Of a stretch of 44,988 nt of DNA, positions 1 to 44,988 are shown piece after piece. The DNA comes from a virus. Each line of letters opens with the position of its first letter. Positions within the stretch are counted from its first letter, which is position 1. The notes beneath the pieces were generated by a model. It ran no database searches. It was not told where the DNA came from and saw only the letters and a list, made by a program, of their open reading frames with translations. A program made the position numbers and the translations under genes. The stretch is from the IMG/VR virus record IMGVR_UViG_3300037193_001860, positions 1 to 44,988 of that record; one strand, 5' to 3'.

Positions 1-141
1 ATGTCGATGGCAGCCTTCTTGCCCTTCCCCTTGTTGGCCGCCGCCGCCGCGGTGATGACGTCCAGGACGTCGGCGGGCACCTCGGGAGCCGCGAGCGAGT
101 GCCACTGCTCATCCACGCCGAACGGGCTGTCGTCGGGCGCC
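1..141. repeat. Left copy of exact 141-bp terminal repeat
   Basis: Bases 1-141 are identical to 44848-44988. The minus-strand primase-helicase gene reads through in the same frame when the two copies are merged, so this is most likely an assembly overlap of a circular (or circularly permuted) molecule of 44,847 bp rather than a true terminal repeat. A real short terminal redundancy cannot be excluded from sequence alone. Confidence 0.95.
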
Positions 142-2114
142 TGGACGGCGCCCAGCTCGACGTAGCCGGACCCGGTGCCCTCGACGAGCTGGAGCCGGAT
201 CGGCCACTCCCCGTCGGTGTCCATGTCCTTGCGCTTGTGCATCTTCAGCGTGCGCTGGATGTCGGACGTCGCAGCCTCGCCCGGCCGGTCGGCGATGATG
301 ACGAAGTCCGAGTCGTCGACCTTGATCGAGGATCCGCGGGGGCGGTCCCCGCCGTGGCCGGTGTGGTCGACGAACAGAACCGTGATGCCGTGCTCGTCGC
401 GCAGCCGGCACGCCGCCTCGAACACCAACCCGAGCTCGGTGGAACTGTTCTCCTCTGCACCGGGCGCGGAGCGGTGCAGGGTGTCGATGAACACGACCTT
501 GAATCCACGGGCGGCCACGGCCTCTTCGAGGTCCTGGATGGCCAACGGGTCGGTGAGGTTGACCGCCCGTGGGTAGAACGCGAGGTTCCCACGGGGGATG
601 TCACCGAAGCGCTTCACCCATGCACGGCGGCGCAGCTTCATCCCCGACGCGCCCTCGGCGGCCACGTACAGCACCGGCACAGCCTCGGGCACGGCGAACT
701 CGGGGCGCTCCAGCCAGTCACGCCCCGCCGCCAGCGCACACGCCCACGACACCGTGACGAACGACTTGTAGGAGCCGAACTTGCCGGCCAGCACGCCCAC
801 GCCCGCCTCAGGGATGAACTCGCCGAGGAGCATCTTCGGGTCGGGCAGCTCGTCCAGGTCGTTGGAGTCGATCAGTCCGTCGAGCAGCGAAGGACGTTCA
901 GCGCGCTTTCGCTCAAGCCGTCGGCGCGTGGCCTCCTCACGGACGTCCTGCCGTCGAACCTCGTGTCGAACCTCCAGCTCGAACGCGTCGAGCTGCTCGA
1001 CGTCGCTCGAGCCGTCCTGCCCCTCCTGCTCCGTGCCGACACCGAAGAACCCGGCCCCCTCGCTCGTGAACGAGGGGTAGTCGGGCAGGACGAGCTCCCA
1101 CGGCGACGCGAGCGCGCCTGCGTTGTCGCCGCGCTCGATCGAGTTGTTCAGCGCGTCGTGGATGTGTTGGCGGTCGTCGCCGTTGAACCCCATGCCGGGC
1201 CAGAAGGCGTGGACGAGGTCGAGCAGCTCGGCGCGCATCTGGTCCGGAGTGCGCAGGCCGATGGCCACCATGCGGTGCCCGTTGCGGGCGGCGGCGAAGA
1301 AGGTGTGCCGGAAGTCGTCGCGCCCGCGCTCCTTGCAGGCCGCCAGCGACGCCTGGTAGGTCCGCTCGAACGCCTCGGCGGTGGCTCGCCGGGGTGCGCT
1401 GCGCTGCCCATCCCAGCCCTTCGAGCGTTCCCGGTGCGGCACGCGGGCGCGCATCTCCTCGAACGTCAGCAGCTCGCCGGAGAACCGCCCGACCGTGGAC
1501 GTGATCGGCGCGTCGGGGTTCTTGCGGTGCACGCTACCGGCGAGGCGCCACACGCGGGCGGCGTCGTGGCAGGAGTCGACGCCGGAGGTGTAGCCGGCCT
1601 CCTTCCAGGTGCGGCGCAGCTCGGCCTCCACGTCGGCGGCCAGGGTCTCGACGTCGGGGCCGTGTGCGACCGGTTCGGCGAGCATCCACGTCGGGTAGAA
1701 GCCGCCGCCGGAGTGCTGCCAGTAGGTCGGGGTGGGGAGCTTGGCGCGCTCGAACACGGCGAACAGTTCGGGCCAGGTGGCGGGGCCGCCCGGCTTGGCG
1801 AGGTCGAGATCGGCGCGGAACGCCAGCCAGGCGACGGTGTCGTCGCTGCCGCCGCGGCCGGTGACACCCTCGGCCACGGTGGTGCCGCGCAGGTAGATGC
1901 CGAGCGGCTCGTCGGCGAGGTCGGCCTTGATGATGTCGCGTACGGCGCGGTCGAGCTCGTCGGCCGTGGTGGCGTAGGAGGCGTAGGTGGGGACGGCGCC
2001 CTGCTTCTGCAGGTACATGACGGACACGCAGCCGGGCATGCCCTCGTAATAGCCGAGGGCTCGGCGGATCTCGCCCTGGTCGACGCTCACGGTGGCGTCT
2101 GCTGGGGCGCTCAC
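1..2114 (-). CDS. Primase-polymerase / RepA-type helicase fusion (N-terminal and central part; continues at 44652-44988)
   Basis: Replication initiator-type protein of 769 residues when joined across the circular junction; codons 1-704 lie here. The start chosen is GTG at 2112-2114. Residues 1-220 resemble the bifunctional primase-polymerase (archaeo-eukaryotic primase) fold: an acidic metal-binding motif FRADLDL near 99-105, SGGG near 135-138, and RVWRLAGSVHRK near 187-198, the usual PrimPol RLPGS-type motif. Residues about 425-650 are a RepA/RecA-like hexameric helicase domain with Walker A GKFGSYKS near 444-451, Walker B KVVFIDT near 539-545 and the FVDHTGHGG segment near 581-589. The C-terminal ~100 residues look like a winged-helix domain. 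Inference: it primes and unwinds at the iteron array that lies just downstream of its 3' end. It is the last gene of the minus-strand operon starting at 4404. Confidence 0.9.
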   Translation of the reverse strand, partial: MSAPADATVSVDQGEIRRALGYYEGMPGCVSVMYLQKQGAVPTYASYATTADELDRAVRDIIKADLADEPLGIYLRGTTVAEGVTGRGGSDDTVAWLAFRADLDLAKPGGPATWPELFAVFERAKLPTPTYWQHSGGGFYPTWMLAEPVAHGPDVETLAADVEAELRRTWKEAGYTSGVDSCHDAARVWRLAGSVHRKNPDAPITSTVGRFSGELLTFEEMRARVPHRERSKGWDGQRSAPRRATAEAFERTYQASLAACKERGRDDFRHTFFAAARNGHRMVAIGLRTPDQMRAELLDLVHAFWPGMGFNGDDRQHIHDALNNSIERGDNAGALASPWELVLPDYPSFTSEGAGFFGVGTEQEGQDGSSDVEQLDAFELEVRHEVRRQDVREEATRRRLERKRAERPSLLDGLIDSNDLDELPDPKMLLGEFIPEAGVGVLAGKFGSYKSFVTVSWACALAAGRDWLERPEFAVPEAVPVLYVAAEGASGMKLRRRAWVKRFGDIPRGNLAFYPRAVNLTDPLAIQDLEEAVAARGFKVVFIDTLHRSAPGAEENSSTELGLVFEAACRLRDEHGITVLFVDHTGHGGDRPRGSSIKVDDSDFVIIADRPGEAATSDIQRTLKMHKRKDMDTDGEWPIRLQLVEGTGSGYVELGAVQAPDDSPFGVDEQWHSLAAPEVPADVLDVITAAAAANKGKGKKAAID

Positions 2115-2198
2115 CGGGTGGTCCGGGGCGGCGCAATGGTGATCTGGGACGGGTCTGGCATAGTCTGTGCCTGGACCTTTCTGGCAAGAGCGGTCGCC

Positions 2199-2231
2199 CG
2201 GCCCCGCACGTGTTGGCGCACGGCGGGGCCG
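2199..2231. other. Inverted repeat in the 215-bp gap upstream of the primase-helicase gene
   Basis: A perfect 9-bp inverted repeat (CGGCCCCGC / GCGGGGCCG, loop 15 nt) lies between the primase-helicase start (2114) and the next gene (2330). No T-run follows on either strand, so it may be an attenuator or operator rather than a terminator. The same gap holds a copy of the dispersed AGCTGGGGAGCG motif (2253-2264). This is the only sizeable gap within the minus-strand operon, so the replication gene may have separate control. Confidence 0.5.
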
Positions 2232-2329
2232 ACTTACGTTTCGGGCGACAGAAGCTGGGGAGCGTCTGTCGGGATGTTATCTGTGATCAGGTCATCGAGT
2301 CCTCCCCCGCCTGTTCAGGGGCGCGTCGC

Positions 2330-2629
2330 TCATGCCGCCGCTCCGTTCGCGTTGCGCCGCTCGATGACCCGCGCGCCGAGCTCGGCGCGGGTGAGCGCCA
2401 TGGCCTGCGCCATGGGCCAGGGGGTGAGCACCTGAACGACCTCGTCGGGGTCGACGTCACCCTCCCAGTGCTGCGCGCCGTGCTCCAGGGCGATCCCGGC
2501 GCACGGCATGTCCTGCGCGCGAACCATCCACGGCGTCTCGCCCTTGCCGACGATGACGTCGCCGGCCACGACGTGACGCCAGCGCAGCGGCACCGGCACC
2601 CAGCAGGTTGCGAACTCCTCGGGGTTCAT
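2330..2629 (-). CDS. Hypothetical phage protein, 99 aa
   Basis: Small soluble protein with the segment VVAGDVIVGKGETPWMV, a style seen in many small conserved actinophage proteins of unknown function. It has no membrane segment. The gene starts at ATG 2627-2629 with a 4-bp overlap with the stop of the gene upstream (2626), which supports translational coupling and a real gene. No catalytic motif recognised. Confidence 0.75.
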   Translation of the reverse strand: MNPEEFATCWVPVPLRWRHVVAGDVIVGKGETPWMVRAQDMPCAGIALEHGAQHWEGDVDPDEVVQVLTPWPMAQAMALTRAELGARVIERRNANGAAA

Positions 2630-2856
2630 CGCCGGACCAGTCGGGAGAGCTGCATCATGGCCCGCTCGGTGCGCTCGTCGCAGCCGACCGGGTCGGAGTA
2701 GTGCCCCTCGGCCGCCATCGCGTCGAGCAGCGCCACGGCTGCGGCGCGCAGTCGCTTCACCTCGTCGGCCAGCGTGGCGATCAGTCGAGCGCCCGGCGCC
2801 TCTTCCTCGTGGCGCCAGTCCTCTGCGATCTCCAGGGCCCTGTCGATTTCGTTCAC
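2626..2856 (-). CDS. Small helical protein, member 1 of a tandem paralogous trio
   Basis: 76-residue protein starting at GTG 2854-2856, overlapping the stop of the next gene by the GTGA arrangement. Its N-terminus (EIDRALEIAEDWRHEEEAPG) aligns with the neighbour at 2853-3107 (ETALRLAEDWRAEPDAPGAG) and more weakly with 3104-3409 (EKALEVARHLA...RIEEAAVQLAAKV). The three probably arose by tandem duplication. Function unknown; charged and helical, so perhaps a small dimerising or protein-binding factor. Confidence 0.75.
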   Translation of the reverse strand: MNEIDRALEIAEDWRHEEEAPGARLIATLADEVKRLRAAAVALLDAMAAEGHYSDPVGCDERTERAMMQLSRLVRR

Positions 2857-3107
2857 GACGACCTCGTCTCGGTAAGCCGGTCGAGCGCGTCGACCAGGAT
2901 GATCGGATACCGGTCCGCGTACTTCCGGAGCACGTTCCATCGCTCCACCACGGCCGCAGCCGCCTCGTCCCGCTCGCGCAGCCGCTGCAGTTCGGCGCCC
3001 TGCTCCCGCACCTTGGCGGCGAGGTGGACGATCAGCCCGGCCCCCGGGGCGTCCGGCTCGGCGCGCCAGTCCTCGGCGAGCCGTAGCGCAGTCTCCGTGT
3101 CCATCAC
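2853..3107 (-). CDS. Small helical protein, member 2 of a tandem paralogous trio
   Basis: 84-residue protein; start GTG at 3105-3107 (GTGA overlap) or ATG at 3102-3104 (TGATG). The N-terminal AEDWR...APGA segment matches the 76-aa downstream gene, while the C-terminus ALDRLTETRSS matches ALDTLTETRSS of the upstream gene. It therefore shares different ends with its two neighbours, as expected from unequal crossing-over between repeats. Central part is a likely coiled coil (KVREQGAELQRLRERDEAAA). Function unknown. Confidence 0.75.
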   Translation of the reverse strand: MMDTETALRLAEDWRAEPDAPGAGLIVHLAAKVREQGAELQRLRERDEAAAAVVERWNVLRKYADRYPIILVDALDRLTETRSS

Positions 3108-3409
3108 GACGACCTCGTCTCGGTGAGCGTGTCGAGCGCGTCGCGCAGGTCGTCGGGGATGAGGCCGAGGGCGACGAGGCGGGCGCGGTGCTGGCTCCAG
3201 CTCGACGCCACGCCGGTCTGCGCCTCGCGCATGGCGATGACCTTGGCGGCGAGCTGTACGGCGGCCTCTTCGATCCTGGTGAGCCCGTCGACGTGGTTGC
3301 GATGCAGGGCAAGGTGCCGGGCCACCTCCAGCGCCTTCTCGGTGGTCATGTCGCCCTGTCCGCCACTAGCGCCGTGGCCCACCGACTTCGGCATCGGCCG
3401 CTCGCTCAT
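3104..3409 (-). CDS. Small helical protein, member 3 of a tandem paralogous trio
   Basis: 101 residues from ATG 3407-3409, which overlaps the stop of the upstream gene (ATGA). An internal ATG at 3347-3349 (MTTEKALEVARHLA) is an alternative start that would align better with the two paralogs, with an AGGG-type ribosome site just upstream. The C-terminal LTETRSS is shared with the gene at 2853-3107. No enzymatic motif. The start is the main uncertainty. Confidence 0.65.
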   Translation of the reverse strand: MSERPMPKSVGHGASGGQGDMTTEKALEVARHLALHRNHVDGLTRIEEAAVQLAAKVIAMREAQTGVASSWSQHRARLVALGLIPDDLRDALDTLTETRSS

Positions 3410-3552
3410 CCCGACACCCGCCCGCGCTCCAGTGCCTCGGCGCGCTGCTCGTGCTCGGTGCGCTCGGCCCACGTCTTCGCTCGGGCGGCACGCCGCCGCT
3501 CGCGGTCGGCTCGCATCTGGCGCTCTGTCTTGTCGGCCCACGTCTGGCTCAT
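3406..3552 (-). CDS. Small basic helical protein, 48 aa
   Basis: Very charged 48-residue protein (MSQTWADKTERQMRADRERR start), almost entirely helical, possibly nucleic-acid binding. It overlaps both neighbours by ATGA junctions, and the segment before its ATG is TAGCTACGGAGGAAG, a strong ribosome site that is part of the dispersed TACGGAGG repeat family. No homolog recognised. Confidence 0.65.
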   Translation of the reverse strand: MSQTWADKTERQMRADRERRRAARAKTWAERTEHEQRAEALERGRVSG

Positions 3553-4055
3553 GCCGCTTCCTCCGTAGCTACTGACGACGTACTGATGTCCTGAGCGGCC
3601 CGCTTCTTCGCCGCCCGGGTGGCCGCGGCCTTCTCGGCGGCTGCCTTCTTCTTGGTGGCCAGGGCGTCGAGCTGGGCGCGGTAGGCGGCCAGGCTGGGCG
3701 CGGTCAGGTACGCCTTCAGGGCGGCCAGGTCGAGCTTCTGGGGCAGGTCGGCGGGGTGGTCGCTGCCGGCCTTGGGGCAGGCCTCGTCGCGGCAGAGCCA
3801 CCAGGAGTAGGCGGAGTCGAACGAGCCGTCGACCCACACGGCGACCGCGGCGCGCCCGGCGGGGTTGCGCAGGCGGACGGCGACCGACGTGCACGGCTCG
3901 GCGGTGATGATGCGCTTGCGCAGGTCGGGGTCGTTGCGCTGCTTGTCGACGGCGCCGGTGCCGTGGGTGATCGCGTGCGTCCAGCCGTCGGGGAGCTGCT
4001 TGATCAGGGTCTTGGCGGCGCTGGGGAGCGAAGATGTGTCCGTACCGGTGGTCAT
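3549..4055 (-). CDS. Hypothetical protein, 168 aa, with Lys/Ala-rich tail
   Basis: The N-terminal ~120 residues are a compact domain (AVRLRNPAGRAAVAVWV, WWLCRDEACP) and the last 50 are rich in Lys and Ala (KKKAAAEKAAATRAAKKRAA), a likely DNA-binding or flexible tail. Start is ATG 4053-4055 overlapping the upstream stop. Residues 9-12 (LPSA) are encoded by the 14-mer that also occurs near the 5' end of the genes at 8521 and 19241. Function unknown. Confidence 0.7.
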   Translation of the reverse strand: MTTGTDTSSLPSAAKTLIKQLPDGWTHAITHGTGAVDKQRNDPDLRKRIITAEPCTSVAVRLRNPAGRAAVAVWVDGSFDSAYSWWLCRDEACPKAGSDHPADLPQKLDLAALKAYLTAPSLAAYRAQLDALATKKKAAAEKAAATRAAKKRAAQDISTSSVATEEAA

Positions 4056-4225
4056 GACGCGTCCGACCAGTACACGGGGTGGTCCGGCTCACCGTCCATG
4101 AACGCCGTGTAGACGTGCGGGCCGTCGTGCGCAGCCCCGTCGTGCGGCACGTCGACCTGACACTGCCCACCGGTCTCGGGGTGCGCGGCACCGTCTCGGT
4201 AGGTGCGTCGCCACGTGGCGCTCAC
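4052..4225 (-). CDS. Hypothetical protein, 57 aa
   Basis: GTG start at 4223-4225 overlapping the HTH gene stop (GTGA), and stop overlapping the next ATG. The product is polar, His- and Asp-rich (DVPHDGAAHDGPHVYTAFMD), which might bind a metal. No family recognised. The exact tiling between two coupled genes is the main support. Confidence 0.65.
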   Translation of the reverse strand: MSATWRRTYRDGAAHPETGGQCQVDVPHDGAAHDGPHVYTAFMDGEPDHPVYWSDAS

Positions 4226-4404
4226 GCCAGCTCCCGCTCGCGCCGCACCCGCTCGACGTCCTCGGCCGAGAGCGTGACTCGTCGCGTGAGGTCGTTCTTC
4301 CGTGCGGCGATGATGCCGGCCTTCACGTAGCGGTCCACGGTTTGCAGGCTCAGATCCAGGATCTCGGCGGCCTCGTGGCGGGTGATCCAGCTCTTCGTGC
4401 TCAC
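4222..4404 (-). CDS. Excisionase/MerR-type helix-turn-helix DNA-binding protein
   Basis: 60-residue protein with a typical HTH_17/Xis fold: WITRHEAAEILDLSLQTVDR (first helices and recognition helix) followed by a wing and a basic tail ending ERVRRERELA. Start chosen is GTG 4402-4404, because a -10 hexamer TACGCT lies 6 bases upstream, as in the leaderless promoters elsewhere; a longer form from ATG 4450-4452 is possible. It is the first gene of the minus-strand replication operon and sits at the divergent promoter region, so an early regulator is as likely as an excisionase; no integrase gene was found. Confidence 0.75.
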   Translation of the reverse strand: MSTKSWITRHEAAEILDLSLQTVDRYVKAGIIAARKNDLTRRVTLSAEDVERVRRERELA

Positions 4405-4410
4405 GTGGGG

Positions 4411-4439
4411 AGCGTAGTCAATGACTGCTGTCATGTCTT
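4411..4439 (-). promoter_or_regulatory. Leaderless promoter of the minus-strand replication operon
   Basis: On the minus strand AAGACA (4434-4439), 17 bp, then TACGCT (4411-4416), with the GTG start of the HTH gene 6 bases further. The spacer holds a small palindrome (ATGACAGCAGTCAT, 4421-4434) that could be an operator. It lacks the 23-bp palindrome of the other leaderless promoters. Pattern-based call only. Confidence 0.5.
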
Positions 4440-4460
4440 GATAGTCCCACATGAGCAGTG

Positions 4461-4489
4461 TTGCGTCTACATGAGTCCTCGTGTATCGT
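4461..4489 (+). promoter_or_regulatory. Early rightward promoter for the SSB-like gene
   Basis: TTGCGT (4461-4466), 17-bp spacer, TATCGT (4484-4489). It is back to back with the leftward promoter at 4411-4439, making a divergent control region. The predicted 5' leader is about 85 nt long and contains a hairpin (GACCGG/CCGGTC, 4515-4532) whose loop is AGGAGG, and a copy of the GTCAGTACGT repeat (4530-4562). Confidence 0.55.
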
Positions 4490-4579
4490 CGGAGTCCTCC
4501 CCAGCTAGCTCGATGACCGGAGGAGGCCGGTCAGTACGTCTGCAAGTCAGTAGGTACGGATCAACAGATCGGACAAGAC

Positions 4580-5179
4580 ATGACGCTGGCCAAGCCCACC
4601 GTGACCGGTGGCGACTTCCTGGACCTGCGAGAGCTGACCGCCAACGGGCCGGTCCTCGCGGTTTTCCGCATCCGCGCGTTCGAGGACCCGGAGATGGGCG
4701 ACTACGGCGCCTACAAGGTGCCCGTGATCGCGGACGTGCTCATCTGCTCCGGCCCGCACCGGGGTGAGGTGCACCTGTCGGAGCGCTTCATCGGCGCCCC
4801 GACGAACGCCCTGCGTGGCGTGAAGAACCCGAAGAAGGGCGAGCAGCCGCAGCCTCCGGCCACGCAGGTCGGGCAGGAGCTCGCGGTGCGCGTCTCGCTC
4901 GTGGAGAAGAAGGGCTCGAACCCGTTCGTCGGGCTGGACATCCCGAGCGACGTCGAGTTCGCGGCGATCGCCGAGGTGCACGCGAACGGTGCGGGCTGGA
5001 ACGCCGCTCCCGCGCCTGCGCCCATGCAGGTCGCACCTCCGGTGACCCCTGCTGCTCCGGCCGCCCCTGTGGTGCCGCAGCAGCAGCCCGGCGCGCAGCC
5101 GCCGTGGGCCCCGGCTCCGACTGCCCCGCAGCCCGTCCAGGTCGGCACCGGAGCCTCCGAGGAGCAGCCGCCCTGGTGA
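4580..5179 (+). CDS. Single-stranded DNA-binding-like protein
   Basis: 199 residues. Residues 1-140 look like an OB-fold-type domain (GPVLAVFRIRAFEDPEMGDY, KVPVIADVLICSG, FVGLDIPSD), followed by a long Ala/Pro/Gln-rich flexible linker (about 145-190) and the C-terminal tip EEQPPW. This arrangement, OB domain, disordered linker and short acidic tip with aromatic end, is that of bacterial SSB proteins. It is the first gene of the rightward early operon and precedes a nuclease, helicase and resolvase-like gene, consistent with recombination/replication. There is no clear ribosome site in front of the ATG. Called by architecture, not by strong sequence match. Confidence 0.65.
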   Translation: MTLAKPTVTGGDFLDLRELTANGPVLAVFRIRAFEDPEMGDYGAYKVPVIADVLICSGPHRGEVHLSERFIGAPTNALRGVKNPKKGEQPQPPATQVGQELAVRVSLVEKKGSNPFVGLDIPSDVEFAAIAEVHANGAGWNAAPAPAPMQVAPPVTPAAPAAPVVPQQQPGAQPPWAPAPTAPQPVQVGTGASEEQPPW

Positions 5180-5184
5180 TCTGA

Positions 5185-5244
5185 CCCTCACTCGCCCGCA
5201 CGGGCGCCGTCTTCCCCCCGCGGCGTCCGTGCGGGCCCTGAGGG
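5185..5244 (+). terminator. Two-part stem-loop after the SSB-like gene
   Basis: Just after the stop codon, GCCCGCACGG (5194-5203) pairs with CCGTGCGGGC (5227-5236), and outside it CCCTCA (5185-5190) pairs with TGAGGG (5239-5244). No T-tract follows. It could be a terminator/attenuator that makes the SSB-like protein more abundant than the downstream genes, or a processing site. Confidence 0.5.
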
Positions 5245-5283
5245 GGTCGGATTCCTGGCCGGCCCCTCCACCTGGAGGAACCG

Positions 5284-5439
5284 ATGGGCAAGAAGAAGTC
5301 CACCGTGGCGCCGTACATCTGCCTGCACAACTGGCAGACCGACGGCTACCGCGAGAGCGGCGACGGGCGCTACATCCTGGAGGAGTCCTGCCGCGAAGGC
5401 TGCGGCAGGACGCGCGAGCGGACGGTGCACGGGTCATGA
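5284..5439 (+). CDS. Small Cys-rich protein, 51 aa
   Basis: Start ATG 5284 with CTGGAGGAA ribosome site. The sequence begins MGKKKSTVAPYICLHNWQTD and has a CxxxC pair (ESCREGC) near 36-40 plus C13/H15, a possible single zinc-binding site. Stop overlaps the next ATG. One of a series of tiny Cys-containing proteins in this operon. Function unknown. Confidence 0.65.
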   Translation: MGKKKSTVAPYICLHNWQTDGYRESGDGRYILEESCREGCGRTRERTVHGS

Positions 5440-5555
5440 CCGGCTACGTGCCTCGCAAGCGCTGCGACAAGTGCTCGACCGGCCGCACGGGCGGCGTGTG
5501 CACCTGCGTCGGGCGTCGCCGGCGCGGCCCCGCTGACAAGGTGGTGGCCCGCTGA
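5436..5555 (+). CDS. Tiny zinc-ribbon-like protein, 39 aa
   Basis: ATGA-coupled start. CDKC near 9-12 and CTC near 23-25 could form a minimal zinc knuckle; the rest is basic (VGRRRRG). Likely nucleic-acid binding if folded. No family assigned. Confidence 0.6.
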   Translation: MTGYVPRKRCDKCSTGRTGGVCTCVGRRRRGPADKVVAR

Positions 5556-5680
5556 TGGCCAACCACGACGTGCGGGACATGGAGCAGCGCCTCCGTGACG
5601 AGAAGGTGCAGCCGCCGGACGTGCACGCCGAGCGGGGCCGGGCGGCGTTCCGGCGGCTCCTGCGGACGGGGCGGGACTGA
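5555..5680 (+). CDS. Small charged protein, 41 aa
   Basis: TGATG coupling at both ends. Begins MANHDVRDMEQRLRDEKVQP and ends with an Arg-rich helix (FRRLLRTGRD). No motif recognised; supported only by tight tiling within the operon. Confidence 0.55.
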   Translation: MANHDVRDMEQRLRDEKVQPPDVHAERGRAAFRRLLRTGRD

Positions 5681-5844
5681 TGGCCTGGGGAGCGCAGGTC
5701 CGCAACAAGCGCACGCCGACGAACCCGCGCACCTGGGGTGCGCAGACGAAGCCGGGCCGCGGTGAGGTCGTGAAGCGCACCGAGGACGGCGAGGTCTTCA
5801 CCGGCACCCGGAAGTGGAACTGGAGAGGGAAGGAGAAGGCCTGA
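5680..5844 (+). CDS. Small basic protein, 54 aa
   Basis: TGATG-coupled start. Contains two WGAQ repeats (MAWGAQVRNKR and TWGAQTKPGR) and is strongly basic, so possibly nucleic-acid binding. Last gene before a hairpin at 5851-5888, which may end the first segment of the early operon. Confidence 0.6.
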   Translation: MAWGAQVRNKRTPTNPRTWGAQTKPGRGEVVKRTEDGEVFTGTRKWNWRGKEKA

Positions 5845-5850
5845 CGAACT

Positions 5851-5888
5851 CCCCGGCTCGAGCGTGTCCCCTCCCGCTCGGGCCGGGG
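5851..5888 (+). terminator. Stem-loop / probable terminator
   Basis: CCCCGGCTCGAGCG (5851-5864) pairs with CGCTCGGGCCGGGG (5875-5888) with one G-T mismatch and a 10-nt loop, 6 bases after the preceding stop codon. GC-rich hairpin without a T-run, as usual for high-GC phages. Confidence 0.5.
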
Positions 5889-6002
5889 CTCCAGTTCGAC
5901 CGGTGAGAACTCCAGCGGCGCCCCGTGACTGTGGTGGGCGCGGTGCGGCGCCGCTGGGGTCCTGACCGATCGAGCCACCACGACAGAACGAGGAGCAAGG
6001 GC

Positions 6003-6413
6003 ATGGAGCAGGACGAGATCTACGCCGAAGACGTCGATTGGAAGGCCACCGCGGAGAACTTGCAGCGCGAGGTGACGCGACTGGCCACGATCGCGGGCGG
6101 CGGCCGATGCCATGAGTGTGGCCAGGTCGAACCGATCATGGCCAACGGCCGCCTCGCGCCGCATCACGACGCCGCCACTGACGACATCTGCGAAGGGTCG
6201 GGTGGCCGCGAGCACGAGCCGCCGAACCTGGAAGTTCGCGTGCTCGACAACGACGACCGAAAGGAGCTGGACCGGCTGCGCGTCCGCGTGGCCGAGCTGG
6301 AGGCGCAGCGCTCCGCCGTGCTCGGCTTCCTGGATGACGTGAACCGCGAGGAGTGGGCATCCAAGGTGCTCATCTCGACGGCGATCCGCTCGGCCTACGG
6401 AGTGAAGTCGTGA
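6003..6413 (+). CDS. Coiled-coil protein with zinc-ribbon-like half, 136 aa
   Basis: ATG 6003 preceded by GAGGAG. N-terminal helix, then CHECG near 35-39 with a later HH (54-55) and C62 that may complete a zinc site, then a long coiled coil (ELDRLRVRVAELEAQRSAVL, about 85-110). The stop overlaps the GTG of the nuclease gene, suggesting a partner or regulator of it. Function unknown. Confidence 0.7.
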   Translation: MEQDEIYAEDVDWKATAENLQREVTRLATIAGGGRCHECGQVEPIMANGRLAPHHDAATDDICEGSGGREHEPPNLEVRVLDNDDRKELDRLRVRVAELEAQRSAVLGFLDDVNREEWASKVLISTAIRSAYGVKS

Positions 6414-7747
6414 CGCTCACCCGCGGCGGCTTCTTCGCCGAGACCATCGACGACCTGGACGACGACTTCGCGCCCGAGGTGCCGGACTCGATCCCCCGCC
6501 ACGGCGACCCGCGCAAGGCCTACCCGAAGATTCGCCGGATCGACGACCCGACGCAGTTCGCCTGGTACCAGCGGGCGAGCAAGCTGGGGAAGCCGATCGA
6601 GTCGGCCTACCTGCTCGACCGCGCCGAGCGCCGCCAGGTCGCCTACGGCATGGGCCGCCGCCCGGACCTCGTCATGGAGGCTGCCGCGCTGGCCGACCTC
6701 GAGGAGCCCGGCAACAAGCGGGTGGCCGAGCGGATCGCCGACGATGCGATCGTGGCCGCCGGTGGCGGGCAGGCCGCCCGCAAGGGCACCGCGTTCCACA
6801 AGCTGCGCGAGCGCCGCGACGCGGGCGAGGACCTGTCGCACCTCGGGCCTGAGGCGCTGGCCGCACTGGACGCCTGGTCGGCGATCGCGGACCGGTTCAC
6901 CTGGCACGGCAGCGAGCAGTTCGTGGTGTGCGACCGGTGGCAGGCGGCGGGCACGTACGACGCGCTGTGGTCGCCACGCTGGCCAATGACGGCCCCGGAC
7001 GGCACGCGGGTCCTGCCCGGCGAGCGGCTGATCGTGGATCTGAAGTCGGGCGCCTGGGGCCGGGACATGTGGGGCGCTGGCTACCTCGCGCAGCTCGCCG
7101 TCTACGCCAACGGCGTCCCGTACGTGCACGTGGACGACGCCGCCGCAGAGGGACGCCTGGCGCAGGGGTTCGACCCCGCGTTCGAGCCGGACAACGGTCG
7201 GCGCTCGTGGCCGGACGGGTTCGAGCCGCGCCAGGACTGGGCGCTGATCCCGCACGTGCCGGTGGACTCGCCCGAGGATGCCGAGCTGGTGTGGGTGGAC
7301 CTGCGGATCGGTGCGCGGATGGCTGAGCACGCGGCGACCATCATGGCGGACCGGAAGGCGGCCAAGGACGGCTTCGCGCCGGCCGAACTGCCCGCGCCGC
7401 CTGTGGAAGCTGGCCGTGAGCGGATCGAGCTCGGTGCGTATGCCGGCGTGCTTGCCACGGTGGACGCGATCGACCGGCACCCGCCGATGCCCGGTGAGCC
7501 GGGTTACTGCCCCGGCTGCGACTACGACACTCACCGGTGCGGCGGCTGCGGCGCGCCGACGACGCACGAGCAGGGCAACGACTGCGGCGGGCACCTGCTC
7601 GACCACATCGCCTACGCCGAGGACGGCGACGAGCTGACGCGGCTGTGGCAGCTCAACGTCGCCGTCTGGACCGACGAGCACACGGCCGCCGTGCAGGCGC
7701 GCCTGGCGCAGCTTTCGAACGGATCTACGGAGGTACGGACATCATGA
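6410..7747 (+). CDS. RecB/Cas4-like PD-(D/E)XK exonuclease
   Basis: 445 residues from GTG 6410 (GTGA overlap). Motifs of the RecB-type nuclease core are visible in order: KGTAFH (125-130), an acidic residue in SEQFVV (~169), GTYDAL (181-186), IVDLKSG (208-214) with the catalytic D and K, and the Q-x3-Y-type motif YLAQLAVY (225-232). The C-terminal part has a Cys-rich patch (CPGC, CGGCG, and a later C) that might hold a metal or Fe-S cluster as in Cas4/AddB relatives. Expected role: 5'-3' or 3'-5' resection of DNA ends in phage recombination and replication, working with the SSB-like protein and the SF2 helicase encoded in the same operon. Confidence 0.85.
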   Translation: MTLTRGGFFAETIDDLDDDFAPEVPDSIPRHGDPRKAYPKIRRIDDPTQFAWYQRASKLGKPIESAYLLDRAERRQVAYGMGRRPDLVMEAAALADLEEPGNKRVAERIADDAIVAAGGGQAARKGTAFHKLRERRDAGEDLSHLGPEALAALDAWSAIADRFTWHGSEQFVVCDRWQAAGTYDALWSPRWPMTAPDGTRVLPGERLIVDLKSGAWGRDMWGAGYLAQLAVYANGVPYVHVDDAAAEGRLAQGFDPAFEPDNGRRSWPDGFEPRQDWALIPHVPVDSPEDAELVWVDLRIGARMAEHAATIMADRKAAKDGFAPAELPAPPVEAGRERIELGAYAGVLATVDAIDRHPPMPGEPGYCPGCDYDTHRCGGCGAPTTHEQGNDCGGHLLDHIAYAEDGDELTRLWQLNVAVWTDEHTAAVQARLAQLSNGSTEVRTS

Positions 7748-7923
7748 AGGCGCGGATCTGGAGCGAGTGGCGCTGGCTCGACCTGCGCAACACGCGCGGC
7801 ACGCGGTACTGGCGCTATGTCGTGCCGTTGCCGCGCGGCGGGGCGACGACGGGCGGCGCCTCGAGCTGGGCCGTGGCGATGGGTCGAGTTCAGGCGACGA
7901 TCGACACCCGGTGGAAGTCGTGA
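7744..7923 (+). CDS. Small Trp/Arg-rich protein, 59 aa
   Basis: ATGA-coupled to the nuclease gene; TACGGAGGTACGG precedes it. Sequence pattern WSEWRWLDLR...RYWRYVVPL suggests a small beta-rich domain. Function unknown. Confidence 0.65.
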   Translation: MKARIWSEWRWLDLRNTRGTRYWRYVVPLPRGGATTGGASSWAVAMGRVQATIDTRWKS

Positions 7924-8153
7924 GCACCGGCCCCGACATCGCCGGCCTGTACGCCGCGCTGCGCCGCCTGCCCGACCGCACGCCCGAGCAGCGCGAGGCC
8001 TACCGCGCGGCCAGCTCGGCGCACACCACGGCGAAGGCGATGCAGGCAGGGCGGCGCTACCGGACGCGGGACCTGCCGCGCACGACGGCGCCCCGCCCAC
8101 GCTGGCGCGAGCAGCCGCGGGACGAGCTCGGGCGCTGGGCCCGGGCGAGCTGA
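7920..8153 (+). CDS. Small basic protein, 77 aa
   Basis: GTGA-coupled start at 7920. N-terminal helix (DIAGLYAALRRLPDRTPEQR) and an Arg-rich C-terminus. No motif recognised. Confidence 0.65.
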   Translation: MSTGPDIAGLYAALRRLPDRTPEQREAYRAASSAHTTAKAMQAGRRYRTRDLPRTTAPRPRWREQPRDELGRWARAS

Positions 8154-8163
8154 GGAGGACGAC

Positions 8164-8463
8164 ATGGCGCGCACGTCGATCTACATGAACGCGGCCGAGC
8201 GCAGGGCGTGGGCCGCGGAGTACGACCGGAAGAAGAAGGCCGGCGCGAAGGTGCGGCGCGTGGGCGGCATGGAGATGATCCAGGACGACTACGGCTGCTG
8301 GTACCAGCGCAACGGCGACGCCTGCCCGGGCAAGGGCTACGACGCGCAGGCGCAGGACGACGCGACCGGCCACGTCCACCGCCGGTACCGCCAGCCACCG
8401 GCGCACGCGGGCAACCCGAAGGGCCAGCGCACCCGGTCGCCGCGGTGGTGGGACGCGCGCTGA
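8164..8463 (+). CDS. Hypothetical basic protein, 99 aa
   Basis: ATG 8164 preceded by GAGGAGGAC. Begins MARTSIYMNAAERRAWAAEY, basic throughout. The stop is followed by a TACTGATCTCCGTAC repeat and then by the first palindromic leaderless promoter, so it ends a transcription block. Confidence 0.65.
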   Translation: MARTSIYMNAAERRAWAAEYDRKKKAGAKVRRVGGMEMIQDDYGCWYQRNGDACPGKGYDAQAQDDATGHVHRRYRQPPAHAGNPKGQRTRSPRWWDAR

Positions 8464-8484
8464 CGTACTGATCTCCGTACATCA

Positions 8485-8514
8485 TTGCGTAGTGCGTAGC
8501 CTACCTGCTACCTT
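8485..8514 (+). promoter_or_regulatory. Palindromic leaderless promoter-operator, copy 1
   Basis: -35 TTGCGT (8485-8490), 18 bp, -10 TACCTT (8509-8514); ATG of the next gene at 8521, 6 bases after the -10, so the mRNA should start at or next to the ATG. The palindrome GTAGTGCGTAG-C-CTACCTGCTAC (8489-8511) spans from the -35 to the -10, an ideal place for a repressor to block RNA polymerase. Confidence 0.75.
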
Positions 8515-8520
8515 CTAGGT

Positions 8521-8712
8521 ATGACACAGACGCTCCCCAGCGCCCTCACCACCTGCTCCGGCATCGAGGTCATCCCCACCGAGGACGGCCCGCTCAAGCT
8601 GGCCTGCACCTGCGACTACTGCACCGGCCGCCGGCGCACGGCGAAGCGCATCGCCACCAGCGGCGACCCGTTCCTGGGCGCCGCAGTCGTCGACGAGGAC
8701 GAGGAGTGGTGA
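8521..8712 (+). CDS. Small acidic Cys-containing protein from a leaderless mRNA, 63 aa
   Basis: No ribosome site; translation should begin at the 5' end of the mRNA. MTQTLPSALTT start, then CTCDYC (possible zinc pair near 29-34) and an acidic tail DEDEEW. The first codons share the 14-mer CGCTCCCCAGCGCC with the genes at 19241 and 3549, and both this gene and 19241 end in EW followed by a GTGA-coupled gene. Function unknown. Confidence 0.7.
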   Translation: MTQTLPSALTTCSGIEVIPTEDGPLKLACTCDYCTGRRRTAKRIATSGDPFLGAAVVDEDEEW

Positions 8713-8828
8713 GCGCCCACGGTTGGCCGTGCTCGTGCGCGTACTGCCGGGCGCTGGTCATCGCCGACGACGGCCCCGACGACTGGGAGCCGTACCACTA
8801 CGACCCCTACGGAAGTGAGGACCGATGA
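8709..8828 (+). CDS. Tiny Cys-rich protein, 39 aa
   Basis: GTGA-coupled start. MSAHGWPCSCAYCRALVIAD contains CxCxxC, a likely zinc-binding turn, followed by an acidic segment. Function unknown. Confidence 0.6.
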   Translation: MSAHGWPCSCAYCRALVIADDGPDDWEPYHYDPYGSEDR

Positions 8829-8938
8829 GCGGCGAGCACACCTGCCGCGACTGCGGCCACAGCACCCGCGTACACGCCTGGACGGGCAAGCGGCCGTGCC
8901 GCGAGGACTGCCCGTGCCGAGAGCTACAGGAGGACTGA
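8825..8938 (+). CDS. Tiny Cys-rich protein, 37 aa
   Basis: ATGA-coupled start. Contains CRDCG near 7-11 and CREDCPC near 26-32, i.e. five cysteines that can form one zinc ribbon. Function unknown. Confidence 0.6.
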   Translation: MSGEHTCRDCGHSTRVHAWTGKRPCREDCPCRELQED

Positions 8939-8941
8939 GCG

Positions 8942-9133
8942 GTGGCCAAGCACGACTGCGTGCTGCCTGCGGGGTTGCCGCCGCAGACGTGGCGCTGCCC
9001 GACCTGCGGGCGGAAGTGGTACTGGCACCCGAACGCCGGCAAGGGCATGGATCTGTGGCTCGGCAACGACAACGTTCGCCGCGTCGACGGGCGCAAGCCG
9101 TCGACGACGTTCTGGGAGTGGCTGTGCTCGTGA
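8942..9133 (+). CDS. Small zinc-ribbon protein, 63 aa
   Basis: GTG start at 8942. WRCPTCGRKWYWH (near 17-29) is a classical half zinc ribbon, with C6 and the C-terminal C62 as possible further ligands. Stop overlaps the next GTG. Confidence 0.65.
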   Translation: MAKHDCVLPAGLPPQTWRCPTCGRKWYWHPNAGKGMDLWLGNDNVRRVDGRKPSTTFWEWLCS

Positions 9134-9204
9134 GTGAGTGGGTGTGCCAGTGGTGCGCGCGGCTGCGCCCGCCCGGCGAGATCTGCCCGGGGTGTCGCCG
9201 ATGA
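9130..9204 (+). CDS. Micro zinc-ribbon protein, 24 aa
   Basis: GTGA-coupled start, stop overlapping the next ATG. The whole protein is a CxxC...CxxC ribbon (VCQWCARLRPPGEICPGCRR). Spacing of 10 residues between the pairs is compatible with a rubredoxin-like knuckle. Confidence 0.6.
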   Translation: MSEWVCQWCARLRPPGEICPGCRR

Positions 9205-9368
9205 GGCGCGAGGCGAAGGAGTCCGGCACCGGCCGCCGCGTGCAGGTGCGGGGCGCAGTCCGGGACGACGAGCGCGACCCGATCGAGTGCCCCGAGTGCG
9301 GGCACCTCGCGCAGTGGCGGCGCACGGTCTACCGGTGCAAGGCCGGGCACGAATGGCACCCGGCATGA
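9201..9368 (+). CDS. Small zinc-ribbon protein, 55 aa
   Basis: ATGA-coupled start and end. C-terminal half IECPECGHLAQWRRTVYRC with CAGH-type end (CKAGHEWH) resembles a transcription-factor-type zinc ribbon. It is directly coupled to the SF2 helicase gene, so it may be an accessory DNA-binding subunit. Confidence 0.65.
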   Translation: MRREAKESGTGRRVQVRGAVRDDERDPIECPECGHLAQWRRTVYRCKAGHEWHPA

Positions 9369-11029
9369 GGACTCTGCGCGACTACCAGCAGGAGGCCGTG
9401 AACGCCGTTTACAGCGAGTGGGCGGCCGGCACCAACCGCACGGCCGTCGTGCTCCCCACCGGTTGCGGCAAGACCGACATCTTGGCCGCCCCGGCAGTGG
9501 CGGCAGCTCGAGCCGGGCAGCGGGTGCTCATCCTCGCCCACCGCGGCGAGCTGCTCGACCAGATCACCGAGCGGTGCAAGATGCACGACCCGACGATCCC
9601 GGTCGGGCGGGCGCAGGGCGGCCGTACGCACGGGCTGAACCGGCCCATCGTCGCCGGGATGGTGGACACGCTGCGCTCGGAGCAGCGGCAGCGGCAGATG
9701 CGCAAGCCGAAGCTCATCATCGTGGACGAGTGCCACCACGCCGCCTCGCCGAGCTACATGAACGTGCTCACCTGGGGCGGGGCGTTCGACGGCGTGCCGA
9801 CGCTGGGCATGACCGCCACCATGACCCGCGGCGACAAGCGCGGCCTGGGCGACGTGTGGCAGTCGGTGGCCTATGAGCGCTCGTGGAGCTGGGCGATCCG
9901 GTCCGGGTGGCTCGTCGAGCCGCACGGGCGCTGCGTGGTCACCGACCACATGGACCTGGACCACGCCAAGGTCTCGCGCGGCGACTTCCAGGATGGCGAG
10001 CTCGGCGAGATGGTCGCGCAGGACGTGGACCAGATCGTGCGGGCGTGGCTGGAGCACGCGAGCGGGCGGCTCACCGTGGCGTTCACGCCCTCGGTCGACT
10101 CCGGCAAGGCGCTGGCCGAGGCGTTCCGGGCGGCCGGGATCGCAACCGGCGAAGTCTACGGGCACACCCAGACAGATGAGCGCGCTCAGACCTACAAGGC
10201 GCTGTCGGTTGGCGACATCCGCGTCCTCGTGTCGGTCATGGTGACCACCGAGGGCTGGGACTGCCCGCCAGTGTCGTGCGTGCTCGTGGCCCGTCCGACG
10301 AAGCTCGCCGGCCTGTACCAGCAGATGGTGGGCCGTGGGCTGCGCACCTCGCCGGAGACCGGGAAGCGGGACTGCCTCGTGCTCGACGTGGTCGGCGCGT
10401 CTCGCACGCAGCGGCTGATGACGCTGATCGACCTGCACGAGTCCGCGGCCTACGACTCGAGCGAGCTGCCGCCGTGCGAGGAGTGCCGGCTGCCGCGCGC
10501 CGACTGCGTCTGCCCGAAGGAGGAGCGCGAGCGCGACCCGGACGGTGGCCGGCGCAAGCTGCTCGGCCCGGCGAAGTACGAGGACGTCGACCTCTTCGCC
10601 GCCAGCACGCTGAACTGGCTGTTCACGCGCAAGGGGGTGCGGTTCGTGCCGGCGAAGGATCGGCTGGTGGCGATCTGGGCGCACCCGGACGGCACGTACT
10701 CGGTGGGGCACTGCTCGACCAGGGACTACGTGAAGGGGCGCTACGTCGGTCACGATGGGCAGTGGCTCGCCGGTCGCGCGAGCGCCGAGGCCAGGCCGCT
10801 CACGCTCGATGAGGCGTTCGTGGTGGCGGAGGCGTGGGCGATCGGCTACGACCCGTCGACCTCGCGGCGCACCGGTGGCTGGCGCAAGGGTGGCCAGCCT
10901 TCGCCGGAGCAGGTGCGGTTCGCGCAGAACCTGGGCATCGTCGGCGCGGAGGGCATGAACAAGGCGCGGATCTCCGACGAGATCTCGATCGTGCTGGCCT
11001 CGCGGCGCCTGGACCAGTACGCCGCCTGA
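9365..11029 (+). CDS. SF2 DNA helicase (DECH box)
   Basis: 554 residues. Motif Q-like YQQEAV at 7-12, Walker A LPTGCGKTD (30-38), motif Ia LILAHRGEL (55-63), DECHH (121-125), motif III GMTATMTR near 145, and the C-terminal RecA domain motifs V/VI (SVMVTTEGWD and QQMVGRGLR). After the helicase core there is a small Cys cluster (CEEC...CVC, probably zinc) and a ~170-residue tail containing a segment GGQPSPEQVRFAQNLGI, a pattern also found at the ends of bacterial ssb/UvrB-type or phage helicases. Role: duplex unwinding in replication or recombination. Coupled to the zinc-ribbon gene upstream; followed by a 379-bp gap and a new palindromic promoter. Confidence 0.9.
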   Translation: MRTLRDYQQEAVNAVYSEWAAGTNRTAVVLPTGCGKTDILAAPAVAAARAGQRVLILAHRGELLDQITERCKMHDPTIPVGRAQGGRTHGLNRPIVAGMVDTLRSEQRQRQMRKPKLIIVDECHHAASPSYMNVLTWGGAFDGVPTLGMTATMTRGDKRGLGDVWQSVAYERSWSWAIRSGWLVEPHGRCVVTDHMDLDHAKVSRGDFQDGELGEMVAQDVDQIVRAWLEHASGRLTVAFTPSVDSGKALAEAFRAAGIATGEVYGHTQTDERAQTYKALSVGDIRVLVSVMVTTEGWDCPPVSCVLVARPTKLAGLYQQMVGRGLRTSPETGKRDCLVLDVVGASRTQRLMTLIDLHESAAYDSSELPPCEECRLPRADCVCPKEERERDPDGGRRKLLGPAKYEDVDLFAASTLNWLFTRKGVRFVPAKDRLVAIWAHPDGTYSVGHCSTRDYVKGRYVGHDGQWLAGRASAEARPLTLDEAFVVAEAWAIGYDPSTSRRTGGWRKGGQPSPEQVRFAQNLGIVGAEGMNKARISDEISIVLASRRLDQYAA

Positions 11030-11343
11030 TGATTCGCATAGGTAACGGTTAGATCTCAGTAGATCCGTATCCTCGTACCTGCGTAACGCTGTGCCTGCTC
11101 GTGCACGAACTCCTGCCCGCTGCGACGTCGGATCGGGGCGTCGCTCGCTCCCCGAGGAGGCCGGTCCATGTCGGACCATTGGCCGGGCGCTGCTGCGCCC
11201 GCGTACGTGTTCATCCCTGCCCAGCGTGCGAGCTCGCCCGGCGAGCTGCTGGCCCACGGCCGGCACCGCCGCGGCCCCCGTCGTCACACCTCGCACGGCA
11301 CCGGTGCCTGGTCGGTTGCCGCGCCGCGCCCCTCTCTGTGGCG
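11030..11343. other. Intergenic stretch after the helicase gene
   Basis: Holds a TCAGTAGATCCGTATCC copy of the dispersed repeat at 11056-11072, and an AGGAGG site (11156-11161) in front of an ATG at 11168. No clear terminator hairpin seen. The region may be the leader of the next transcription unit or may hold a small gene (see 11168-11383). Confidence 0.5.
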
Positions 11344-11383
11344 TTGCGTAGTACGTAGGCTACGTGCTACGCTGTGTGTCTGA
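11168..11383 (+). CDS. Possible small protein, 71 aa (doubtful)
   Basis: ATG 11168 with a well placed AGGAGG seven bases upstream; MSDHWPGAAAPAYVFIPAQR at the N-terminus looks protein-like, but the C-terminal third is Arg-rich, low in information, and runs through the palindromic promoter at 11344-11373. Either the gene is real and shorter forms exist in relatives, or the reading frame is chance. Confidence 0.3.
   Translation: MSDHWPGAAAPAYVFIPAQRASSPGELLAHGRHRRGPRRHTSHGTGAWSVAAPRPSLWRCVVRRLRATLCV
11344..11373 (+). promoter_or_regulatory. Palindromic promoter-operator, copy 2
   Basis: -35 TTGCGT (11344-11349), 18 bp, -10 TACGCT (11368-11373). Palindrome 11348-11370 is GTAGTACGTAG-G-CTACGTGCTAC, one mismatch between arms. 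Here the next start (ATG 11409) is about 30 bases after the expected transcription start and has its own AGAGGAGG ribosome site, so this copy is not leaderless. Confidence 0.75.
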
Positions 11384-11408
11384 TACCAGACGTGCAGAGG
11401 AGGCGGGG

Positions 11409-11633
11409 ATGGCCGAGGTTGTGAGGGCGTGGGGCCAGGAGTACGGCAGCTACGACCGCGACGCAGAGGAGATGGCCGCCAGGAGTGCCGACACGCTGGT
11501 TCGAGCGCGGCTGCGCGAAGCCAACCTGGCGCCGATCGATGACATCACGGTCGTGAAGACCAAGACGCGCGAGAGCCACGGCGTCACGTACTACTCCTGC
11601 CAGGCCGCCGTGCGGGCGGTGAAGAAGTCGTGA
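11409..11633 (+). CDS. Hypothetical protein, 74 aa
   Basis: ATG 11409 chosen because of AGAGGAGGCGGGG just upstream and because the more upstream ATG (11364) lies inside the promoter. Sequence MAEVVRAWGQEYGSYDRDAE... has a helical N-terminus and beta C-terminus (ITVVKTKTRESHGVTYYSCQ). First gene of the unit under operator copy 2. Function unknown. Confidence 0.7.
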   Translation: MAEVVRAWGQEYGSYDRDAEEMAARSADTLVRARLREANLAPIDDITVVKTKTRESHGVTYYSCQAAVRAVKKS

Positions 11634-11896
11634 TGGCCGACGTCATCCCGCTCAACAGCGAGGCGGCGCTACGGCTCCAGCGCGAGGCCGACGCACGCGA
11701 GCTGGAGGAGCTGCGCGAGTGGAAGAACGCGCTGGAGCAGCCGGTGCTGGAGATCGCGCACCGGCTCGCCCGCGCGGCCCGTATCGAGGACGCCGCCGAG
11801 GCGTTCGTGGCCCGCGTGCGGGAGCGCAAGGCGGCCGGGTGGCACAAGGTGCCGATGGACGTCTTCGAGCAGCTCGCCGACGCACTGAAGGAGTGA
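11633..11896 (+). CDS. Coiled-coil protein, about 87 aa
   Basis: TGATG junction with the preceding gene; GTG 11630 would add one residue. Mostly helical (EAALRLQREADARELEELRE) with a second helical pair (KVPMDVFEQLADAL). Function unknown. Confidence 0.7.
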   Translation: MADVIPLNSEAALRLQREADARELEELREWKNALEQPVLEIAHRLARAARIEDAAEAFVARVRERKAAGWHKVPMDVFEQLADALKE

Positions 11897-11901
11897 GGCC
11901 C

Positions 11902-12126
11902 ATGCCGACGTACCGCGTGCACATGATCCACTCAGTGTCGACGACCGTGGAGGTGGAGGCCGACACGATCGACGGCGCGATTGAGCAGGCGCTGGCCGAG
12001 GCGCCGACGCCGACCAACTCCAGCAACCACGGCATCGACCCGGACGGCGGGTGGCACGAGGTCGCCGTCTACGACGAGAGCGGCGCTCAGGTCTGGGACG
12101 ACAGCGACGACAGCGAGTCGCGCTGA
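11902..12126 (+). CDS. Small acidic protein, 74 aa
   Basis: ATG 11902 preceded by AAGGAGTGAGGCCC. Alpha/beta pattern: MPTYRVHMIHSVSTTVEVEA, a helix (IDGAIEQALAEA) and HEVAVYDE, ending in DDSDDSESR. Resembles the small ferredoxin-like-fold phage proteins, but no family is certain. Confidence 0.7.
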   Translation: MPTYRVHMIHSVSTTVEVEADTIDGAIEQALAEAPTPTNSSNHGIDPDGGWHEVAVYDESGAQVWDDSDDSESR

Positions 12127-12509
12127 TGGCCCACCCGAACAAGGTCAAGGGCGACCGCTTCGAGATCGCCGTACGCGAGCACTGCCGCTCGACCGGCGTG
12201 GACGCCGAGCGCACCCGCGCCGGGTACGAGCACGACTACGGCGACGTGCACCTGGGCACTCGCCCGGGCCAGCCGCCGTTCGCGATCCTGCAGTGCAAGA
12301 ACGAGGCCCGCATGGACCTGGCCGGCTACGTGCGCGCCACCGAGGCGCAGCGCGTGGCAGCTGGAGCTGAGCACGGGGCCGCCGTGGTGAAGCGCCGCGG
12401 CGTCGGGGACCCGGGCCAGCAGTACGCAGTGATGACCCTGGACGCCTACCTGCGCCTGTTGAAGGCGGCCGGGGTGGCGTCCTCGATCCCCGAGGAGGGC
12501 GCAGCATGA
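12126..12509 (+). CDS. Holliday-junction-resolvase-like PD-(D/E)XK endonuclease
   Basis: 127 residues, start TGATG-coupled. KVKGDRFEIAVREH (E of the first helix), YGDVHL (catalytic D near 39-42) and ILQCKNE (the xxK motif, near 58-64) form the core of the Hjc/restriction-like nuclease fold, followed by a helix and the AAVVKRRGVGDPGQQYAVM strand pair usual in archaeal-type Hjc and related phage resolvases. Expected to resolve branched DNA before packaging. Confidence 0.75.
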   Translation: MAHPNKVKGDRFEIAVREHCRSTGVDAERTRAGYEHDYGDVHLGTRPGQPPFAILQCKNEARMDLAGYVRATEAQRVAAGAEHGAAVVKRRGVGDPGQQYAVMTLDAYLRLLKAAGVASSIPEEGAA

Positions 12510-12715
12510 CGCCCGTCATGTCCCTGGAGCACGCGCGCGCCGTGCGACACAACCCGACGGCGACCCGCACCGAGCTCGCGCAGGCGCTGGAGGTGCTCGA
12601 CGCCGAGCTGGAGCGCCAGGAGGCGCACGCCCTGGACCGCGAGCGGGTGACCGCGCTCCAGTGGCGCGCCGCCCCGCGCCTGTACCGCCGCCCGACCGGG
12701 GGCGATGCCGCGTGA
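12506..12715 (+). CDS. Small helical protein, 69 aa
   Basis: ATGA-coupled to the resolvase-like gene and overlapping the next GTG. HARAVRHNPTATRTELAQAL and a charged helix (AELERQEAHALDRERV). Function unknown. Confidence 0.65.
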   Translation: MTPVMSLEHARAVRHNPTATRTELAQALEVLDAELERQEAHALDRERVTALQWRAAPRLYRRPTGGDAA

Positions 12716-13023
12716 GCTTCTACGCCGACCTCGTCGACACGATCCCCCGCGCCCGCCGCGAGCCGAGCCCCGTCTTCCTGACCGTCCTGCGGGCGGTCGC
12801 CGACCTGGACTACGCCTACACCGCGCAGATCCTCGAGCGCGCCAAGCTCGAGCGGCGCAACGGTCGGCGGCAGCTCGACCGCGCGGTCCGCCTCGGGCTC
12901 ATCTACCGCGAGCGCGAGATCGGCGAGCGGTGGGAGCTGAAGCGGGCGCAGCGCACCTACTACGGGATCACCGAAGGCGGCCGGCGGCTGCTCGAAGATC
13001 ACGGTACGGGTGGCGTAGCATGA
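12712..13023 (+). CDS. PadR/MarR-like winged-helix protein
   Basis: 103 residues from GTG 12712. Pattern of a winged helix: VFLTVLRAVADLDYAYTAQI, LERRNGRRQLDRAVRLGLIY (recognition helix), then the wing ending RTYYGITEGGRRLLEDHG, typical of PadR/DUF24-type or phage wHTH regulators. Its 3' end overlaps the degenerate operator at 13011-13040, which drives the next HTH gene. Confidence 0.75.
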   Translation: MSFYADLVDTIPRARREPSPVFLTVLRAVADLDYAYTAQILERAKLERRNGRRQLDRAVRLGLIYREREIGERWELKRAQRTYYGITEGGRRLLEDHGTGGVA

Positions 13024-13040
13024 TGCCTACGTGTTACGTT
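13011..13040 (+). promoter_or_regulatory. Degenerate palindromic leaderless promoter, copy 6
   Basis: -35 TGGCGT (13011-13016), 18 bp, -10 TACGTT (13035-13040), and ATG at 13047, 6 bases after the -10. The right palindrome arm (CTACGTGTTAC) is close to consensus, the left arm (GTAGCATGATG) is decayed. A weaker operator in front of a DNA-binding protein gene is what one expects for an autoregulated repressor. Confidence 0.6.
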
Positions 13041-13046
13041 CTCAGC

Positions 13047-13475
13047 ATGGCAAATGACCTCGACGTGCACGAGGCGGCCGAGGTCATCGGCGTCAGCGTG
13101 GCCACGGTTCGCGACATGATCCGTGACGGACGCCTGCCTGCGTACCGTGCCACAGGTGTCCCGGGCCAGCCGCACCGCGTCCGGCCCGACGACGCCCAGC
13201 AGGCGGCACGTGCGCGCTCCATCACGCCCGACGACCTGGCCGGCGTCACCGCTGCGCAGGCGGCCTACGTCCGCGCGGAGAAGGCTTGGACGGCGGCGAA
13301 GGACCATCGAGACCAGGCGATCGCCGACGCGTACGCGCGGCTGTGCGAGCGGCGCGGAGTCGCCTCACTCGGTCGCCCGAGCCGCGGCGTCGTGGATGCC
13401 CTCGCGAAGGCGGTGGGCATGCACCCGGTCTCGGTGTCGGCGATCGTGAAGGAGCAACGAGGGGGCGGCTCGTGA
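13047..13475 (+). CDS. Helix-turn-helix DNA-binding protein, candidate repressor
   Basis: 142 residues, leaderless start. N-terminal Xis/MerR-type HTH: DVHEAAEVIGVSVATVRDMI then RDGRLPAYRATG with a wing (PHRVRPDD). The C-terminal half has a helical bundle (EKAWTAAKDHRDQAIADAYA) and a second HTH-like segment VVDALAKAVGMHPVSVSAIV. A two-HTH protein under a weak copy of the shared operator is a good candidate for the regulator that binds the five strong palindromes; the alternative is a simple excisionase/recombination directionality factor. Neighbour genes give no further hint. Confidence 0.75.
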   Translation: MANDLDVHEAAEVIGVSVATVRDMIRDGRLPAYRATGVPGQPHRVRPDDAQQAARARSITPDDLAGVTAAQAAYVRAEKAWTAAKDHRDQAIADAYARLCERRGVASLGRPSRGVVDALAKAVGMHPVSVSAIVKEQRGGGS

Positions 13476-13678
13476 GCACCGCGCTCGGCGTCGGCATCAC
13501 GCTCGGCCTGCTGCTCGCGCTGGCGTTCGCTCTCGCCCTGCGGGACGAGTGGCGGCGCCGCCGGGCCGAGCGCCGACAGGCAGCCGTGGAGCGCGAGCTG
13601 GACGAGCTGTGGCTGACGCTCTGGGTCGACATCGCCAAGGCGAAGGACCCGCCTTCTCCACGCCCGCATGATCAGTAA
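13472..13678 (+). CDS. Small single-pass membrane protein, 68 aa
   Basis: GTGA-coupled start. One strong transmembrane helix at residues 4-23 (ALGVGITLGLLLALAFALAL) followed by a charged cytoplasmic coiled coil (RDEWRRRRAERRQAAVEREL). Function unknown; could be an exclusion or lysis-timing protein. Confidence 0.7.
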   Translation: MSTALGVGITLGLLLALAFALALRDEWRRRRAERRQAAVERELDELWLTLWVDIAKAKDPPSPRPHDQ

Positions 13679-13723
13679 GTCAGTACGTCCGTAACTACGA
13701 CCGCCGTCCTGGAGGCGTTCACC

Positions 13724-13951
13724 ATGTCCAACCCGACCCCCAAGCGCAGCACGCCCACCGCGCTGCCCGAGTTCATGACCAGCCCGTCCGTCGGCGACTT
13801 CTTCGCCGAGTGGCTGGACGAGCAGGTGAAGGCGTACGCCGCGGCCCAGCGCGAGCAGGGCAACTCCCGCGCGCTGGGATGGGAGCTGCGCACGCTCGAG
13901 CGCAACTCCACCCAGCTCGCCGCGTTCGTCGCCGGCCTCGTCGAGAGCTGA
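13724..13951 (+). CDS. Hypothetical protein, 75 aa
   Basis: ATG 13724 with CTGGAGGCG upstream, preceded by a GTCAGTACGTCCGTAACTACG repeat (13679-13698). Sequence has a flexible N-terminus and a long helix (FFAEWLDEQVKAYAAAQREQ). Function unknown. Confidence 0.7.
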   Translation: MSNPTPKRSTPTALPEFMTSPSVGDFFAEWLDEQVKAYAAAQREQGNSRALGWELRTLERNSTQLAAFVAGLVES

Positions 13952-13954
13952 CCC

Positions 13955-14155
13955 GTGGCCGTCCTGACCGCCGGCCGTCCGCGGGGTGTTCACCGTGCCC
14001 CGCGGCGCCCGGCCCACGAGCAACTCGCCGACTGGATGGACCGCCCCCACCCGTGGCTGCGTGAGCTCGGCGAGAACTTCGCGGTGAGCGCCGCGTGCTG
14101 GGCGCTGCCGGTCGCTATCGTCATCTGCGCCATCACGACGAGGGGAGCGGCCTGA
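13955..14155 (+). CDS. Small tail-anchored membrane protein, 66 aa
   Basis: GTG 13955, 3 bases after the preceding stop. Basic N-terminal half, C-terminal transmembrane helix about 45-62 (SAACWALPVAIVICAITT). TGATG junction with the next gene. Confidence 0.65.
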   Translation: MAVLTAGRPRGVHRAPRRPAHEQLADWMDRPHPWLRELGENFAVSAACWALPVAIVICAITTRGAA

Positions 14156-14421
14156 TGAGCGAGTCGGCAGCGTTGAACGAGATCGAGACGGTGGAGCTGC
14201 GCCGCGAGGTCGAGCGGCTGCGCGCCATGCTCGACGAGAAGATGGGGCAGCTCGTCCGCGTCACCGTCGAGCGGGACGAGGCGCGCCGCGAGCTCGCGCA
14301 GGTGCTGGAGAGCGAGCGCGGCGTGCGCCGGCTGGTGATCCTCGCGCAGCACAGCGACCGCCGCGTCCTGTCCGTGGAGGAGATCCGCGCCGCACTCGCC
14401 GGCGAGGAGGTCGCGCCGTGA
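14155..14421 (+). CDS. Coiled-coil protein, 88 aa
   Basis: Long coiled coil from residue 6 to 60 (ELRREVERLRAMLDEKMGQL, VERDEARRELAQVL) and a small C-terminal domain (RRVLSVEEIRAALAGEE). Coupled at both ends. Function unknown; probably an oligomerising adaptor. Confidence 0.7.
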   Translation: MSESAALNEIETVELRREVERLRAMLDEKMGQLVRVTVERDEARRELAQVLESERGVRRLVILAQHSDRRVLSVEEIRAALAGEEVAP

Positions 14422-14588
14422 AGCACGTGGATTGGCCAGCCCGGTTCCGTGCCGCCGCCGAGGTGGTCGGCTTCGAGAGTGAGCGCGCCTACGCCGACCT
14501 CCTGCACGTCGCGTACTTCCTGGAGAACGCGCGCCGGGACACCGTCGAGGCCGTCGAGCGGGCACTGCTCGGGGAGGTCGAGCCGTGA
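14418..14588 (+). CDS. Small paralogous protein A, 56 aa
   Basis: GTGA-coupled. WPARFRAAAEVV at the N-terminus and VEAVERALLGE at the C-terminus match the next gene (STRFRAAADVA and VDEVERALLGE), so the two are tandem duplicates separated by only the GTGA overlap. Function unknown. Confidence 0.7.
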   Translation: MKHVDWPARFRAAAEVVGFESERAYADLLHVAYFLENARRDTVEAVERALLGEVEP

Positions 14589-14788
14589 GCACCGTGGAGC
14601 GCAAGGGCGACCTGTCCACCCGGTTCCGCGCCGCCGCCGACGTGGCCGAGAGGACGAGGTGGGGCGTGCTCGCCGGTGCGCTGGACACTGCGGCGGCACA
14701 GCTCGACCGCCTGCCCTCGGACGTGGTCGACGAGGTCGAGCGGGCACTACTCGGAGAGGGATCGTCAGGGAAGGAGCCTGCGCCGTGA
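14585..14788 (+). CDS. Small paralogous protein B, 67 aa
   Basis: Duplicate of the preceding gene: TRFRAAADVAERTRWGVLAG, middle part diverged, VDEVERALLGEGSSG at the end. GTGA coupling on both sides. Function unknown. Confidence 0.7.
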   Translation: MSTVERKGDLSTRFRAAADVAERTRWGVLAGALDTAAAQLDRLPSDVVDEVERALLGEGSSGKEPAP

Positions 14789-15102
14789 CCGAGCTGGTGA
14801 GGAGCAAGGTGCGCGACCTGTTCGGGGAGCGCGGCCTGGTCATGCTGGGCGCCGTCGCCTACATCGTCGCCGCGGTCGGCCTGGCCGTCTCGGTCGGTGA
14901 GGCGCTCGGCGCGCCGCTGGGGTGGCTGGTAGCCCTCCTGGCCGCGGCGATCCCGCTCATGCTGCGGCAGGTGTGGAAGATGCAGGCCGCGCAGCTCGGC
15001 GCCGTACGCCGGGTGGATCAGGCCATGAACGGCCGAGCGCCTGCCGGGCCTGCGCCGGAGCCGCTCGGCACGGTGCCGCCGCCCGTGCCCCCCGCGTACT
15101 GA
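14785..15102 (+). CDS. Two-TM membrane protein with Pro-rich tail, 105 aa
   Basis: Transmembrane helices at about 18-36 (LVMLGAVAYIVAAVGLAVSV) and 44-60 (LGWLVALLAAAIPLML), then a cytoplasmic or external tail rich in Pro (PAGPAPEPLGTVPPPVPP). Holin-like topology, but it is far from the endolysin gene, so the role is open. Last gene before the hairpin at 15123-15162. Confidence 0.65.
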   Translation: MTELVRSKVRDLFGERGLVMLGAVAYIVAAVGLAVSVGEALGAPLGWLVALLAAAIPLMLRQVWKMQAAQLGAVRRVDQAMNGRAPAGPAPEPLGTVPPPVPPAY

Positions 15103-15122
15103 CCTTCTCGTTTCGCCTCGCG

Positions 15123-15162
15123 CTCCTGACGTACTGAGCTACTGATCCACGTACGTCAGGAG
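15123..15162. other. 12-bp perfect inverted repeat before the first terminase pair
   Basis: CTCCTGACGTAC (15123-15134) pairs perfectly with GTACGTCAGGAG (15151-15162), loop 16 nt containing TACTGATCC of the dispersed repeat family. It separates the small-gene operon from the terminase pair and could be a terminator, an operator, or a recognition site for the small-terminase-like protein encoded 65 bp downstream. Confidence 0.55.
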
Positions 15163-15226
15163 TGCTATCGGCATCTTCTCAGAACGTCTCGTAACCCTCG
15201 ATCACCCTGCGTGAAAGGAGCAGCTC

Positions 15227-15727
15227 GTGGCGCGCCCGGGGCCCGACCCGAACCACCAGATCCGGGCGTTCGAGCTGCTCTCGCAGGGCCGGTCGCTCGC
15301 CGAGGCTCGCGAGATCTTGCGCCGTGAGGGCATCGAGGTCGGCGGCCTGGAGACGGTGCGGCGGTGGGCGCGGGTCGGCGCCCGCGCGGCGTCGTGGTTG
15401 CAGGAGAACAACGAGGCCGCCGAGGAGAACACGACGCACGAGTTCATCCGGCAGAAGTACGCGCACTTCCTCGACAACCTCATCGCCCGTGGCTTCGACG
15501 AGCTGGACAAGGGCGACGGGCTCTACAAGGACATCGCGCCGCTCATGGCCCGGTTCGCGCGTGAGCAGACGCTGGCGCTCGGTGGCTACGCTGCGGCGAA
15601 GGTCGACGTGACCGGCATCGGATCGGCTGCCGAGCTCGACCCCGCTACGCGCGCTGTCGTGGAGGCCATGCAGGCCAAGGCGGCGGCGCGTGATCAGGAG
15701 ATCCTGAACTCAGGAGGTACGGAATGA
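15227..15727 (+). CDS. Small terminase-like DNA-binding protein (packaging module A)
   Basis: 166 residues from GTG 15227 with AAAGGAG upstream. The N-terminal 50 residues form an HTH (AFELLSQGRSLAEAREILRR, then GGLETVRRWARVGARA), followed by long helices (EENTTHEFIRQKYAHFLDNL, a likely coiled-coil oligomerisation region) and a C-terminal tail (ELDPATRAVVEAMQAKAAAR). HTH plus central helical oligomerisation region is the layout of many TerS proteins, and a full TerL gene follows 400 bp downstream. A plain regulator cannot be excluded. Confidence 0.6.
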   Translation: MARPGPDPNHQIRAFELLSQGRSLAEAREILRREGIEVGGLETVRRWARVGARAASWLQENNEAAEENTTHEFIRQKYAHFLDNLIARGFDELDKGDGLYKDIAPLMARFAREQTLALGGYAAAKVDVTGIGSAAELDPATRAVVEAMQAKAAARDQEILNSGGTE

Positions 15728-15945
15728 AGTCGCTCCCCGCCCTGTTCCTCGCCGGCGTGCTCGCGCTCGGCGGCTGGATGCTGCTGCGCCTGTCCGGCCG
15801 CGTCGAGCGCCTGGAGGCCGTGCACGGTCGTGGCTGGTCGGTGCAGTCGCCGCCGATCGCGTGGGAGGACCCCGCCTGGTACGCATCCGACGACTTCGAC
15901 AAGGCGCTCGCGCGGTGGGCGCACGAGATGGGGGACGCGGCATGA
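15724..15945 (+). CDS. Small membrane-anchored protein, 73 aa
   Basis: ATGA-coupled; TCAGGAGGTACGGA precedes the ATG. N-terminal transmembrane or signal-anchor helix (LPALFLAGVLALGGWMLLRL, 4-23) and an outside/inside domain with ...DPAWYASDDFDKALARWAHE. Lies between the two terminase-type genes; function unknown. Confidence 0.7.
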   Translation: MKSLPALFLAGVLALGGWMLLRLSGRVERLEAVHGRGWSVQSPPIAWEDPAWYASDDFDKALARWAHEMGDAA

Positions 15946-16130
15946 AGTTCGGCCGCTGGTACTTGGACTTCAGGCGCTATCGGAGGTCTCGCTACTGGAC
16001 GAGCGGGTTCAGGTCCGGTGGGCGCGCGACGCCGGGGCCGTGGTGGCAGCTCGCCGTCCGCGGCGTCGGCGAGCTCACCCTGTCGCGCGATCGGACACTG
16101 TTCGGTTGGGATGACGAGGCGAATCGATGA
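15942..16130 (+). CDS. Small Arg/Trp-rich protein, 62 aa
   Basis: ATGA-coupled at both ends. Begins MKFGRWYLDFRRYRRSRYWT, resembling the WRYW-rich protein at 7744-7923 in style. Function unknown. Confidence 0.65.
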   Translation: MKFGRWYLDFRRYRRSRYWTSGFRSGGRATPGPWWQLAVRGVGELTLSRDRTLFGWDDEANR

Positions 16131-17662
16131 CCGTCGGCGAGCAGCGGCGGACCGTGCGGCCGCCCGCGTTCCCGCCCGGCGTGGACGGGCACGCGCTCCT
16201 GGAGCCGTGCTACCACTCGGCGTGGCTCCTGCCCGGCCGCGGCCCCGGGGACCGGGGCGGCTCGGACTACCGGCGCGCCATCACCCGGCACGATCCGCTG
16301 CTGTTCGCCGTCACCTACCTGGGCCGCGCACTGCGCGACCAGGACACCGGCCAGATGAGCTTCTCGGACTTCCACCTGGACGCGTTCGAGCTGGCGAAGG
16401 GCTGGCGCTACCGGGAGCCGCAGCGGTCGGCGTGGGTGGCACCTCGCCGCGCCGGGAAGTCGATGCTGTGGTTCCGCGCGAACCCGCTGTGGGCGCTGGC
16501 GCACGGCTGGCGGCGGTTCTTCCTGGCGTTCGCGTACACCGAGGCGCAGGCGAAGGCGCACCTCGGGAACCTGCTCGACGTGCTCTGGCGGCGTGATGCG
16601 CCCGACCACACCGGGCACCGCATGTCCGACCTGCTGCTGAGCGACTTCCCCGAGCTCGCCCCGGTGCGCGGCGCAGGCGGACCGACGCGGACCGTGCTGG
16701 CCAGCGGGGCGACGATCGCCGCCTACGGCATGGGCGCCACACGGCTCGGCGAAATGTCGGGCACCGACCGGCCGGACCTCATCATCGGCGACGACCTCGA
16801 GCCGGGCGAGGCGGACTACGGGCCGAAGGTGAAGGCCAAGGCGGTGTCGCGGCTGCTCCAGAACGTGCTGCCGATGAACGACCGCGCCGCCGTGGTGCTC
16901 ACCGGGACGACCACGGCGCACGGCTCGATGATGCACGATGTCGTGCGGGCGGCGAAGGGCGACCAGCCGGCGCGGTGGCTCGCCGAGGAGCGGATCACGC
17001 CGCACTACTACCCGGCGATCCTGCACGAGGGCACGCCCGCAGCGCGGTCGCTGTGGGAGCAGCGCTGGCCGCTGGAGCAGCTGCTGCGCGACCGCAATAC
17101 GCGCTCGTTCGCGGTGAACATGCTCAACGACCCGCCGGCCGCGGGCGCGGGCCCGTACTGGACGCGCGAGAGCTTCATCTACGGCAACCCGCACGTCGCC
17201 CGCTGGGTGCTGTGGGTGGACCCGGCGCTGTCGACGCACGCGACCTCGGACCACACGGCAATGGTGGTCGCCGGTGCGCTGCCGACGGGCGCGGTGGCCT
17301 GGGTGGCGCACGCGGAGGCGGGCCACTACTCGCCCGCGAAGATCAAGGAGCGAATCCAGGTCATCCGCGACACCTTCCCCGGCCTGCTGGTGTGCGTGGA
17401 GGAGAACGCGACCGGCGAGGAGAACGCCCGGGTGCTCTACGGCCTCGCGCGGCATGACGAGACGCCGCGGGCCGAGGCGCGCAAGGAGCTGCGGATCCGG
17501 GCGGCGGCTGACCTGTACGACGCGGGCATGGTGCGCCACGTCCGGCCGCTGCGACAGCTGGAGGACGTGCTGGTGGAGTACCCGGCGGGGCCGCGCGACG
17601 ACCTGCCCGACGCGCTCGCCGGGGCGCTCGGCCGCGTGCTGCCCGGCCGCGTTCCCAGGTAG
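16127..17662 (+). CDS. Large terminase, copy A (early-region packaging module)
   Basis: 511 residues, within the normal TerL size. ATPase domain: Walker A VAPRRAGKS (about 104-112), Walker B DLIIGDD (217-223), and a coupling motif VVLTGTTT (256-262). Nuclease (RNase H-fold) domain: WVDPALS with D365, VEENATG with E425/E426, and DDLPDALAGAL near 496-506 carrying the third acidic site. All catalytic positions appear intact, so it should be active. It lies in the early rightward operon behind a TerS-like gene, 22 kb away from the second TerL at 38255, to which it shows no obvious similarity outside the motifs. Confidence 0.85.
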   Translation: MTVGEQRRTVRPPAFPPGVDGHALLEPCYHSAWLLPGRGPGDRGGSDYRRAITRHDPLLFAVTYLGRALRDQDTGQMSFSDFHLDAFELAKGWRYREPQRSAWVAPRRAGKSMLWFRANPLWALAHGWRRFFLAFAYTEAQAKAHLGNLLDVLWRRDAPDHTGHRMSDLLLSDFPELAPVRGAGGPTRTVLASGATIAAYGMGATRLGEMSGTDRPDLIIGDDLEPGEADYGPKVKAKAVSRLLQNVLPMNDRAAVVLTGTTTAHGSMMHDVVRAAKGDQPARWLAEERITPHYYPAILHEGTPAARSLWEQRWPLEQLLRDRNTRSFAVNMLNDPPAAGAGPYWTRESFIYGNPHVARWVLWVDPALSTHATSDHTAMVVAGALPTGAVAWVAHAEAGHYSPAKIKERIQVIRDTFPGLLVCVEENATGEENARVLYGLARHDETPRAEARKELRIRAAADLYDAGMVRHVRPLRQLEDVLVEYPAGPRDDLPDALAGALGRVLPGRVPR

Positions 17663-17665
17663 GTC

Positions 17666-17695
17666 TTCCGTAGTGCGTAGCCTACGTGCTACCTT
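17666..17695 (+). promoter_or_regulatory. Palindromic leaderless promoter-operator, copy 3
   Basis: -35 TTCCGT (17666-17671), 18 bp, -10 TACCTT (17690-17695), ATG at 17703 seven bases later. Palindrome GTAGTGCGTAG-C-CTACGTGCTAC at 17670-17692, one mismatch between arms. Starts 3 bases after the terminase stop codon. Confidence 0.75.
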
Positions 17696-17702
17696 CTCCG
17701 GC

Positions 17703-17960
17703 ATGGAGAACACCGGCACCCACCTCGCCTACGTCCTCACCGCCGTGGGCGTGGCTGCTGACGTCGACAACGGCCCCAAGGTCACCGTGACGGAACTTCC
17801 CGAGAACGGCTCGGCCACCGTCGTCGACGTCTACCGACTGGGCGCGTACGCAGCGCTGGGGGACGGGCGCCTGCGCCTGGCCGCCGAGGGGTGGCGCGTG
17901 CTCGGAGACGACGAAGAGCTGTCGACCGGGCACTACCTGCTGCACGTCGAGAAGATCTGA
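17703..17960 (+). CDS. Hypothetical protein from a leaderless mRNA, 85 aa
   Basis: Start fixed by the promoter just upstream. Beta-rich pattern (GPKVTVTELPENGSATVVDV, LRLAAEGWRVL). No family recognised. As it is driven directly by a repressor-controlled promoter, it may act at lysis-lysogeny switching or early takeover. Confidence 0.7.
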   Translation: MENTGTHLAYVLTAVGVAADVDNGPKVTVTELPENGSATVVDVYRLGAYAALGDGRLRLAAEGWRVLGDDEELSTGHYLLHVEKI

Positions 17961-17970
17961 GGGAGCGGAC

Positions 17971-18132
17971 ATGAACGACAGGCAGAAGGCGGACATGCAG
18001 CGCTGGGAGCGCGCCGAGACTGACGGCACGATCACGCCGCAGCAGGCGAAGCTCCTGGCCCACTGGCGCAAGATGGAGAAGATGGAGAAGGCCACCGACG
18101 AGCGCGAGCGGGCCTGGCGCGAGCAGGAGTGA
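17971..18132 (+). CDS. Small charged helical protein, 53 aa
   Basis: ATG 17971 with GAGGGAGC ribosome site. MNDRQKADMQRWERAETDGT, then a helical, Lys/Glu-rich tail (KMEKMEKATDERERAWREQE). Last plus-strand gene before the convergent terminator. Confidence 0.65.
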   Translation: MNDRQKADMQRWERAETDGTITPQQAKLLAHWRKMEKMEKATDERERAWREQE

Positions 18133-18179
18133 CCTCGCTACCCTCGAACTCGCCGTGTGACCGCACGGTGGCGGATGTT

Positions 18180-18206
18180 CGGCCCCCCACCCCCGGTGGG
18201 GGGCCG
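18180..18206. terminator. Bidirectional terminator between convergent operons
   Basis: CGGCCCCCCACC (18180-18191) pairs perfectly with GGTGGGGGGCCG (18195-18206) around a CCC loop. It separates the rightward early operon (stop 18132) from the leftward parA operon (stop 18215), so it can serve both. Confidence 0.8.
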
Positions 18207-18214
18207 TTCCGCAT

Positions 18215-18520
18215 CTACTTCCCCTCGAACCGCTTGCGCAGCGCCTCTCTGATCATCTGCTGCGTCCGCACGTCGGTCAGGAGCAGGCCGACGAGCTCGT
18301 CGAGCACGTACTGACCGGGTACGCGTGGCACGCCGAGCTGGACGGACTCCTCGTCGCACCAGGTGTTGAGCGCGTGGTGGCGAGCGACAGCGAGGTCCAA
18401 GGTGCGGCGGATTGGCTTAGTACGCGCGGTCGGCCGGGTGGCCGGCGCAGGGCGCTCGGGCGGCTGGAACGAAGGCGCGGACAGGCGGGCGGCGAGGTCT
18501 TCCCTCTTGCTGGGGCTCAT
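18215..18520 (-). CDS. Small ParB-like / ribbon-helix-helix partner of ParA
   Basis: 101 residues, ATGA-coupled to parA. The N-terminal 45 residues are disordered and Pro/Arg-rich; the segment KPIRRTLDLAVARHHALNTW starts with a short strand followed by helices, as in ribbon-helix-helix centromere-binding proteins, and the rest (VPGQYVLDELVGLLLTD, MIREALRKRFEGK) is helical. Small RHH proteins after parA are the usual partition adaptors in actinomycete plasmids and ParA-carrying mycobacteriophages. No parS array was proven; the dispersed palindromes are one candidate target. Confidence 0.65.
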   Translation of the reverse strand: MSPSKREDLAARLSAPSFQPPERPAPATRPTARTKPIRRTLDLAVARHHALNTWCDEESVQLGVPRVPGQYVLDELVGLLLTDVRTQQMIREALRKRFEGK

Positions 18521-19137
18521 GCGCTCGCCCCTGTCAGCAGTTCCTCGACGGCGTCGGAGTAGTCGGCGACGTGCTGGCGGCGCAACGGCACGCCCCACGC
18601 CTGTCGGTAGGCCTCGCGGTCGGGGACGATCGGGCGCAGCACTCGCCAGCCGTCGGCTTCGAGGGCGCTGCGGTACACCTCGCCGGACGCCGCGCTGCGC
18701 TTCACCTTCACGAGCAGGACGGCGGTGTGGAACTCGCCGCCGACGCTGGCCTCCTCGAGCAGCTCGTGGACGGGCGTCATGCGCTCGTGCTCGATGGTGG
18801 AGGGGGTGAGCGGCACGATGACGTGGGTCGCCGCGCGGGCCGCGGACTCGACGATGGCCTTGCGGTCGTCGGTGGGCGGGGTGTCGATGACGGTGACGTT
18901 CCAGCGGTCGCCGACGATGCCGGGCAGCTCGCGGTGAATCTTCCCCGACGGCAGGGCGATGACCGGCCAGGGGAAGCCGGCCTGCTCGCTCCAGCGCAGG
19001 AGCGAGCCTTGCGGGTCGGCGTCCACGGCGAGCACGCGGGCGCCGAGCTCGTGTAGCGCCTGGGCGACGTGAGCGGTGGTCGTGGTCTTCCCGGTGCCAC
19101 CCTTCAGGTTGAGCACCGCGATGCGTGTGGTGGGCAC
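18517..19137 (-). CDS. parA: ParA-family partition ATPase
   Basis: 206 residues from GTG 19135-19137. Deviant Walker A KGGTGKTT (12-19 with the signature Lys), VDADPQGSLLRWS (Walker A' region), VTVIDTPPTDD (Walker B), and VPLTPSTIEHERM, all standard for small plasmid ParA proteins. The -10-like TAGCGT at 19146-19151 (minus) lies 8 bases before the start. With the downstream small DNA-binding protein it makes a partition cassette, which implies stable low-copy plasmid maintenance in lysogens. No integrase gene was found in the genome, which fits. Confidence 0.9.
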   Translation of the reverse strand: MPTTRIAVLNLKGGTGKTTTTAHVAQALHELGARVLAVDADPQGSLLRWSEQAGFPWPVIALPSGKIHRELPGIVGDRWNVTVIDTPPTDDRKAIVESAARAATHVIVPLTPSTIEHERMTPVHELLEEASVGGEFHTAVLLVKVKRSAASGEVYRSALEADGWRVLRPIVPDREAYRQAWGVPLRRQHVADYSDAVEELLTGASA

Positions 19138-19204
19138 GGCGCGCGACGCTACCGGAGCTACGTACGTACTGCGACACGTAGGTACGGCGTGTCCGGATCG
19201 AGCG

Positions 19205-19234
19205 TTGCGTAGTACGTAGGCTACCTGCTACCAT
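19205..19234 (+). promoter_or_regulatory. Palindromic leaderless promoter-operator, copy 4
   Basis: -35 TTGCGT (19205-19210), 18 bp, -10 TACCAT (19229-19234), ATG at 19241. Palindrome GTAGTACGTAG-G-CTACCTGCTAC at 19209-19231. It lies 70 bp upstream of parA in the opposite direction, so a protein bound here could also influence partition. Confidence 0.75.
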
Positions 19235-19240
19235 CCAGGC

Positions 19241-19420
19241 ATGACGAACTCGCTCCCCAGCGCCACCGAGACCCGCTACACCTCGTGGGGCGCCGACTCT
19301 GACGCCCGGTGGAACCTCTTCCGCGCCACCGTGCTGAACGGCGCGACCGCCGACAAGGCCGCTGACGTCGCGGGCATCGAGCGCATCCCGGCCGCGCCGA
19401 AGGTCGAGCACGAGTGGTGA
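19241..19420 (+). CDS. Small protein from a leaderless mRNA, 59 aa
   Basis: MTNSLPSATETRYTSWGADS start; C-terminus KVEHEW. The first codons and promoter resemble those of the gene at 8521 (MTQTLPSALTT ... DEDEEW), including the shared 14-mer CGCTCCCCAGCGCC at 19251-19264, suggesting duplication of a promoter-plus-start cassette. The stop overlaps the GTG of the methyltransferase gene. Function unknown. Confidence 0.7.
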   Translation: MTNSLPSATETRYTSWGADSDARWNLFRATVLNGATADKAADVAGIERIPAAPKVEHEW

Positions 19421-20106
19421 GCAAGCCGATCCTGTTCGACATCTGCTGTGGCCTCGGCGGCGCGACAAAGGGCTACCAGCGCGCCGGGTTCTACGTGATC
19501 GGCGTGGACATCGCCCCGCACCCCGACTACTGCGGCGACGAGTTCGTGCAGTCCGACGGTCTGGCGTTCCTCGTGGCGAACGGACGTGACGCCGACGGCA
19601 TCCACACCTCGTGGCCCTGCCAGGCGTCGTCCTCGGCGACGAAGGGCAACCGCAAGCGCGAGGGCTGGACCGACGACCACATCGACCTCAACCCGGCGGG
19701 GCGCGCGCTGCTCGACGCGATCGGCCGCCCGTACGTGATGGAGAACGTCATGAGCTCGGTGCTGCGGCCGGACGTCGTGCTCTGCGGGCTGATGTTCGGG
19801 CTGCGCGTGTTCCGGCACCGCAAGCACGAGCTGGGCGGCTGGTCGATGCCGCAGCCCCCGATGCCGTCCCACCGGGGGCACCGGGTGTCCGGGTGGCGTC
19901 ACGGCGTCAAGTACGAGGGCGACATGCTCGCCGTCTACGGCAACGGCGGCGGCAAGGCCACCGTGGAGGAGTGCCGCGAGGGGCTCGGGATCGACTGGTC
20001 GTGGGACCGTGACCAGCTCGTGGAGGCCGTGCCGCCTGCGTACTACAAGTTCATCGGCCACCACCTGATGGCCGCGCTGCAGCAGGGAGAGGGGCTGGCG
20101 GCATGA
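19417..20106 (+). CDS. C5-cytosine DNA methyltransferase-like protein
   Basis: 229 residues from GTG 19417 (GTG 19414 possible). Motif I FDICCGLGGATKGYQRAGF, motif IV SWPCQASS with catalytic Cys68, motif VI MENV (108-111). The target-recognition part is short and motif X may be the VPPAYYKFIGHHLM segment near the end. Short Dcm-like proteins are frequent in actinophages and may protect the phage from host restriction; activity is likely but specificity unknown. Expressed from operator copy 4. Confidence 0.85.
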   Translation: MSKPILFDICCGLGGATKGYQRAGFYVIGVDIAPHPDYCGDEFVQSDGLAFLVANGRDADGIHTSWPCQASSSATKGNRKREGWTDDHIDLNPAGRALLDAIGRPYVMENVMSSVLRPDVVLCGLMFGLRVFRHRKHELGGWSMPQPPMPSHRGHRVSGWRHGVKYEGDMLAVYGNGGGKATVEECREGLGIDWSWDRDQLVEAVPPAYYKFIGHHLMAALQQGEGLAA

Positions 20107-20282
20107 CCGAGTGTGAACGCGAGTCGGTGACGCCGACCGAGGACGGGCGCCTCATCGTCGACTGTTCGATGCACGGTGAGGTCGGCTCCGTGGCTGGCGG
20201 CGGGCTGGACCGCGTCAGCGTCGGCGAGGGGGCGCGAGTCGACGCGCTCTGGGCGGCGCACGTGCGAGCGAGTCAGTCCTGA
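20103..20282 (+). CDS. Small protein, 59 aa
   Basis: ATGA-coupled to the methyltransferase gene. MTECERESVTPTEDGRLIVD then DCSMHGEVGSV; two Cys and one His may bind metal. Function unknown. Confidence 0.65.
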   Translation: MTECERESVTPTEDGRLIVDCSMHGEVGSVAGGGLDRVSVGEGARVDALWAAHVRASQS

Positions 20283-20333
20283 CGAGCTCCCAACTAAATG
20301 TCAGTTTCGTTGGCTCGACGAAAGGTAGAAGAC

Positions 20334-20543
20334 ATGACGCACACCTGCCCGGGTCCGGGCCCTGGCATCCGCTGCCCAGACGCGGCCGAGCTGGAGCGGC
20401 TACGGGACCGCGTGGCTGGCGCGCTGAACCTGCCGCCGGGGGCGTCCGATGACCGGCTCGTCGCGGCGGCGTTCAACGCCTACGGGGCTGCCCATCCGGA
20501 GGGACCGGGGTCCGACCTGCGCGCCGAGCCGGGTCGTACGTAG
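20334..20543 (+). CDS. Small Pro/Cys-containing protein, 69 aa
   Basis: ATG 20334 with AAAGGT upstream. Starts MTHTCPGPGPGIRCPDAAEL, followed by a helix and an Ala-rich domain (DDRLVAAAFNAYGAAHP). Preceded by an unusually AT-rich stretch (CTAAATGTCAGTTTCGTT, 20293-20310). Function unknown. Confidence 0.6.
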   Translation: MTHTCPGPGPGIRCPDAAELERLRDRVAGALNLPPGASDDRLVAAAFNAYGAAHPEGPGSDLRAEPGRT

Positions 20544-20581
20544 AGACCATGCTCAGCGCCATTTACCTCTGCGGAGGCGAC

Positions 20582-20758
20582 ATGACACCAGGGCCGCGCG
20601 GCACCGACTGCCCTGACCCGTTGCATGATCACCCGCTCCCGCGGGGGTACGTCGATGCAGCCGAGGAGGCGACACGGCGGCTGAACAAGCGCTGGGTGAA
20701 CAGGAAGTGTCCGCAATGCGGCCTGTACGGCTGGGTCCCCGGCACCGATGTCCGATAA
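20582..20758 (+). CDS. Small zinc-ribbon-like protein, 58 aa
   Basis: ATG 20582 chosen for the GCGGAGG ribosome site 5 bases upstream; an upstream ATG (20549) lacks one. RKCPQCGLYGW near the C-terminus is a half zinc ribbon. Function unknown. Confidence 0.6.
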   Translation: MTPGPRGTDCPDPLHDHPLPRGYVDAAEEATRRLNKRWVNRKCPQCGLYGWVPGTDVR

Positions 20759-20872
20759 CGCCTCTTATGTTCGACCGGCGCGAGCCGGTGTAGCACGACG
20801 CCCCGCAAGAGCGACTGATCCCCCGCGGGGTCTGACTCCCCTGCTCCCCACATGCCCCGAGGAGGGCTCTGC
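20759..20872. other. Promoter/leader region of the surface-protein gene
   Basis: Contains ACCGGC-GCGA-GCCGGT (hairpin, about 20776-20791) and a CCCCGC/GCGGGG pair further on. It may be a separate promoter region for the gene at 20873, as expected for a gene expressed in the lysogen, but no clear -35/-10 pair was found. Confidence 0.4.
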
Positions 20873-21370
20873 ATGTCCCAGCACGCTCACTACAACCCGT
20901 ACGCCGGCCAGCCTGTCGCCCCGCCGCGCAAGCCTCGCCGCTGGCCATGGGTCCTCGGCATCGTCGTGGCGTTCATCGTCGGCACCGGCGTGGGCGGTGC
21001 GAACAGCTCCAGGCCGGCGAGCACCACGGCGCAGACCTCGCCGCCTGTCGCGACGGGCAGTGCTCCCGCTGCGCAGGCACCCGCCGCCGCACAGGCTCCT
21101 GCGACTGAGCAGGCGACGACACCGTCGGTGGGCACCATCCCGGTCGGCGAGTGGCTCGTGCCCAGCGAGGTCGCTCCCGGCCGCTACCGGTCCGCCGGGC
21201 CGGACGAGGGGTTCATCGAGTACTGCCAGGTCACGACGATGGACAAGAACGGCAAGGTGCTGGAGTGGAAGAACGCCGGACAGGCGGGCGCCCAGATCGT
21301 CGTGACGGTGTCGGAGAAGGCCGCCACGGTGAACAACTCGGGCTGCGGCACCTTCACCAAGGTCGACTGA
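20873..21370 (+). CDS. Membrane-anchored surface protein, possible lysogenic conversion/exclusion gene
   Basis: 165 residues. Short Pro/Arg-rich cytoplasmic start, transmembrane helix at about 25-45 (WPWVLGIVVAFIVGTGVGGA), Ala/Thr/Pro-rich linker (to ~85), then an extracellular domain: VGEWLVPSEVAPGRYRSAGP, a Cys near 115, and NNSGCGTFTKVD with a second Cys, so one disulfide. The domain resembles the host-type small exported proteins of actinomycetes with a PG(T/R)YRS motif. ATG 20873 has GAGGAGGG upstream. It is a stand-alone gene closed by a strong terminator, the pattern of a moron expressed from the prophage. Confidence 0.7.
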   Translation: MSQHAHYNPYAGQPVAPPRKPRRWPWVLGIVVAFIVGTGVGGANSSRPASTTAQTSPPVATGSAPAAQAPAAAQAPATEQATTPSVGTIPVGEWLVPSEVAPGRYRSAGPDEGFIEYCQVTTMDKNGKVLEWKNAGQAGAQIVVTVSEKAATVNNSGCGTFTKVD

Positions 21371-21380
21371 CTCCCGACGC

Positions 21381-21420
21381 CGAAGAGCCCCCACCCGTCA
21401 GCGCGGGTGGGGGCTCTTCG
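21381..21420. terminator. Strong bidirectional terminator (17-bp stem)
   Basis: CGAAGAGCCCCCACCCG (21381-21397) and CGGGTGGGGGCTCTTCG (21404-21420) are perfect inverted repeats with a 6-nt loop. It lies between the convergent plus-strand accessory genes and the minus-strand late operon (last stop at 21497), so it likely ends both. Confidence 0.85.
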
Positions 21421-21496
21421 CGTAGAGCGCTCGGGCCAAGGCCCCAGCCTCCCGGCCACCGCCATCTGGACGGCTCGCCGGGTCGCCCGAGCACGA

Positions 21497-22348
21497 TCAG
21501 GAGGCGCCGCCGGTGGTCACCAGCCGGTAGATGATGACCTCGCCGTACGCGCTGTCCGGCTCCTTGTGCTCGCTGGCGCCGCCGGACTGGTTGTACGCGC
21601 CAGTCTTCCAGTACCAGCCGCTGCCCTTCTTCGGCACGTCGACCCGCAGCGCGCCGTTGTACCAGACCTTGATCCGGTCGTCCTCGGCGAGGATCTTGCA
21701 GGTGAAGCGGGTGCCGTCCTCGTAATCGGGATCGATCGAGACGAACGTCTTGCCGTCGTTGTGCATGAAGCCGAGGCCGAGCGACTCGTGCCGCATGATC
21801 TGGCAGACGTCGTCGCCGCCGTCGTGGATCTGCATCCCGTTGAGCCGCTTGCGCGCGGTGAGGTGGCTGGCGTCGATGGACAGCTCGCACTCCAGGGAGT
21901 GACTGCCCGAGCTCGACCAGGCGCCCTTCTCCCAGTCGGGCAGCATCTGTCGCGCCTCGGTGCGCACGTAGTCGGAGTTCTTCGAGTGCGCACCGTTCGC
22001 GGGAGCGCGGAAGACGACGCCGCCGTTCTGCACGAAGAAGATGTTCGGGATGGCGCCCCACTTGCCCGCGTAGTCGTTCTTGGGGGTGTCGCCGCCCGGC
22101 TTCATCGTCGGCAGCATCACCGTCCAGGTCTTCAGCTCGGGCAGCACGTCCGTCGGCAGCTCGCCGGAGGTCGGCGGGTCCTCGGGTTCCTGCTCGTCGG
22201 GGTCCTCTTCGCCCTCGTCGGGGTCCTCGGCGGGCGCGTCGTCGCCGTCTTCGGCCAGGTCGTTCGCGAGGTCTTCCACCTCCTCCAGGTCCTCGCGGAC
22301 GTCGTCGATGATCTCCTGGATCTTCTTGTTCCTGGCCTGCCTCGGCAT
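21497..22348 (-). CDS. PL7 alginate-lyase-like protein 1 with acidic N-terminal region
   Basis: 283 residues. Residues 1-65 are very acidic (a stretch of D/E/P) and probably disordered or a coiled stalk; the rest has the concanavalin-like fold motifs of polysaccharide lyase family 7: RTEARQM (R/E motif), GMQIHDGGDD (the Q-H catalytic motif) and YWKTGAYNQS (the Y-F-K-x-G-x-Y-x-Q motif). ATG 22346-22348 follows TAGCTACGGAGGTACGC. It is the last gene of the late operon, after the endolysin. Expected role: cleavage or binding of host surface polysaccharide, as a tail-associated or released depolymerase. Substrate unknown. Confidence 0.75.
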   Translation of the reverse strand: MPRQARNKKIQEIIDDVREDLEEVEDLANDLAEDGDDAPAEDPDEGEEDPDEQEPEDPPTSGELPTDVLPELKTWTVMLPTMKPGGDTPKNDYAGKWGAIPNIFFVQNGGVVFRAPANGAHSKNSDYVRTEARQMLPDWEKGAWSSSGSHSLECELSIDASHLTARKRLNGMQIHDGGDDVCQIMRHESLGLGFMHNDGKTFVSIDPDYEDGTRFTCKILAEDDRIKVWYNGALRVDVPKKGSGWYWKTGAYNQSGGASEHKEPDSAYGEVIIYRLVTTGGAS

Positions 22349-22371
22349 GCGTACCTCCGTAGCTACTGACT

Positions 22372-23040
22372 TCATGATCCCAGATTGAGCACAGCGCGGG
22401 TGCGCGTACCCACCACGCCATCGGCGAGTAGGCCGGCGCGCTCCTGGAGCAGCTTCACGGCCTTCTCGGTCGACGGGCCGAACACCTCGTCCTCGGCGAG
22501 GTGCAGCTCCAGCGGGTACCAGGCGTTGAGCACGCGCTGGAGTTCGGCCACGAGCGGGCCGCGGGAGCCGCGGCGCAGCACCGGCGACCCGGTGACCGTG
22601 GTGAGCCCGGGAAGCCGCCACGGGATGCGGGACAGCGCGCGGGCGTCGGCAACCACGGACAGGTGCAGGTGATGGCGATGCTCGTTCGCACCGCCGGTGT
22701 ACTCCCGCCACTCCCACGGGTCGCGCCCCTGCGCACCGGACATGATCTCGCCGCTCCAGATCACGTACTTGATCCGCGGGTCCCGGCTGTCCTCCAGCGC
22801 GTCGGCGAGCTCGTGGCAGTCCAGCCCGCCGTCCGGGTCGTGGGTGAAGTCCCGCGCGGTCACCCAGTGCTGTCCGGCGAGGTGCAGCCACGGGTTGTGG
22901 TCCGACTTGCGGTTCCGGTGGTCCTCGTCGCCGATGGCGCCGTCGCTCGCCGTCGAGCGCTCGGGCGCGAGCTCGTCGAGCTGGGCGCGCAGCTGCTCGA
23001 GCGCGCCTGCGACTTCCCAGGTGGCCACGTCAGCCGGCAC
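22372..23040 (-). CDS. Endolysin: M15-like peptidase with peptidoglycan-binding domain
   Basis: 222 residues from GTG 23038-23040 (GTG 23026-23028 is also possible). The N-terminal half has the metal-site pattern of D-Ala-D-Ala/M15-type peptidases: RKSDHNPW (H), VTARDFTHD (D) and HRHHLHLSV (H-x-H). After a linker, residues about 150-222 form a PG_binding_1 domain (LRRGSRGPLVAELQRVLNAW, DEVFGPSTEKAVKLLQ, GVVGTRTRAVL). No signal peptide, so release should depend on the holin gene just upstream. Confidence 0.85.
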   Translation of the reverse strand: MPADVATWEVAGALEQLRAQLDELAPERSTASDGAIGDEDHRNRKSDHNPWLHLAGQHWVTARDFTHDPDGGLDCHELADALEDSRDPRIKYVIWSGEIMSGAQGRDPWEWREYTGGANEHRHHLHLSVVADARALSRIPWRLPGLTTVTGSPVLRRGSRGPLVAELQRVLNAWYPLELHLAEDEVFGPSTEKAVKLLQERAGLLADGVVGTRTRAVLNLGS

Positions 23041-23323
23041 CCATGACAGCCTGGAGCGCCTGCCCTGCGCCGCCGCCGAGGATGCCCGCGGCGAGGATGG
23101 CACCGGTGGCCTTCCAGCGCCAGAGCTCGCCGGACCGAATGCGGTTCTCGTGGTCGACGAGCTGCTTGCCGTGCTCCTCGCTCGGGTCGTCACGCTGCTC
23201 CAGGACGCGCAGGCGCGCCTCGTGGTCGTCGCCGCGGCGCAGCAGCTCGGACACCTTCACGTCCAGGCGCTCAATGCCCTTGATGATCTCCAGGTCTGCC
23301 ACGATCCCGCCGTTCTCGTTCAT
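23030..23323 (-). CDS. Coiled-coil membrane protein, probable holin
   Basis: 97 residues. N-terminal coiled coil (IIKGIERLDVKVSELLRRGD) and one transmembrane helix near the C-terminus (about 75-95, KATGAILAAGILGGGAGQAL). Position directly before the endolysin gene, overlapping its start, suggests a holin or lysis partner. A second holin-like gene is at 43329-43610, so which one is the true holin is open. Confidence 0.6.
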   Translation of the reverse strand: MNENGGIVADLEIIKGIERLDVKVSELLRRGDDHEARLRVLEQRDDPSEEHGKQLVDHENRIRSGELWRWKATGAILAAGILGGGAGQALQAVMGAG

Positions 23324-23394
23324 GCGTCGCCGTCCTCGGGGTTGCGCCGCGGCGTCGGGAGCATCGACGCCGCGGCGCGGTCTGGGGTGCTCAT
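23320..23394 (-). CDS. Possible micro-ORF between tail and lysis genes, 24 aa
   Basis: ATG 23392-23394 overlaps the stop of the upstream gene and its own stop overlaps the next ATG (ATGA at both ends). The peptide MSTPDRAAASMLPTPRRNPE... is unstructured. It may serve mainly to couple translation. Confidence 0.45.
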   Translation of the reverse strand: MSTPDRAAASMLPTPRRNPEDGDA

Positions 23395-23639
23395 CCGGTC
23401 TGGACGGACTCGACCGGAGCCGACCGGCCGGGCAGGTCCCGCCCGAGGCGGCGACGCGGGGGCTGCTGGAGGGTGCGCATGTGCGCCTCCAGCGCCTTGG
23501 TGTACGACTGTCGGACGCGGCCGGCGTCGGCGGCCTGCTGCTCGTACGCGTCGAGCCGCTGGGTCAGCTCGTCCACCTTGGCCGACAGCGCGGCGAGTGC
23601 TTCTCGCACGTCGTCCCGCGGGTCGAGTTCTGCGTTCAC
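23391..23639 (-). CDS. Coiled-coil tail-associated protein, 82 aa
   Basis: GTG 23637-23639 chosen for the TAGGAG ribosome site 8 bases upstream. DVREALAALSAKVDELTQRL is a coiled coil, followed by a basic C-terminus. Located between a tail lyase gene and lysis genes; may be a trimerisation or chaperone factor for the tail protein. Function unknown. Confidence 0.6.
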   Translation of the reverse strand: MNAELDPRDDVREALAALSAKVDELTQRLDAYEQQAADAGRVRQSYTKALEAHMRTLQQPPRRRLGRDLPGRSAPVESVQTG

Positions 23640-23649
23640 GGTCAAGCTC

Positions 23650-24645
23650 CTATCCGGTCCAGACGGGGGTGGTGGGGGCCGGGTAGCCGGGGTGCTGGAC
23701 GACCAGCGAGCCGCCGCGGATCCACACGGCGGCCGTGTCGTCGGGGTCCTCGCCGCGGATGTGGACGTTGCTCTGCAAGTAGCACCCGGTCTTGAAGTAG
23801 CAGCCGGTCGCGCCCATGTCGTCCTCGTCGAACACCAGGCCGTCGTTGAGCCAGATGCGGCAGCGGCCGTTGTCGGCGGCCGTCTCCCCGCCGATCCAGA
23901 TCTCCCAGTCGACCTCTTCGCCGACGTCGTAGGCGTTGTCCCAGCCCGGCAGGGTGACGCTCTGGTTGCTGCCGCCGGGTGGGGTCCAGCGGGCGCGCAG
24001 GTCGAGCCCGGTGGTCTGCCCGGTCGAGCCCTCGCACTGCACGCGGATGAGGTCGCTCGACGCGTCGTGGATCTGGAAGAAGCACACCCACGGCCGCTGG
24101 GTGGTCACGTCCATGATCCGGGAGGTGCCGCGCATGCGGTGCCAGCCCGTCGTGCCGTCCCAGGCGATGTTCGCGCCGGCCGACGTGAGCTCGCGCAGCT
24201 CGGATCGCGGGTGGTCGGTGCCGGTGCTCGTCCTGCCCGCCCCGGCGTTGATCCGGAACTCCGTGTAGTACACGCCGCCGGACTCGACGACGAAGAACCG
24301 GTTCGGCGACTCGAACCCTGCCGCGATCTGGGCCATGGTCCAGTCGTCGTGGTTGGTGTCGCCGTCCTCGCCTGCGTTGCCCTGCCCGATGCCGATATTG
24401 AAGAAGTTGCTGCCGGGGCCGTGGCCGATCCACAACGCCTCGCCCGGGTTGGCCGGCACCCCGCCCGGTCCAGGGCCGGGGCCGCCGGTCAGGTCGGCGA
24501 GGTCGGGGGCGCGCACCGGCAGCAGGGCGGGGAAGTCCTCGCCGAGCATGGACGGCCGCACCTTCTGCCCGGCGCGGAACGTGAGCACGTCCAGGTTGGT
24601 GTTCATCTCGCCGGCGGTGACCCGCTGGCCTGCGTAGAACGTCAC
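23650..24645 (-). CDS. PL7 alginate-lyase-like protein 2, tail-associated
   Basis: 331 residues from GTG 24643-24645 with GAGGAGG upstream. N-terminal 50 residues contain two similar segments (FYAGQRVTAGEMNTNLDVLT and TFRAGQKVRPSML), typical attachment parts of actinophage tail proteins, then a Gly/Pro linker, then a PL7 lyase fold: HPRSELREL, CFFQIHDASSD, and YFKTGCYLQS. All three catalytic motifs are present. It directly follows the giant tail protein and is likely a receptor-degrading enzyme at the tail tip. Confidence 0.8.
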   Translation of the reverse strand: MTFYAGQRVTAGEMNTNLDVLTFRAGQKVRPSMLGEDFPALLPVRAPDLADLTGGPGPGPGGVPANPGEALWIGHGPGSNFFNIGIGQGNAGEDGDTNHDDWTMAQIAAGFESPNRFFVVESGGVYYTEFRINAGAGRTSTGTDHPRSELRELTSAGANIAWDGTTGWHRMRGTSRIMDVTTQRPWVCFFQIHDASSDLIRVQCEGSTGQTTGLDLRARWTPPGGSNQSVTLPGWDNAYDVGEEVDWEIWIGGETAADNGRCRIWLNDGLVFDEDDMGATGCYFKTGCYLQSNVHIRGEDPDDTAAVWIRGGSLVVQHPGYPAPTTPVWTG

Positions 24646-24655
24646 GGCTACCTCC

Positions 24656-27600
24656 TCACAGACCGATCGGGCGGGGGTCCCACAGCGCGACCGGGACGCC
24701 GTCGGCGCGGTCGAGCGGGAGCGGTTCGACAGTGAACGTCTGCGGCGAGGCCTCGCCGGTGCAGGCGGTGGCGGTGACGGGGATCCCGCCGACGGACAGC
24801 CGCAGCGGGTAGTCGTCGGAATCGGTCGTCCACAGCGGGCCGTCCGGGGGGTACACCGTGGTCACCACGAGGTCATCGTGGGAGAACACGATCGGCAGGG
24901 CGTTGGTGTTGCCACTGGCGACGGCGACGCGGGTACCCACCCATCCGGAACGGGCGGCGTCCACGGTCACCTCGCGGTGCCACTCGGTCGGCTCCGCCCC
25001 GGCCGGGTTCCACACGCGCGTGCGCAGCACGCGGCCCTCGGCGCGCAGGCGGCAGCGTACGGTGCCGGTGAACGTCAGGCCGGGCACGATCAGCTGGGGG
25101 ATCATCTCCGTCTGCAGGTTGTCGGCGACCTCGACGATGCTGATCCCGACCGTCTGGTCGGAGGCGACGGTGACGCGGGCGTAGTAGAAGTCGTCGAAAC
25201 CGAGGCCGCGGACCATCACGTCGGCCAGCTCGATGATGCCTCCGGTGATGTCGACCGCGCTCGCGGTGCACGTAACGGCGATGTCGACGTCCTGGACGTC
25301 GAGAGTCGACAGGTAGGCGAACTGGTGGCGGGGCCGGGCGGTGACCGCCATCGTGCCGCGACCCGCAGCGACGTCGAAGTCCGCGGTGAGGGTGCCGGTG
25401 GTGCCGGCGAGTGCGTAGGCGCCGCCCTGGTCAGCCGTGCCCCATCCGTTCACGACTGTGCGGGTGAACGTGTCGTTCGCGATCGGCAGCGGCTCGTTGG
25501 ACACCGTGAGCGCGGTGGCACCGGCCGAGTGGTCGCCGACGAGGCGGGTGCCGTCGGTGTCCAGCCGCCAGGCGTATTCGCTGGTGTCGCCGGTCTCCTG
25601 CGCGACGCGGGCGATGCCCCACGGGGAGAACGGCGAGCAGCGGAAGGTGACTCGCCAGTGGCGGGCGCCGATGTCGTGGGAGATGCCCTCGACGATCAGC
25701 GACAGCGGCACGTCGCCGGGCAGGTAGCCGGCGAACACCTGGTCGGCGTTCAGGACGTCGATCCGGTGGCCGGGCACCGTGCGCAGCACGGCGTCGGCGA
25801 GGTGGGGGGCGGCGCGCAGGTCGACCGTCACCGAGGGGAACCGGTAGCCCTCGACGGTGCCCAGCGCGACGTGCCAGGCCGCGTACTGGATCGCCATGGA
25901 GTCGTGCTGGTTGGTGACCTCGACCGAGGAGTCGTAGATGCCGATCGCGGCGGTACCGAGCGGGCCGGTGGCGTCCTCGTATTCGGCAGTGACACCGGTG
26001 GTGATGGTGGCCTCGACGCGGTTGCGGTTGCGCTGGTCGTCGTCCGTCGGTTCGAACGGCTCGGCGAGCTCGCCCGCGGCGGCGTCGATCGTGAGATGGG
26101 TGATGCCCAGCTCCCGGAACCGGCGCGTCGAGTAGATCAGGCCGGGCGCGCGCGCCCCATCCCACAGCTGACCCTGGTCGACCGCCTCGCATTCGTGCAG
26201 CAGCTCCATCAGCGGCCGGGCCAGCTGGGGGCCCATGGTCTCGTTCGATGAGGGCACCGCGCCGGAGCCGATCGCGGTGAACGGCACCTCGGCCTCACTG
26301 GTGAGCCGGTAGAGCCGTCCCGCGCCGAGCGGGGTGGGCAGCTCGCCGACGTGCGCGGACAGCGGCCCCGCCGCCTCGTACAGCGAAGTGATCTCGTTCT
26401 GAAGGGTGACGTGGCCCAAGATCACGTCGTCGACGTCGTTGCCGCCCATGAAGATCGACGTGACGCGGCCGACCGTGCGGCCCGGCAGGGTGACATCGAA
26501 GAAGCCGGCCTCGTCGTCGCCCGGGGCAACGACGCCGAGACGGACTATGACGTCGGAGCCGTCCTGCTCCAGCTCGACGCTCATCCGCAGCGCGGCGCCG
26601 AGCACGTTGAAGGCGATGTTGAAGTCCTCGGTGATCACCTGGCCGTCGTCGTCCCAGGTGGTGAGGTGCAGCCCGTCCAGCGGGAGAATGTCAGGCGCAG
26701 AGCCCCCGTCGGCGTAGGTGACGGAGACGCGCCCGAGGGTGCCGGTGGTGAAGACGTCACACAGGAACGCGCCGTTCGGGAGGCTGGTTCGCGGGAATGC
26801 CATCAGCCAGCGAACCTGCGTCTGCCCGGTGACGGTGTACTCGCCGACGGTCGCACCGAAGTCCTCGAACACTCCGTCGGGCGACGACCGCAGCCGGGCG
26901 AGCGGCGCCGAGCAGTCGAACGGGCTGTCGGCGTCGAACTCGTGCGAGCTGGACACGGTGACCATGTCCGTCCCGCCGCGGACCGCGCGGGCGTAGGTGG
27001 CGTTGTGGCCCTCCTCGAACGGCCAGTACGCGATCACGGACGCGGTCTCGGTCATGGCCCGCCGGTAGGCCGAGATGATCGGCGCGTCGCCCTGCAACAT
27101 CCGGCGCATCGCCCCGGACGCGGACAGGTTGACGATCGGGATGCGGCCGGTGAGGTCCCACCCGGGGGTGAAGCCGTCGACGTTGCCGATGAACACCAGG
27201 TGCCACTCCTGGCCGTCCTCGTCGATCCGCAGACGGACGGGGGTGTTCCTCCTGACGTTCGGCCAGTTCGGGGAGTGCCCGCCGAAGCTGTAGGCGTGGC
27301 TGGTGTTGTCCAGGGTCAGGGTCAGCGAAGCGGGCTGCGAGGTGCTCGCCTCGTCGTCGCGGCCGAGCTTGGTGGAGATGCCGGAGTCGGTGCGGACGTC
27401 GCGGGTGATATCGGTCCACGTCCACGAGTCCGGGTCGCCGGCCGGGTCCGCACCCCAGGCGATCTCAACGGCAATCCGCGACCCGTCGAGCTCGGGCAGG
27501 AACGGGACGCCGAGCGCGGCATCGACCGTGCCGCCGGCCACCGCGATGAACCCGAGGTCCGCCTCCGCCGCGCCGAACACTGCGGGCAGGTGCACTTCGC

Positions 27601-29563
27601 CTGCGGCACTCGCCGCGAAGCCGAGGGCGGCGGCTGCGGTGCTGTCGACGACGCGGCGCCCAGCTGCGTGCGCGGCGAACCCGAGACCGGCGGCACCGGT
27701 GCCCTCGATGAGGTCACGTACCTGGCCGTCGACGTGCGCGGCGAACCCGAGGTCCGCCTGCGCGCTGCCGATCGCCGTGCGCTGCCCGGTGGCCTGCGCG
27801 GTGAATCCGAGATCGGCCTGCCCGGTGCCGAACACGCGGTCGATGACCTCGCCCGCCGCGGTGGCGGTGAACCCGAGGTTCGCCGCGGCGGTGCCGGTGG
27901 ACGGGGCGATCACGATGCCCTCGGCGGTGGCGGTGAACCCGAGGTCGGCCGTCGCCTCGCCGTCGACGACAGGAGTGCCGGTGGCCGCCGCAGCGAAGCC
28001 GAGCGCCGCCGAGGCGGCACCGACGACGAGCGGCCCGCCGGTCGCGGTCGCCGTGAACCCGAGGTTCGCGGAGGCGGTGCCCTCCACGACGGGCGCGCCG
28101 CCGGCTGCTGCGGCGAACCCGAGCGCAGCCACCGCGGTGCCGTTGGCGACGCGCCGGCCCGTGGCGGTGGCAGTGAAGCCGAGGGCAGCGGCTGCGGTGC
28201 CGTCGACGGTCTGGCTCGTCTCCTCGAACACCACGCCTGGGCTGACCAGGAGGTCAATGAAGCCGGGCCGGTTCAGGTCGGTGACACCGTCGGCGAGGTC
28301 GGGGGTGCCCGTGCCGCCGCGGTAGAGCGTGCCCGTGTAGGAGATCGCGGCGGCGTCGCGGAAGCCGAGCTCGACGACGATCCGGTCCCCGGCTTGGAAG
28401 CTGACCGCGGCGGGGTCGGAGCCGGCATAGGCGAGGCCGGCCGCTGTGCCGCTGGGCAGTTCGAGAGCGCTGTTGAAGCGGTTGACCGCGGCACCACGAG
28501 AGGTGCTCGTATCGCCGGCAGTGACCCATACGTAGATCACCGGGTTGAAGTCCGCGGCGGCGTTGGACTCGAGCCATGCCGCGATGAAGGTGAACACCGA
28601 GCCGTAGATCGTCCCGGGTGCGCTGGCCGGGTGGCTGATCCACTGACCAGCGAGCACCCATTGGTCAGACCCCGTACCGGGCGCCGCGATGGCCGTGCTC
28701 GCGCTCGCACCCTCGGGAGTCCCGGTCAGCTGCTGGGGAACCGCGAGCGCGGCGGTGATCTCGTCCCAGAACGACGCTCCCGCGACACCGGGGCTGAACC
28801 CCGGGGTGGCGTTGGCCAAGTAGAAGCGGTGAGCCTCAGCGGAGACCTCGCGAAGCCGCAGGAACAAGGCGCCGCCGGTCGTCGCCGCGCCCAGCGTGGC
28901 GGCGAAGGTGGGGGCCGCGGTGGACGTGCCAGATGTGGCGATGGCGCGGGAGGCGAACGATCGGATGTCGTCGCCGTCGGCGGTGCCGGTGTTGAACGGG
29001 TTGCCGGTGGAGCCGTAGACGACACCCGAGGTGCTCAGTGCCTGCGCCGAGAGCGTGGTGCTGCTGTCGTCAGTGACGGCGCCGTAGCAGAGCAGGGCAT
29101 CATCGGTCTGAATGCCGATGTCGGCGGACCCGGTGACGTTCAGGCTCGTGTTCGACGTGGTGTCGCTGCCGGCAGTGGCGGCGTAGGCCAGCGCGCCGGC
29201 AGCACCCAGGTCGCCCCGGTAGACGATGAGGGCGGCCTGTACGACCCGGCCGGTGGAGTCGCCACCCATCGTCAGCGTCGGCATCGTCAGGCCGCCGGAC
29301 GGAACCTGCCGGTAGTAGATCCGCAGCTGAACCGGGCCGACGCCCGCGCCGACCGCGCCCGTGCCGACCTGCGCCGAGGCGATCAGGACCCACCCGGACG
29401 GGGTGGCGAGCGTGGCGCCCGCCTGCTTGTAGGAGACCGTGATGAAGGCGTGGTCGCCCTCCTGGATGGTTCCGCCGGACCAGCCCGCCCCCGCGTCGCC
29501 CTCAGGGGTGACAGAGCTGGTACCAGAGATCGGGTTCGAGTCGCCGAAGAAGGCGAGCGCCAT
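24656..29563 (-). CDS. Giant tail protein with 11 tandem repeats, 1635 aa
   Basis: Largest gene of the phage. Residues 1-450 are beta-rich, Ser/Thr/Gly-rich domains of the kind found in phage tail fibres; about 453-690 is a run of 11 repeats with consensus GTAxAxLGFxAxAxG; about 690-830 (DGSRIAVEIAWGADPAGDPD, SLTLTLDNTSHAYSFGG) is the conserved N-type domain of actinophage minor tail proteins; after that LamG-like segments (SVIAYWPFEEG) and a C-terminal baseplate-like region. ATG 29561-29563. It follows the 126-aa tail protein gene and precedes the PL7 lyase. Probably the central tail-tip/minor tail protein that contacts the host. Confidence 0.8.
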   Translation of the reverse strand: MALAFFGDSNPISGTSSVTPEGDAGAGWSGGTIQEGDHAFITVSYKQAGATLATPSGWVLIASAQVGTGAVGAGVGPVQLRIYYRQVPSGGLTMPTLTMGGDSTGRVVQAALIVYRGDLGAAGALAYAATAGSDTTSNTSLNVTGSADIGIQTDDALLCYGAVTDDSSTTLSAQALSTSGVVYGSTGNPFNTGTADGDDIRSFASRAIATSGTSTAAPTFAATLGAATTGGALFLRLREVSAEAHRFYLANATPGFSPGVAGASFWDEITAALAVPQQLTGTPEGASASTAIAAPGTGSDQWVLAGQWISHPASAPGTIYGSVFTFIAAWLESNAAADFNPVIYVWVTAGDTSTSRGAAVNRFNSALELPSGTAAGLAYAGSDPAAVSFQAGDRIVVELGFRDAAAISYTGTLYRGGTGTPDLADGVTDLNRPGFIDLLVSPGVVFEETSQTVDGTAAAALGFTATATGRRVANGTAVAALGFAAAAGGAPVVEGTASANLGFTATATGGPLVVGAASAALGFAAAATGTPVVDGEATADLGFTATAEGIVIAPSTGTAAANLGFTATAAGEVIDRVFGTGQADLGFTAQATGQRTAIGSAQADLGFAAHVDGQVRDLIEGTGAAGLGFAAHAAGRRVVDSTAAAALGFAASAAGEVHLPAVFGAAEADLGFIAVAGGTVDAALGVPFLPELDGSRIAVEIAWGADPAGDPDSWTWTDITRDVRTDSGISTKLGRDDEASTSQPASLTLTLDNTSHAYSFGGHSPNWPNVRRNTPVRLRIDEDGQEWHLVFIGNVDGFTPGWDLTGRIPIVNLSASGAMRRMLQGDAPIISAYRRAMTETASVIAYWPFEEGHNATYARAVRGGTDMVTVSSSHEFDADSPFDCSAPLARLRSSPDGVFEDFGATVGEYTVTGQTQVRWLMAFPRTSLPNGAFLCDVFTTGTLGRVSVTYADGGSAPDILPLDGLHLTTWDDDGQVITEDFNIAFNVLGAALRMSVELEQDGSDVIVRLGVVAPGDDEAGFFDVTLPGRTVGRVTSIFMGGNDVDDVILGHVTLQNEITSLYEAAGPLSAHVGELPTPLGAGRLYRLTSEAEVPFTAIGSGAVPSSNETMGPQLARPLMELLHECEAVDQGQLWDGARAPGLIYSTRRFRELGITHLTIDAAAGELAEPFEPTDDDQRNRNRVEATITTGVTAEYEDATGPLGTAAIGIYDSSVEVTNQHDSMAIQYAAWHVALGTVEGYRFPSVTVDLRAAPHLADAVLRTVPGHRIDVLNADQVFAGYLPGDVPLSLIVEGISHDIGARHWRVTFRCSPFSPWGIARVAQETGDTSEYAWRLDTDGTRLVGDHSAGATALTVSNEPLPIANDTFTRTVVNGWGTADQGGAYALAGTTGTLTADFDVAAGRGTMAVTARPRHQFAYLSTLDVQDVDIAVTCTASAVDITGGIIELADVMVRGLGFDDFYYARVTVASDQTVGISIVEVADNLQTEMIPQLIVPGLTFTGTVRCRLRAEGRVLRTRVWNPAGAEPTEWHREVTVDAARSGWVGTRVAVASGNTNALPIVFSHDDLVVTTVYPPDGPLWTTDSDDYPLRLSVGGIPVTATACTGEASPQTFTVEPLPLDRADGVPVALWDPRPIGL
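27511..28204 (-). repeat. Coding tandem repeat, 11 units of about 19-23 codons
   Basis: Units such as DGTAAAALGFTATATGRRVA, NGTAVAALGFAAAAGGAPVV and VGAASAALGFAAAATGTPVV follow one another. The LGF core is kept in every unit, the linkers vary in length and end in short charged parts. At DNA level the units are diverged, so the array is old, but the shape invites length variation by recombination. Confidence 0.85.
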
Positions 29564-29605
29564 GGGTCACCCCCTTCTGTGCCTACGGATGTGCGTATCT
29601 ACTGA

Positions 29606-29986
29606 TCAGGCGGCGACGTTCAGGGTCACGTCCAGGGCGCCTGCGGGGATGCGGAAGTTGTCGCCCGCGGTGACCGGCAGGGCGGTGATCGTGCCGGTGA
29701 ACCCGCACGCCCCGCCGCTCGCGAGCGTCCACGCGGAAAAGTGCGTGTAGTCCTCGCCCGCGGCAACCGCCTCCCACTCGACGTCGGCGGCGTTCGTCAT
29801 CAGCCCGCCGGACACCGTCCACGCCGGGGAGCCGGTGAGCTGCATCCGGTCGGCCTCGATGGCGACGTTGGCCGTGCCCGCGGCGCCGGGGTCGCCGATG
29901 TGCAGCTGAATCCACACGTAGGTGGTGAGGTCCGCGACGCCGGTCCACACGTTCGCGGCGACCGCCGGGATCAGTCCTACAGCCAT
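29606..29986 (-). CDS. Tail fibre-like protein, 126 aa
   Basis: ATG 29984-29986 with AGGAGAACC upstream. Contains VWIQLHIGDPGAAGTANVAI, the hallmark of a common actinophage tail protein family of 120-130 residues found next to the minor tail proteins; the rest is beta-rich (GGACGFTGTITALPVTAGDN). Probably part of the tail tip. Confidence 0.75.
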   Translation of the reverse strand: MAVGLIPAVAANVWTGVADLTTYVWIQLHIGDPGAAGTANVAIEADRMQLTGSPAWTVSGGLMTNAADVEWEAVAAGEDYTHFSAWTLASGGACGFTGTITALPVTAGDNFRIPAGALDVTLNVAA

Positions 29987-29996
29987 GCTGGTTCTC

Positions 29997-31967
29997 CTAT
30001 CCGATCTGGATCTGTCCGGTGCGGACGAGCTTCATGAATGCGGTGGCGAACGCGCTGTCGACGTTGCCGCTGAACCGGACCTCACGAGCGCCGGTACCTG
30101 CGGGGGCGGCCGGCCTGCTCCCGCCCAGTGCGGCACCGGAGAGCGACCCGGACGCGGCGCCCATCAGCTCAGTGCCCGCCCGGCCGACGTCCGGGATCCC
30201 CGCTCGCAGGGACCCGGCGAAGTCCGTCACCAGCGCCTCGCCCGAGCGGTCCACGTACCCGGAGCCTGAGAAGGGCCCCCACTTCGCCGGGCTGAACGGC
30301 CACAGGCCGCGGAACCACGCGAGCTGACCTTGGAACCAGGACACGAGGCCGTCCCACGCTCGGCGCAGGCCGTCGCGGAAGCCGTCGATCAAGGCGCGTC
30401 CGGCGTTGACCAGCAGGCTCCCGATGTTGCCGAGTGCCGACATGAACCGGCCCGGCATCCCGGCTACCCACGTGACCAGCTCGACCGCCTTGCTGATCGC
30501 GGAGTCCTTCATCTCGCCGAACCAGCCGCCGACCAGGCCAGGCAGCTCCCCGAACCAGGCAATCGCACCCTTGATCCACTCGATGGCCGAGCCGATGCCG
30601 GTCTTCACGGCCTCCCAGGCGCCGTTGACGATGTTCCGGAAGGTCTCGCTCTCGTTGTACGCCCAGACCAGACCTGCGACGAGCGCGGCGATCGCGATCA
30701 CGACGAGCCCGATCGGGTTCGCCGACAAGGCGGCGTTGAGCACCCACTGCACGCCGGCCCACGCGATGGTCAGGGCGCGCACCGTGGTCATGATCGAGTT
30801 GTAGAGCGCGACACCGGCGACGATGCCCTTGATCGCCCCCGCGAGCGCGAGCACGCCGATCGCGGCCGGCCCGAGCACGGGCGCCCACTCCGCGAGCGTG
30901 GTGGCGACACCGGCGACGATAGGGGCGAGCGCGGTCACGATGGGGGCGAGCGTCTGTAGCGCGGCGAGGAAGACCTCACGCAGGACCGTCCCGGCGGCGC
31001 GCATCGCCTCGCCGAGCGCGCCGAGCGCCTCCTGCGCGGACGCGGACGCCATGAAGGCGGCCAGCTGGGTGGTGGCGTCGCGCAGCGGCCCGAGGAACGA
31101 CGTGGCGTCGCCGCCCAGGCCGGTGAACACCGAGCTGAGGATCGAGCCGATGTTGCCGACGATCGCGCCGAGGTCGCGGAACCCCTGGATGGCGCCATCG
31201 ATCAGCTCATAGATCCGACCGGACTCGATGCCCTGGTCGACCCAGCCGCGGAACTTCGCGGCCACGTCGCCGATCGCGGTGCCGAGGCCGGACAGGTACT
31301 CAGCGCCCACTCCGCCCAGGCCGACGATCCCGGACAGGGCGTGCGCTGCGGCGAACCGCATGTTGCCCAACATCGCCGCGGTGCCGCTGAGGATCGAGTC
31401 GAGATCGCCCTTGAAGAAGGGGCTCTGTGCCGCGTGCAGCGCCTCGACGCCGATCCCGTTGAACCCCGTGGCGATCTTCGTCATGCCGGTACTCAGGGTC
31501 GGCAAGAGCTTGTTGCCGACCTCGCGCACCTCGTCCGCGAAGCCTGCGAAGAAGGCGCCCTGCACGGACTGCTTCAGCGCGTCGACCTGTGGCTTGAAGC
31601 CGGCGAAGGCCTGCGCGGTCTCCCGCGCGGCGGGGGCCATATTCTTGGTGGCCTCGGCGAAGGCCTCCATGTCGCCGGACAGCCCGGCGGAGATCGCCTC
31701 GGACATGCCGGCCGTGGCGATCTTGAAGGTCTGCATCGCGGCCTGCGCGCCGAGCAGCGCGCCCGGGAGCAGGAGCGCGGCCGGTGCGAGCTGGGTCAGG
31801 GCACCGGCCAGGCCGCCGATCCCCTGGATGGCACCGCCGGCGCCGGCCAGGCCGCCGAGGCTCTTGCCCAGCGTGCCCATCGTTGCAGTGACCTTCTTGG
31901 CCGTGCGGTCCAGTGGGCCGGAGTCGCCGGCGAAGGTCAGGGTGACCGTGGGTCCCTGCCCGGCCAT
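29997..31967 (-). CDS. Tape measure protein
   Basis: 656 residues, long alpha-helical Ala/Gly-rich protein: KKVTATMGTLGKSLGGLAGA start, several hydrophobic helices in the middle (for example about 355-400 and 420-445, IGLVVIAIAALVAGLVWAYN), and a C-terminal globular tail ending MKLVRTGQIQIG. Position after the tail chaperone and gp10-like genes fits. At about 0.15 nm per residue the tail would be near 100 nm, short for a siphovirus. Starts at ATG 31965-31967 (TGATG junction). Confidence 0.85.
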   Translation of the reverse strand: MAGQGPTVTLTFAGDSGPLDRTAKKVTATMGTLGKSLGGLAGAGGAIQGIGGLAGALTQLAPAALLLPGALLGAQAAMQTFKIATAGMSEAISAGLSGDMEAFAEATKNMAPAARETAQAFAGFKPQVDALKQSVQGAFFAGFADEVREVGNKLLPTLSTGMTKIATGFNGIGVEALHAAQSPFFKGDLDSILSGTAAMLGNMRFAAAHALSGIVGLGGVGAEYLSGLGTAIGDVAAKFRGWVDQGIESGRIYELIDGAIQGFRDLGAIVGNIGSILSSVFTGLGGDATSFLGPLRDATTQLAAFMASASAQEALGALGEAMRAAGTVLREVFLAALQTLAPIVTALAPIVAGVATTLAEWAPVLGPAAIGVLALAGAIKGIVAGVALYNSIMTTVRALTIAWAGVQWVLNAALSANPIGLVVIAIAALVAGLVWAYNESETFRNIVNGAWEAVKTGIGSAIEWIKGAIAWFGELPGLVGGWFGEMKDSAISKAVELVTWVAGMPGRFMSALGNIGSLLVNAGRALIDGFRDGLRRAWDGLVSWFQGQLAWFRGLWPFSPAKWGPFSGSGYVDRSGEALVTDFAGSLRAGIPDVGRAGTELMGAASGSLSGAALGGSRPAAPAGTGAREVRFSGNVDSAFATAFMKLVRTGQIQIG

Positions 31968-32398
31968 CAGCGGACCCTCACGCCGGCGCCCGAGGAGCGG
32001 GCGAGGTCGGTCAGCTCGTCACGAAGGATGCCCTCGACGCGGGCGCGCTCGTCGGCGTAGGACTTCCAGATGTAGCGGCCCTCCTTCAGGAAGGGCCGCC
32101 GCACGCTGCGGTTGCGTCCGACGCGCCCGCCGAAGTCCAGCCAGGGGTAATAGGGATACCGCTTGCCGCCCGCGCGGATCCGGGCCGCGGTGCGCGTGCT
32201 CGCCGCCTTGATGGACGACTTCGCGTGCCCGCCGCGGCCGGGGCCGGTCGGGACACGCGGCTGCGCGGTGTCCACGACGAGCTGGGCGGCCTTGTTTCCG
32301 GCGAGGCGAAGACCCTTCGGCGCGTCGCGGTCGATCCTGCGCAGTACCCGGTTGAACTCCCGCAGTCCCCGAACCTCGATCCGCCCGATCTCCGCCAC
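31967..32398 (-). CDS. HK97 gp10-like head-tail joining protein
   Basis: 143 residues from GTG 32396-32398, with GGAGGTGACGGA upstream. IEVRGLREFNRVLRRIDRDA, AQLVVDTAQPRVPTGPGRGG and YPYYPWLDFGGRVGRNR are the typical pattern of the gp10-like/tail completion family. Usual position is before the major tail protein; here it lies between the tail chaperone and the tape measure, which is unusual. It might play a tail rather than neck role. Confidence 0.65.
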   Translation of the reverse strand: MAEIGRIEVRGLREFNRVLRRIDRDAPKGLRLAGNKAAQLVVDTAQPRVPTGPGRGGHAKSSIKAASTRTAARIRAGGKRYPYYPWLDFGGRVGRNRSVRRPFLKEGRYIWKSYADERARVEGILRDELTDLARSSGAGVRVR

Positions 32399-32402
32399 TC
32401 CG

Positions 32403-32576
32403 TCACCTCCCTCGCTTCGCCGCCCGCGCGGCCAGTTCCTCGCGTTGCGATCGGCGGGCATAGAACGCCTGCCACTGCACGAACTCCAGGTTGGACATCC
32501 GGTCCTGCATCTCGCCCACGGTCATCCCGAGCTTCTCGGCCAGGGAGAATGCGAAATCCAGGCCCGGGTCAGTCGC
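32403..32576 (-). CDS. Tail assembly chaperone, T part (made by frameshift)
   Basis: Frame that continues gene G after the slip site: DPGLDFAFSLAEKLGMTVGE then MQDRMSNLEFVQWQAFYARR to the stop at 32403-32405, the conserved gpT pattern of actinophage chaperones. There is no start codon and no ribosome site of its own. It is joined to G by a +1 (or -2) shift at about 32577-32583, giving a G-T fusion of about 162 residues. Confidence 0.7.
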   Translation of the reverse strand, partial: ATDPGLDFAFSLAEKLGMTVGEMQDRMSNLEFVQWQAFYARRSQREELAARAAKRGR

Positions 32577-32892
32577 GAAACTGCTTGACCGCCTCCTTGG
32601 CCGAGGCCTGCTCGAGCCCGGACAGGCGCCGAATCGCGGCGCCGATCGGTTCGAGCTCGCCCGCCGGGGAGTTGGCCTGCCAGGTGCCGACCTCGTCCTC
32701 GGTCAGCGCCGGCTCGACCATCGCCAGCGCGACGAGCTTCCGCTCCACCTCCGCTGCCGCCATCTCCTTGCCCTGCAACTCGAGCGCCTCGGCGCGGGAC
32801 AGCGGGCGAACCCGCACCGTCCCGACACCGGGGATCTCGACGTCCTCGACGCCGAAGCGCTTCTTCAACAGGTCGACCTTGGATACGGCCAT
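32569..32892 (-). CDS. Tail assembly chaperone, G part
   Basis: 107 residues from ATG 32890-32892 (preceded by GGAGGAGC-type site). MAVSKVDLLKKRFGVEDVEI, then PLSRAEALELQGKEMAAAEV, is the usual tail chaperone N-terminal domain. It ends at TGA 32569-32571; the C-terminal codons CAG TTT CGC GAC are the likely slip region into the T frame. It lies between the major tail protein gene and the tape measure, as usual. Confidence 0.75.
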   Translation of the reverse strand: MAVSKVDLLKKRFGVEDVEIPGVGTVRVRPLSRAEALELQGKEMAAAEVERKLVALAMVEPALTEDEVGTWQANSPAGELEPIGAAIRRLSGLEQASAKEAVKQFRD

Positions 32893-32921
32893 GGGAATGC
32901 TCCTCCCGGGGTTTGCGCTGG

Positions 32922-33335
32922 TCAGGGGGTGCCGCCGGTCGTGTCGGTGATGTCGTCGGAGAGCTGCAGCTCGGCCGTCCACGTGACCATGTCCGCGACC
33001 GGCGCCGACTCCTCATAGGAGTTCACGAGCGCATCCACCGTGGCGACCGGCTTGCCGCTGCCCACGCCTTCCGGCTGGTAGACGAACTCCACCGCGGCTG
33101 CGCCGACGAGCGGGCGCAGCACAGCGCCCGGGCCGGTCGTGGCCGTGTTGTCGTAGATGCCTTCGATGCTCGCGGTGCCGTCCTTCAGGCCGGCCGCGTA
33201 GACCTTCGAGTTCTTGCCGAAGGTGGTGACGTCGTGCGTGTCCGCCTCGCGCGTGAACGTCACGCTGTTGGCGAATGCAGAGAGGTCGTCGCCGCCGATG
33301 CTGACCGCGGTTCCCTTGCCATGAACGAAAGCCAT
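32922..33335 (-). CDS. Major tail protein
   Basis: 137 residues. MAFVHGKGTAVSIGGDDLSA, TFTREADTHDVTTFGKNSKV and TASIEGIYDNT are the well known pattern of actinophage major tail tube proteins (Ig-like/beta-barrel). Followed directly by the chaperone genes. Confidence 0.9.
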   Translation of the reverse strand: MAFVHGKGTAVSIGGDDLSAFANSVTFTREADTHDVTTFGKNSKVYAAGLKDGTASIEGIYDNTATTGPGAVLRPLVGAAAVEFVYQPEGVGSGKPVATVDALVNSYEESAPVADMVTWTAELQLSDDITDTTGGTP

Positions 33336-33739
33336 CAGGCGGCTCCCCTTCCAATGATGTCGACTGAGAATCGGGCGGCCAGGTAGTCGACCGCGTTGAA
33401 GACGACGACCCCGAACTCCGCGCTCATCACGCGAGCGGAGTCATACGAGGTCGGGGTGTGCGACTCGATGGCTGCCTTGACCGAGCGCGCGCCAGAGCCG
33501 TCGCAGTAGGGAGCCAGGTGGTCGCGAGCGGTGCGGGCGTCAGCCTTGCTCACCGCCACGGTGACCAGGAGTTCGATCCGATCGCCGCCGCGCCGCATGG
33601 CGGCGTCGAAGGTGAGCGTCTCCGGCAGTTCGACGAGCGCGGCCGGCGGGTTGATCCGGTCCGCCCAGTACGGGGCGATGCGCAGCCCGGTCGGCTCGAG
33701 CGCAGCGCCCAGCTCGTCCATGACGGCGGCGAGGTCCAC
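33335..33739 (-). CDS. Tail terminator-like protein, 134 aa
   Basis: GTG 33737-33739 chosen because it starts VDLAAVMDELGAALEPTGLR directly after the connector gene stop (33744). Alpha/beta protein with DRIELLVTVAVSK and VKAAIESHTPT. Position between the connector and the major tail protein is that of the tail terminator (gpU-like). Confidence 0.7.
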   Translation of the reverse strand: MDLAAVMDELGAALEPTGLRIAPYWADRINPPAALVELPETLTFDAAMRRGGDRIELLVTVAVSKADARTARDHLAPYCDGSGARSVKAAIESHTPTSYDSARVMSAEFGVVVFNAVDYLAARFSVDIIGRGAA

Positions 33740-33743
33740 AGGG

Positions 33744-34361
33744 CTACACCGCCCCCCAAACGCGCCGGTACGGGCCGAGAGCGACCGCAACGTCCGGGTC
33801 CAGGCGAGCCTGAAGGCGCACCTCTGACCCGGCGTCCGGCGAGCCAGCAACGCCGTACGGGCTGTCCCGGCGCGCCAGCAGCCGCGAGGCCTGCAACAGC
33901 GTGGCCTCCTTGATCGCGGTCGGGACCGCGGTCCAGCCCCACTGCGCAGTCACCCGCACGCCGTCGGTCAGCGTGGTCGGCTGCACCGTGCTGGCGGGCA
34001 GGATCGCGAGCTCGGTCCACGGGCGTTCCTCGGCGGCGGCGTTCGCCGGCTGGAGCCGGTGGTCCGTGATCGCCGAGCTGTAGGTCTCGTCCTCGTTCTC
34101 GTCGAACGCGACCGACAGCCCGGTACTGGTCATGAGGTCGTCGATCACGACGTACCAGCGGCAGCGCTTGCGGTCCCACTGCGCGGTGTAGAACCGCGGC
34201 GCCGGGGCGGCGAGCAGGCCGAACTGCCTGTTCGAGGCCCGGTCGACCGCGCGGGACGCGGCGGCGATGGCGAGCGCAAGCTGCGCGTCGTCGAGCGAGT
34301 CGTCGATCCGCACGAATGCGGCGAGCTCGTCCGTCGTCGCGTAGTCAGGTCGCCATGCCAT
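33744..34361 (-). CDS. gp6-like head-tail connector, 205 aa
   Basis: MAWRPDYATTDELAAFVRID, then DAQLALAIAAASRAVDRASN, the typical gp6-like/phage connector (DUF3168 neighbourhood) N-terminus, with a helix-rich C-terminus (AIKEATLLQASRLLARRDSP). Follows the 99-aa capsid-associated gene. Expected to form the 12/13-mer adaptor below the portal. Confidence 0.8.
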   Translation of the reverse strand: MAWRPDYATTDELAAFVRIDDSLDDAQLALAIAAASRAVDRASNRQFGLLAAPAPRFYTAQWDRKRCRWYVVIDDLMTSTGLSVAFDENEDETYSSAITDHRLQPANAAAEERPWTELAILPASTVQPTTLTDGVRVTAQWGWTAVPTAIKEATLLQASRLLARRDSPYGVAGSPDAGSEVRLQARLDPDVAVALGPYRRVWGAV

Positions 34362-34376
34362 CGCCGCCGCCCCGCC

Positions 34377-34676
34377 CTACTCAGCCGCTACGGCGACGAC
34401 GATCGGAGTCGTGGTCCCCGCTGCCGGGAGGTCGAACCGGACCCGAAGGAACGCCGCAACGTGCAGGACGCTCGGGCCGGAGTCGACCGGAATGCCCTCG
34501 GACACGGAGGCTCCGAGGGAGTACCAGTTCTCTCCATCGAGAGAACCCTCTGCATGCGCGCCGAACGAGGTCGGCCCGCTGATGACCTGCAGAGTCACTC
34601 GCTGAGGGGCGTCAACCCACAGCGCAGGAGACGCCCCGTCAACGAGCTCACTGGTGAGCTGCGTGTAGAGCCTCAC
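34377..34676 (-). CDS. Capsid-associated protein, 99 aa (decoration-like)
   Basis: GTG 34674-34676 overlaps the capsid stop (GTGA). Beta-rich: RVTLQVISGPTSFGAHAEGS, LDGENWYSLGASVSE, AAFLRVRFDLPAAG, resembling Ig-like/F5-8 type beta-sandwich. Position after the capsid is that of decoration or head-stabilising proteins, but it could also be a connector accessory. Confidence 0.65.
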   Translation of the reverse strand: MRLYTQLTSELVDGASPALWVDAPQRVTLQVISGPTSFGAHAEGSLDGENWYSLGASVSEGIPVDSGPSVLHVAAFLRVRFDLPAAGTTTPIVVAVAAE

Positions 34677-35878
34677 GGCAGGTTGCCGGTCAGCGCCACG
34701 TAGGCGTGCGTGTTCTGCTGGGTGGCGTCCATCCGCGCCCAGGCCGAGTACTCGACCTGCCCGTTGGCGGCCCTCGTCCAGGGGTTGACGATGACCACGA
34801 TGTCGCGGACCCGGCGGATGACGTAGCCCTCGCGCAGGTCGCCGAAGACGCCCCAGTTGATCGTGGCGTCGGCCGGCGTGTAGTTCGGGAACGCCTGGTC
34901 GATCGTGACCGGGTACCCGAGCAGCGTCTCCCCGCCGGGACCGCCGGTGACACCCTCGTTGGTGCCCTTCAGGATCGGACGCCCGTTGGTGTCCTCGATC
35001 CCGCGGATGAGCTGGAGCGTCTGGTCGTTGAACGCCCACCGAGCGGACGTGCGGTACGCCGGGTCCACCGAGTGCACGAACGCGAGCAGGTCGGTGTAGG
35101 TGATCTCGGCGCCAACCGGCTCGATGCCGGTCTTGCCGGTCACGATGCCGAGCGGCTGGCCGGTGCCGGTGCCGGTGACCAGGTGGGTCGCCTGGATGCG
35201 GGCGAGCCGCTGGCCCAGCTTGCTGGCGACCAGGTCTTCCACGTCGAACGCGGAGTCCTGGAGCAGCTCCCAGGAGATCCGCAGCGGGAGGCCGCCTGCG
35301 CCGCCCACCATGTACTTGTAGGCGCCCAACTCTTCCTCGCCGAACGCCAGGTCGGCGCCGCCGGAGAACGTGCCGTGCTCGGCGACGATCTGACCGACGT
35401 TCCCGGTGTCGTCCAGGGTCGGCCAAGGCAGGCGGTTGCCGGTCGACGTGGTGATCTCCTCGACCACGTCCGCGAGGCCGCCGAAGGCCTTCATCCGGTC
35501 GACGAGCTTCTGCCGGAACCCCTCGGGCACGGTGAAGCCGCCGGACGAGTCCGGGCTGACACCCTGCGCGTTGCGCAGCTCCTGCAGATCGGCGTTCTCC
35601 TTGCCGGTGCGCAGGTAGTGGTTGAAGGCCGCCTCGATGGTGTCGCGCTGCGGCTTCGCCTCGACGAACAGCGGCTTGGTGGCCACCTCCTTGCGCTCGG
35701 CGTTGCGCTTGCGCACCGCCTCGGTGCGCTCACGACGCGCCTGCGCCTCAGCGAGGTCCTTCTCCAGCGCCTCGATTCGGCCGTGCTCGTCGTCGGTCAG
35801 GTCGCGACCCTCGGCGTCGTCCACGATCGCCGAGAGGGCGTCGTGGATCTCCTCGACGCTCAGCAGCGTGTCAGTCAC
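34673..35878 (-). CDS. Major capsid protein, HK97 fold
   Basis: 401 residues. N-terminal ~100 residues are a coiled-coil scaffold (delta) domain (EALEKDLAEAQARRERTEAV) removed during maturation, then VSPDSSGGFTVPEGFRQKLV, AYKYMVGGAGGLPLRISWEL and ATHLVTGTGTGQPLGIV, hallmarks of HK97-type phage capsids. Cleavage is expected near the LRNAQGVSPDSSGG segment (about 100). The protease gene is directly upstream (ATGA-type overlap). Confidence 0.92.
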   Translation of the reverse strand: MTDTLLSVEEIHDALSAIVDDAEGRDLTDDEHGRIEALEKDLAEAQARRERTEAVRKRNAERKEVATKPLFVEAKPQRDTIEAAFNHYLRTGKENADLQELRNAQGVSPDSSGGFTVPEGFRQKLVDRMKAFGGLADVVEEITTSTGNRLPWPTLDDTGNVGQIVAEHGTFSGGADLAFGEEELGAYKYMVGGAGGLPLRISWELLQDSAFDVEDLVASKLGQRLARIQATHLVTGTGTGQPLGIVTGKTGIEPVGAEITYTDLLAFVHSVDPAYRTSARWAFNDQTLQLIRGIEDTNGRPILKGTNEGVTGGPGGETLLGYPVTIDQAFPNYTPADATINWGVFGDLREGYVIRRVRDIVVIVNPWTRAANGQVEYSAWARMDATQQNTHAYVALTGNLP

Positions 35879-36621
35879 TTCCTCTTCACCCCTCCCAGGG
35901 CGTTGTGGACGCGCGCTTTCGCGTCGTCCGATCGGTTCTTGCGGGCGAGCACGACCGGATCTGGCGCGTGCTCACGGCCCGGGTACTTGAAGGTGTACGC
36001 AGCGAGGTCGTGCACCTTCGCGGCTGCGGTCGCAGCCGGGGTCACCGCGTCGTCGCCGAGCACCGAGTCAGCCAGGCCGGCCTCGACCGCCTCACGGGCG
36101 CTCAGCCAGGTCTCGGCAGCCATGAGGCTGAGCCAGTGCGCCGCGTCCTTGCCGCCCTTCGCCGCGTAGACGTCGGCGATGGAGTCGCGGGCCAGCTTGT
36201 CGAGCAGGTCGGCCATTTCGCGCATGTCGCCGGCCTGACCCATGACCAGCCCAGACGGGTTGTGGATCATCATCTGAGAGCCGCGGCCCATCTCGATCGT
36301 GTCGCCCGCCATCGCGATCACCGATGCGATCGAGGCAGCGACTCCATCGACCGTGACGTGCACCGTCGCGGGGTGCTCGCGGAGCCGGTTGTAGATCGTC
36401 AGGCCGTCGAACACTGACCCGCCCGGCGAGTTGATCCGCAGGTTCAGCGTCTTCGCCTTCACTGCACTGAGGTCGCGCGTGAAGTCGGCGGCCGTGATGC
36501 CGAAGTAGCCGATCTCGTCGTAGATCTCGACCAAGGCCTCGTCGGAGGCGTCGGTGATCCGGTACCAGTCGTGGCCGCCGCGGATCTGCATCTTGGCGAG
36601 CCCGTTGAACAGCTCGATCAC
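35875..36621 (-). CDS. ClpP-like prohead protease
   Basis: 248 residues, S14/S49-type fold: LRINSPGGSVFDGLTIYNRL, DGVAASIASVIAMAGD with the nucleophile Ser97, and QMMIHNPSG with His120. A conserved acidic residue for the triad lies further on (LARDSIADVYAAKGG region). The C-terminal 50 residues are an Ala-rich/basic tail that probably contacts the scaffold. Standard portal-protease-capsid order. Confidence 0.88.
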   Translation of the reverse strand: MIELFNGLAKMQIRGGHDWYRITDASDEALVEIYDEIGYFGITAADFTRDLSAVKAKTLNLRINSPGGSVFDGLTIYNRLREHPATVHVTVDGVAASIASVIAMAGDTIEMGRGSQMMIHNPSGLVMGQAGDMREMADLLDKLARDSIADVYAAKGGKDAAHWLSLMAAETWLSAREAVEAGLADSVLGDDAVTPAATAAAKVHDLAAYTFKYPGREHAPDPVVLARKNRSDDAKARVHNALGGVKRK

Positions 36622-37832
36622 TCGTCGTCCTCCTCGTCGGGAGCCGCCTCGGGCTCGGATGCGGCCACCGGGGCGGCGCCGGCCGGGGTGCGCAGCTCGT
36701 CGGCACCCGGGATCGGCGGCAGGTTGCGGATGCGTCGCGCCTCGTTCGGGGTGATCAGTCCGCCGTTGACCTGCTCGAGCAGGAGGCCGATCTCGTCCTC
36801 GGGGGACGGCGCGACGAACGCGGTGTAGTCGAACTCGACCTTCAGGGAGCCGCGGACCAGGCGCGACAGGCGCTGCTCAATCCGGGTCGTCCACGGGGTC
36901 AGCGTGTAGCGGGCCAGGCCCCGGTTCTGCTCGTGGATCCCCTGGCCCCAGCTCGTGGACTTCTCCGTGAGGCCGAGCAGGTGCGGAGGCACCCCGTACC
37001 AGCGGCCGATCTCGTCGATCTGGAAGGTGCGCGACCCGAGGAACTGGGCGTCTTCCGGCGACAGCATCCAGGGCGTGAAGGTCAGCTTCCGGTTGATGAC
37101 GACGACCTCGCCGGCGTTCTCCACGCCGGTCATGGCGCGGCGAACGGTCTCCTTGACGACCTTCGCCTCTTCCTCGGTGAGATCCTCGTCGTCCTTCGGG
37201 GTGACCAGGCCGGAGATCATCGAGCCGTTCGTGAACTGCTTGTTTGCTGCTCGGTCTCCGGCCAGGCCGGTCCCGATGGACAGCCGGGCCAGCGCGATCG
37301 GGGAGAGGCCCTTCAGGCCGTCCAGCGAGATTCCGGGGATGTGGGTCAAGGTGAGCGCGTCGAACTCGCGACGGCTGCCGTCGTCGAGCAGCACCGTGTA
37401 GAGGCGCCCGCCCGCAGCCTCGGGGTCGCGCTCGACCGTGACAGCGAGTGGGTGGATCAGGTTCAGCCCGGCGAGTGCGCCCGCGTTGTTGTAGACGTGC
37501 TGCGCGTAGGCGTTGCCGTGCAGCAGCAGGTGCACCGCCGCGAGCTCTTTCCACTCGTACGGCGTGAGGTGGTCCAGGCCAGGGTTGTCCAGGAACGAGC
37601 CGACCCGCTCGCGCGTGTCGTCGGCGTTCGTACGCAGCGTGCGCAGCGGCAGTGCGCCGATCGAGCCGGACACCAGCGACACGGCCCGGAAGAGCGCCGA
37701 CAGGCTCATCGCGGTGTACTCGGTGACCTGCGGGACGAACTGGTCGCCGTACCCGAGCATGGCAGCAACCAGCGGGTCACTCACGGTGACTCGCTGGTTC
37801 GCGGCCCTGCGCCAGGGCGCCCACCAGGGCAT
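36618..37832 (-). CDS. Portal protein
   Basis: 404 residues from ATG 37830-37832 (upstream GTGs are possible). MPWWAPWRRAANQRVTVSDP then AMSLSALFRAVSLVSGSIGA, LHGNAYAQHVYNNAGALAGL, IPGISLDGLKGLSPIALARL and LIGLTEKSTSWGQGIHEQN-type region, all typical of the HK97 portal family. C-terminus is acidic (EPEAAPDEEDDE). First gene of the late minus-strand operon; divergent from the small terminase at 37951. Confidence 0.9.
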   Translation of the reverse strand: MPWWAPWRRAANQRVTVSDPLVAAMLGYGDQFVPQVTEYTAMSLSALFRAVSLVSGSIGALPLRTLRTNADDTRERVGSFLDNPGLDHLTPYEWKELAAVHLLLHGNAYAQHVYNNAGALAGLNLIHPLAVTVERDPEAAGGRLYTVLLDDGSRREFDALTLTHIPGISLDGLKGLSPIALARLSIGTGLAGDRAANKQFTNGSMISGLVTPKDDEDLTEEEAKVVKETVRRAMTGVENAGEVVVINRKLTFTPWMLSPEDAQFLGSRTFQIDEIGRWYGVPPHLLGLTEKSTSWGQGIHEQNRGLARYTLTPWTTRIEQRLSRLVRGSLKVEFDYTAFVAPSPEDEIGLLLEQVNGGLITPNEARRIRNLPPIPGADELRTPAGAAPVAASEPEAAPDEEDDE

Positions 37833-37881
37833 GCCGATCCCGATCCGACGCCGGGAACGAGGGGGAGCGTCCGGCGTCAAG

Positions 37882-37917
37882 GTCAGTATAAGCACATGTA
37901 CTGACATACTGACGTCA
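37882..37917. promoter_or_regulatory. Divergent late promoter / operator region with GTCAGTA repeats
   Basis: Between portal (minus) and small terminase (plus). GTCAGTA (37882-37888) is inverted at TACTGAC (37899-37905) and repeated at 37907-37913. On the minus strand TATACT (37885-37890) is a good -10, giving a 46-nt leader to the portal start; no good -35 is seen, which suggests activator-dependent late expression. No clear plus-strand promoter was found for the terminase genes. Confidence 0.5.
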
Positions 37918-37950
37918 GGCTTGCCGCTCCCCGATCGCCTGGAGGTCTCC

Positions 37951-38253
37951 ATGAGCCTGGTCGAAAGCGTGCGCGCCGGCCTCGCCGAGCTCGAGCCCAT
38001 CGACGTCCGTGACCGCGCCGTCGCAGACCTCGCGCTGCGCTACGCCGAGCACATCGACGACGACGCGGACTGGGCGGACAAGCTGCGCGACCCGCTCGCC
38101 GAGCTCGGGCCCAAGCTGCTCGCCGCGCTGACCGCGCTCGGCATGACGCCCGCGGCGCGCAAGGGCATCGTCGGCGACAAGCCGGACGCTCCGAAGGCGT
38201 CCCCGCTCGACGAGCTGCGCGCCCGGCGCGCGGCGCGAGACGCTGCGGGCTGA
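37951..38253 (+). CDS. Small terminase subunit-like protein (packaging module B)
   Basis: 100 residues from ATG 37951 with CTGGAGG. Helical: MSLVESVRAGLAELEPIDVR, DDDADWADKLRDPLAELGPK, then ...LTALGMTPAARKGIVG and a C-terminal Arg-rich helix. Short P27-like small terminases have this size and C-terminal pattern. The large subunit gene starts one base after its stop. Confidence 0.7.
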   Translation: MSLVESVRAGLAELEPIDVRDRAVADLALRYAEHIDDDADWADKLRDPLAELGPKLLAALTALGMTPAARKGIVGDKPDAPKASPLDELRARRAARDAAG

Positions 38254-38254
38254 C

Positions 38255-39805
38255 GTGGCGGCCGTCGTCGACCTCGCCGAGCCGGAGACGATCCTCGGCA
38301 GCACCCTGCCGCGGCTCTGGACGCCCCCGCTCGTCGCCGGGGAGCCCGGGCCGTGCGGCTGCGGGTGCGCGCTCACGCCGAGCACGAGCTACGGCTTCGA
38401 TGTCGACGACTTCGCCCGCGACGTGCTCGACCAGCCGCTCGACCCGTGGCAACGCTGGCTTGTCATCCACGCAGGCGAGCTGCTGCCCGACGGACGCCCG
38501 CGGTTCCGCCAGCTACTCGTGCTGGTCAGCCGCCAACAGGGCAAGACGCACCTCGGCAAAGTGCTCACCCTGTTCTGGCTGTTCGTCGAACGGCAGAAGC
38601 TCGTGCTCGGCACCTCGACGAACCGGGACACCGCGAAGGAGTCCTGGCGGGCCGCCGTCGACGTGGCCCTGAGCAACGAGTACCTGTCCGCCGAGCTGGC
38701 GGCCAACGGGGTCCGCGCCTCCAACGGCGAGGAGACGCTGGCCACCGCGGCCGGATGCCGCTACCGCATCGCCGCGAGCAACCGGCGCGGCGGGCGTGGC
38801 ATGACGATCAACCGGCTGATCCTCGACGAGCTGCGCGAGCACCGCGACTTCACTGCCTGGGATGCCGCCGTGCCGGCCACGAACGCGGTGCCGGACGCGC
38901 AGGTGTGGGCCATCTCCAATCAGGGCGACGAGGGCGCCGTGGTGCTCGATGCGTTGCGTCTGCCCGCCATCGAGTACATCGAGACCGGCAAGGGCGACCA
39001 GCGCCTCGGGCTGTTCGAGTGGTCCGCGCCCGAGGAGGCCGATCCGACCGACCCCGCAGCGCTCGCCGCGGCGAACCCGAACTACGGGCGGCGCACCGAC
39101 CCGGACGCGCTACGCGGGGCGGCGCTGCGGGCCAAGGCAGCGGGCGGCGAGGAGCTGGCCAGCTTCCGGACCGAGATCTTGTGCCAGCGGGTGCACCTGC
39201 TCAGCCCGGCCATCGACCCGGACGCCTGGATCGCCGCAGGCACCGACTCCCCGGTCGACCTCGCCGAGCATCGCCAGCGGGTCGCACTGTGCGTGGACGT
39301 CAGCCTGGACGGCACGCACGCCACCCTGGCTGCGGCGGCGCAGCTCGAGGACGAGCGCGTGCACGTCGAGATCGTCGCGGCGTGGTCCGGCCCGGACTGC
39401 ACCCGCTCGCTGCGCGCCGAGCTGCCTGCGCTCGTCGAGAAGGTGCGCCCGCGAGCGTTCGGATGGTTCCCCGCCGGCCCGGCCGCCGCGGTCGCCGCCG
39501 ACCTGGCAGAGCGGAAGGGCAACCGGGCGTGGCCGCCTCGGCGAGTGCGCGTGGAGGAGATCCGGTCGGACGTCGCCGCGGTGTGCATGGGGTTCGCGGA
39601 GCACGTCATCTCGAGCCAGATCGTGCATCCTCGCGACAACATGCTGACCGCGCACGTCAACGCGGCCCAGAGGCTGCGCCGTGGCGACGCCTGGATCTTC
39701 ACCAGGCAGGAGGCGGGGGCGATCGACGGCGCGTACGCGGCAGCGGGGGCCGTCCATCTGGCCCGGACGCTCCCGCCTCCGCCGCCGCCACTGAGCGCGC
39801 TGTAA
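38255..39805 (+). CDS. terL: Large terminase, copy B (structural-module packaging ATPase)
   Basis: 516 residues, GTG 38255. ATPase domain: DPWQRWLV adenine-motif region (63-70), Walker A VSRQQGKT (91-98), GTSTNRDTAKESW (119-131), Walker B RLILDE (187-192). Nuclease domain: LCVDVSLDGTH with D348, then further acidic residues; C-terminal part VRVEEIRSDVAAVCMGFAEH. This is the HK97/Terminase_1-type family usually next to the portal, and its place here fits, but it is transcribed away from the portal. It differs from copy A at 16127, which has the PRRAGKS/IIGDD type motifs. Confidence 0.88.
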   Translation: MAAVVDLAEPETILGSTLPRLWTPPLVAGEPGPCGCGCALTPSTSYGFDVDDFARDVLDQPLDPWQRWLVIHAGELLPDGRPRFRQLLVLVSRQQGKTHLGKVLTLFWLFVERQKLVLGTSTNRDTAKESWRAAVDVALSNEYLSAELAANGVRASNGEETLATAAGCRYRIAASNRRGGRGMTINRLILDELREHRDFTAWDAAVPATNAVPDAQVWAISNQGDEGAVVLDALRLPAIEYIETGKGDQRLGLFEWSAPEEADPTDPAALAAANPNYGRRTDPDALRGAALRAKAAGGEELASFRTEILCQRVHLLSPAIDPDAWIAAGTDSPVDLAEHRQRVALCVDVSLDGTHATLAAAAQLEDERVHVEIVAAWSGPDCTRSLRAELPALVEKVRPRAFGWFPAGPAAAVAADLAERKGNRAWPPRRVRVEEIRSDVAAVCMGFAEHVISSQIVHPRDNMLTAHVNAAQRLRRGDAWIFTRQEAGAIDGAYAAAGAVHLARTLPPPPPPLSAL

Positions 39806-40148
39806 CTACGGGCCGTAGCGCCGACCACCCCGGCCGAGCCGGAATCACGCAGAGTGATGGCTACGGATCGTGACCACTTCACGGAGCGCTACCGGCCCGG
39901 ATCGCGGTTCAAGATCGTTCGGGGGCGCGCTGCGCTCGCAGCAGGCCGAGAGCCGCCACGTTTTCGCAGGTCAGAGGCCTGGCGCCTCCTGCGCGCAGGG
40001 GAGAGAGAGGACAGGCGGCGGGTGTTCTGGCCGGGCCACCTTGATCAACTTTTTGCCTACCCCCCGTAGTCAACTACGCTGCGTGACTCGGCGCTCGAAG
40101 TACTCGATCCGTTCTTGTCACCCTCAGTAATGTAACACTGAGTAGTGA
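39806..40148. other. Intergenic stretch after terminase B, candidate cos/pac region
   Basis: 343 bp without a convincing gene. Features: CTACGGGCCGTAG just after the stop; TTTTTGCCTACCCCCCGTAG (40050-40069) followed by GTAGTCAACTAC, a palindrome; and CTCAGT / ACTGAG (about 40122-40142). Base composition is more AT-rich than the rest. Packaging sites often lie next to terminase genes, so this is one of the places to look for a cos or pac site. A plus-strand frame at 39854-40069 looks like chance. Confidence 0.4.
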
Positions 40149-40634
40149 TCACCAGTTGCTGACTCGTCGGGGTCTCGACGTACTGGTTCCGTTCGACCTA
40201 TGCACATGCATGATCCGATCCCATCGCTCTGCATGCAGCACGGGTAGTGCTCGACGGTACTGCTGGTAGTAGCCCTTCACCTTGTCCTCTGCCACAGGGT
40301 GCGCACGCGTGCGCTGCGCGGCGAGGAGTGTGGGTAGCCCTGCGTGGATCACGACCAGGTGCGCCCGTGCGCCGTACGTGCGGGCCATGGCCAGCCAGGT
40401 GGAGCGATCCTGGGGGCGGGTGTTGCAGCCGTCCACGACGACGCTGCGCCCCTCGCTGAGGGCCTCAGCGGCACGTGCCCGCATCCGGGCGAGGTAAGCC
40501 GCAGCAGGCGCTCCTGAACGCAAATGGGGGTCCTGCCGAATGCGCTCGGTACTGCACAGGATCGAGCCCGGCGGACGATTCTGCTCGATCCAGGTCGTCT
40601 TGCCGGCGCCGGGCGGCCCCATGAGGACGAGCAT
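40149..40634 (-). CDS. P-loop polynucleotide-kinase-like protein, 161 aa
   Basis: ATG 40632-40634. MLVLMGPPGAGKTTWIEQNR has Walker A GPPGAGKT, followed by SILCSTERIRQDPHL, SVVVDGCNTRPQDR (a typical AAA_33/PNK-like second motif) and HLVVIHAGLPTLLAAQR. Such kinases act on nucleic-acid ends or as nucleotide/zeta-toxin relatives. It starts 2 bases after the HNH gene stop, so the two are co-expressed. C-terminal PRRVSNW resembles PRRVSKW of the HNH protein. Confidence 0.8.
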   Translation of the reverse strand: MLVLMGPPGAGKTTWIEQNRPPGSILCSTERIRQDPHLRSGAPAAAYLARMRARAAEALSEGRSVVVDGCNTRPQDRSTWLAMARTYGARAHLVVIHAGLPTLLAAQRTRAHPVAEDKVKGYYQQYRRALPVLHAERWDRIMHVHRSNGTSTSRPRRVSNW

Positions 40635-40636
40635 GG

Positions 40637-40897
40637 TCACCACTTCGACACCCGCCGGGGCTGCGGGTTGTGCTTGCGCGGATCGCCGATGTGCAGGTTG
40701 CAGGCCGCACACGCGGCGACGAGGTGGCGCGGATCGTCGCCGGTCACGGCGCGGCCCTGCGTGTGGTGCACGTGGGTGGCTTCGCCGGTGCAGATGCCCG
40801 GGATGCGCATCTTGCACTCGTGGCCGTCGCGGTCCAGCACCATGGCCCGCACGCGCCTCCACCGGCGCGTGGAGCCCTTGGCCCACGAGCGGCTCAT
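40637..40897 (-). CDS. HNH endonuclease, 86 aa
   Basis: RVRAMVLDRDGHECKMRIPG, then THVHHTQGRAVTGDDPRHLV and AACAACNLHIGD: the HNH core with HH (44-45), the zinc pairs C28/C36 and C63/C66 and the final N/H. Small HNH proteins near terminase genes assist packaging in HK97-like phages, but here it lies in an opposite-strand operon with a methyltransferase and kinase, so a restriction-like or repair role is possible. Confidence 0.85.
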   Translation of the reverse strand: MSRSWAKGSTRRWRRVRAMVLDRDGHECKMRIPGICTGEATHVHHTQGRAVTGDDPRHLVAACAACNLHIGDPRKHNPQPRRVSKW

Positions 40898-40960
40898 CCA
40901 AGGCCTCCAGGGAAGGGGTAGCGGGCACGCTGGGGAGCTGCCGGGCCCGCTACCCGTGGC

Positions 40961-41089
40961 TCACAGGCGCCGTTGGCGGGCGCGGACCAGGTCGATGACT
41001 CCCACGAAGAAGACGCCGAGCACGACGCCGGCGGGGACGGCGACCATGAGCGCGATGTAGGAGAGGCTCAGCAGGTAGGCGCCGCTCAC
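40961..41089 (-). CDS. Single-TM micro-protein, 42 aa
   Basis: GTG 41087-41089 overlaps the methyltransferase stop (GTGA). One transmembrane helix (LLSLSYIALMVAVPAGVVLG and onwards, residues 5-31), short basic C-terminus (VRARQRRL). Too short for most gene finders. One of three TM micro-proteins around the methyltransferase gene. Confidence 0.65.
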   Translation of the reverse strand: MSGAYLLSLSYIALMVAVPAGVVLGVFFVGVIDLVRARQRRL

Positions 41090-42192
41090 GCTGCCGCCTC
41101 CGGGTCATCGAGCCCGAGGCGCTGGCGGGCGAGCTGGTAGGCGAACTCGTCGCGCTCGATGCCGATCGAGTCGAAGCCCTCGTCGCGGGCGGCCTGCAAC
41201 GTCGGCCCGGTGCCCGCGAACACGTCGAGCACCACGCCGCCGGGCGGGGTGACCAGCCGGACCAGCCACCGCATCAGGGCGAGCGGCTTGACCGTGGGCC
41301 AGCCCTTGCCGTCGATCTTCGGCCGCTCGCGGGCGGGGGCCTTGGCCTGGTAGCGGAAGGTGGGGAAGAACCGGGACGCGCCGCCACCTTCGTCCAGTAC
41401 TTCGCGCTTTTCCTGCCGCGAGCCCGACCAGTAACGATCCATAGTCCCGTTCTGACCTGGACTGGACTTGATCCCCTTAGCGGCGGGACGTTCACCAGAA
41501 CGACGGAACCCGCTCTGTCGGTCCAGCTCGGCCACCGGGCACCTGGCCGCGCACGCGCCCGGCGGTCGGCAGGAGGCGTCGTGGACGAGGACGACGTTCG
41601 CGGGCCAGCGGCCCTGCGTGGTGTCCATGGCGCCGGTCGGGTTGCTGCGGACGAACGTGCCGAGCTGGCCGCCGCCCGGCTTCATCCGCCCGCTGTTCGG
41701 AGAGTTGGCGCGCTTCATGGCCTCGGCGTCGGTCGGGCTCGTCGCCACTCGACACGCGTCCACGTTGATTCCGCCCGTGCCGTGCGCCAGCACGTTGGCC
41801 GCGACCGTGCCCGCGAGTGGCTTCCGGGCCACGATGATCGGCTCCCACGCTGGCTTGAGCTTGTTCTTCCCCTTCGGGAAGCCTTGCCCCTGCACCCACG
41901 CCAGCAGGGTCGGCATGCCGATCGAGTCCTGCATCTCCCATCCGGCATCCTCGATCGAGACCGCGAGTCGGTGAAAGGTGCGCGTGCCGCCGAATGCCAC
42001 GAGGTGCGCGCCCGGCTTCGCGACGCGCAGGCACTCCTGCCAGTACGCCACGCCCGGCACCTGGCCATCCCAGCTGGCGCCCATGAACTCCAGTCCGTAC
42101 GGCGGGTCGGTGATGATGGCGTGTACGGACTCGTCGGGAAGCTCACGCAGCACAGCGAGGCAATCACCGTGGCGGAGGTCGACGGCGCTCAC
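41086..42192 (-). CDS. DNA methyltransferase (N4/N6, beta class)
   Basis: 368 residues, GTG 42190-42192. Motif IV TDPPYG (28-33) comes first and motif I VVLDVFAGTG (320-329) last, the order of the beta class; RHGDCLAVLRELPDESV and WPTVKPLALMRWLVRLVTPP are the usual flanks. The middle is a variable target-recognition part. It likely modifies phage DNA against host restriction. Coupled at both ends to TM micro-proteins. Confidence 0.9.
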   Translation of the reverse strand: MSAVDLRHGDCLAVLRELPDESVHAIITDPPYGLEFMGASWDGQVPGVAYWQECLRVAKPGAHLVAFGGTRTFHRLAVSIEDAGWEMQDSIGMPTLLAWVQGQGFPKGKNKLKPAWEPIIVARKPLAGTVAANVLAHGTGGINVDACRVATSPTDAEAMKRANSPNSGRMKPGGGQLGTFVRSNPTGAMDTTQGRWPANVVLVHDASCRPPGACAARCPVAELDRQSGFRRSGERPAAKGIKSSPGQNGTMDRYWSGSRQEKREVLDEGGGASRFFPTFRYQAKAPARERPKIDGKGWPTVKPLALMRWLVRLVTPPGGVVLDVFAGTGPTLQAARDEGFDSIGIERDEFAYQLARQRLGLDDPEAAA

Positions 42193-42326
42193 GGGAGCAT
42201 CCCGGTCGCGCGCAGCTGCATCCAGAAGACCGGCAGGAGCACGGCCAGGACGGCGAGCATGGCGCCCCAGGCCACGTAGTCGCCCGGGGTGAAGCGCGGC
42301 GGCCTGCGGTGCTTCGGGGCCCTCAT
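42189..42326 (-). CDS. Single-TM micro-protein, 45 aa
   Basis: ATG 42324-42326. Basic N-terminus (MRAPKHRRPPRFTPGDYVAW) and a transmembrane helix (AMLAVLAVLLPVFWMQL). Its stop overlaps the GTG of the methyltransferase gene. Function unknown. Confidence 0.65.
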   Translation of the reverse strand: MRAPKHRRPPRFTPGDYVAWGAMLAVLAVLLPVFWMQLRATGMLP

Positions 42327-42439
42327 CCGTAGACCGCGATCATCAGGGCCGCGGCTCCGACGCCGAGGGCAATGGCGGAGCCGGTCAGGGCGCAGACCGC
42401 GATGACGAGGGCGAGCTTCAGGAGCTCGCGGGCGGTCAC
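42323..42439 (-). CDS. Single-TM micro-protein, 38 aa
   Basis: GTG 42437-42439 overlaps the DUF397 stop; own stop overlaps the next ATG. Almost entirely hydrophobic from residue 6 (LLKLALVIAVCALTGSAIAL, and on to GAAALMIAVYG), so a membrane-spanning hairpin or single helix. Confidence 0.65.
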   Translation of the reverse strand: MTARELLKLALVIAVCALTGSAIALGVGAAALMIAVYG

Positions 42440-42630
42440 GCCAGCGCCTCGGGGTCGAACTCGCCGGCCTTGACGCCCGCGATGAACGCCTCCCACTCGG
42501 CGAGGCTGAACAGCAGCTCGCGGCTCGTGCGCCCGGCGTGGGCGTAGCGGACCGCGAACGTGTCGCTGATCCGCTCGACCTCGACGCAGTCACCGCCCGA
42601 GCAGAACGAGGAGATGCGGGGAGCGCTCAC
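42436..42630 (-). CDS. DUF397 family protein, 64 aa
   Basis: ISSFCSGGDCVEVERISDTF, then SLAEWEAFIAGVKAGEFDPE is the full DUF397 pattern. This family is common in actinomycete chromosomes, usually next to XRE-family regulators and linked to development. In phages it is rarer; here it heads the operon of TM micro-proteins, methyltransferase, HNH and kinase. A host-like regulatory protein is the likely role. GTG 42628-42630 has GGAGCACG upstream. Confidence 0.85.
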   Translation of the reverse strand: MSAPRISSFCSGGDCVEVERISDTFAVRYAHAGRTSRELLFSLAEWEAFIAGVKAGEFDPEALA

Positions 42631-42724
42631 AGCGCGTGCTCCGTTCGTCGCTGGCTGAACGTCAGTACGTCAGTGGGTACGGATGTCCGCGACGAAGCTC
42701 ACGGCGGGCGCCGCAGAGTGGCAC

Positions 42725-42767
42725 CTCGTGCCGCTGGCCTGCGGGGGATCGAAGCCAGCGGCACGAG
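42725..42767. other. 13-bp perfect inverted repeat
   Basis: CTCGTGCCGCTGG (42725-42737) and CCAGCGGCACGAG (42755-42767), loop 17 nt. Very stable stem-loop; no T-run after it. It lies upstream of the DUF397 operon on the minus strand and may be an operator, recombination site or part of an RNA. Confidence 0.65.
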
Positions 42768-42829
42768 ACCCTGCGGCGCCCGCCCGCGTGGCGTGTTCTC
42801 GCCGGTCAGGTGGGGTGCCGTCTAAGCGG

Positions 42830-42845
42830 TGTGACCGAGATCACA
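42830..42845. promoter_or_regulatory. Crp/GlxR-type binding site
   Basis: TGTGACCGAGATCACA, with perfect TGTGA and TCACA half-sites at the correct 6-bp spacing, extended by a G/C pair on each side to an 18-bp palindrome. It matches the consensus of the host cAMP receptor family (Crp in mycobacteria, GlxR in corynebacteria). Inference: host nutrient state may influence expression here. Confidence 0.55.
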
Positions 42846-42900
42846 CGTGCTTACCGACTGTGCTGACAACCCGATGGGGGAGTAGGTGTCGCACATGCCC

Positions 42901-42994
42901 TATCCTGATCGACGGATCACGCACTAGCTGGGGAGCGAACTGCGTGTGTCCGTACCTACGCCCCGAGCGCACGGAGCCGATCCCGCGCTCGGGG
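42901..42994 (+). ncRNA. Possible small non-coding RNA
   Basis: -10-like TATCCT at 42901-42906, expected start near 42913, and a factor-independent-looking terminator CCCCGAGCGC (42961-42970) / GCGCTCGGGG (42985-42994) followed by CTATTT. It would give an RNA of about 85 nt. No good -35 is present; the Crp-type site is centred about 75 bp upstream of the expected start. Confidence 0.35.
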
Positions 42995-43010
42995 CTATTT
43001 ACGTGTGGTT

Positions 43011-43052
43011 GCCACCCGGGAAGGTCGTTCCTGGGCGACGAACCCGGGTGGC
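43011..43052. other. 10-bp perfect inverted repeat
   Basis: GCCACCCGGG (43011-43020) and CCCGGGTGGC (43043-43052), loop 22 nt. Second strong hairpin directly after the putative RNA terminator. Confidence 0.6.
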
Positions 43053-43328
43053 GCCGGTCAGGCTACCTCCGGGGCGAACTACTGAACTGGAGCGGGCTCC
43101 AAGTCACGCATCACGTTGGATCGTTCGCTATGCGTCATCCGGACATTACAGGGTTATCAGACGTTCACTCGTTTGGCCGAGTAACCTTCTCGGACCAGGC
43201 ACGTTAGGCCATCTTCACTTATCTCGATCATCGGGAAAGCGTGCGTCCTGGGGCCCGGATGGCCTACCGAGCGGTAACCGGGGGACGCAACGGGCGTTGC
43301 GTTTCGCCCTCAGATCGCCTGTGAGCCC

Positions 43329-43610
43329 TCAGAGGCTCCGCTTCGCGGTCACGGCTCCCGGACGGGCCCTGTAGGCCGCCACAGCGGCGCTCAGGCCGCC
43401 GAGGAAGGCCAGCAGCGGCACCTGCACCACGGTCGGCAGGGCGGCGAAGAGACTCGGGTTGCCGATCAGGTGGGCCAGCAGCGCGTCCGCGGCGGTCAGC
43501 AGCAGCGGCGCGAGGAACGCCACGACGCCGGCCGCGATGGTCTTCGGCGAGATGCCCTCGGTGACGAGCACCGTCGCGGCGTGGTCGGGGCGGCCGTCGA
43601 GCTGGGCCAT
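43329..43610 (-). CDS. Holin-like two-TM protein, 93 aa
   Basis: ATG 43608-43610 with CCGGAGGTCCCC upstream. Two hydrophobic helices (TIAAGVVAFLAPLLLTAADA, about 24-43, and VVQVPLLAFLGGLSAAVAAY, about 61-80) with a short charged tail (RARPGAVTAKRSL), the common class II holin layout of actinophages. It stands alone, 20 kb from the endolysin gene. Preceded by an AGCTGGGGAGC motif and the TACTGACGTACTGACG repeat. Confidence 0.65.
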   Translation of the reverse strand: MAQLDGRPDHAATVLVTEGISPKTIAAGVVAFLAPLLLTAADALLAHLIGNPSLFAALPTVVQVPLLAFLGGLSAAVAAYRARPGAVTAKRSL

Positions 43611-43675
43611 GGGGACCTCCGGAAGCTGGGGAGCCTGGATCTCGCCGAGATCCTCTCACGGGCTACTGACGTACT

Positions 43676-43716
43676 GACGTCAGGACTCGCCGTCGAGTGC
43701 GGCGGGTCCTGACGTC
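43676..43716. terminator. 17-bp stem-loop terminator
   Basis: GACGTCAGGACTCGCCG (43676-43692) pairs with CGGCGGGTCCTGACGTC (43700-43716) with one mismatch, 7-nt loop. It follows the stop of the minus-strand gene at 43742. The left arm repeats 21 bases found at 44123-44143, the 3' end of the gene 44123-44365, so it may have been copied from there. Confidence 0.7.
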
Positions 43717-43741
43717 CGCGAAGCTTCCTCCCTGTCGAGCC

Positions 43742-44080
43742 TCAGCGCCTGCGGATCTGGCACGCACGAAGAGCGCCTTGCGCCTGCTCCAGGGTCTCAA
43801 ACGGCGTCCCAGCGGCTGCGATCTCTAGCGCTCGATCGATGTCCACTTCTGCGGCGGATGCCACGCCGACCCAGCACGTTCGGCCGCGCGCCCGCTCCCA
43901 CTGAGCGAGCAGGGTCGGGGCAGTGTCGCCGACGAACCGAACCGCCTTTGCCCGGCCGTCCCGGGTGATACTGGTGACCACTCCGACTCGCGTCACGCCA
44001 CCCCAGAGCGGCGCGCCAGGTCCAAAGTCGCGGTGCATCTCCGCAATCACGGCCAGGTCCCCGCGCTTCGCCTTCTTCAT
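43742..44080 (-). CDS. Hypothetical protein from a leaderless mRNA, 112 aa
   Basis: ATG 44078-44080, 6 bases after the -10 of operator copy 5. MKKAKRGDLAVIAEMHRDFG, WGGVTRVGVVTSITRDGRAK, then a helical end. The beta-rich first half looks like an SH3-like small barrel. Its direct control by the palindromic promoter suggests an early or immunity-related role, but no function is recognised. Confidence 0.7.
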   Translation of the reverse strand: MKKAKRGDLAVIAEMHRDFGPGAPLWGGVTRVGVVTSITRDGRAKAVRFVGDTAPTLLAQWERARGRTCWVGVASAAEVDIDRALEIAAAGTPFETLEQAQGALRACQIRRR

Positions 44081-44086
44081 GAGAGA

Positions 44087-44116
44087 AGAGTAGCACGTAG
44101 GCTACGCACTACGCAA
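44087..44116 (-). promoter_or_regulatory. Palindromic leaderless promoter-operator, copy 5
   Basis: On the minus strand: -35 TTGCGT (44111-44116), 18 bp, -10 TACTCT (44087-44092), ATG 6 bases later. Palindrome, read on the plus strand, GTAGCACGTAG-G-CTACGCACTAC (44090-44112). Confidence 0.75.
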
Positions 44117-44122
44117 CGAGGA

Positions 44123-44365
44123 TCAGGACTCGCCGTCGAGTGCCGCGATCGTCCGACAGTCCGTCCACGGCCAGCTCTCCTCGTCCGACGTGAAGCCGCA
44201 CCCCGGGCAGTCCTCGTACTTGTCCGGCGAGTGCAGCTCCCGCACTCGCCCGATCGCGGTGCCTCGGCGATCCAACTCGCCGAGGACGTCGTCCAGGTCG
44301 CCGGGGTTGAGGTCCGTCCTGCGCCCGGCGAGGTAGTCCCGCAAGCGGTCGATTGCCGCGCTCAT
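44123..44365 (-). CDS. Hypothetical protein, 80 aa
   Basis: ATG 44363-44365 with GAGGAAGTAGACGATC upstream. MSAAIDRLRDYLAGRRTDLN, then a segment DCPGCGFTSDEESWPWTDCR with CxxC and a later C that may bind zinc. Closest minus-strand gene to the iteron array and transcribed from it, so it may be a replication or copy-control factor. No family recognised. Confidence 0.7.
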   Translation of the reverse strand: MSAAIDRLRDYLAGRRTDLNPGDLDDVLGELDRRGTAIGRVRELHSPDKYEDCPGCGFTSDEESWPWTDCRTIAALDGES

Positions 44366-44429
44366 GATCGTCTACTTCCTCTAGTTGTTGATCTTCAAAA
44401 GACCGGGACGCGGGACGTGCGGTACAGCG

Positions 44430-44456
44430 GGACCGCCCTTATAAGGCGGGCGGTCC
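44430..44456. other. Stem-loop with AT-rich loop beside the iterons
   Basis: GGACCGCCC (44430-44438) and GGGCGGTCC (44448-44456) are perfect inverted repeats; the 9-nt loop is TTATAAGGC, one of the few AT-rich spots here. A hairpin with an AT loop next to iterons could be a DNA-unwinding or primase-priming element, or a terminator for readthrough. Confidence 0.55.
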
Positions 44457-44604
44457 TGTCCCGCGGCGGTGTCGGTCGTGTCCCGCGCATGTCCCGCAGA
44501 TGTCCCGCTGCTGGTCAGAGCGTCCCGCAGTTGTCCCGCACTGTCCCGCAGCCGTGTCCCGCAGATGTCCCGCGGGACACTTTGCGGGACACGGCTTGTC
44601 CCGC
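44457..44604. repeat. Iteron array, candidate replication origin
   Basis: Eleven exact copies of TGTCCCGC: starting at 44457, 44479, 44490, 44501, 44532, 44542, 44555, 44566 and 44597 on the plus strand, and at 44572 and 44584 on the minus strand; near-copies at 44410, 44427 and 44521. Most neighbours are 10-13 bp apart, i.e. about one helical turn. Copies at 44566/44572 form the palindrome TGTCCCGCGGGACA. The array ends 47 bp before the 3' end of the primase-helicase gene, the usual neighbourhood of a plasmid-type origin. Together with the PrimPol-helicase and ParA it argues for replication as an iteron-controlled plasmid. Confidence 0.8.
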
Positions 44605-44651
44605 AGATTTCCGGGAGAAACCGGACATTCGGGACTCCCCTTCTGGACCGG

Positions 44652-44988
44652 TCAAGAGACGTACTGCGGGGCGATCAGGAAGCGCGCTTCAGTGCTCCCA
44701 GGGCCCACGATCCCGGCGGTCGACAGCAGCCCCAGGGCGGCGTGCACGGAGCTCCTGTGGTGCGTCCTGGGGCCCTCCGACAGGGCTCCCTGGATCTCCC
44801 CCTGGGTCATGCCGCGTTCGCCCCCGACGAAGCGCAGGAGGCGGTAGATGTCGATGGCAGCCTTCTTGCCCTTCCCCTTGTTGGCCGCCGCCGCCGCGGT
44901 GATGACGTCCAGGACGTCGGCGGGCACCTCGGGAGCCGCGAGCGAGTGCCACTGCTCATCCACGCCGAACGGGCTGTCGTCGGGCGCC
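44652..44988 (-). CDS. Primase-polymerase / helicase fusion, C-terminal part (continues at 1-2114)
   Basis: Last part of the 769-residue protein: VDEQWHSLAAPEVPADVLDV, a Lys/Ala-rich hinge (ANKGKGKKAAIDIYRLLRF), then GMTQGEIQGAL and HRSSVHAALGLLSTAGIVG, a winged-helix domain suited to bind the adjacent iterons. Stop TGA at 44652-44654. The same frame continues from base 3 of the window. Confidence 0.9.
   Translation of the reverse strand, partial: APDDSPFGVDEQWHSLAAPEVPADVLDVITAAAAANKGKGKKAAIDIYRLLRFVGGERGMTQGEIQGALSEGPRTHHRSSVHAALGLLSTAGIVGPGSTEARFLIAPQYVS
44848..44988. repeat. Right copy of exact 141-bp terminal repeat
   Basis: Identical to bases 1-141; see the left copy. It lies inside the primase-helicase gene, which argues for an assembly overlap of a circular molecule rather than a packaged terminal repeat. 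Confidence 0.95.

What the first reader, a model, noticed from the sequence alone, without database searches (positions are those of the whole stretch)
15227..39805. Two complete large terminases, each with its own small-subunit candidate
Seen: the gene at 16127-17662 (511 aa; Walker A PRRAGKS, Walker B LIIGDD, nuclease D365, E425/426 and DDLPDAL) and the gene at 38255-39805 (516 aa; Walker A SRQQGKT, Walker B LILDE, nuclease D348) both look like intact TerL proteins of different families, and each follows a small HTH/helical gene (15227-15727 and 37951-38253). Known: tailed phages have one TerL; satellites may carry their own TerS. Inference: one phage may carry two packaging machines with different DNA recognition, or one module came from a satellite-like element or serves another DNA-translocation or processing task such as plasmid resolution. 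Copy A is in the early region, copy B in the late region, so they may act at different times.
Basis: partly seen in the sequence, partly recalled or inferred. Interest (0 to 1): 0.9.

Follow-up and report, generated by a model that had tools for sequence, protein, structure and literature searches.

The report
Phage with a second, early-module terminase
This circularly closed phage genome carries two unrelated, apparently intact DNA-packaging motors; the extra one sits among the DNA-replication genes, far from any portal gene, and belongs to a lineage found here only in phages that already have a normal packaging motor, which suggests a packaging enzyme that has taken on another job.

Summary
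The window is a circularly closed phage assembly (141-bp terminal repeat) with two intact large terminases (TerL) of different families. TerL B (38255-39805, phrog_9, HK97-like) and its TerS lie at the head of the structural module, divergent from the portal gene. TerL A (16127-17662, phrog_38) and a divergent TerS lie in the early DNA-metabolism region, with no portal of their own.

It is not a chimera or a one-off. I found eight more uncultivated phages (two of them also closed) with a complete late TerL (phrog_9 or phrog_2) and a TerL A-type copy; seven of the eight have it outside the structural operon. The nine extra copies form one clade (98/96 support), apart from 40 dereplicated relatives, nearly all of which sit directly before a portal gene. 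The ninth phage was found through its recombination exonuclease, not its TerL. ATPase and nuclease residues are kept almost throughout; the C-terminal tail that ends in an aromatic residue in 32 of 40 ordinary relatives is absent.

Best reading: a terminase holoenzyme moved out of packaging to cut or translocate intracellular DNA during replication. The conservation is shown; the function is inferred. No described equivalent was found in the papers or phage genomes searched.

The parts
16127..17662 (+). TerL A: second large terminase, phrog_38 family, early-module clade
   Evidence: phrog_38 E 1.5e-45; catalytic columns invariant; fold of TerL; clade of nine
15227..15727 (+). TerS A: divergent small terminase subunit candidate, HTH-like
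   Evidence: profile of ordinary TerS genes finds it, E 1.8e-4; hhalign E 2e-7, probability 94%; homologue directly upstream of TerL A in G053, E about 1e-6
15724..15945 (+). 73-aa single-helix membrane protein between TerS A and TerL A
   Evidence: sequence, hydropathy
14788..15102 (+). small two-helix membrane protein just upstream of TerS A; possible counterpart of a family found near TerS A in four other dual phages
   Evidence: hydropathy; weak profile match E 0.0075, 0.22 with a larger profile
15120..15165 (.). inverted repeat (15-bp arms, 16-bp spacer) between the membrane-protein gene and TerS A; possible operator or TerS site
   Evidence: function not tested
38255..39805 (+). TerL B: late/structural-module large terminase, phrog_9, HK97-like
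   Evidence: phrog_9 E 1.9e-70; 6z6d E 2e-18 by sequence and 1.6e-22 by fold
37951..38253 (+). TerS B: small terminase subunit paired with TerL B
   Evidence: PF23931 E 4.7e-13
36618..38000 (-). portal protein (longest ORF; true start probably near 37860), the only portal found
   Evidence: phrog_12 E 1.8e-83, PF04860 E 1.4e-70; no second portal
35875..36621 (-). head maturation protease
   Evidence: phrog_2976 E 2.1e-82
34673..35878 (-). major capsid protein
   Evidence: phrog_10 E 6.9e-63
29997..31967 (-). tape-measure-like protein
   Evidence: homologues in the structural modules of G001, G002 and six dual phages
6353..7747 (+). early-module exonuclease
   Evidence: phrog_466 E 1.8e-41; homologues in four other dual phages and in G129
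9134..11029 (+). early-module DNA helicase
   Evidence: phrog_16 E 6.4e-90; 45% identical in G050
12051..12509 (+). RusA-like Holliday junction resolvase
   Evidence: phrog_244 E 2.8e-19
18517..19137 (-). ParA-like ATPase downstream of TerL A
   Evidence: phrog_164 E 7.7e-34
1..2114 (-). primase/helicase-like protein; the gene runs across the joined ends (continues at 44652-44963)
   Evidence: phrog_906, phrog_6012; overlap
44848..44988 (.). 141-bp exact terminal direct repeat of 1-141 (circular closure)

Best explanation
The phage encodes two terminase holoenzymes. TerS B and TerL B package the genome through the portal. TerS A and TerL A form a second enzyme that descends from a portal-linked packaging terminase, was moved once into the early/replication region of an ancestor, and has been kept in an otherwise mosaic group of phages whose late modules differ. 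I think TerS A brings TerL A to a DNA site and TerL A, with intact ATPase and nuclease but no partner portal, cuts and probably translocates along intracellular DNA during replication or recombination (phage replicative DNA most likely, host or competitor DNA possibly). Shown: two intact TerLs, nine phages with the arrangement, one clade, conserved catalytic residues, no portal of the cognate family beside or elsewhere, no aromatic-ended C-terminal tail. Inferred: early expression, the TerS A-TerL A partnership, and the non-packaging role.
For: TerL A is phrog_38 and TerL B phrog_9. Eight other phages carry both kinds: G050, G053, G085, G083 (closed), G110 and G084 (closed) with phrog_2 late TerLs, G114, and G129, found through its exonuclease. 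TerL A is the only protein family shared by all eight dual genomes clustered. The nine copies form one side of a branch, 98/96, in all of 200 bootstrap trees. Ordinary relatives nearly all lie directly before a portal gene. No cognate portal elsewhere in the dual genomes. TerS-like genes on the same strand upstream of TerL A in eight of nine, all but G114. Catalytic residues conserved. C-terminal tail after D495 is 12-19 residues in eight of nine against 24-40 in 40 dereplicated relatives (27 in G129); none of the nine has a tail of 20 or more ending in an aromatic, 32 of 40 relatives do. In lambda, loss of the last five TerL codons abolishes prohead binding (PMC4856287); for T3 see the title cited in PMC2366019. 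Between G083 and G110 the TerL A core is 74% identical but the late TerL 56%, so TerL A is not drifting.
Against: No transcription or biochemical data; 'early' rests on position and strand. C-terminal tails vary, and a short tail need not abolish portal docking (G129's tail is long). Three contigs with a related exonuclease and a phrog_9 TerL lack TerL A, so it is dispensable for that module, though the contigs may be incomplete. In G084 the TerL A copy lies within the structural region. TerS A of the window is only a weak match, and none was detected in G114. In G129 a Walker A glycine aligns as alanine.
Confidence: 0.5

Rival explanations
1. Both enzymes package DNA: TerS A/TerL A docks on the same portal and packages at a different site or time.
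For: TerL A keeps the ATPase and nuclease residues of packaging enzymes and a TerS; its nearest relatives are packaging TerLs.
Against: No cognate portal in any dual genome; portal families differ among the dual phages while TerL A stays; the usual aromatic-ended C-terminal tail is missing in all nine.
Confidence: 0.23
2. TerS A/TerL A is a remnant: an ancestor swapped its late module for one with a different TerL and the old terminase pair was left behind.
For: Late modules differ strongly among the dual phages while the TerL A clade is shared; gene swapping is common in phages.
Against: Intact open frames with conserved catalytic residues in nine deeply diverged phages; TerL A is better conserved than the late TerL between G083 and G110; the position near the end of the early operon recurs in several of them.
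Confidence: 0.13
3. TerS A/TerL A is a weapon or decoy against competing phages or satellites with a related terminase: it cuts their packaging sites or poisons their motors without packaging them.
For: Named relatives include the satellites MiniFlayer and Mulchroom, which carry their own TerL; loss of the tail with intact catalysis would fit a dominant-negative or cut-only enzyme.
Against: No direct evidence; identity to the satellite TerLs is only 32-35%; a pure decoy would not need intact catalysis.
Confidence: 0.1
4. Assembly chimera, or a recent satellite insertion.
For: TerL A has no portal of its own nearby.
Against: Closed circle with a 141-bp overlap, uniform GC, the same arrangement in eight other contigs including two closed genomes.
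Confidence: 0.02

Closest known systems
phrog_38-type packaging terminases of Microbacterium phage Isperia, Streptomyces phages Yara and KimJongPhill
   Same: Homologous TerL (31-35% identity), same catalytic residues, TerS upstream; in Isperia also a small ORF between TerS and TerL
   Different: There the TerL is followed by portal and head genes; in the window it is a second TerL in the early region, with a short C-terminal tail and no portal
Satellite phages MiniFlayer and Mulchroom (Streptomyces; PMC10690885)
   Same: Encode a related TerS and TerL of their own
   Different: Satellites carry matching portal, scaffold and capsid genes and need a helper; here TerS A/TerL A stands alone inside a full phage genome that has its own late terminase
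HK97-like (phrog_9) late terminases of actinobacteriophages, e.g. Arthrobacter phage Savage2526, Gordonia phage Gsput1
   Same: TerL B: same family and role at the head of the structural module
   Different: TerL B is divergent from the portal gene, and its clade has F/Y at the second acidic position of the nuclease
Reported 'two large terminase' phages (Enterococcus vB_EfS_SE, PMC11510935; Parabacteroides PDS1, PMC10773633; Xanthomonas XaC1/XbC2, PMC11273794)
   Same: Two genes annotated as large terminase
   Different: vB_EfS_SE: probably divided by a homing endonuclease gene; PDS1: the two domains of one TerL split into two ORFs; XaC1/XbC2: two homologues in tandem. None is described as two complete, unlinked TerLs of different families

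Membership tests
Terminase large subunit (TerL A) | Profile match over the whole protein to a TerL family | tested here: met
   phrog_38 E 1.5e-45, residues 54-503
Terminase large subunit (TerL A) | P-loop ATPase with Walker A/B and coupling motif plus RNase H-like nuclease with acidic triad | tested here: met
   R107, G110, K111, D222, D223, E225, T261, D365, E425, D492 conserved in the eight dual copies compared and in nearly all of 121 relatives; fold of TerL
Packaging terminase (function, TerL A) | Gene linked to a cognate portal | tested here: not met
   portal is 20 kb away and of another module; no cognate-family portal in the window
Packaging terminase (function, TerL A) | C-terminal tail with the aromatic end seen in portal-linked relatives | tested here: not met
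   tail of 16 residues against 24-40 in 40 relatives; importance for docking taken from lambda and T3
Packaging terminase (function, TerL A) | Packages DNA in vivo | not testable with these tools
   no experiment possible
Terminase small subunit (TerS A) | Homology to TerS of the same TerL family | tested here: inconclusive
   E 1.8e-4 with TerS profile, hhalign probability 94%; clearer for G050, G083, G085 and G110
Terminase large subunit (TerL B) | Profile and fold of HK97-like TerL, linked to TerS, portal, protease and capsid | tested here: met
Terminase large subunit (TerL B) | Complete acidic triad in the nuclease | tested here: inconclusive
   D348 and D491 kept; second acidic position is F405 in the window and F/Y in its clade
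Capsid-forming phage satellite | Own capsid and portal with terminase, no tail genes | tested here: not met
   the genome has capsid and a tape-measure-like gene; TerS A/TerL A has no portal or capsid partner

The most novel reading that the evidence does not exclude
A clade of complete TerS/TerL pairs has left packaging and become an early, portal-independent DNA-cutting and translocating enzyme of phage replication or of inter-phage conflict, the first terminase lineage maintained alongside an unrelated packaging terminase in the same phage.
Probability: 0.5. Interest if true: 0.86.

Novelty: new variant of a known kind. Interest (0 to 1): 0.74.

Why it matters
One large terminase per tailed phage is taken for granted: TerL is used as a phylogenetic marker and as a predictor of packaging mode. 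A conserved lineage of second terminases in the replication region would break that rule, could mislead marker-based trees and packaging predictions, and would show a packaging motor put to use away from the capsid. It also gives a direct test of which parts of a terminase are needed for portal docking and which for DNA cutting.

Tried and rejected
Single-sequence scans with TerL A of viral and bacterial contigs found no close relative; profile scans were needed. TerL B relatives (46 contigs of 15 kb or more) hold no TerL A, so TerL A is not tied to that structural lineage. I considered that TerL A supplies a nuclease that TerL B lacks (F/Y at the second acidic position): rejected as a general explanation, because TerL B's clade is widespread without TerL A and the late TerLs of G050, G053 and G085 keep an acidic residue there. 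G060 (135 kb, both TerL types) was set aside as probably two prophages in one contig. Integrase: none in the eight dual genomes; ParA only in the window. PADLOC and NCBIfam gave nothing for TerL A or TerS A that passes a cut-off. dN/dS by NG86 (0.45-0.49 for the TerL A core; late TerLs 0.19 and 0.81) is unreliable at this GC and divergence. Promoter and terminator scans near TerL A found nothing. The two-helix membrane protein family upstream of TerS A is convincing in four dual phages and absent upstream of the ordinary relatives, but only weak in the window.

Full report
What is there. The window is a circularly closed phage assembly: the first and last 141 bases are identical and a primase-like gene runs across the junction. 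GC is even at about 71% and no tRNA gene is found. Structural genes (portal, protease, capsid, tape measure, tail) run leftwards from 38 kb to 21.5 kb; exonuclease, helicase and RusA-like resolvase run rightwards from 6 to 12.5 kb.

Two terminases. TerL A (16127-17662) matches phrog_38 terminase large subunit (E 1.5e-45) and TerL B (38255-39805) phrog_9 (E 1.9e-70). AlphaFold models match solved terminases across ATPase and nuclease domains: TerL B best to HK97 (6z6d), TerL A best to the PhiV-1 terminase (8dgc) and T4 gp17. TerS B is a Pfam terminase small subunit (E 4.7e-13). TerS A has no library hit, but a profile built from the TerS genes of ordinary relatives finds it (E 1.8e-4; hhalign E 2e-7, 94%) and it resembles the gene directly upstream of TerL A in G053. 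Two corrections: a 73-aa membrane-protein ORF separates TerS A and TerL A, and TerS B/TerL B are divergent from the portal, as in two relatives.

TerL B belongs to the structural module. Two IMG/VR relatives share TerL B (64% and 59%), portal, capsid, head-tail and tail genes. None of 46 longer contigs with a TerL B relative holds a TerL A.

TerL A belongs to a family whose members normally sit beside a portal. Named relatives at 31-35% identity are the single packaging TerLs of Isperia, Yara, KimJongPhill and others, and of the satellites MiniFlayer and Mulchroom. Of 80 IMG/VR relatives, about 70 have a detectable portal just downstream, and nearly all of 52 further loci do. The exceptions led to the finding.

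Eight more phages with two TerLs. G050, G053 and G085 have a phrog_9 late TerL in addition to the TerL A copy; G083, closed by a 127-bp repeat, has a phrog_2 late TerL next to its portal; G110 and G084 (closed, 127-bp repeat) have phrog_2 late TerLs; G114 has a phrog_9 late TerL. As an independent check I searched with the recombination exonuclease instead: of four new contigs one, G129, has both a TerL A copy and a phrog_9 TerL, while three have only the late TerL. In eight of nine phages the copy lies outside the portal-capsid-tail operon; for the seven of these clustered first it is on the opposite strand to that operon, usually near the point where early and late genes converge. In G129 it lies directly before the primase gene. 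In G084 it lies within the structural region. TerL A is the only family common to all eight genomes clustered; the replication genes recur in five and the late modules differ.

One clade. Trees put the TerL A copies together: five of five at 100/99, eight of eight at 96/93, and nine of nine, including the independently found G129, at 98/96 and in all of 200 bootstrap trees. An eight-copy tree that also held two very distant bacterial rows had one of them, on an extreme branch, inside the group; they were left out afterwards. Branches are long, so the order inside the group is uncertain.

What is kept and what is lost. Walker A, Walker B, coupling motif and nuclease residues are conserved in the dual copies as in 121 relatives, apart from an alanine at one Walker A glycine in G129 and a valine at T263 in two copies. 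The C-terminal tail after D495 is 12-19 residues in eight of nine copies (27 in G129) against 24-40 in 40 dereplicated relatives; 32 of those relatives end in an aromatic residue within the last four, and none of the nine copies has such a tail. Because the copies share ancestry, this is probably one or few events, not nine. In lambda, removing the last five residues of TerL abolishes prohead binding (PMC4856287); [quoted passage not shown] No portal of the cognate family was found elsewhere in the dual genomes, apart from weak similarity of the G050 and G085 late portals themselves. Between G083 and G110 the TerL A core is 74% identical and the late TerL 56%, which argues against a decaying remnant.

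Mechanism. I infer that TerS A directs TerL A to a DNA site and that TerL A cuts and perhaps translocates along intracellular DNA during replication or recombination. Steps shown: gene content, clade, conserved catalysis, absence of portal and tail. Steps inferred: early timing, TerS A-TerL A partnership, substrate and role. Rivals are a second packaging enzyme, a remnant, and a weapon or decoy against related phages or satellites.

Known or new. Paper searches found 'two large terminase' reports that are a probable homing-endonuclease division (PMC11510935, which calls two large subunits atypical), a split into two domains (PMC10773633) or a tandem pair (PMC11273794) (PMC11512304, adjacent ORFs). 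None describes two complete, unlinked TerLs of different families. No phage record in the INPHARED collection has a close relative of the early-module clade (at most 35% identity). The library holds only open papers, so an earlier description elsewhere cannot be excluded.

Noticed in passing
window 38255-39805, residues 403-409; loci: TerL B's clade has GW[FY]P[AST]GP, an aromatic where other phrog_9 late TerLs compared keep an acidic residue in the nuclease; the motif recurs in a large IMG/VR clade (the search patterns favour it), so its nuclease may be altered.
   Followed up: partly
window 37951-39805 against 36618-38000; G001, G002: TerS B/TerL B are transcribed divergently from the portal-capsid operon, an unusual layout kept in two relatives.
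   Followed up: partly
window 14788-15102; G050 33810-34103, G083 11894-12196, G085 36123-36464, G110 30739-31053: A small two-helix membrane protein family lies just upstream of TerS A in four dual phages and was not found upstream of ordinary relatives; the window has a weak candidate at the same place.
   Followed up: partly
window 15120-15165: Inverted repeat with 15-bp arms in the non-coding gap before TerS A; possible operator or TerS binding site.
   Followed up: no
window 18517-19137: ParA-like ATPase downstream of TerL A with no integrase in the genome; possible plasmid-like prophage state.
   Followed up: partly
window 41086-42192 and 19414-20106: A DNA methyltransferase (N6/N4 type) and a weak cytosine-methyltransferase-like gene, perhaps anti-restriction.
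   Followed up: no
loci L099-L176: Many TerL B-type contigs are 15-19 kb long, several from isolate genomes; could be short prophages, satellites or fragments.
   Followed up: no
G060 (IMG/VR contig of L031, 135 kb): Carries a portal-linked phrog_38 TerL and a phrog_2 TerL with an internal TGA, about 57 kb apart; probably two prophages.
   Followed up: no

Follow-up and report, generated by a model that had tools for sequence, protein, structure and literature searches.

A candidate iteron-type replication origin directly behind a primase-helicase gene in a GC-rich circular phage genome

Introduction

Positions 44364-44604 of a 44,988-base virus record, the whole of which is called the window here, very probably form the iteron-type replication origin of a phage. 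The site consists of an array of short repeats that are helically phased, lies just behind a replication gene, and includes a small palindrome and an AT-rich stretch; the same plan recurs in relatives. Thus, it possesses the phased short direct repeats near an initiator gene, as well as the adjacent AT-rich region, by which iteron origins are recognised. An iteron origin adjoining the replication gene had been proposed in an original prediction, and comparison with relatives, in which both its layout and its palindrome recur, now supports it strongly. Origins are known for few phages outside the model systems. The layout offers an origin pointer for a large and mostly unstudied group, namely iterons around a TWWA-centred palindrome just behind a RepA-like primase-helicase gene.

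The phage and its genome

The first 141 bases of the record are identical to its last 141 bases (1-141 and 44848-44988), and the record is therefore a circle of 44,847 bp. Since 141 is a common assembler word length, we judge this end overlap to be probably technical, an assembly artefact rather than biology. Its GC content is 71%. With ORFs for portal, head protease, capsid, tape measure, endolysin, terminase-like proteins, helicase, exonuclease, methylase, and ParA, the record is a full tailed phage and not a satellite or cassette. Two different ORFs resembling terminase large subunits, 16127-17662 (phrog_38) and 38255-39805 (phrog_9), are present in this one genome; neither gave a Pfam or NCBIfam match. 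No integrase was found among the ORFs scanned, which include some of the small ones, and Rfam and tRNA scans found nothing. Weak protein matches point to an actinobacterial host. Additionally, a probable partition locus (see below) suggests that the phage is plasmid-like, maybe with a plasmid-like prophage. Close relatives were sought in three ways. A near-identity search with 25 kb of the window against a phage collection gave no match, primase patterns found none in viral contigs, and a portal-based search yielded one contig of 14.7 kb, which has no array.

Architecture of the iteron array

The 8-bp repeat TGTCCCGC occurs in 14 exact copies in the window, 11 of which are packed into 44457-44604 (nine on the plus and two on the minus strand). 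Shuffles of the whole window contain on average 4.1 exact copies anywhere and at most 11, and the region 44410-44604, with its 11, was matched by no more than one copy in any of 2000 dinucleotide shuffles. Other 8-mers elsewhere never exceed six copies per 150 bp. The predicted cluster of eleven exact copies is therefore real and far beyond chance. Near-copies had been predicted too and are present, numbering four with one mismatch (44410, 44419, and 44427 on the minus strand, 44521 on the plus strand) instead of the three counted earlier. The plus-strand copies follow one another at 22, 11, 11, 31, 10, 13, 11, and 31 bp, and the proposed 11-bp helical phasing is borne out, R being 0.91 (random p = 0.0002) for the best-fitting period in the range of 10-12 bp.

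Three parts can be distinguished in the array. The main block, on the plus strand at 44457-44573, comprises eight direct copies starting at 44457, 44479, 44490, 44501, 44532, 44542, 44555, and 44566, together with the near-copy at 44521. It runs into a three-part end at 44566-44604, which is composed of the head-to-head palindrome TGTCCCGCGGGACA (44566-44579), an inverted copy (44584-44591), and a direct copy (44597-44604). The far block, at 44410-44434 beyond the central palindrome, holds the three inverted near-copies. The last copy is located 47 bp from the stop codon of the primase-helicase gene (44652-44654), the very distance given in the original prediction, and the palindrome noted there corresponds to the head-to-head TGTCCCGCGGGACA. 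A single strand of the region forms a far better fold than shuffled versions do (z -7.1), which is expected because of its inverted repeats. GC skew, which had been suggested as a check, shows no clear flip at the array.

The hairpin with TTATAA that had been noticed at one side of the repeats is likewise genuine. It extends over 44430-44456 (GGACCGCCCTTATAAGGCGGGCGGTCC) and separates the main block from the far block, and its innermost perfect part is CCTTATAAGG at 44438-44447, the only perfect AT-core palindrome in the genome with at least three flanking pairs. Iterons stand on both sides of CCTTATAAGG in mainly opposite orientations; GTCCCGC, read on the strand of the gene, occurs ten times reverse and twice forward before the palindrome, and once reverse and twice forward after it. 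The hairpin was also considered as an intrinsic terminator, and this was rejected, as it has no T-run and was not called as a terminator.

At one end of the array, 44364-44403 is a candidate unwinding element with 36% GC compared with 71% for the genome. Of all 36-mers in the genome, the one that begins at 44364 and abuts the array has the lowest GC (36%). The stretch lies as well upstream of the next ORF, which encodes 80 amino acids of no known family on the minus strand (44123-44365). The AT-richness is thus suggestive rather than conclusive, and the stretch may be just the promoter region of that ORF.

The adjoining primase-helicase gene

The gene beside the array is on the minus strand and runs from 2114 to 1 and over the circular junction into 44847-44652; the joined ORF encodes 769 amino acids. 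Its helicase domain is of the RepA-like hexameric type, matching Pfam AAA_25 (E 1e-31) and PHROG primase/helicase families, and when a profile of six homologous helicases, including that of the window, was compared with the PDB, RSF1010 RepA (1g8y) ranked first (E 1.3e-11). The N-terminal domain is AEP/PrimPol-like by its motifs only (DLD, SGGG, and RLAGSVHRK); it gave no Pfam or PDB profile match, and no sequence match to RSF1010 RepB'. The N-terminal third shares 32-34% identity with the N-terminal parts of a Nonomuraea plasmid protein and of the protein of locus L211 (34% with the PrimPol-like part of the latter), whose C-terminal half is a P4-family primase/helicase (TIGR01613).

A winged helix at the C-terminus, as originally predicted, is plausible from the look of the sequence. 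Pfam gave no match there, and a single-sequence AlphaFold model (pLDDT 48.5) was uninformative, so neither confirms it. Moreover, a profile of actinobacterial counterparts did not match the C-terminus (E about 1), and the closest C-terminal look-alikes, Shagrat gp98 and Superphikiman gp144, have no array.

The 769-aa product is probably an all-in-one initiator, which would provide binding, melting, helicase loading, and priming at the origin. Its C-terminal domain, by analogy the iteron-binding part, would contact TGTCCCGC copies along a single helical face, so that the protein builds up on the array. Opening of the AT-rich stretch, the CCTTATAAGG palindrome, or both would follow, then loading of the RepA-like ring helicase and priming by the AEP-like domain. 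Host polymerases would copy the circle, in the phage itself and perhaps also in a plasmid prophage partitioned by ParA. Iteron-based copy control is known in plasmids, and the built-in copy control suggested in the original prediction may be a further role of the array.

Recurrence of the layout in relatives

Selecting loci by the repeat would be circular, and relatives were therefore taken by homology of the replication protein alone. The RepA-like helicases are too divergent for a pattern-based search from an alignment. Among the loci chosen by replication protein, a 7-mer cluster of 5-12 copies, above shuffles, lies directly behind the gene in 10 of the 16 phage and plasmid records. Each such array lies 3' of the gene, and the repeated words are TGTCACG with p101 of Rhizobium phage 16-3 and in RHph_X2_25, TGTCCCC in Salicola CGphi29 (the weakest of the ten), TGTCCCA in ct3Oc712, TGTACCG in Idiomarinaceae 1N2-2, TGGTTCA in Alteromonas XX1924, TTTATAC and TTCCAGC in two Roseobacter phages, CTTCCGC in EBPR siphovirus 5, and TGTCCAC in Nonomuraea plasmid III, where the homology is confined to the N-terminal domain. 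Several iterons of the form TGTNNC are thus found in a set chosen without TGTCCCG. In 12 Actinomycetes loci, arrays exceed all shuffles in three and are seen by eye in approximately four more (about 7 of 12); here too the iterons differ, as with TGTCCAC in L230 and GTCTCAC in L238. Other stretches of the compared loci mostly contain at most four or five copies, and one contains seven. Homologous initiators with differing iterons provide natural sets for working out how a DNA-binding domain reads its repeat. No description of iteron-bearing origins in phages with RepA-type helicases was found in the literature.

The central palindrome recurs too. An AT-core palindrome with TWWA or a similar core interrupts the iterons in many of the compared origins, for instance CCCCTCTTTAGAGGGG in L230, CCCTGCCTATAGGCAGGG in L231, ACACCCCTATAGGGGTGT in L058, ACACACCCTATAGGGTGTGT in L106, and AAACCCTTTAGGGTTT in L222, alongside CCTTATAAGG in the window. 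Of 40 loci with arrays, 17 have such a palindrome at p<=0.05 against shuffles, and of 10 array-free loci none has one (Fisher p 0.010). With the TGTCCCG-selected loci excluded, the figures are 7 of 18 and 0 of 10 (p 0.03); these p values are indicative only, because the loci are not phylogenetically independent and the definition was made after the first examples. The majority orientation of the iterons flips across the palindrome in about 14 of 19 loci.

The TGTCCCG core in other viruses and genomes

Viral contigs were scanned for two TGTCCCGC at 11-bp spacing. At least 120 contigs with TGTCCCG were obtained, at least 91 of which carry 4-25 copies within 300 bp, compared with 44 contigs, 12 of them with at least four copies, for a control pattern of the same letters (CGCCCTGTNNNCGCCCTGT). 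Matches to three tandem copies in genomes are spread over many phyla, with alphaproteobacteria frequent. In a literature search with TGTCCCGC, the matches listed were solely primers and unrelated items, and a search for iteron together with TGTCCC found nothing relevant.

In class A (at least 49 viral and at least 11 genome loci), the gene that contains the TGTCCCG array encodes a winged-helix relative of the SPP1 gene 38 product (tblastn 33.6%, E 1e-8). DnaB or Toprim-DnaB helicases are the neighbours in sampled loci, and the AT-richest spot of the locus adjoins the array in 41 of 53. Sulfitobacter phage pCB2047-A is a member of this class. The SPP1 stretch examined contains no TGTCCC. As a side observation, gp38/DnaD-like genes of Staphylococcus phage PVL (about position 2270 in L174) and phi879 (about 2267 in L176) contain the internal short repeats AACATCAA and AAAAGACA, an in-gene origin layout with other iterons.

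In class B (at least 23 viral loci, three genome loci, and the window), the array directly adjoins a gene for a RepA-like helicase at its 3' end; in 27 selected loci it begins within about 100 bp of the stop codon or overlaps it. Likewise, the array of L211 stands behind a gene for a PrimPol-P4-type helicase, and that of L062 is near a DUF5906/RepB-primase protein. The C-terminal domain of class B has a predicted winged-helix topology (pLDDT 82), and a Foldseek search with this model listed JetABC at the top (E 0.011), followed mostly by winged-helix proteins, none below 0.001. By hhalign, the class B C-terminal domain, the class A N-terminal domain, and the C-terminus of the window protein have no detectable similarity to one another. 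The idea of a winged helix common to the TGTCCCG classes was dropped on this negative result, and a common domain is accordingly not claimed.

Some further arrays have arrangements of their own. In L091 (3168-3380), L115 (10519-10731), and L038 (182-394), three TGTCCCG and three inverted copies at 11-bp steps are placed symmetrically about 160 bp apart; those of L091 and L115 sit directly behind an ORF, which in L091 is related to a PHROG DNA primase. L068 (2364-2637) and L046 (4562-4859) carry very dense arrays, with 25 and 20 TGTCCCG in both orientations, and the ORFs beside them gave no convincing match to a replication protein.

The repeat, which the original prediction had not assigned to a known Rep protein, can now be linked to several initiator families, none of them experimentally studied. 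Judged by sequence, the initiators sharing TGTCCCG appear to be gp38-like organisers with DnaB partners, Toprim- and PrimPol-RepA-like helicases, and PrimPol-D5/P4-type helicases. It is a tentative and rather doubtful proposal that TGTCCCG is an origin element common to phages, on which unrelated initiators converged or whose core they exchanged, together with a palindrome-centred layout shared among the helicase-type initiators. If true, origins move between initiator modules, or the sequence has a second reader such as a primase start preference or a host factor. TGTCCCG was itself the search word, and part of the sharing may therefore be selection. Why initiators with no detectable relationship should have the same TGTCCCG core is a question raised by these data; the initiators may have converged, their domains may be related too distantly to be detected, or a second factor may also read the sequence.

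Alternative explanations

The array might serve functions other than replication. As the phage encodes a ParA-family ATPase (18517-19137), a parS-like centromere of its partition system is conceivable: iteron-like centromeres exist, for example that of pMF1 (PMC3235114), and some mycobacteriophages have an extra direct-repeat parS just downstream of repA (PMC7157519). However, the array is about 19 kb from parA by the shorter arc of the circle, and the parA region (18517-19137) contains no copies of TGTCCCGC and has repeats of its own upstream of parA. A similar array, moreover, follows the helicase gene in many phages selected by the helicase alone, and a centromere is distinctly improbable. 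The region 18215-19240 is itself a probable partition locus, in which the minus-strand ParA gene is followed by a 101-aa ORF without a family match, a possible ParB-type partner, and is preceded by ACGTAC-rich repeats.

Iteron initiators commonly repress transcription too, and the AT-rich stretch borders on the point where the 80-aa ORF begins (44365), so that the repeats could be regulatory operators through which a repressor or the replication protein controls this small ORF or the replication gene. This is very unlikely. In class B loci the array follows the replication gene at its 3' end instead of preceding it; no sigma-70-type promoter was found in 44000-44988, which carries little weight in a GC-rich actinophage; and six 23-bp palindromes, mostly upstream of ORFs, are a better candidate. 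These sites (GTAGNNCGTAGSCTACNNNCTAC) lie at 8489-8511, 11348-11370, 13015-13037 (a degenerate copy), 17670-17692, 19209-19231, and 44090-44112, although no copy would be expected by chance, and most of them immediately precede the start of an ORF; they form a candidate set of dispersed operators or promoters of a phage regulator. Extremely unlikely is a packaging (cos/pac) or attachment site. Repeats do occur at some terminase binding sites, and the phage is circularly closed in the assembly, but the array is away from the terminase-like genes (16.1-17.7 and 38.3-39.8 kb), and comparable arrays track the replication gene. An iteron origin remains the preferred reading.

Comparison with known replication systems

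In the SPP1 system, gp38 binds direct repeats within its own gene, next to an AT-rich unwinding element (PMC6316719). Origins of the SPP1 gp38 and lambda O kind have iterons inside the initiator gene, an AT-rich neighbour, and a DnaB partner. The at least 49 viral and at least 11 genome loci with TGTCCCG inside an SPP1-gene-38-related gene are alike in this respect. The window differs, as its array is outside the gene and a profile search of all its ORFs found no gp38-like protein. In pRN1, an essential stem-loop lies just downstream of the ORF904 gene, and no iterons are identifiable (PMC4234260). ORF904 is a single protein that unites a primase-polymerase, a helicase, and a winged helix at the C-terminus, as the window protein would with its putative winged helix, whereas the pRN1 stem-loop of about 100 nt is unlike the hairpin of the window. 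Furthermore, the pRN1 helicase is of a different type.

Closer parallels are found in mobile islands and IncQ plasmids. The C-terminal domain of SaPI Rep and of SCCmec Cch2 binds iterons just behind its own gene (PMC7581432), and in PICIs the origin follows rep on the 3' side and has an AT-rich region between two sets of iterons (PMC6092414). The window shares this anatomy, with its probable origin immediately 3' of the initiator-helicase gene and two iteron sets around a central weak point, the candidate melting site. Unlike the PICI/SaPI systems, which have a SaPI Rep/P4-type helicase in a phage-inducible chromosomal island, it has an AAA_25/RepA-like helicase of RSF1010-RepA (RecA-fold) type, fused to an AEP-like domain and set among phage genes. 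Its centre is a short AT-core palindrome, with the AT-rich stretch at one end. At RSF1010 oriV, the iterons are bound by RepC, the DNA is unwound by RepA, and priming at the exposed hairpins falls to RepB' (PMC4234260, PMC4538821). A RepA-type hexameric helicase and iterons with short hairpins at the origin are common to both, and the AEP-like N-terminal domain of the window protein may be a counterpart of the RepB' primase. The three proteins of RSF1010 are probably replaced in the window by one polypeptide for all three jobs, and no candidate for a separate RepC-like protein stood out among the ORFs scanned. Thus, the probable origin of the window has working parts resembling those of PICI origins and RSF1010 oriV.
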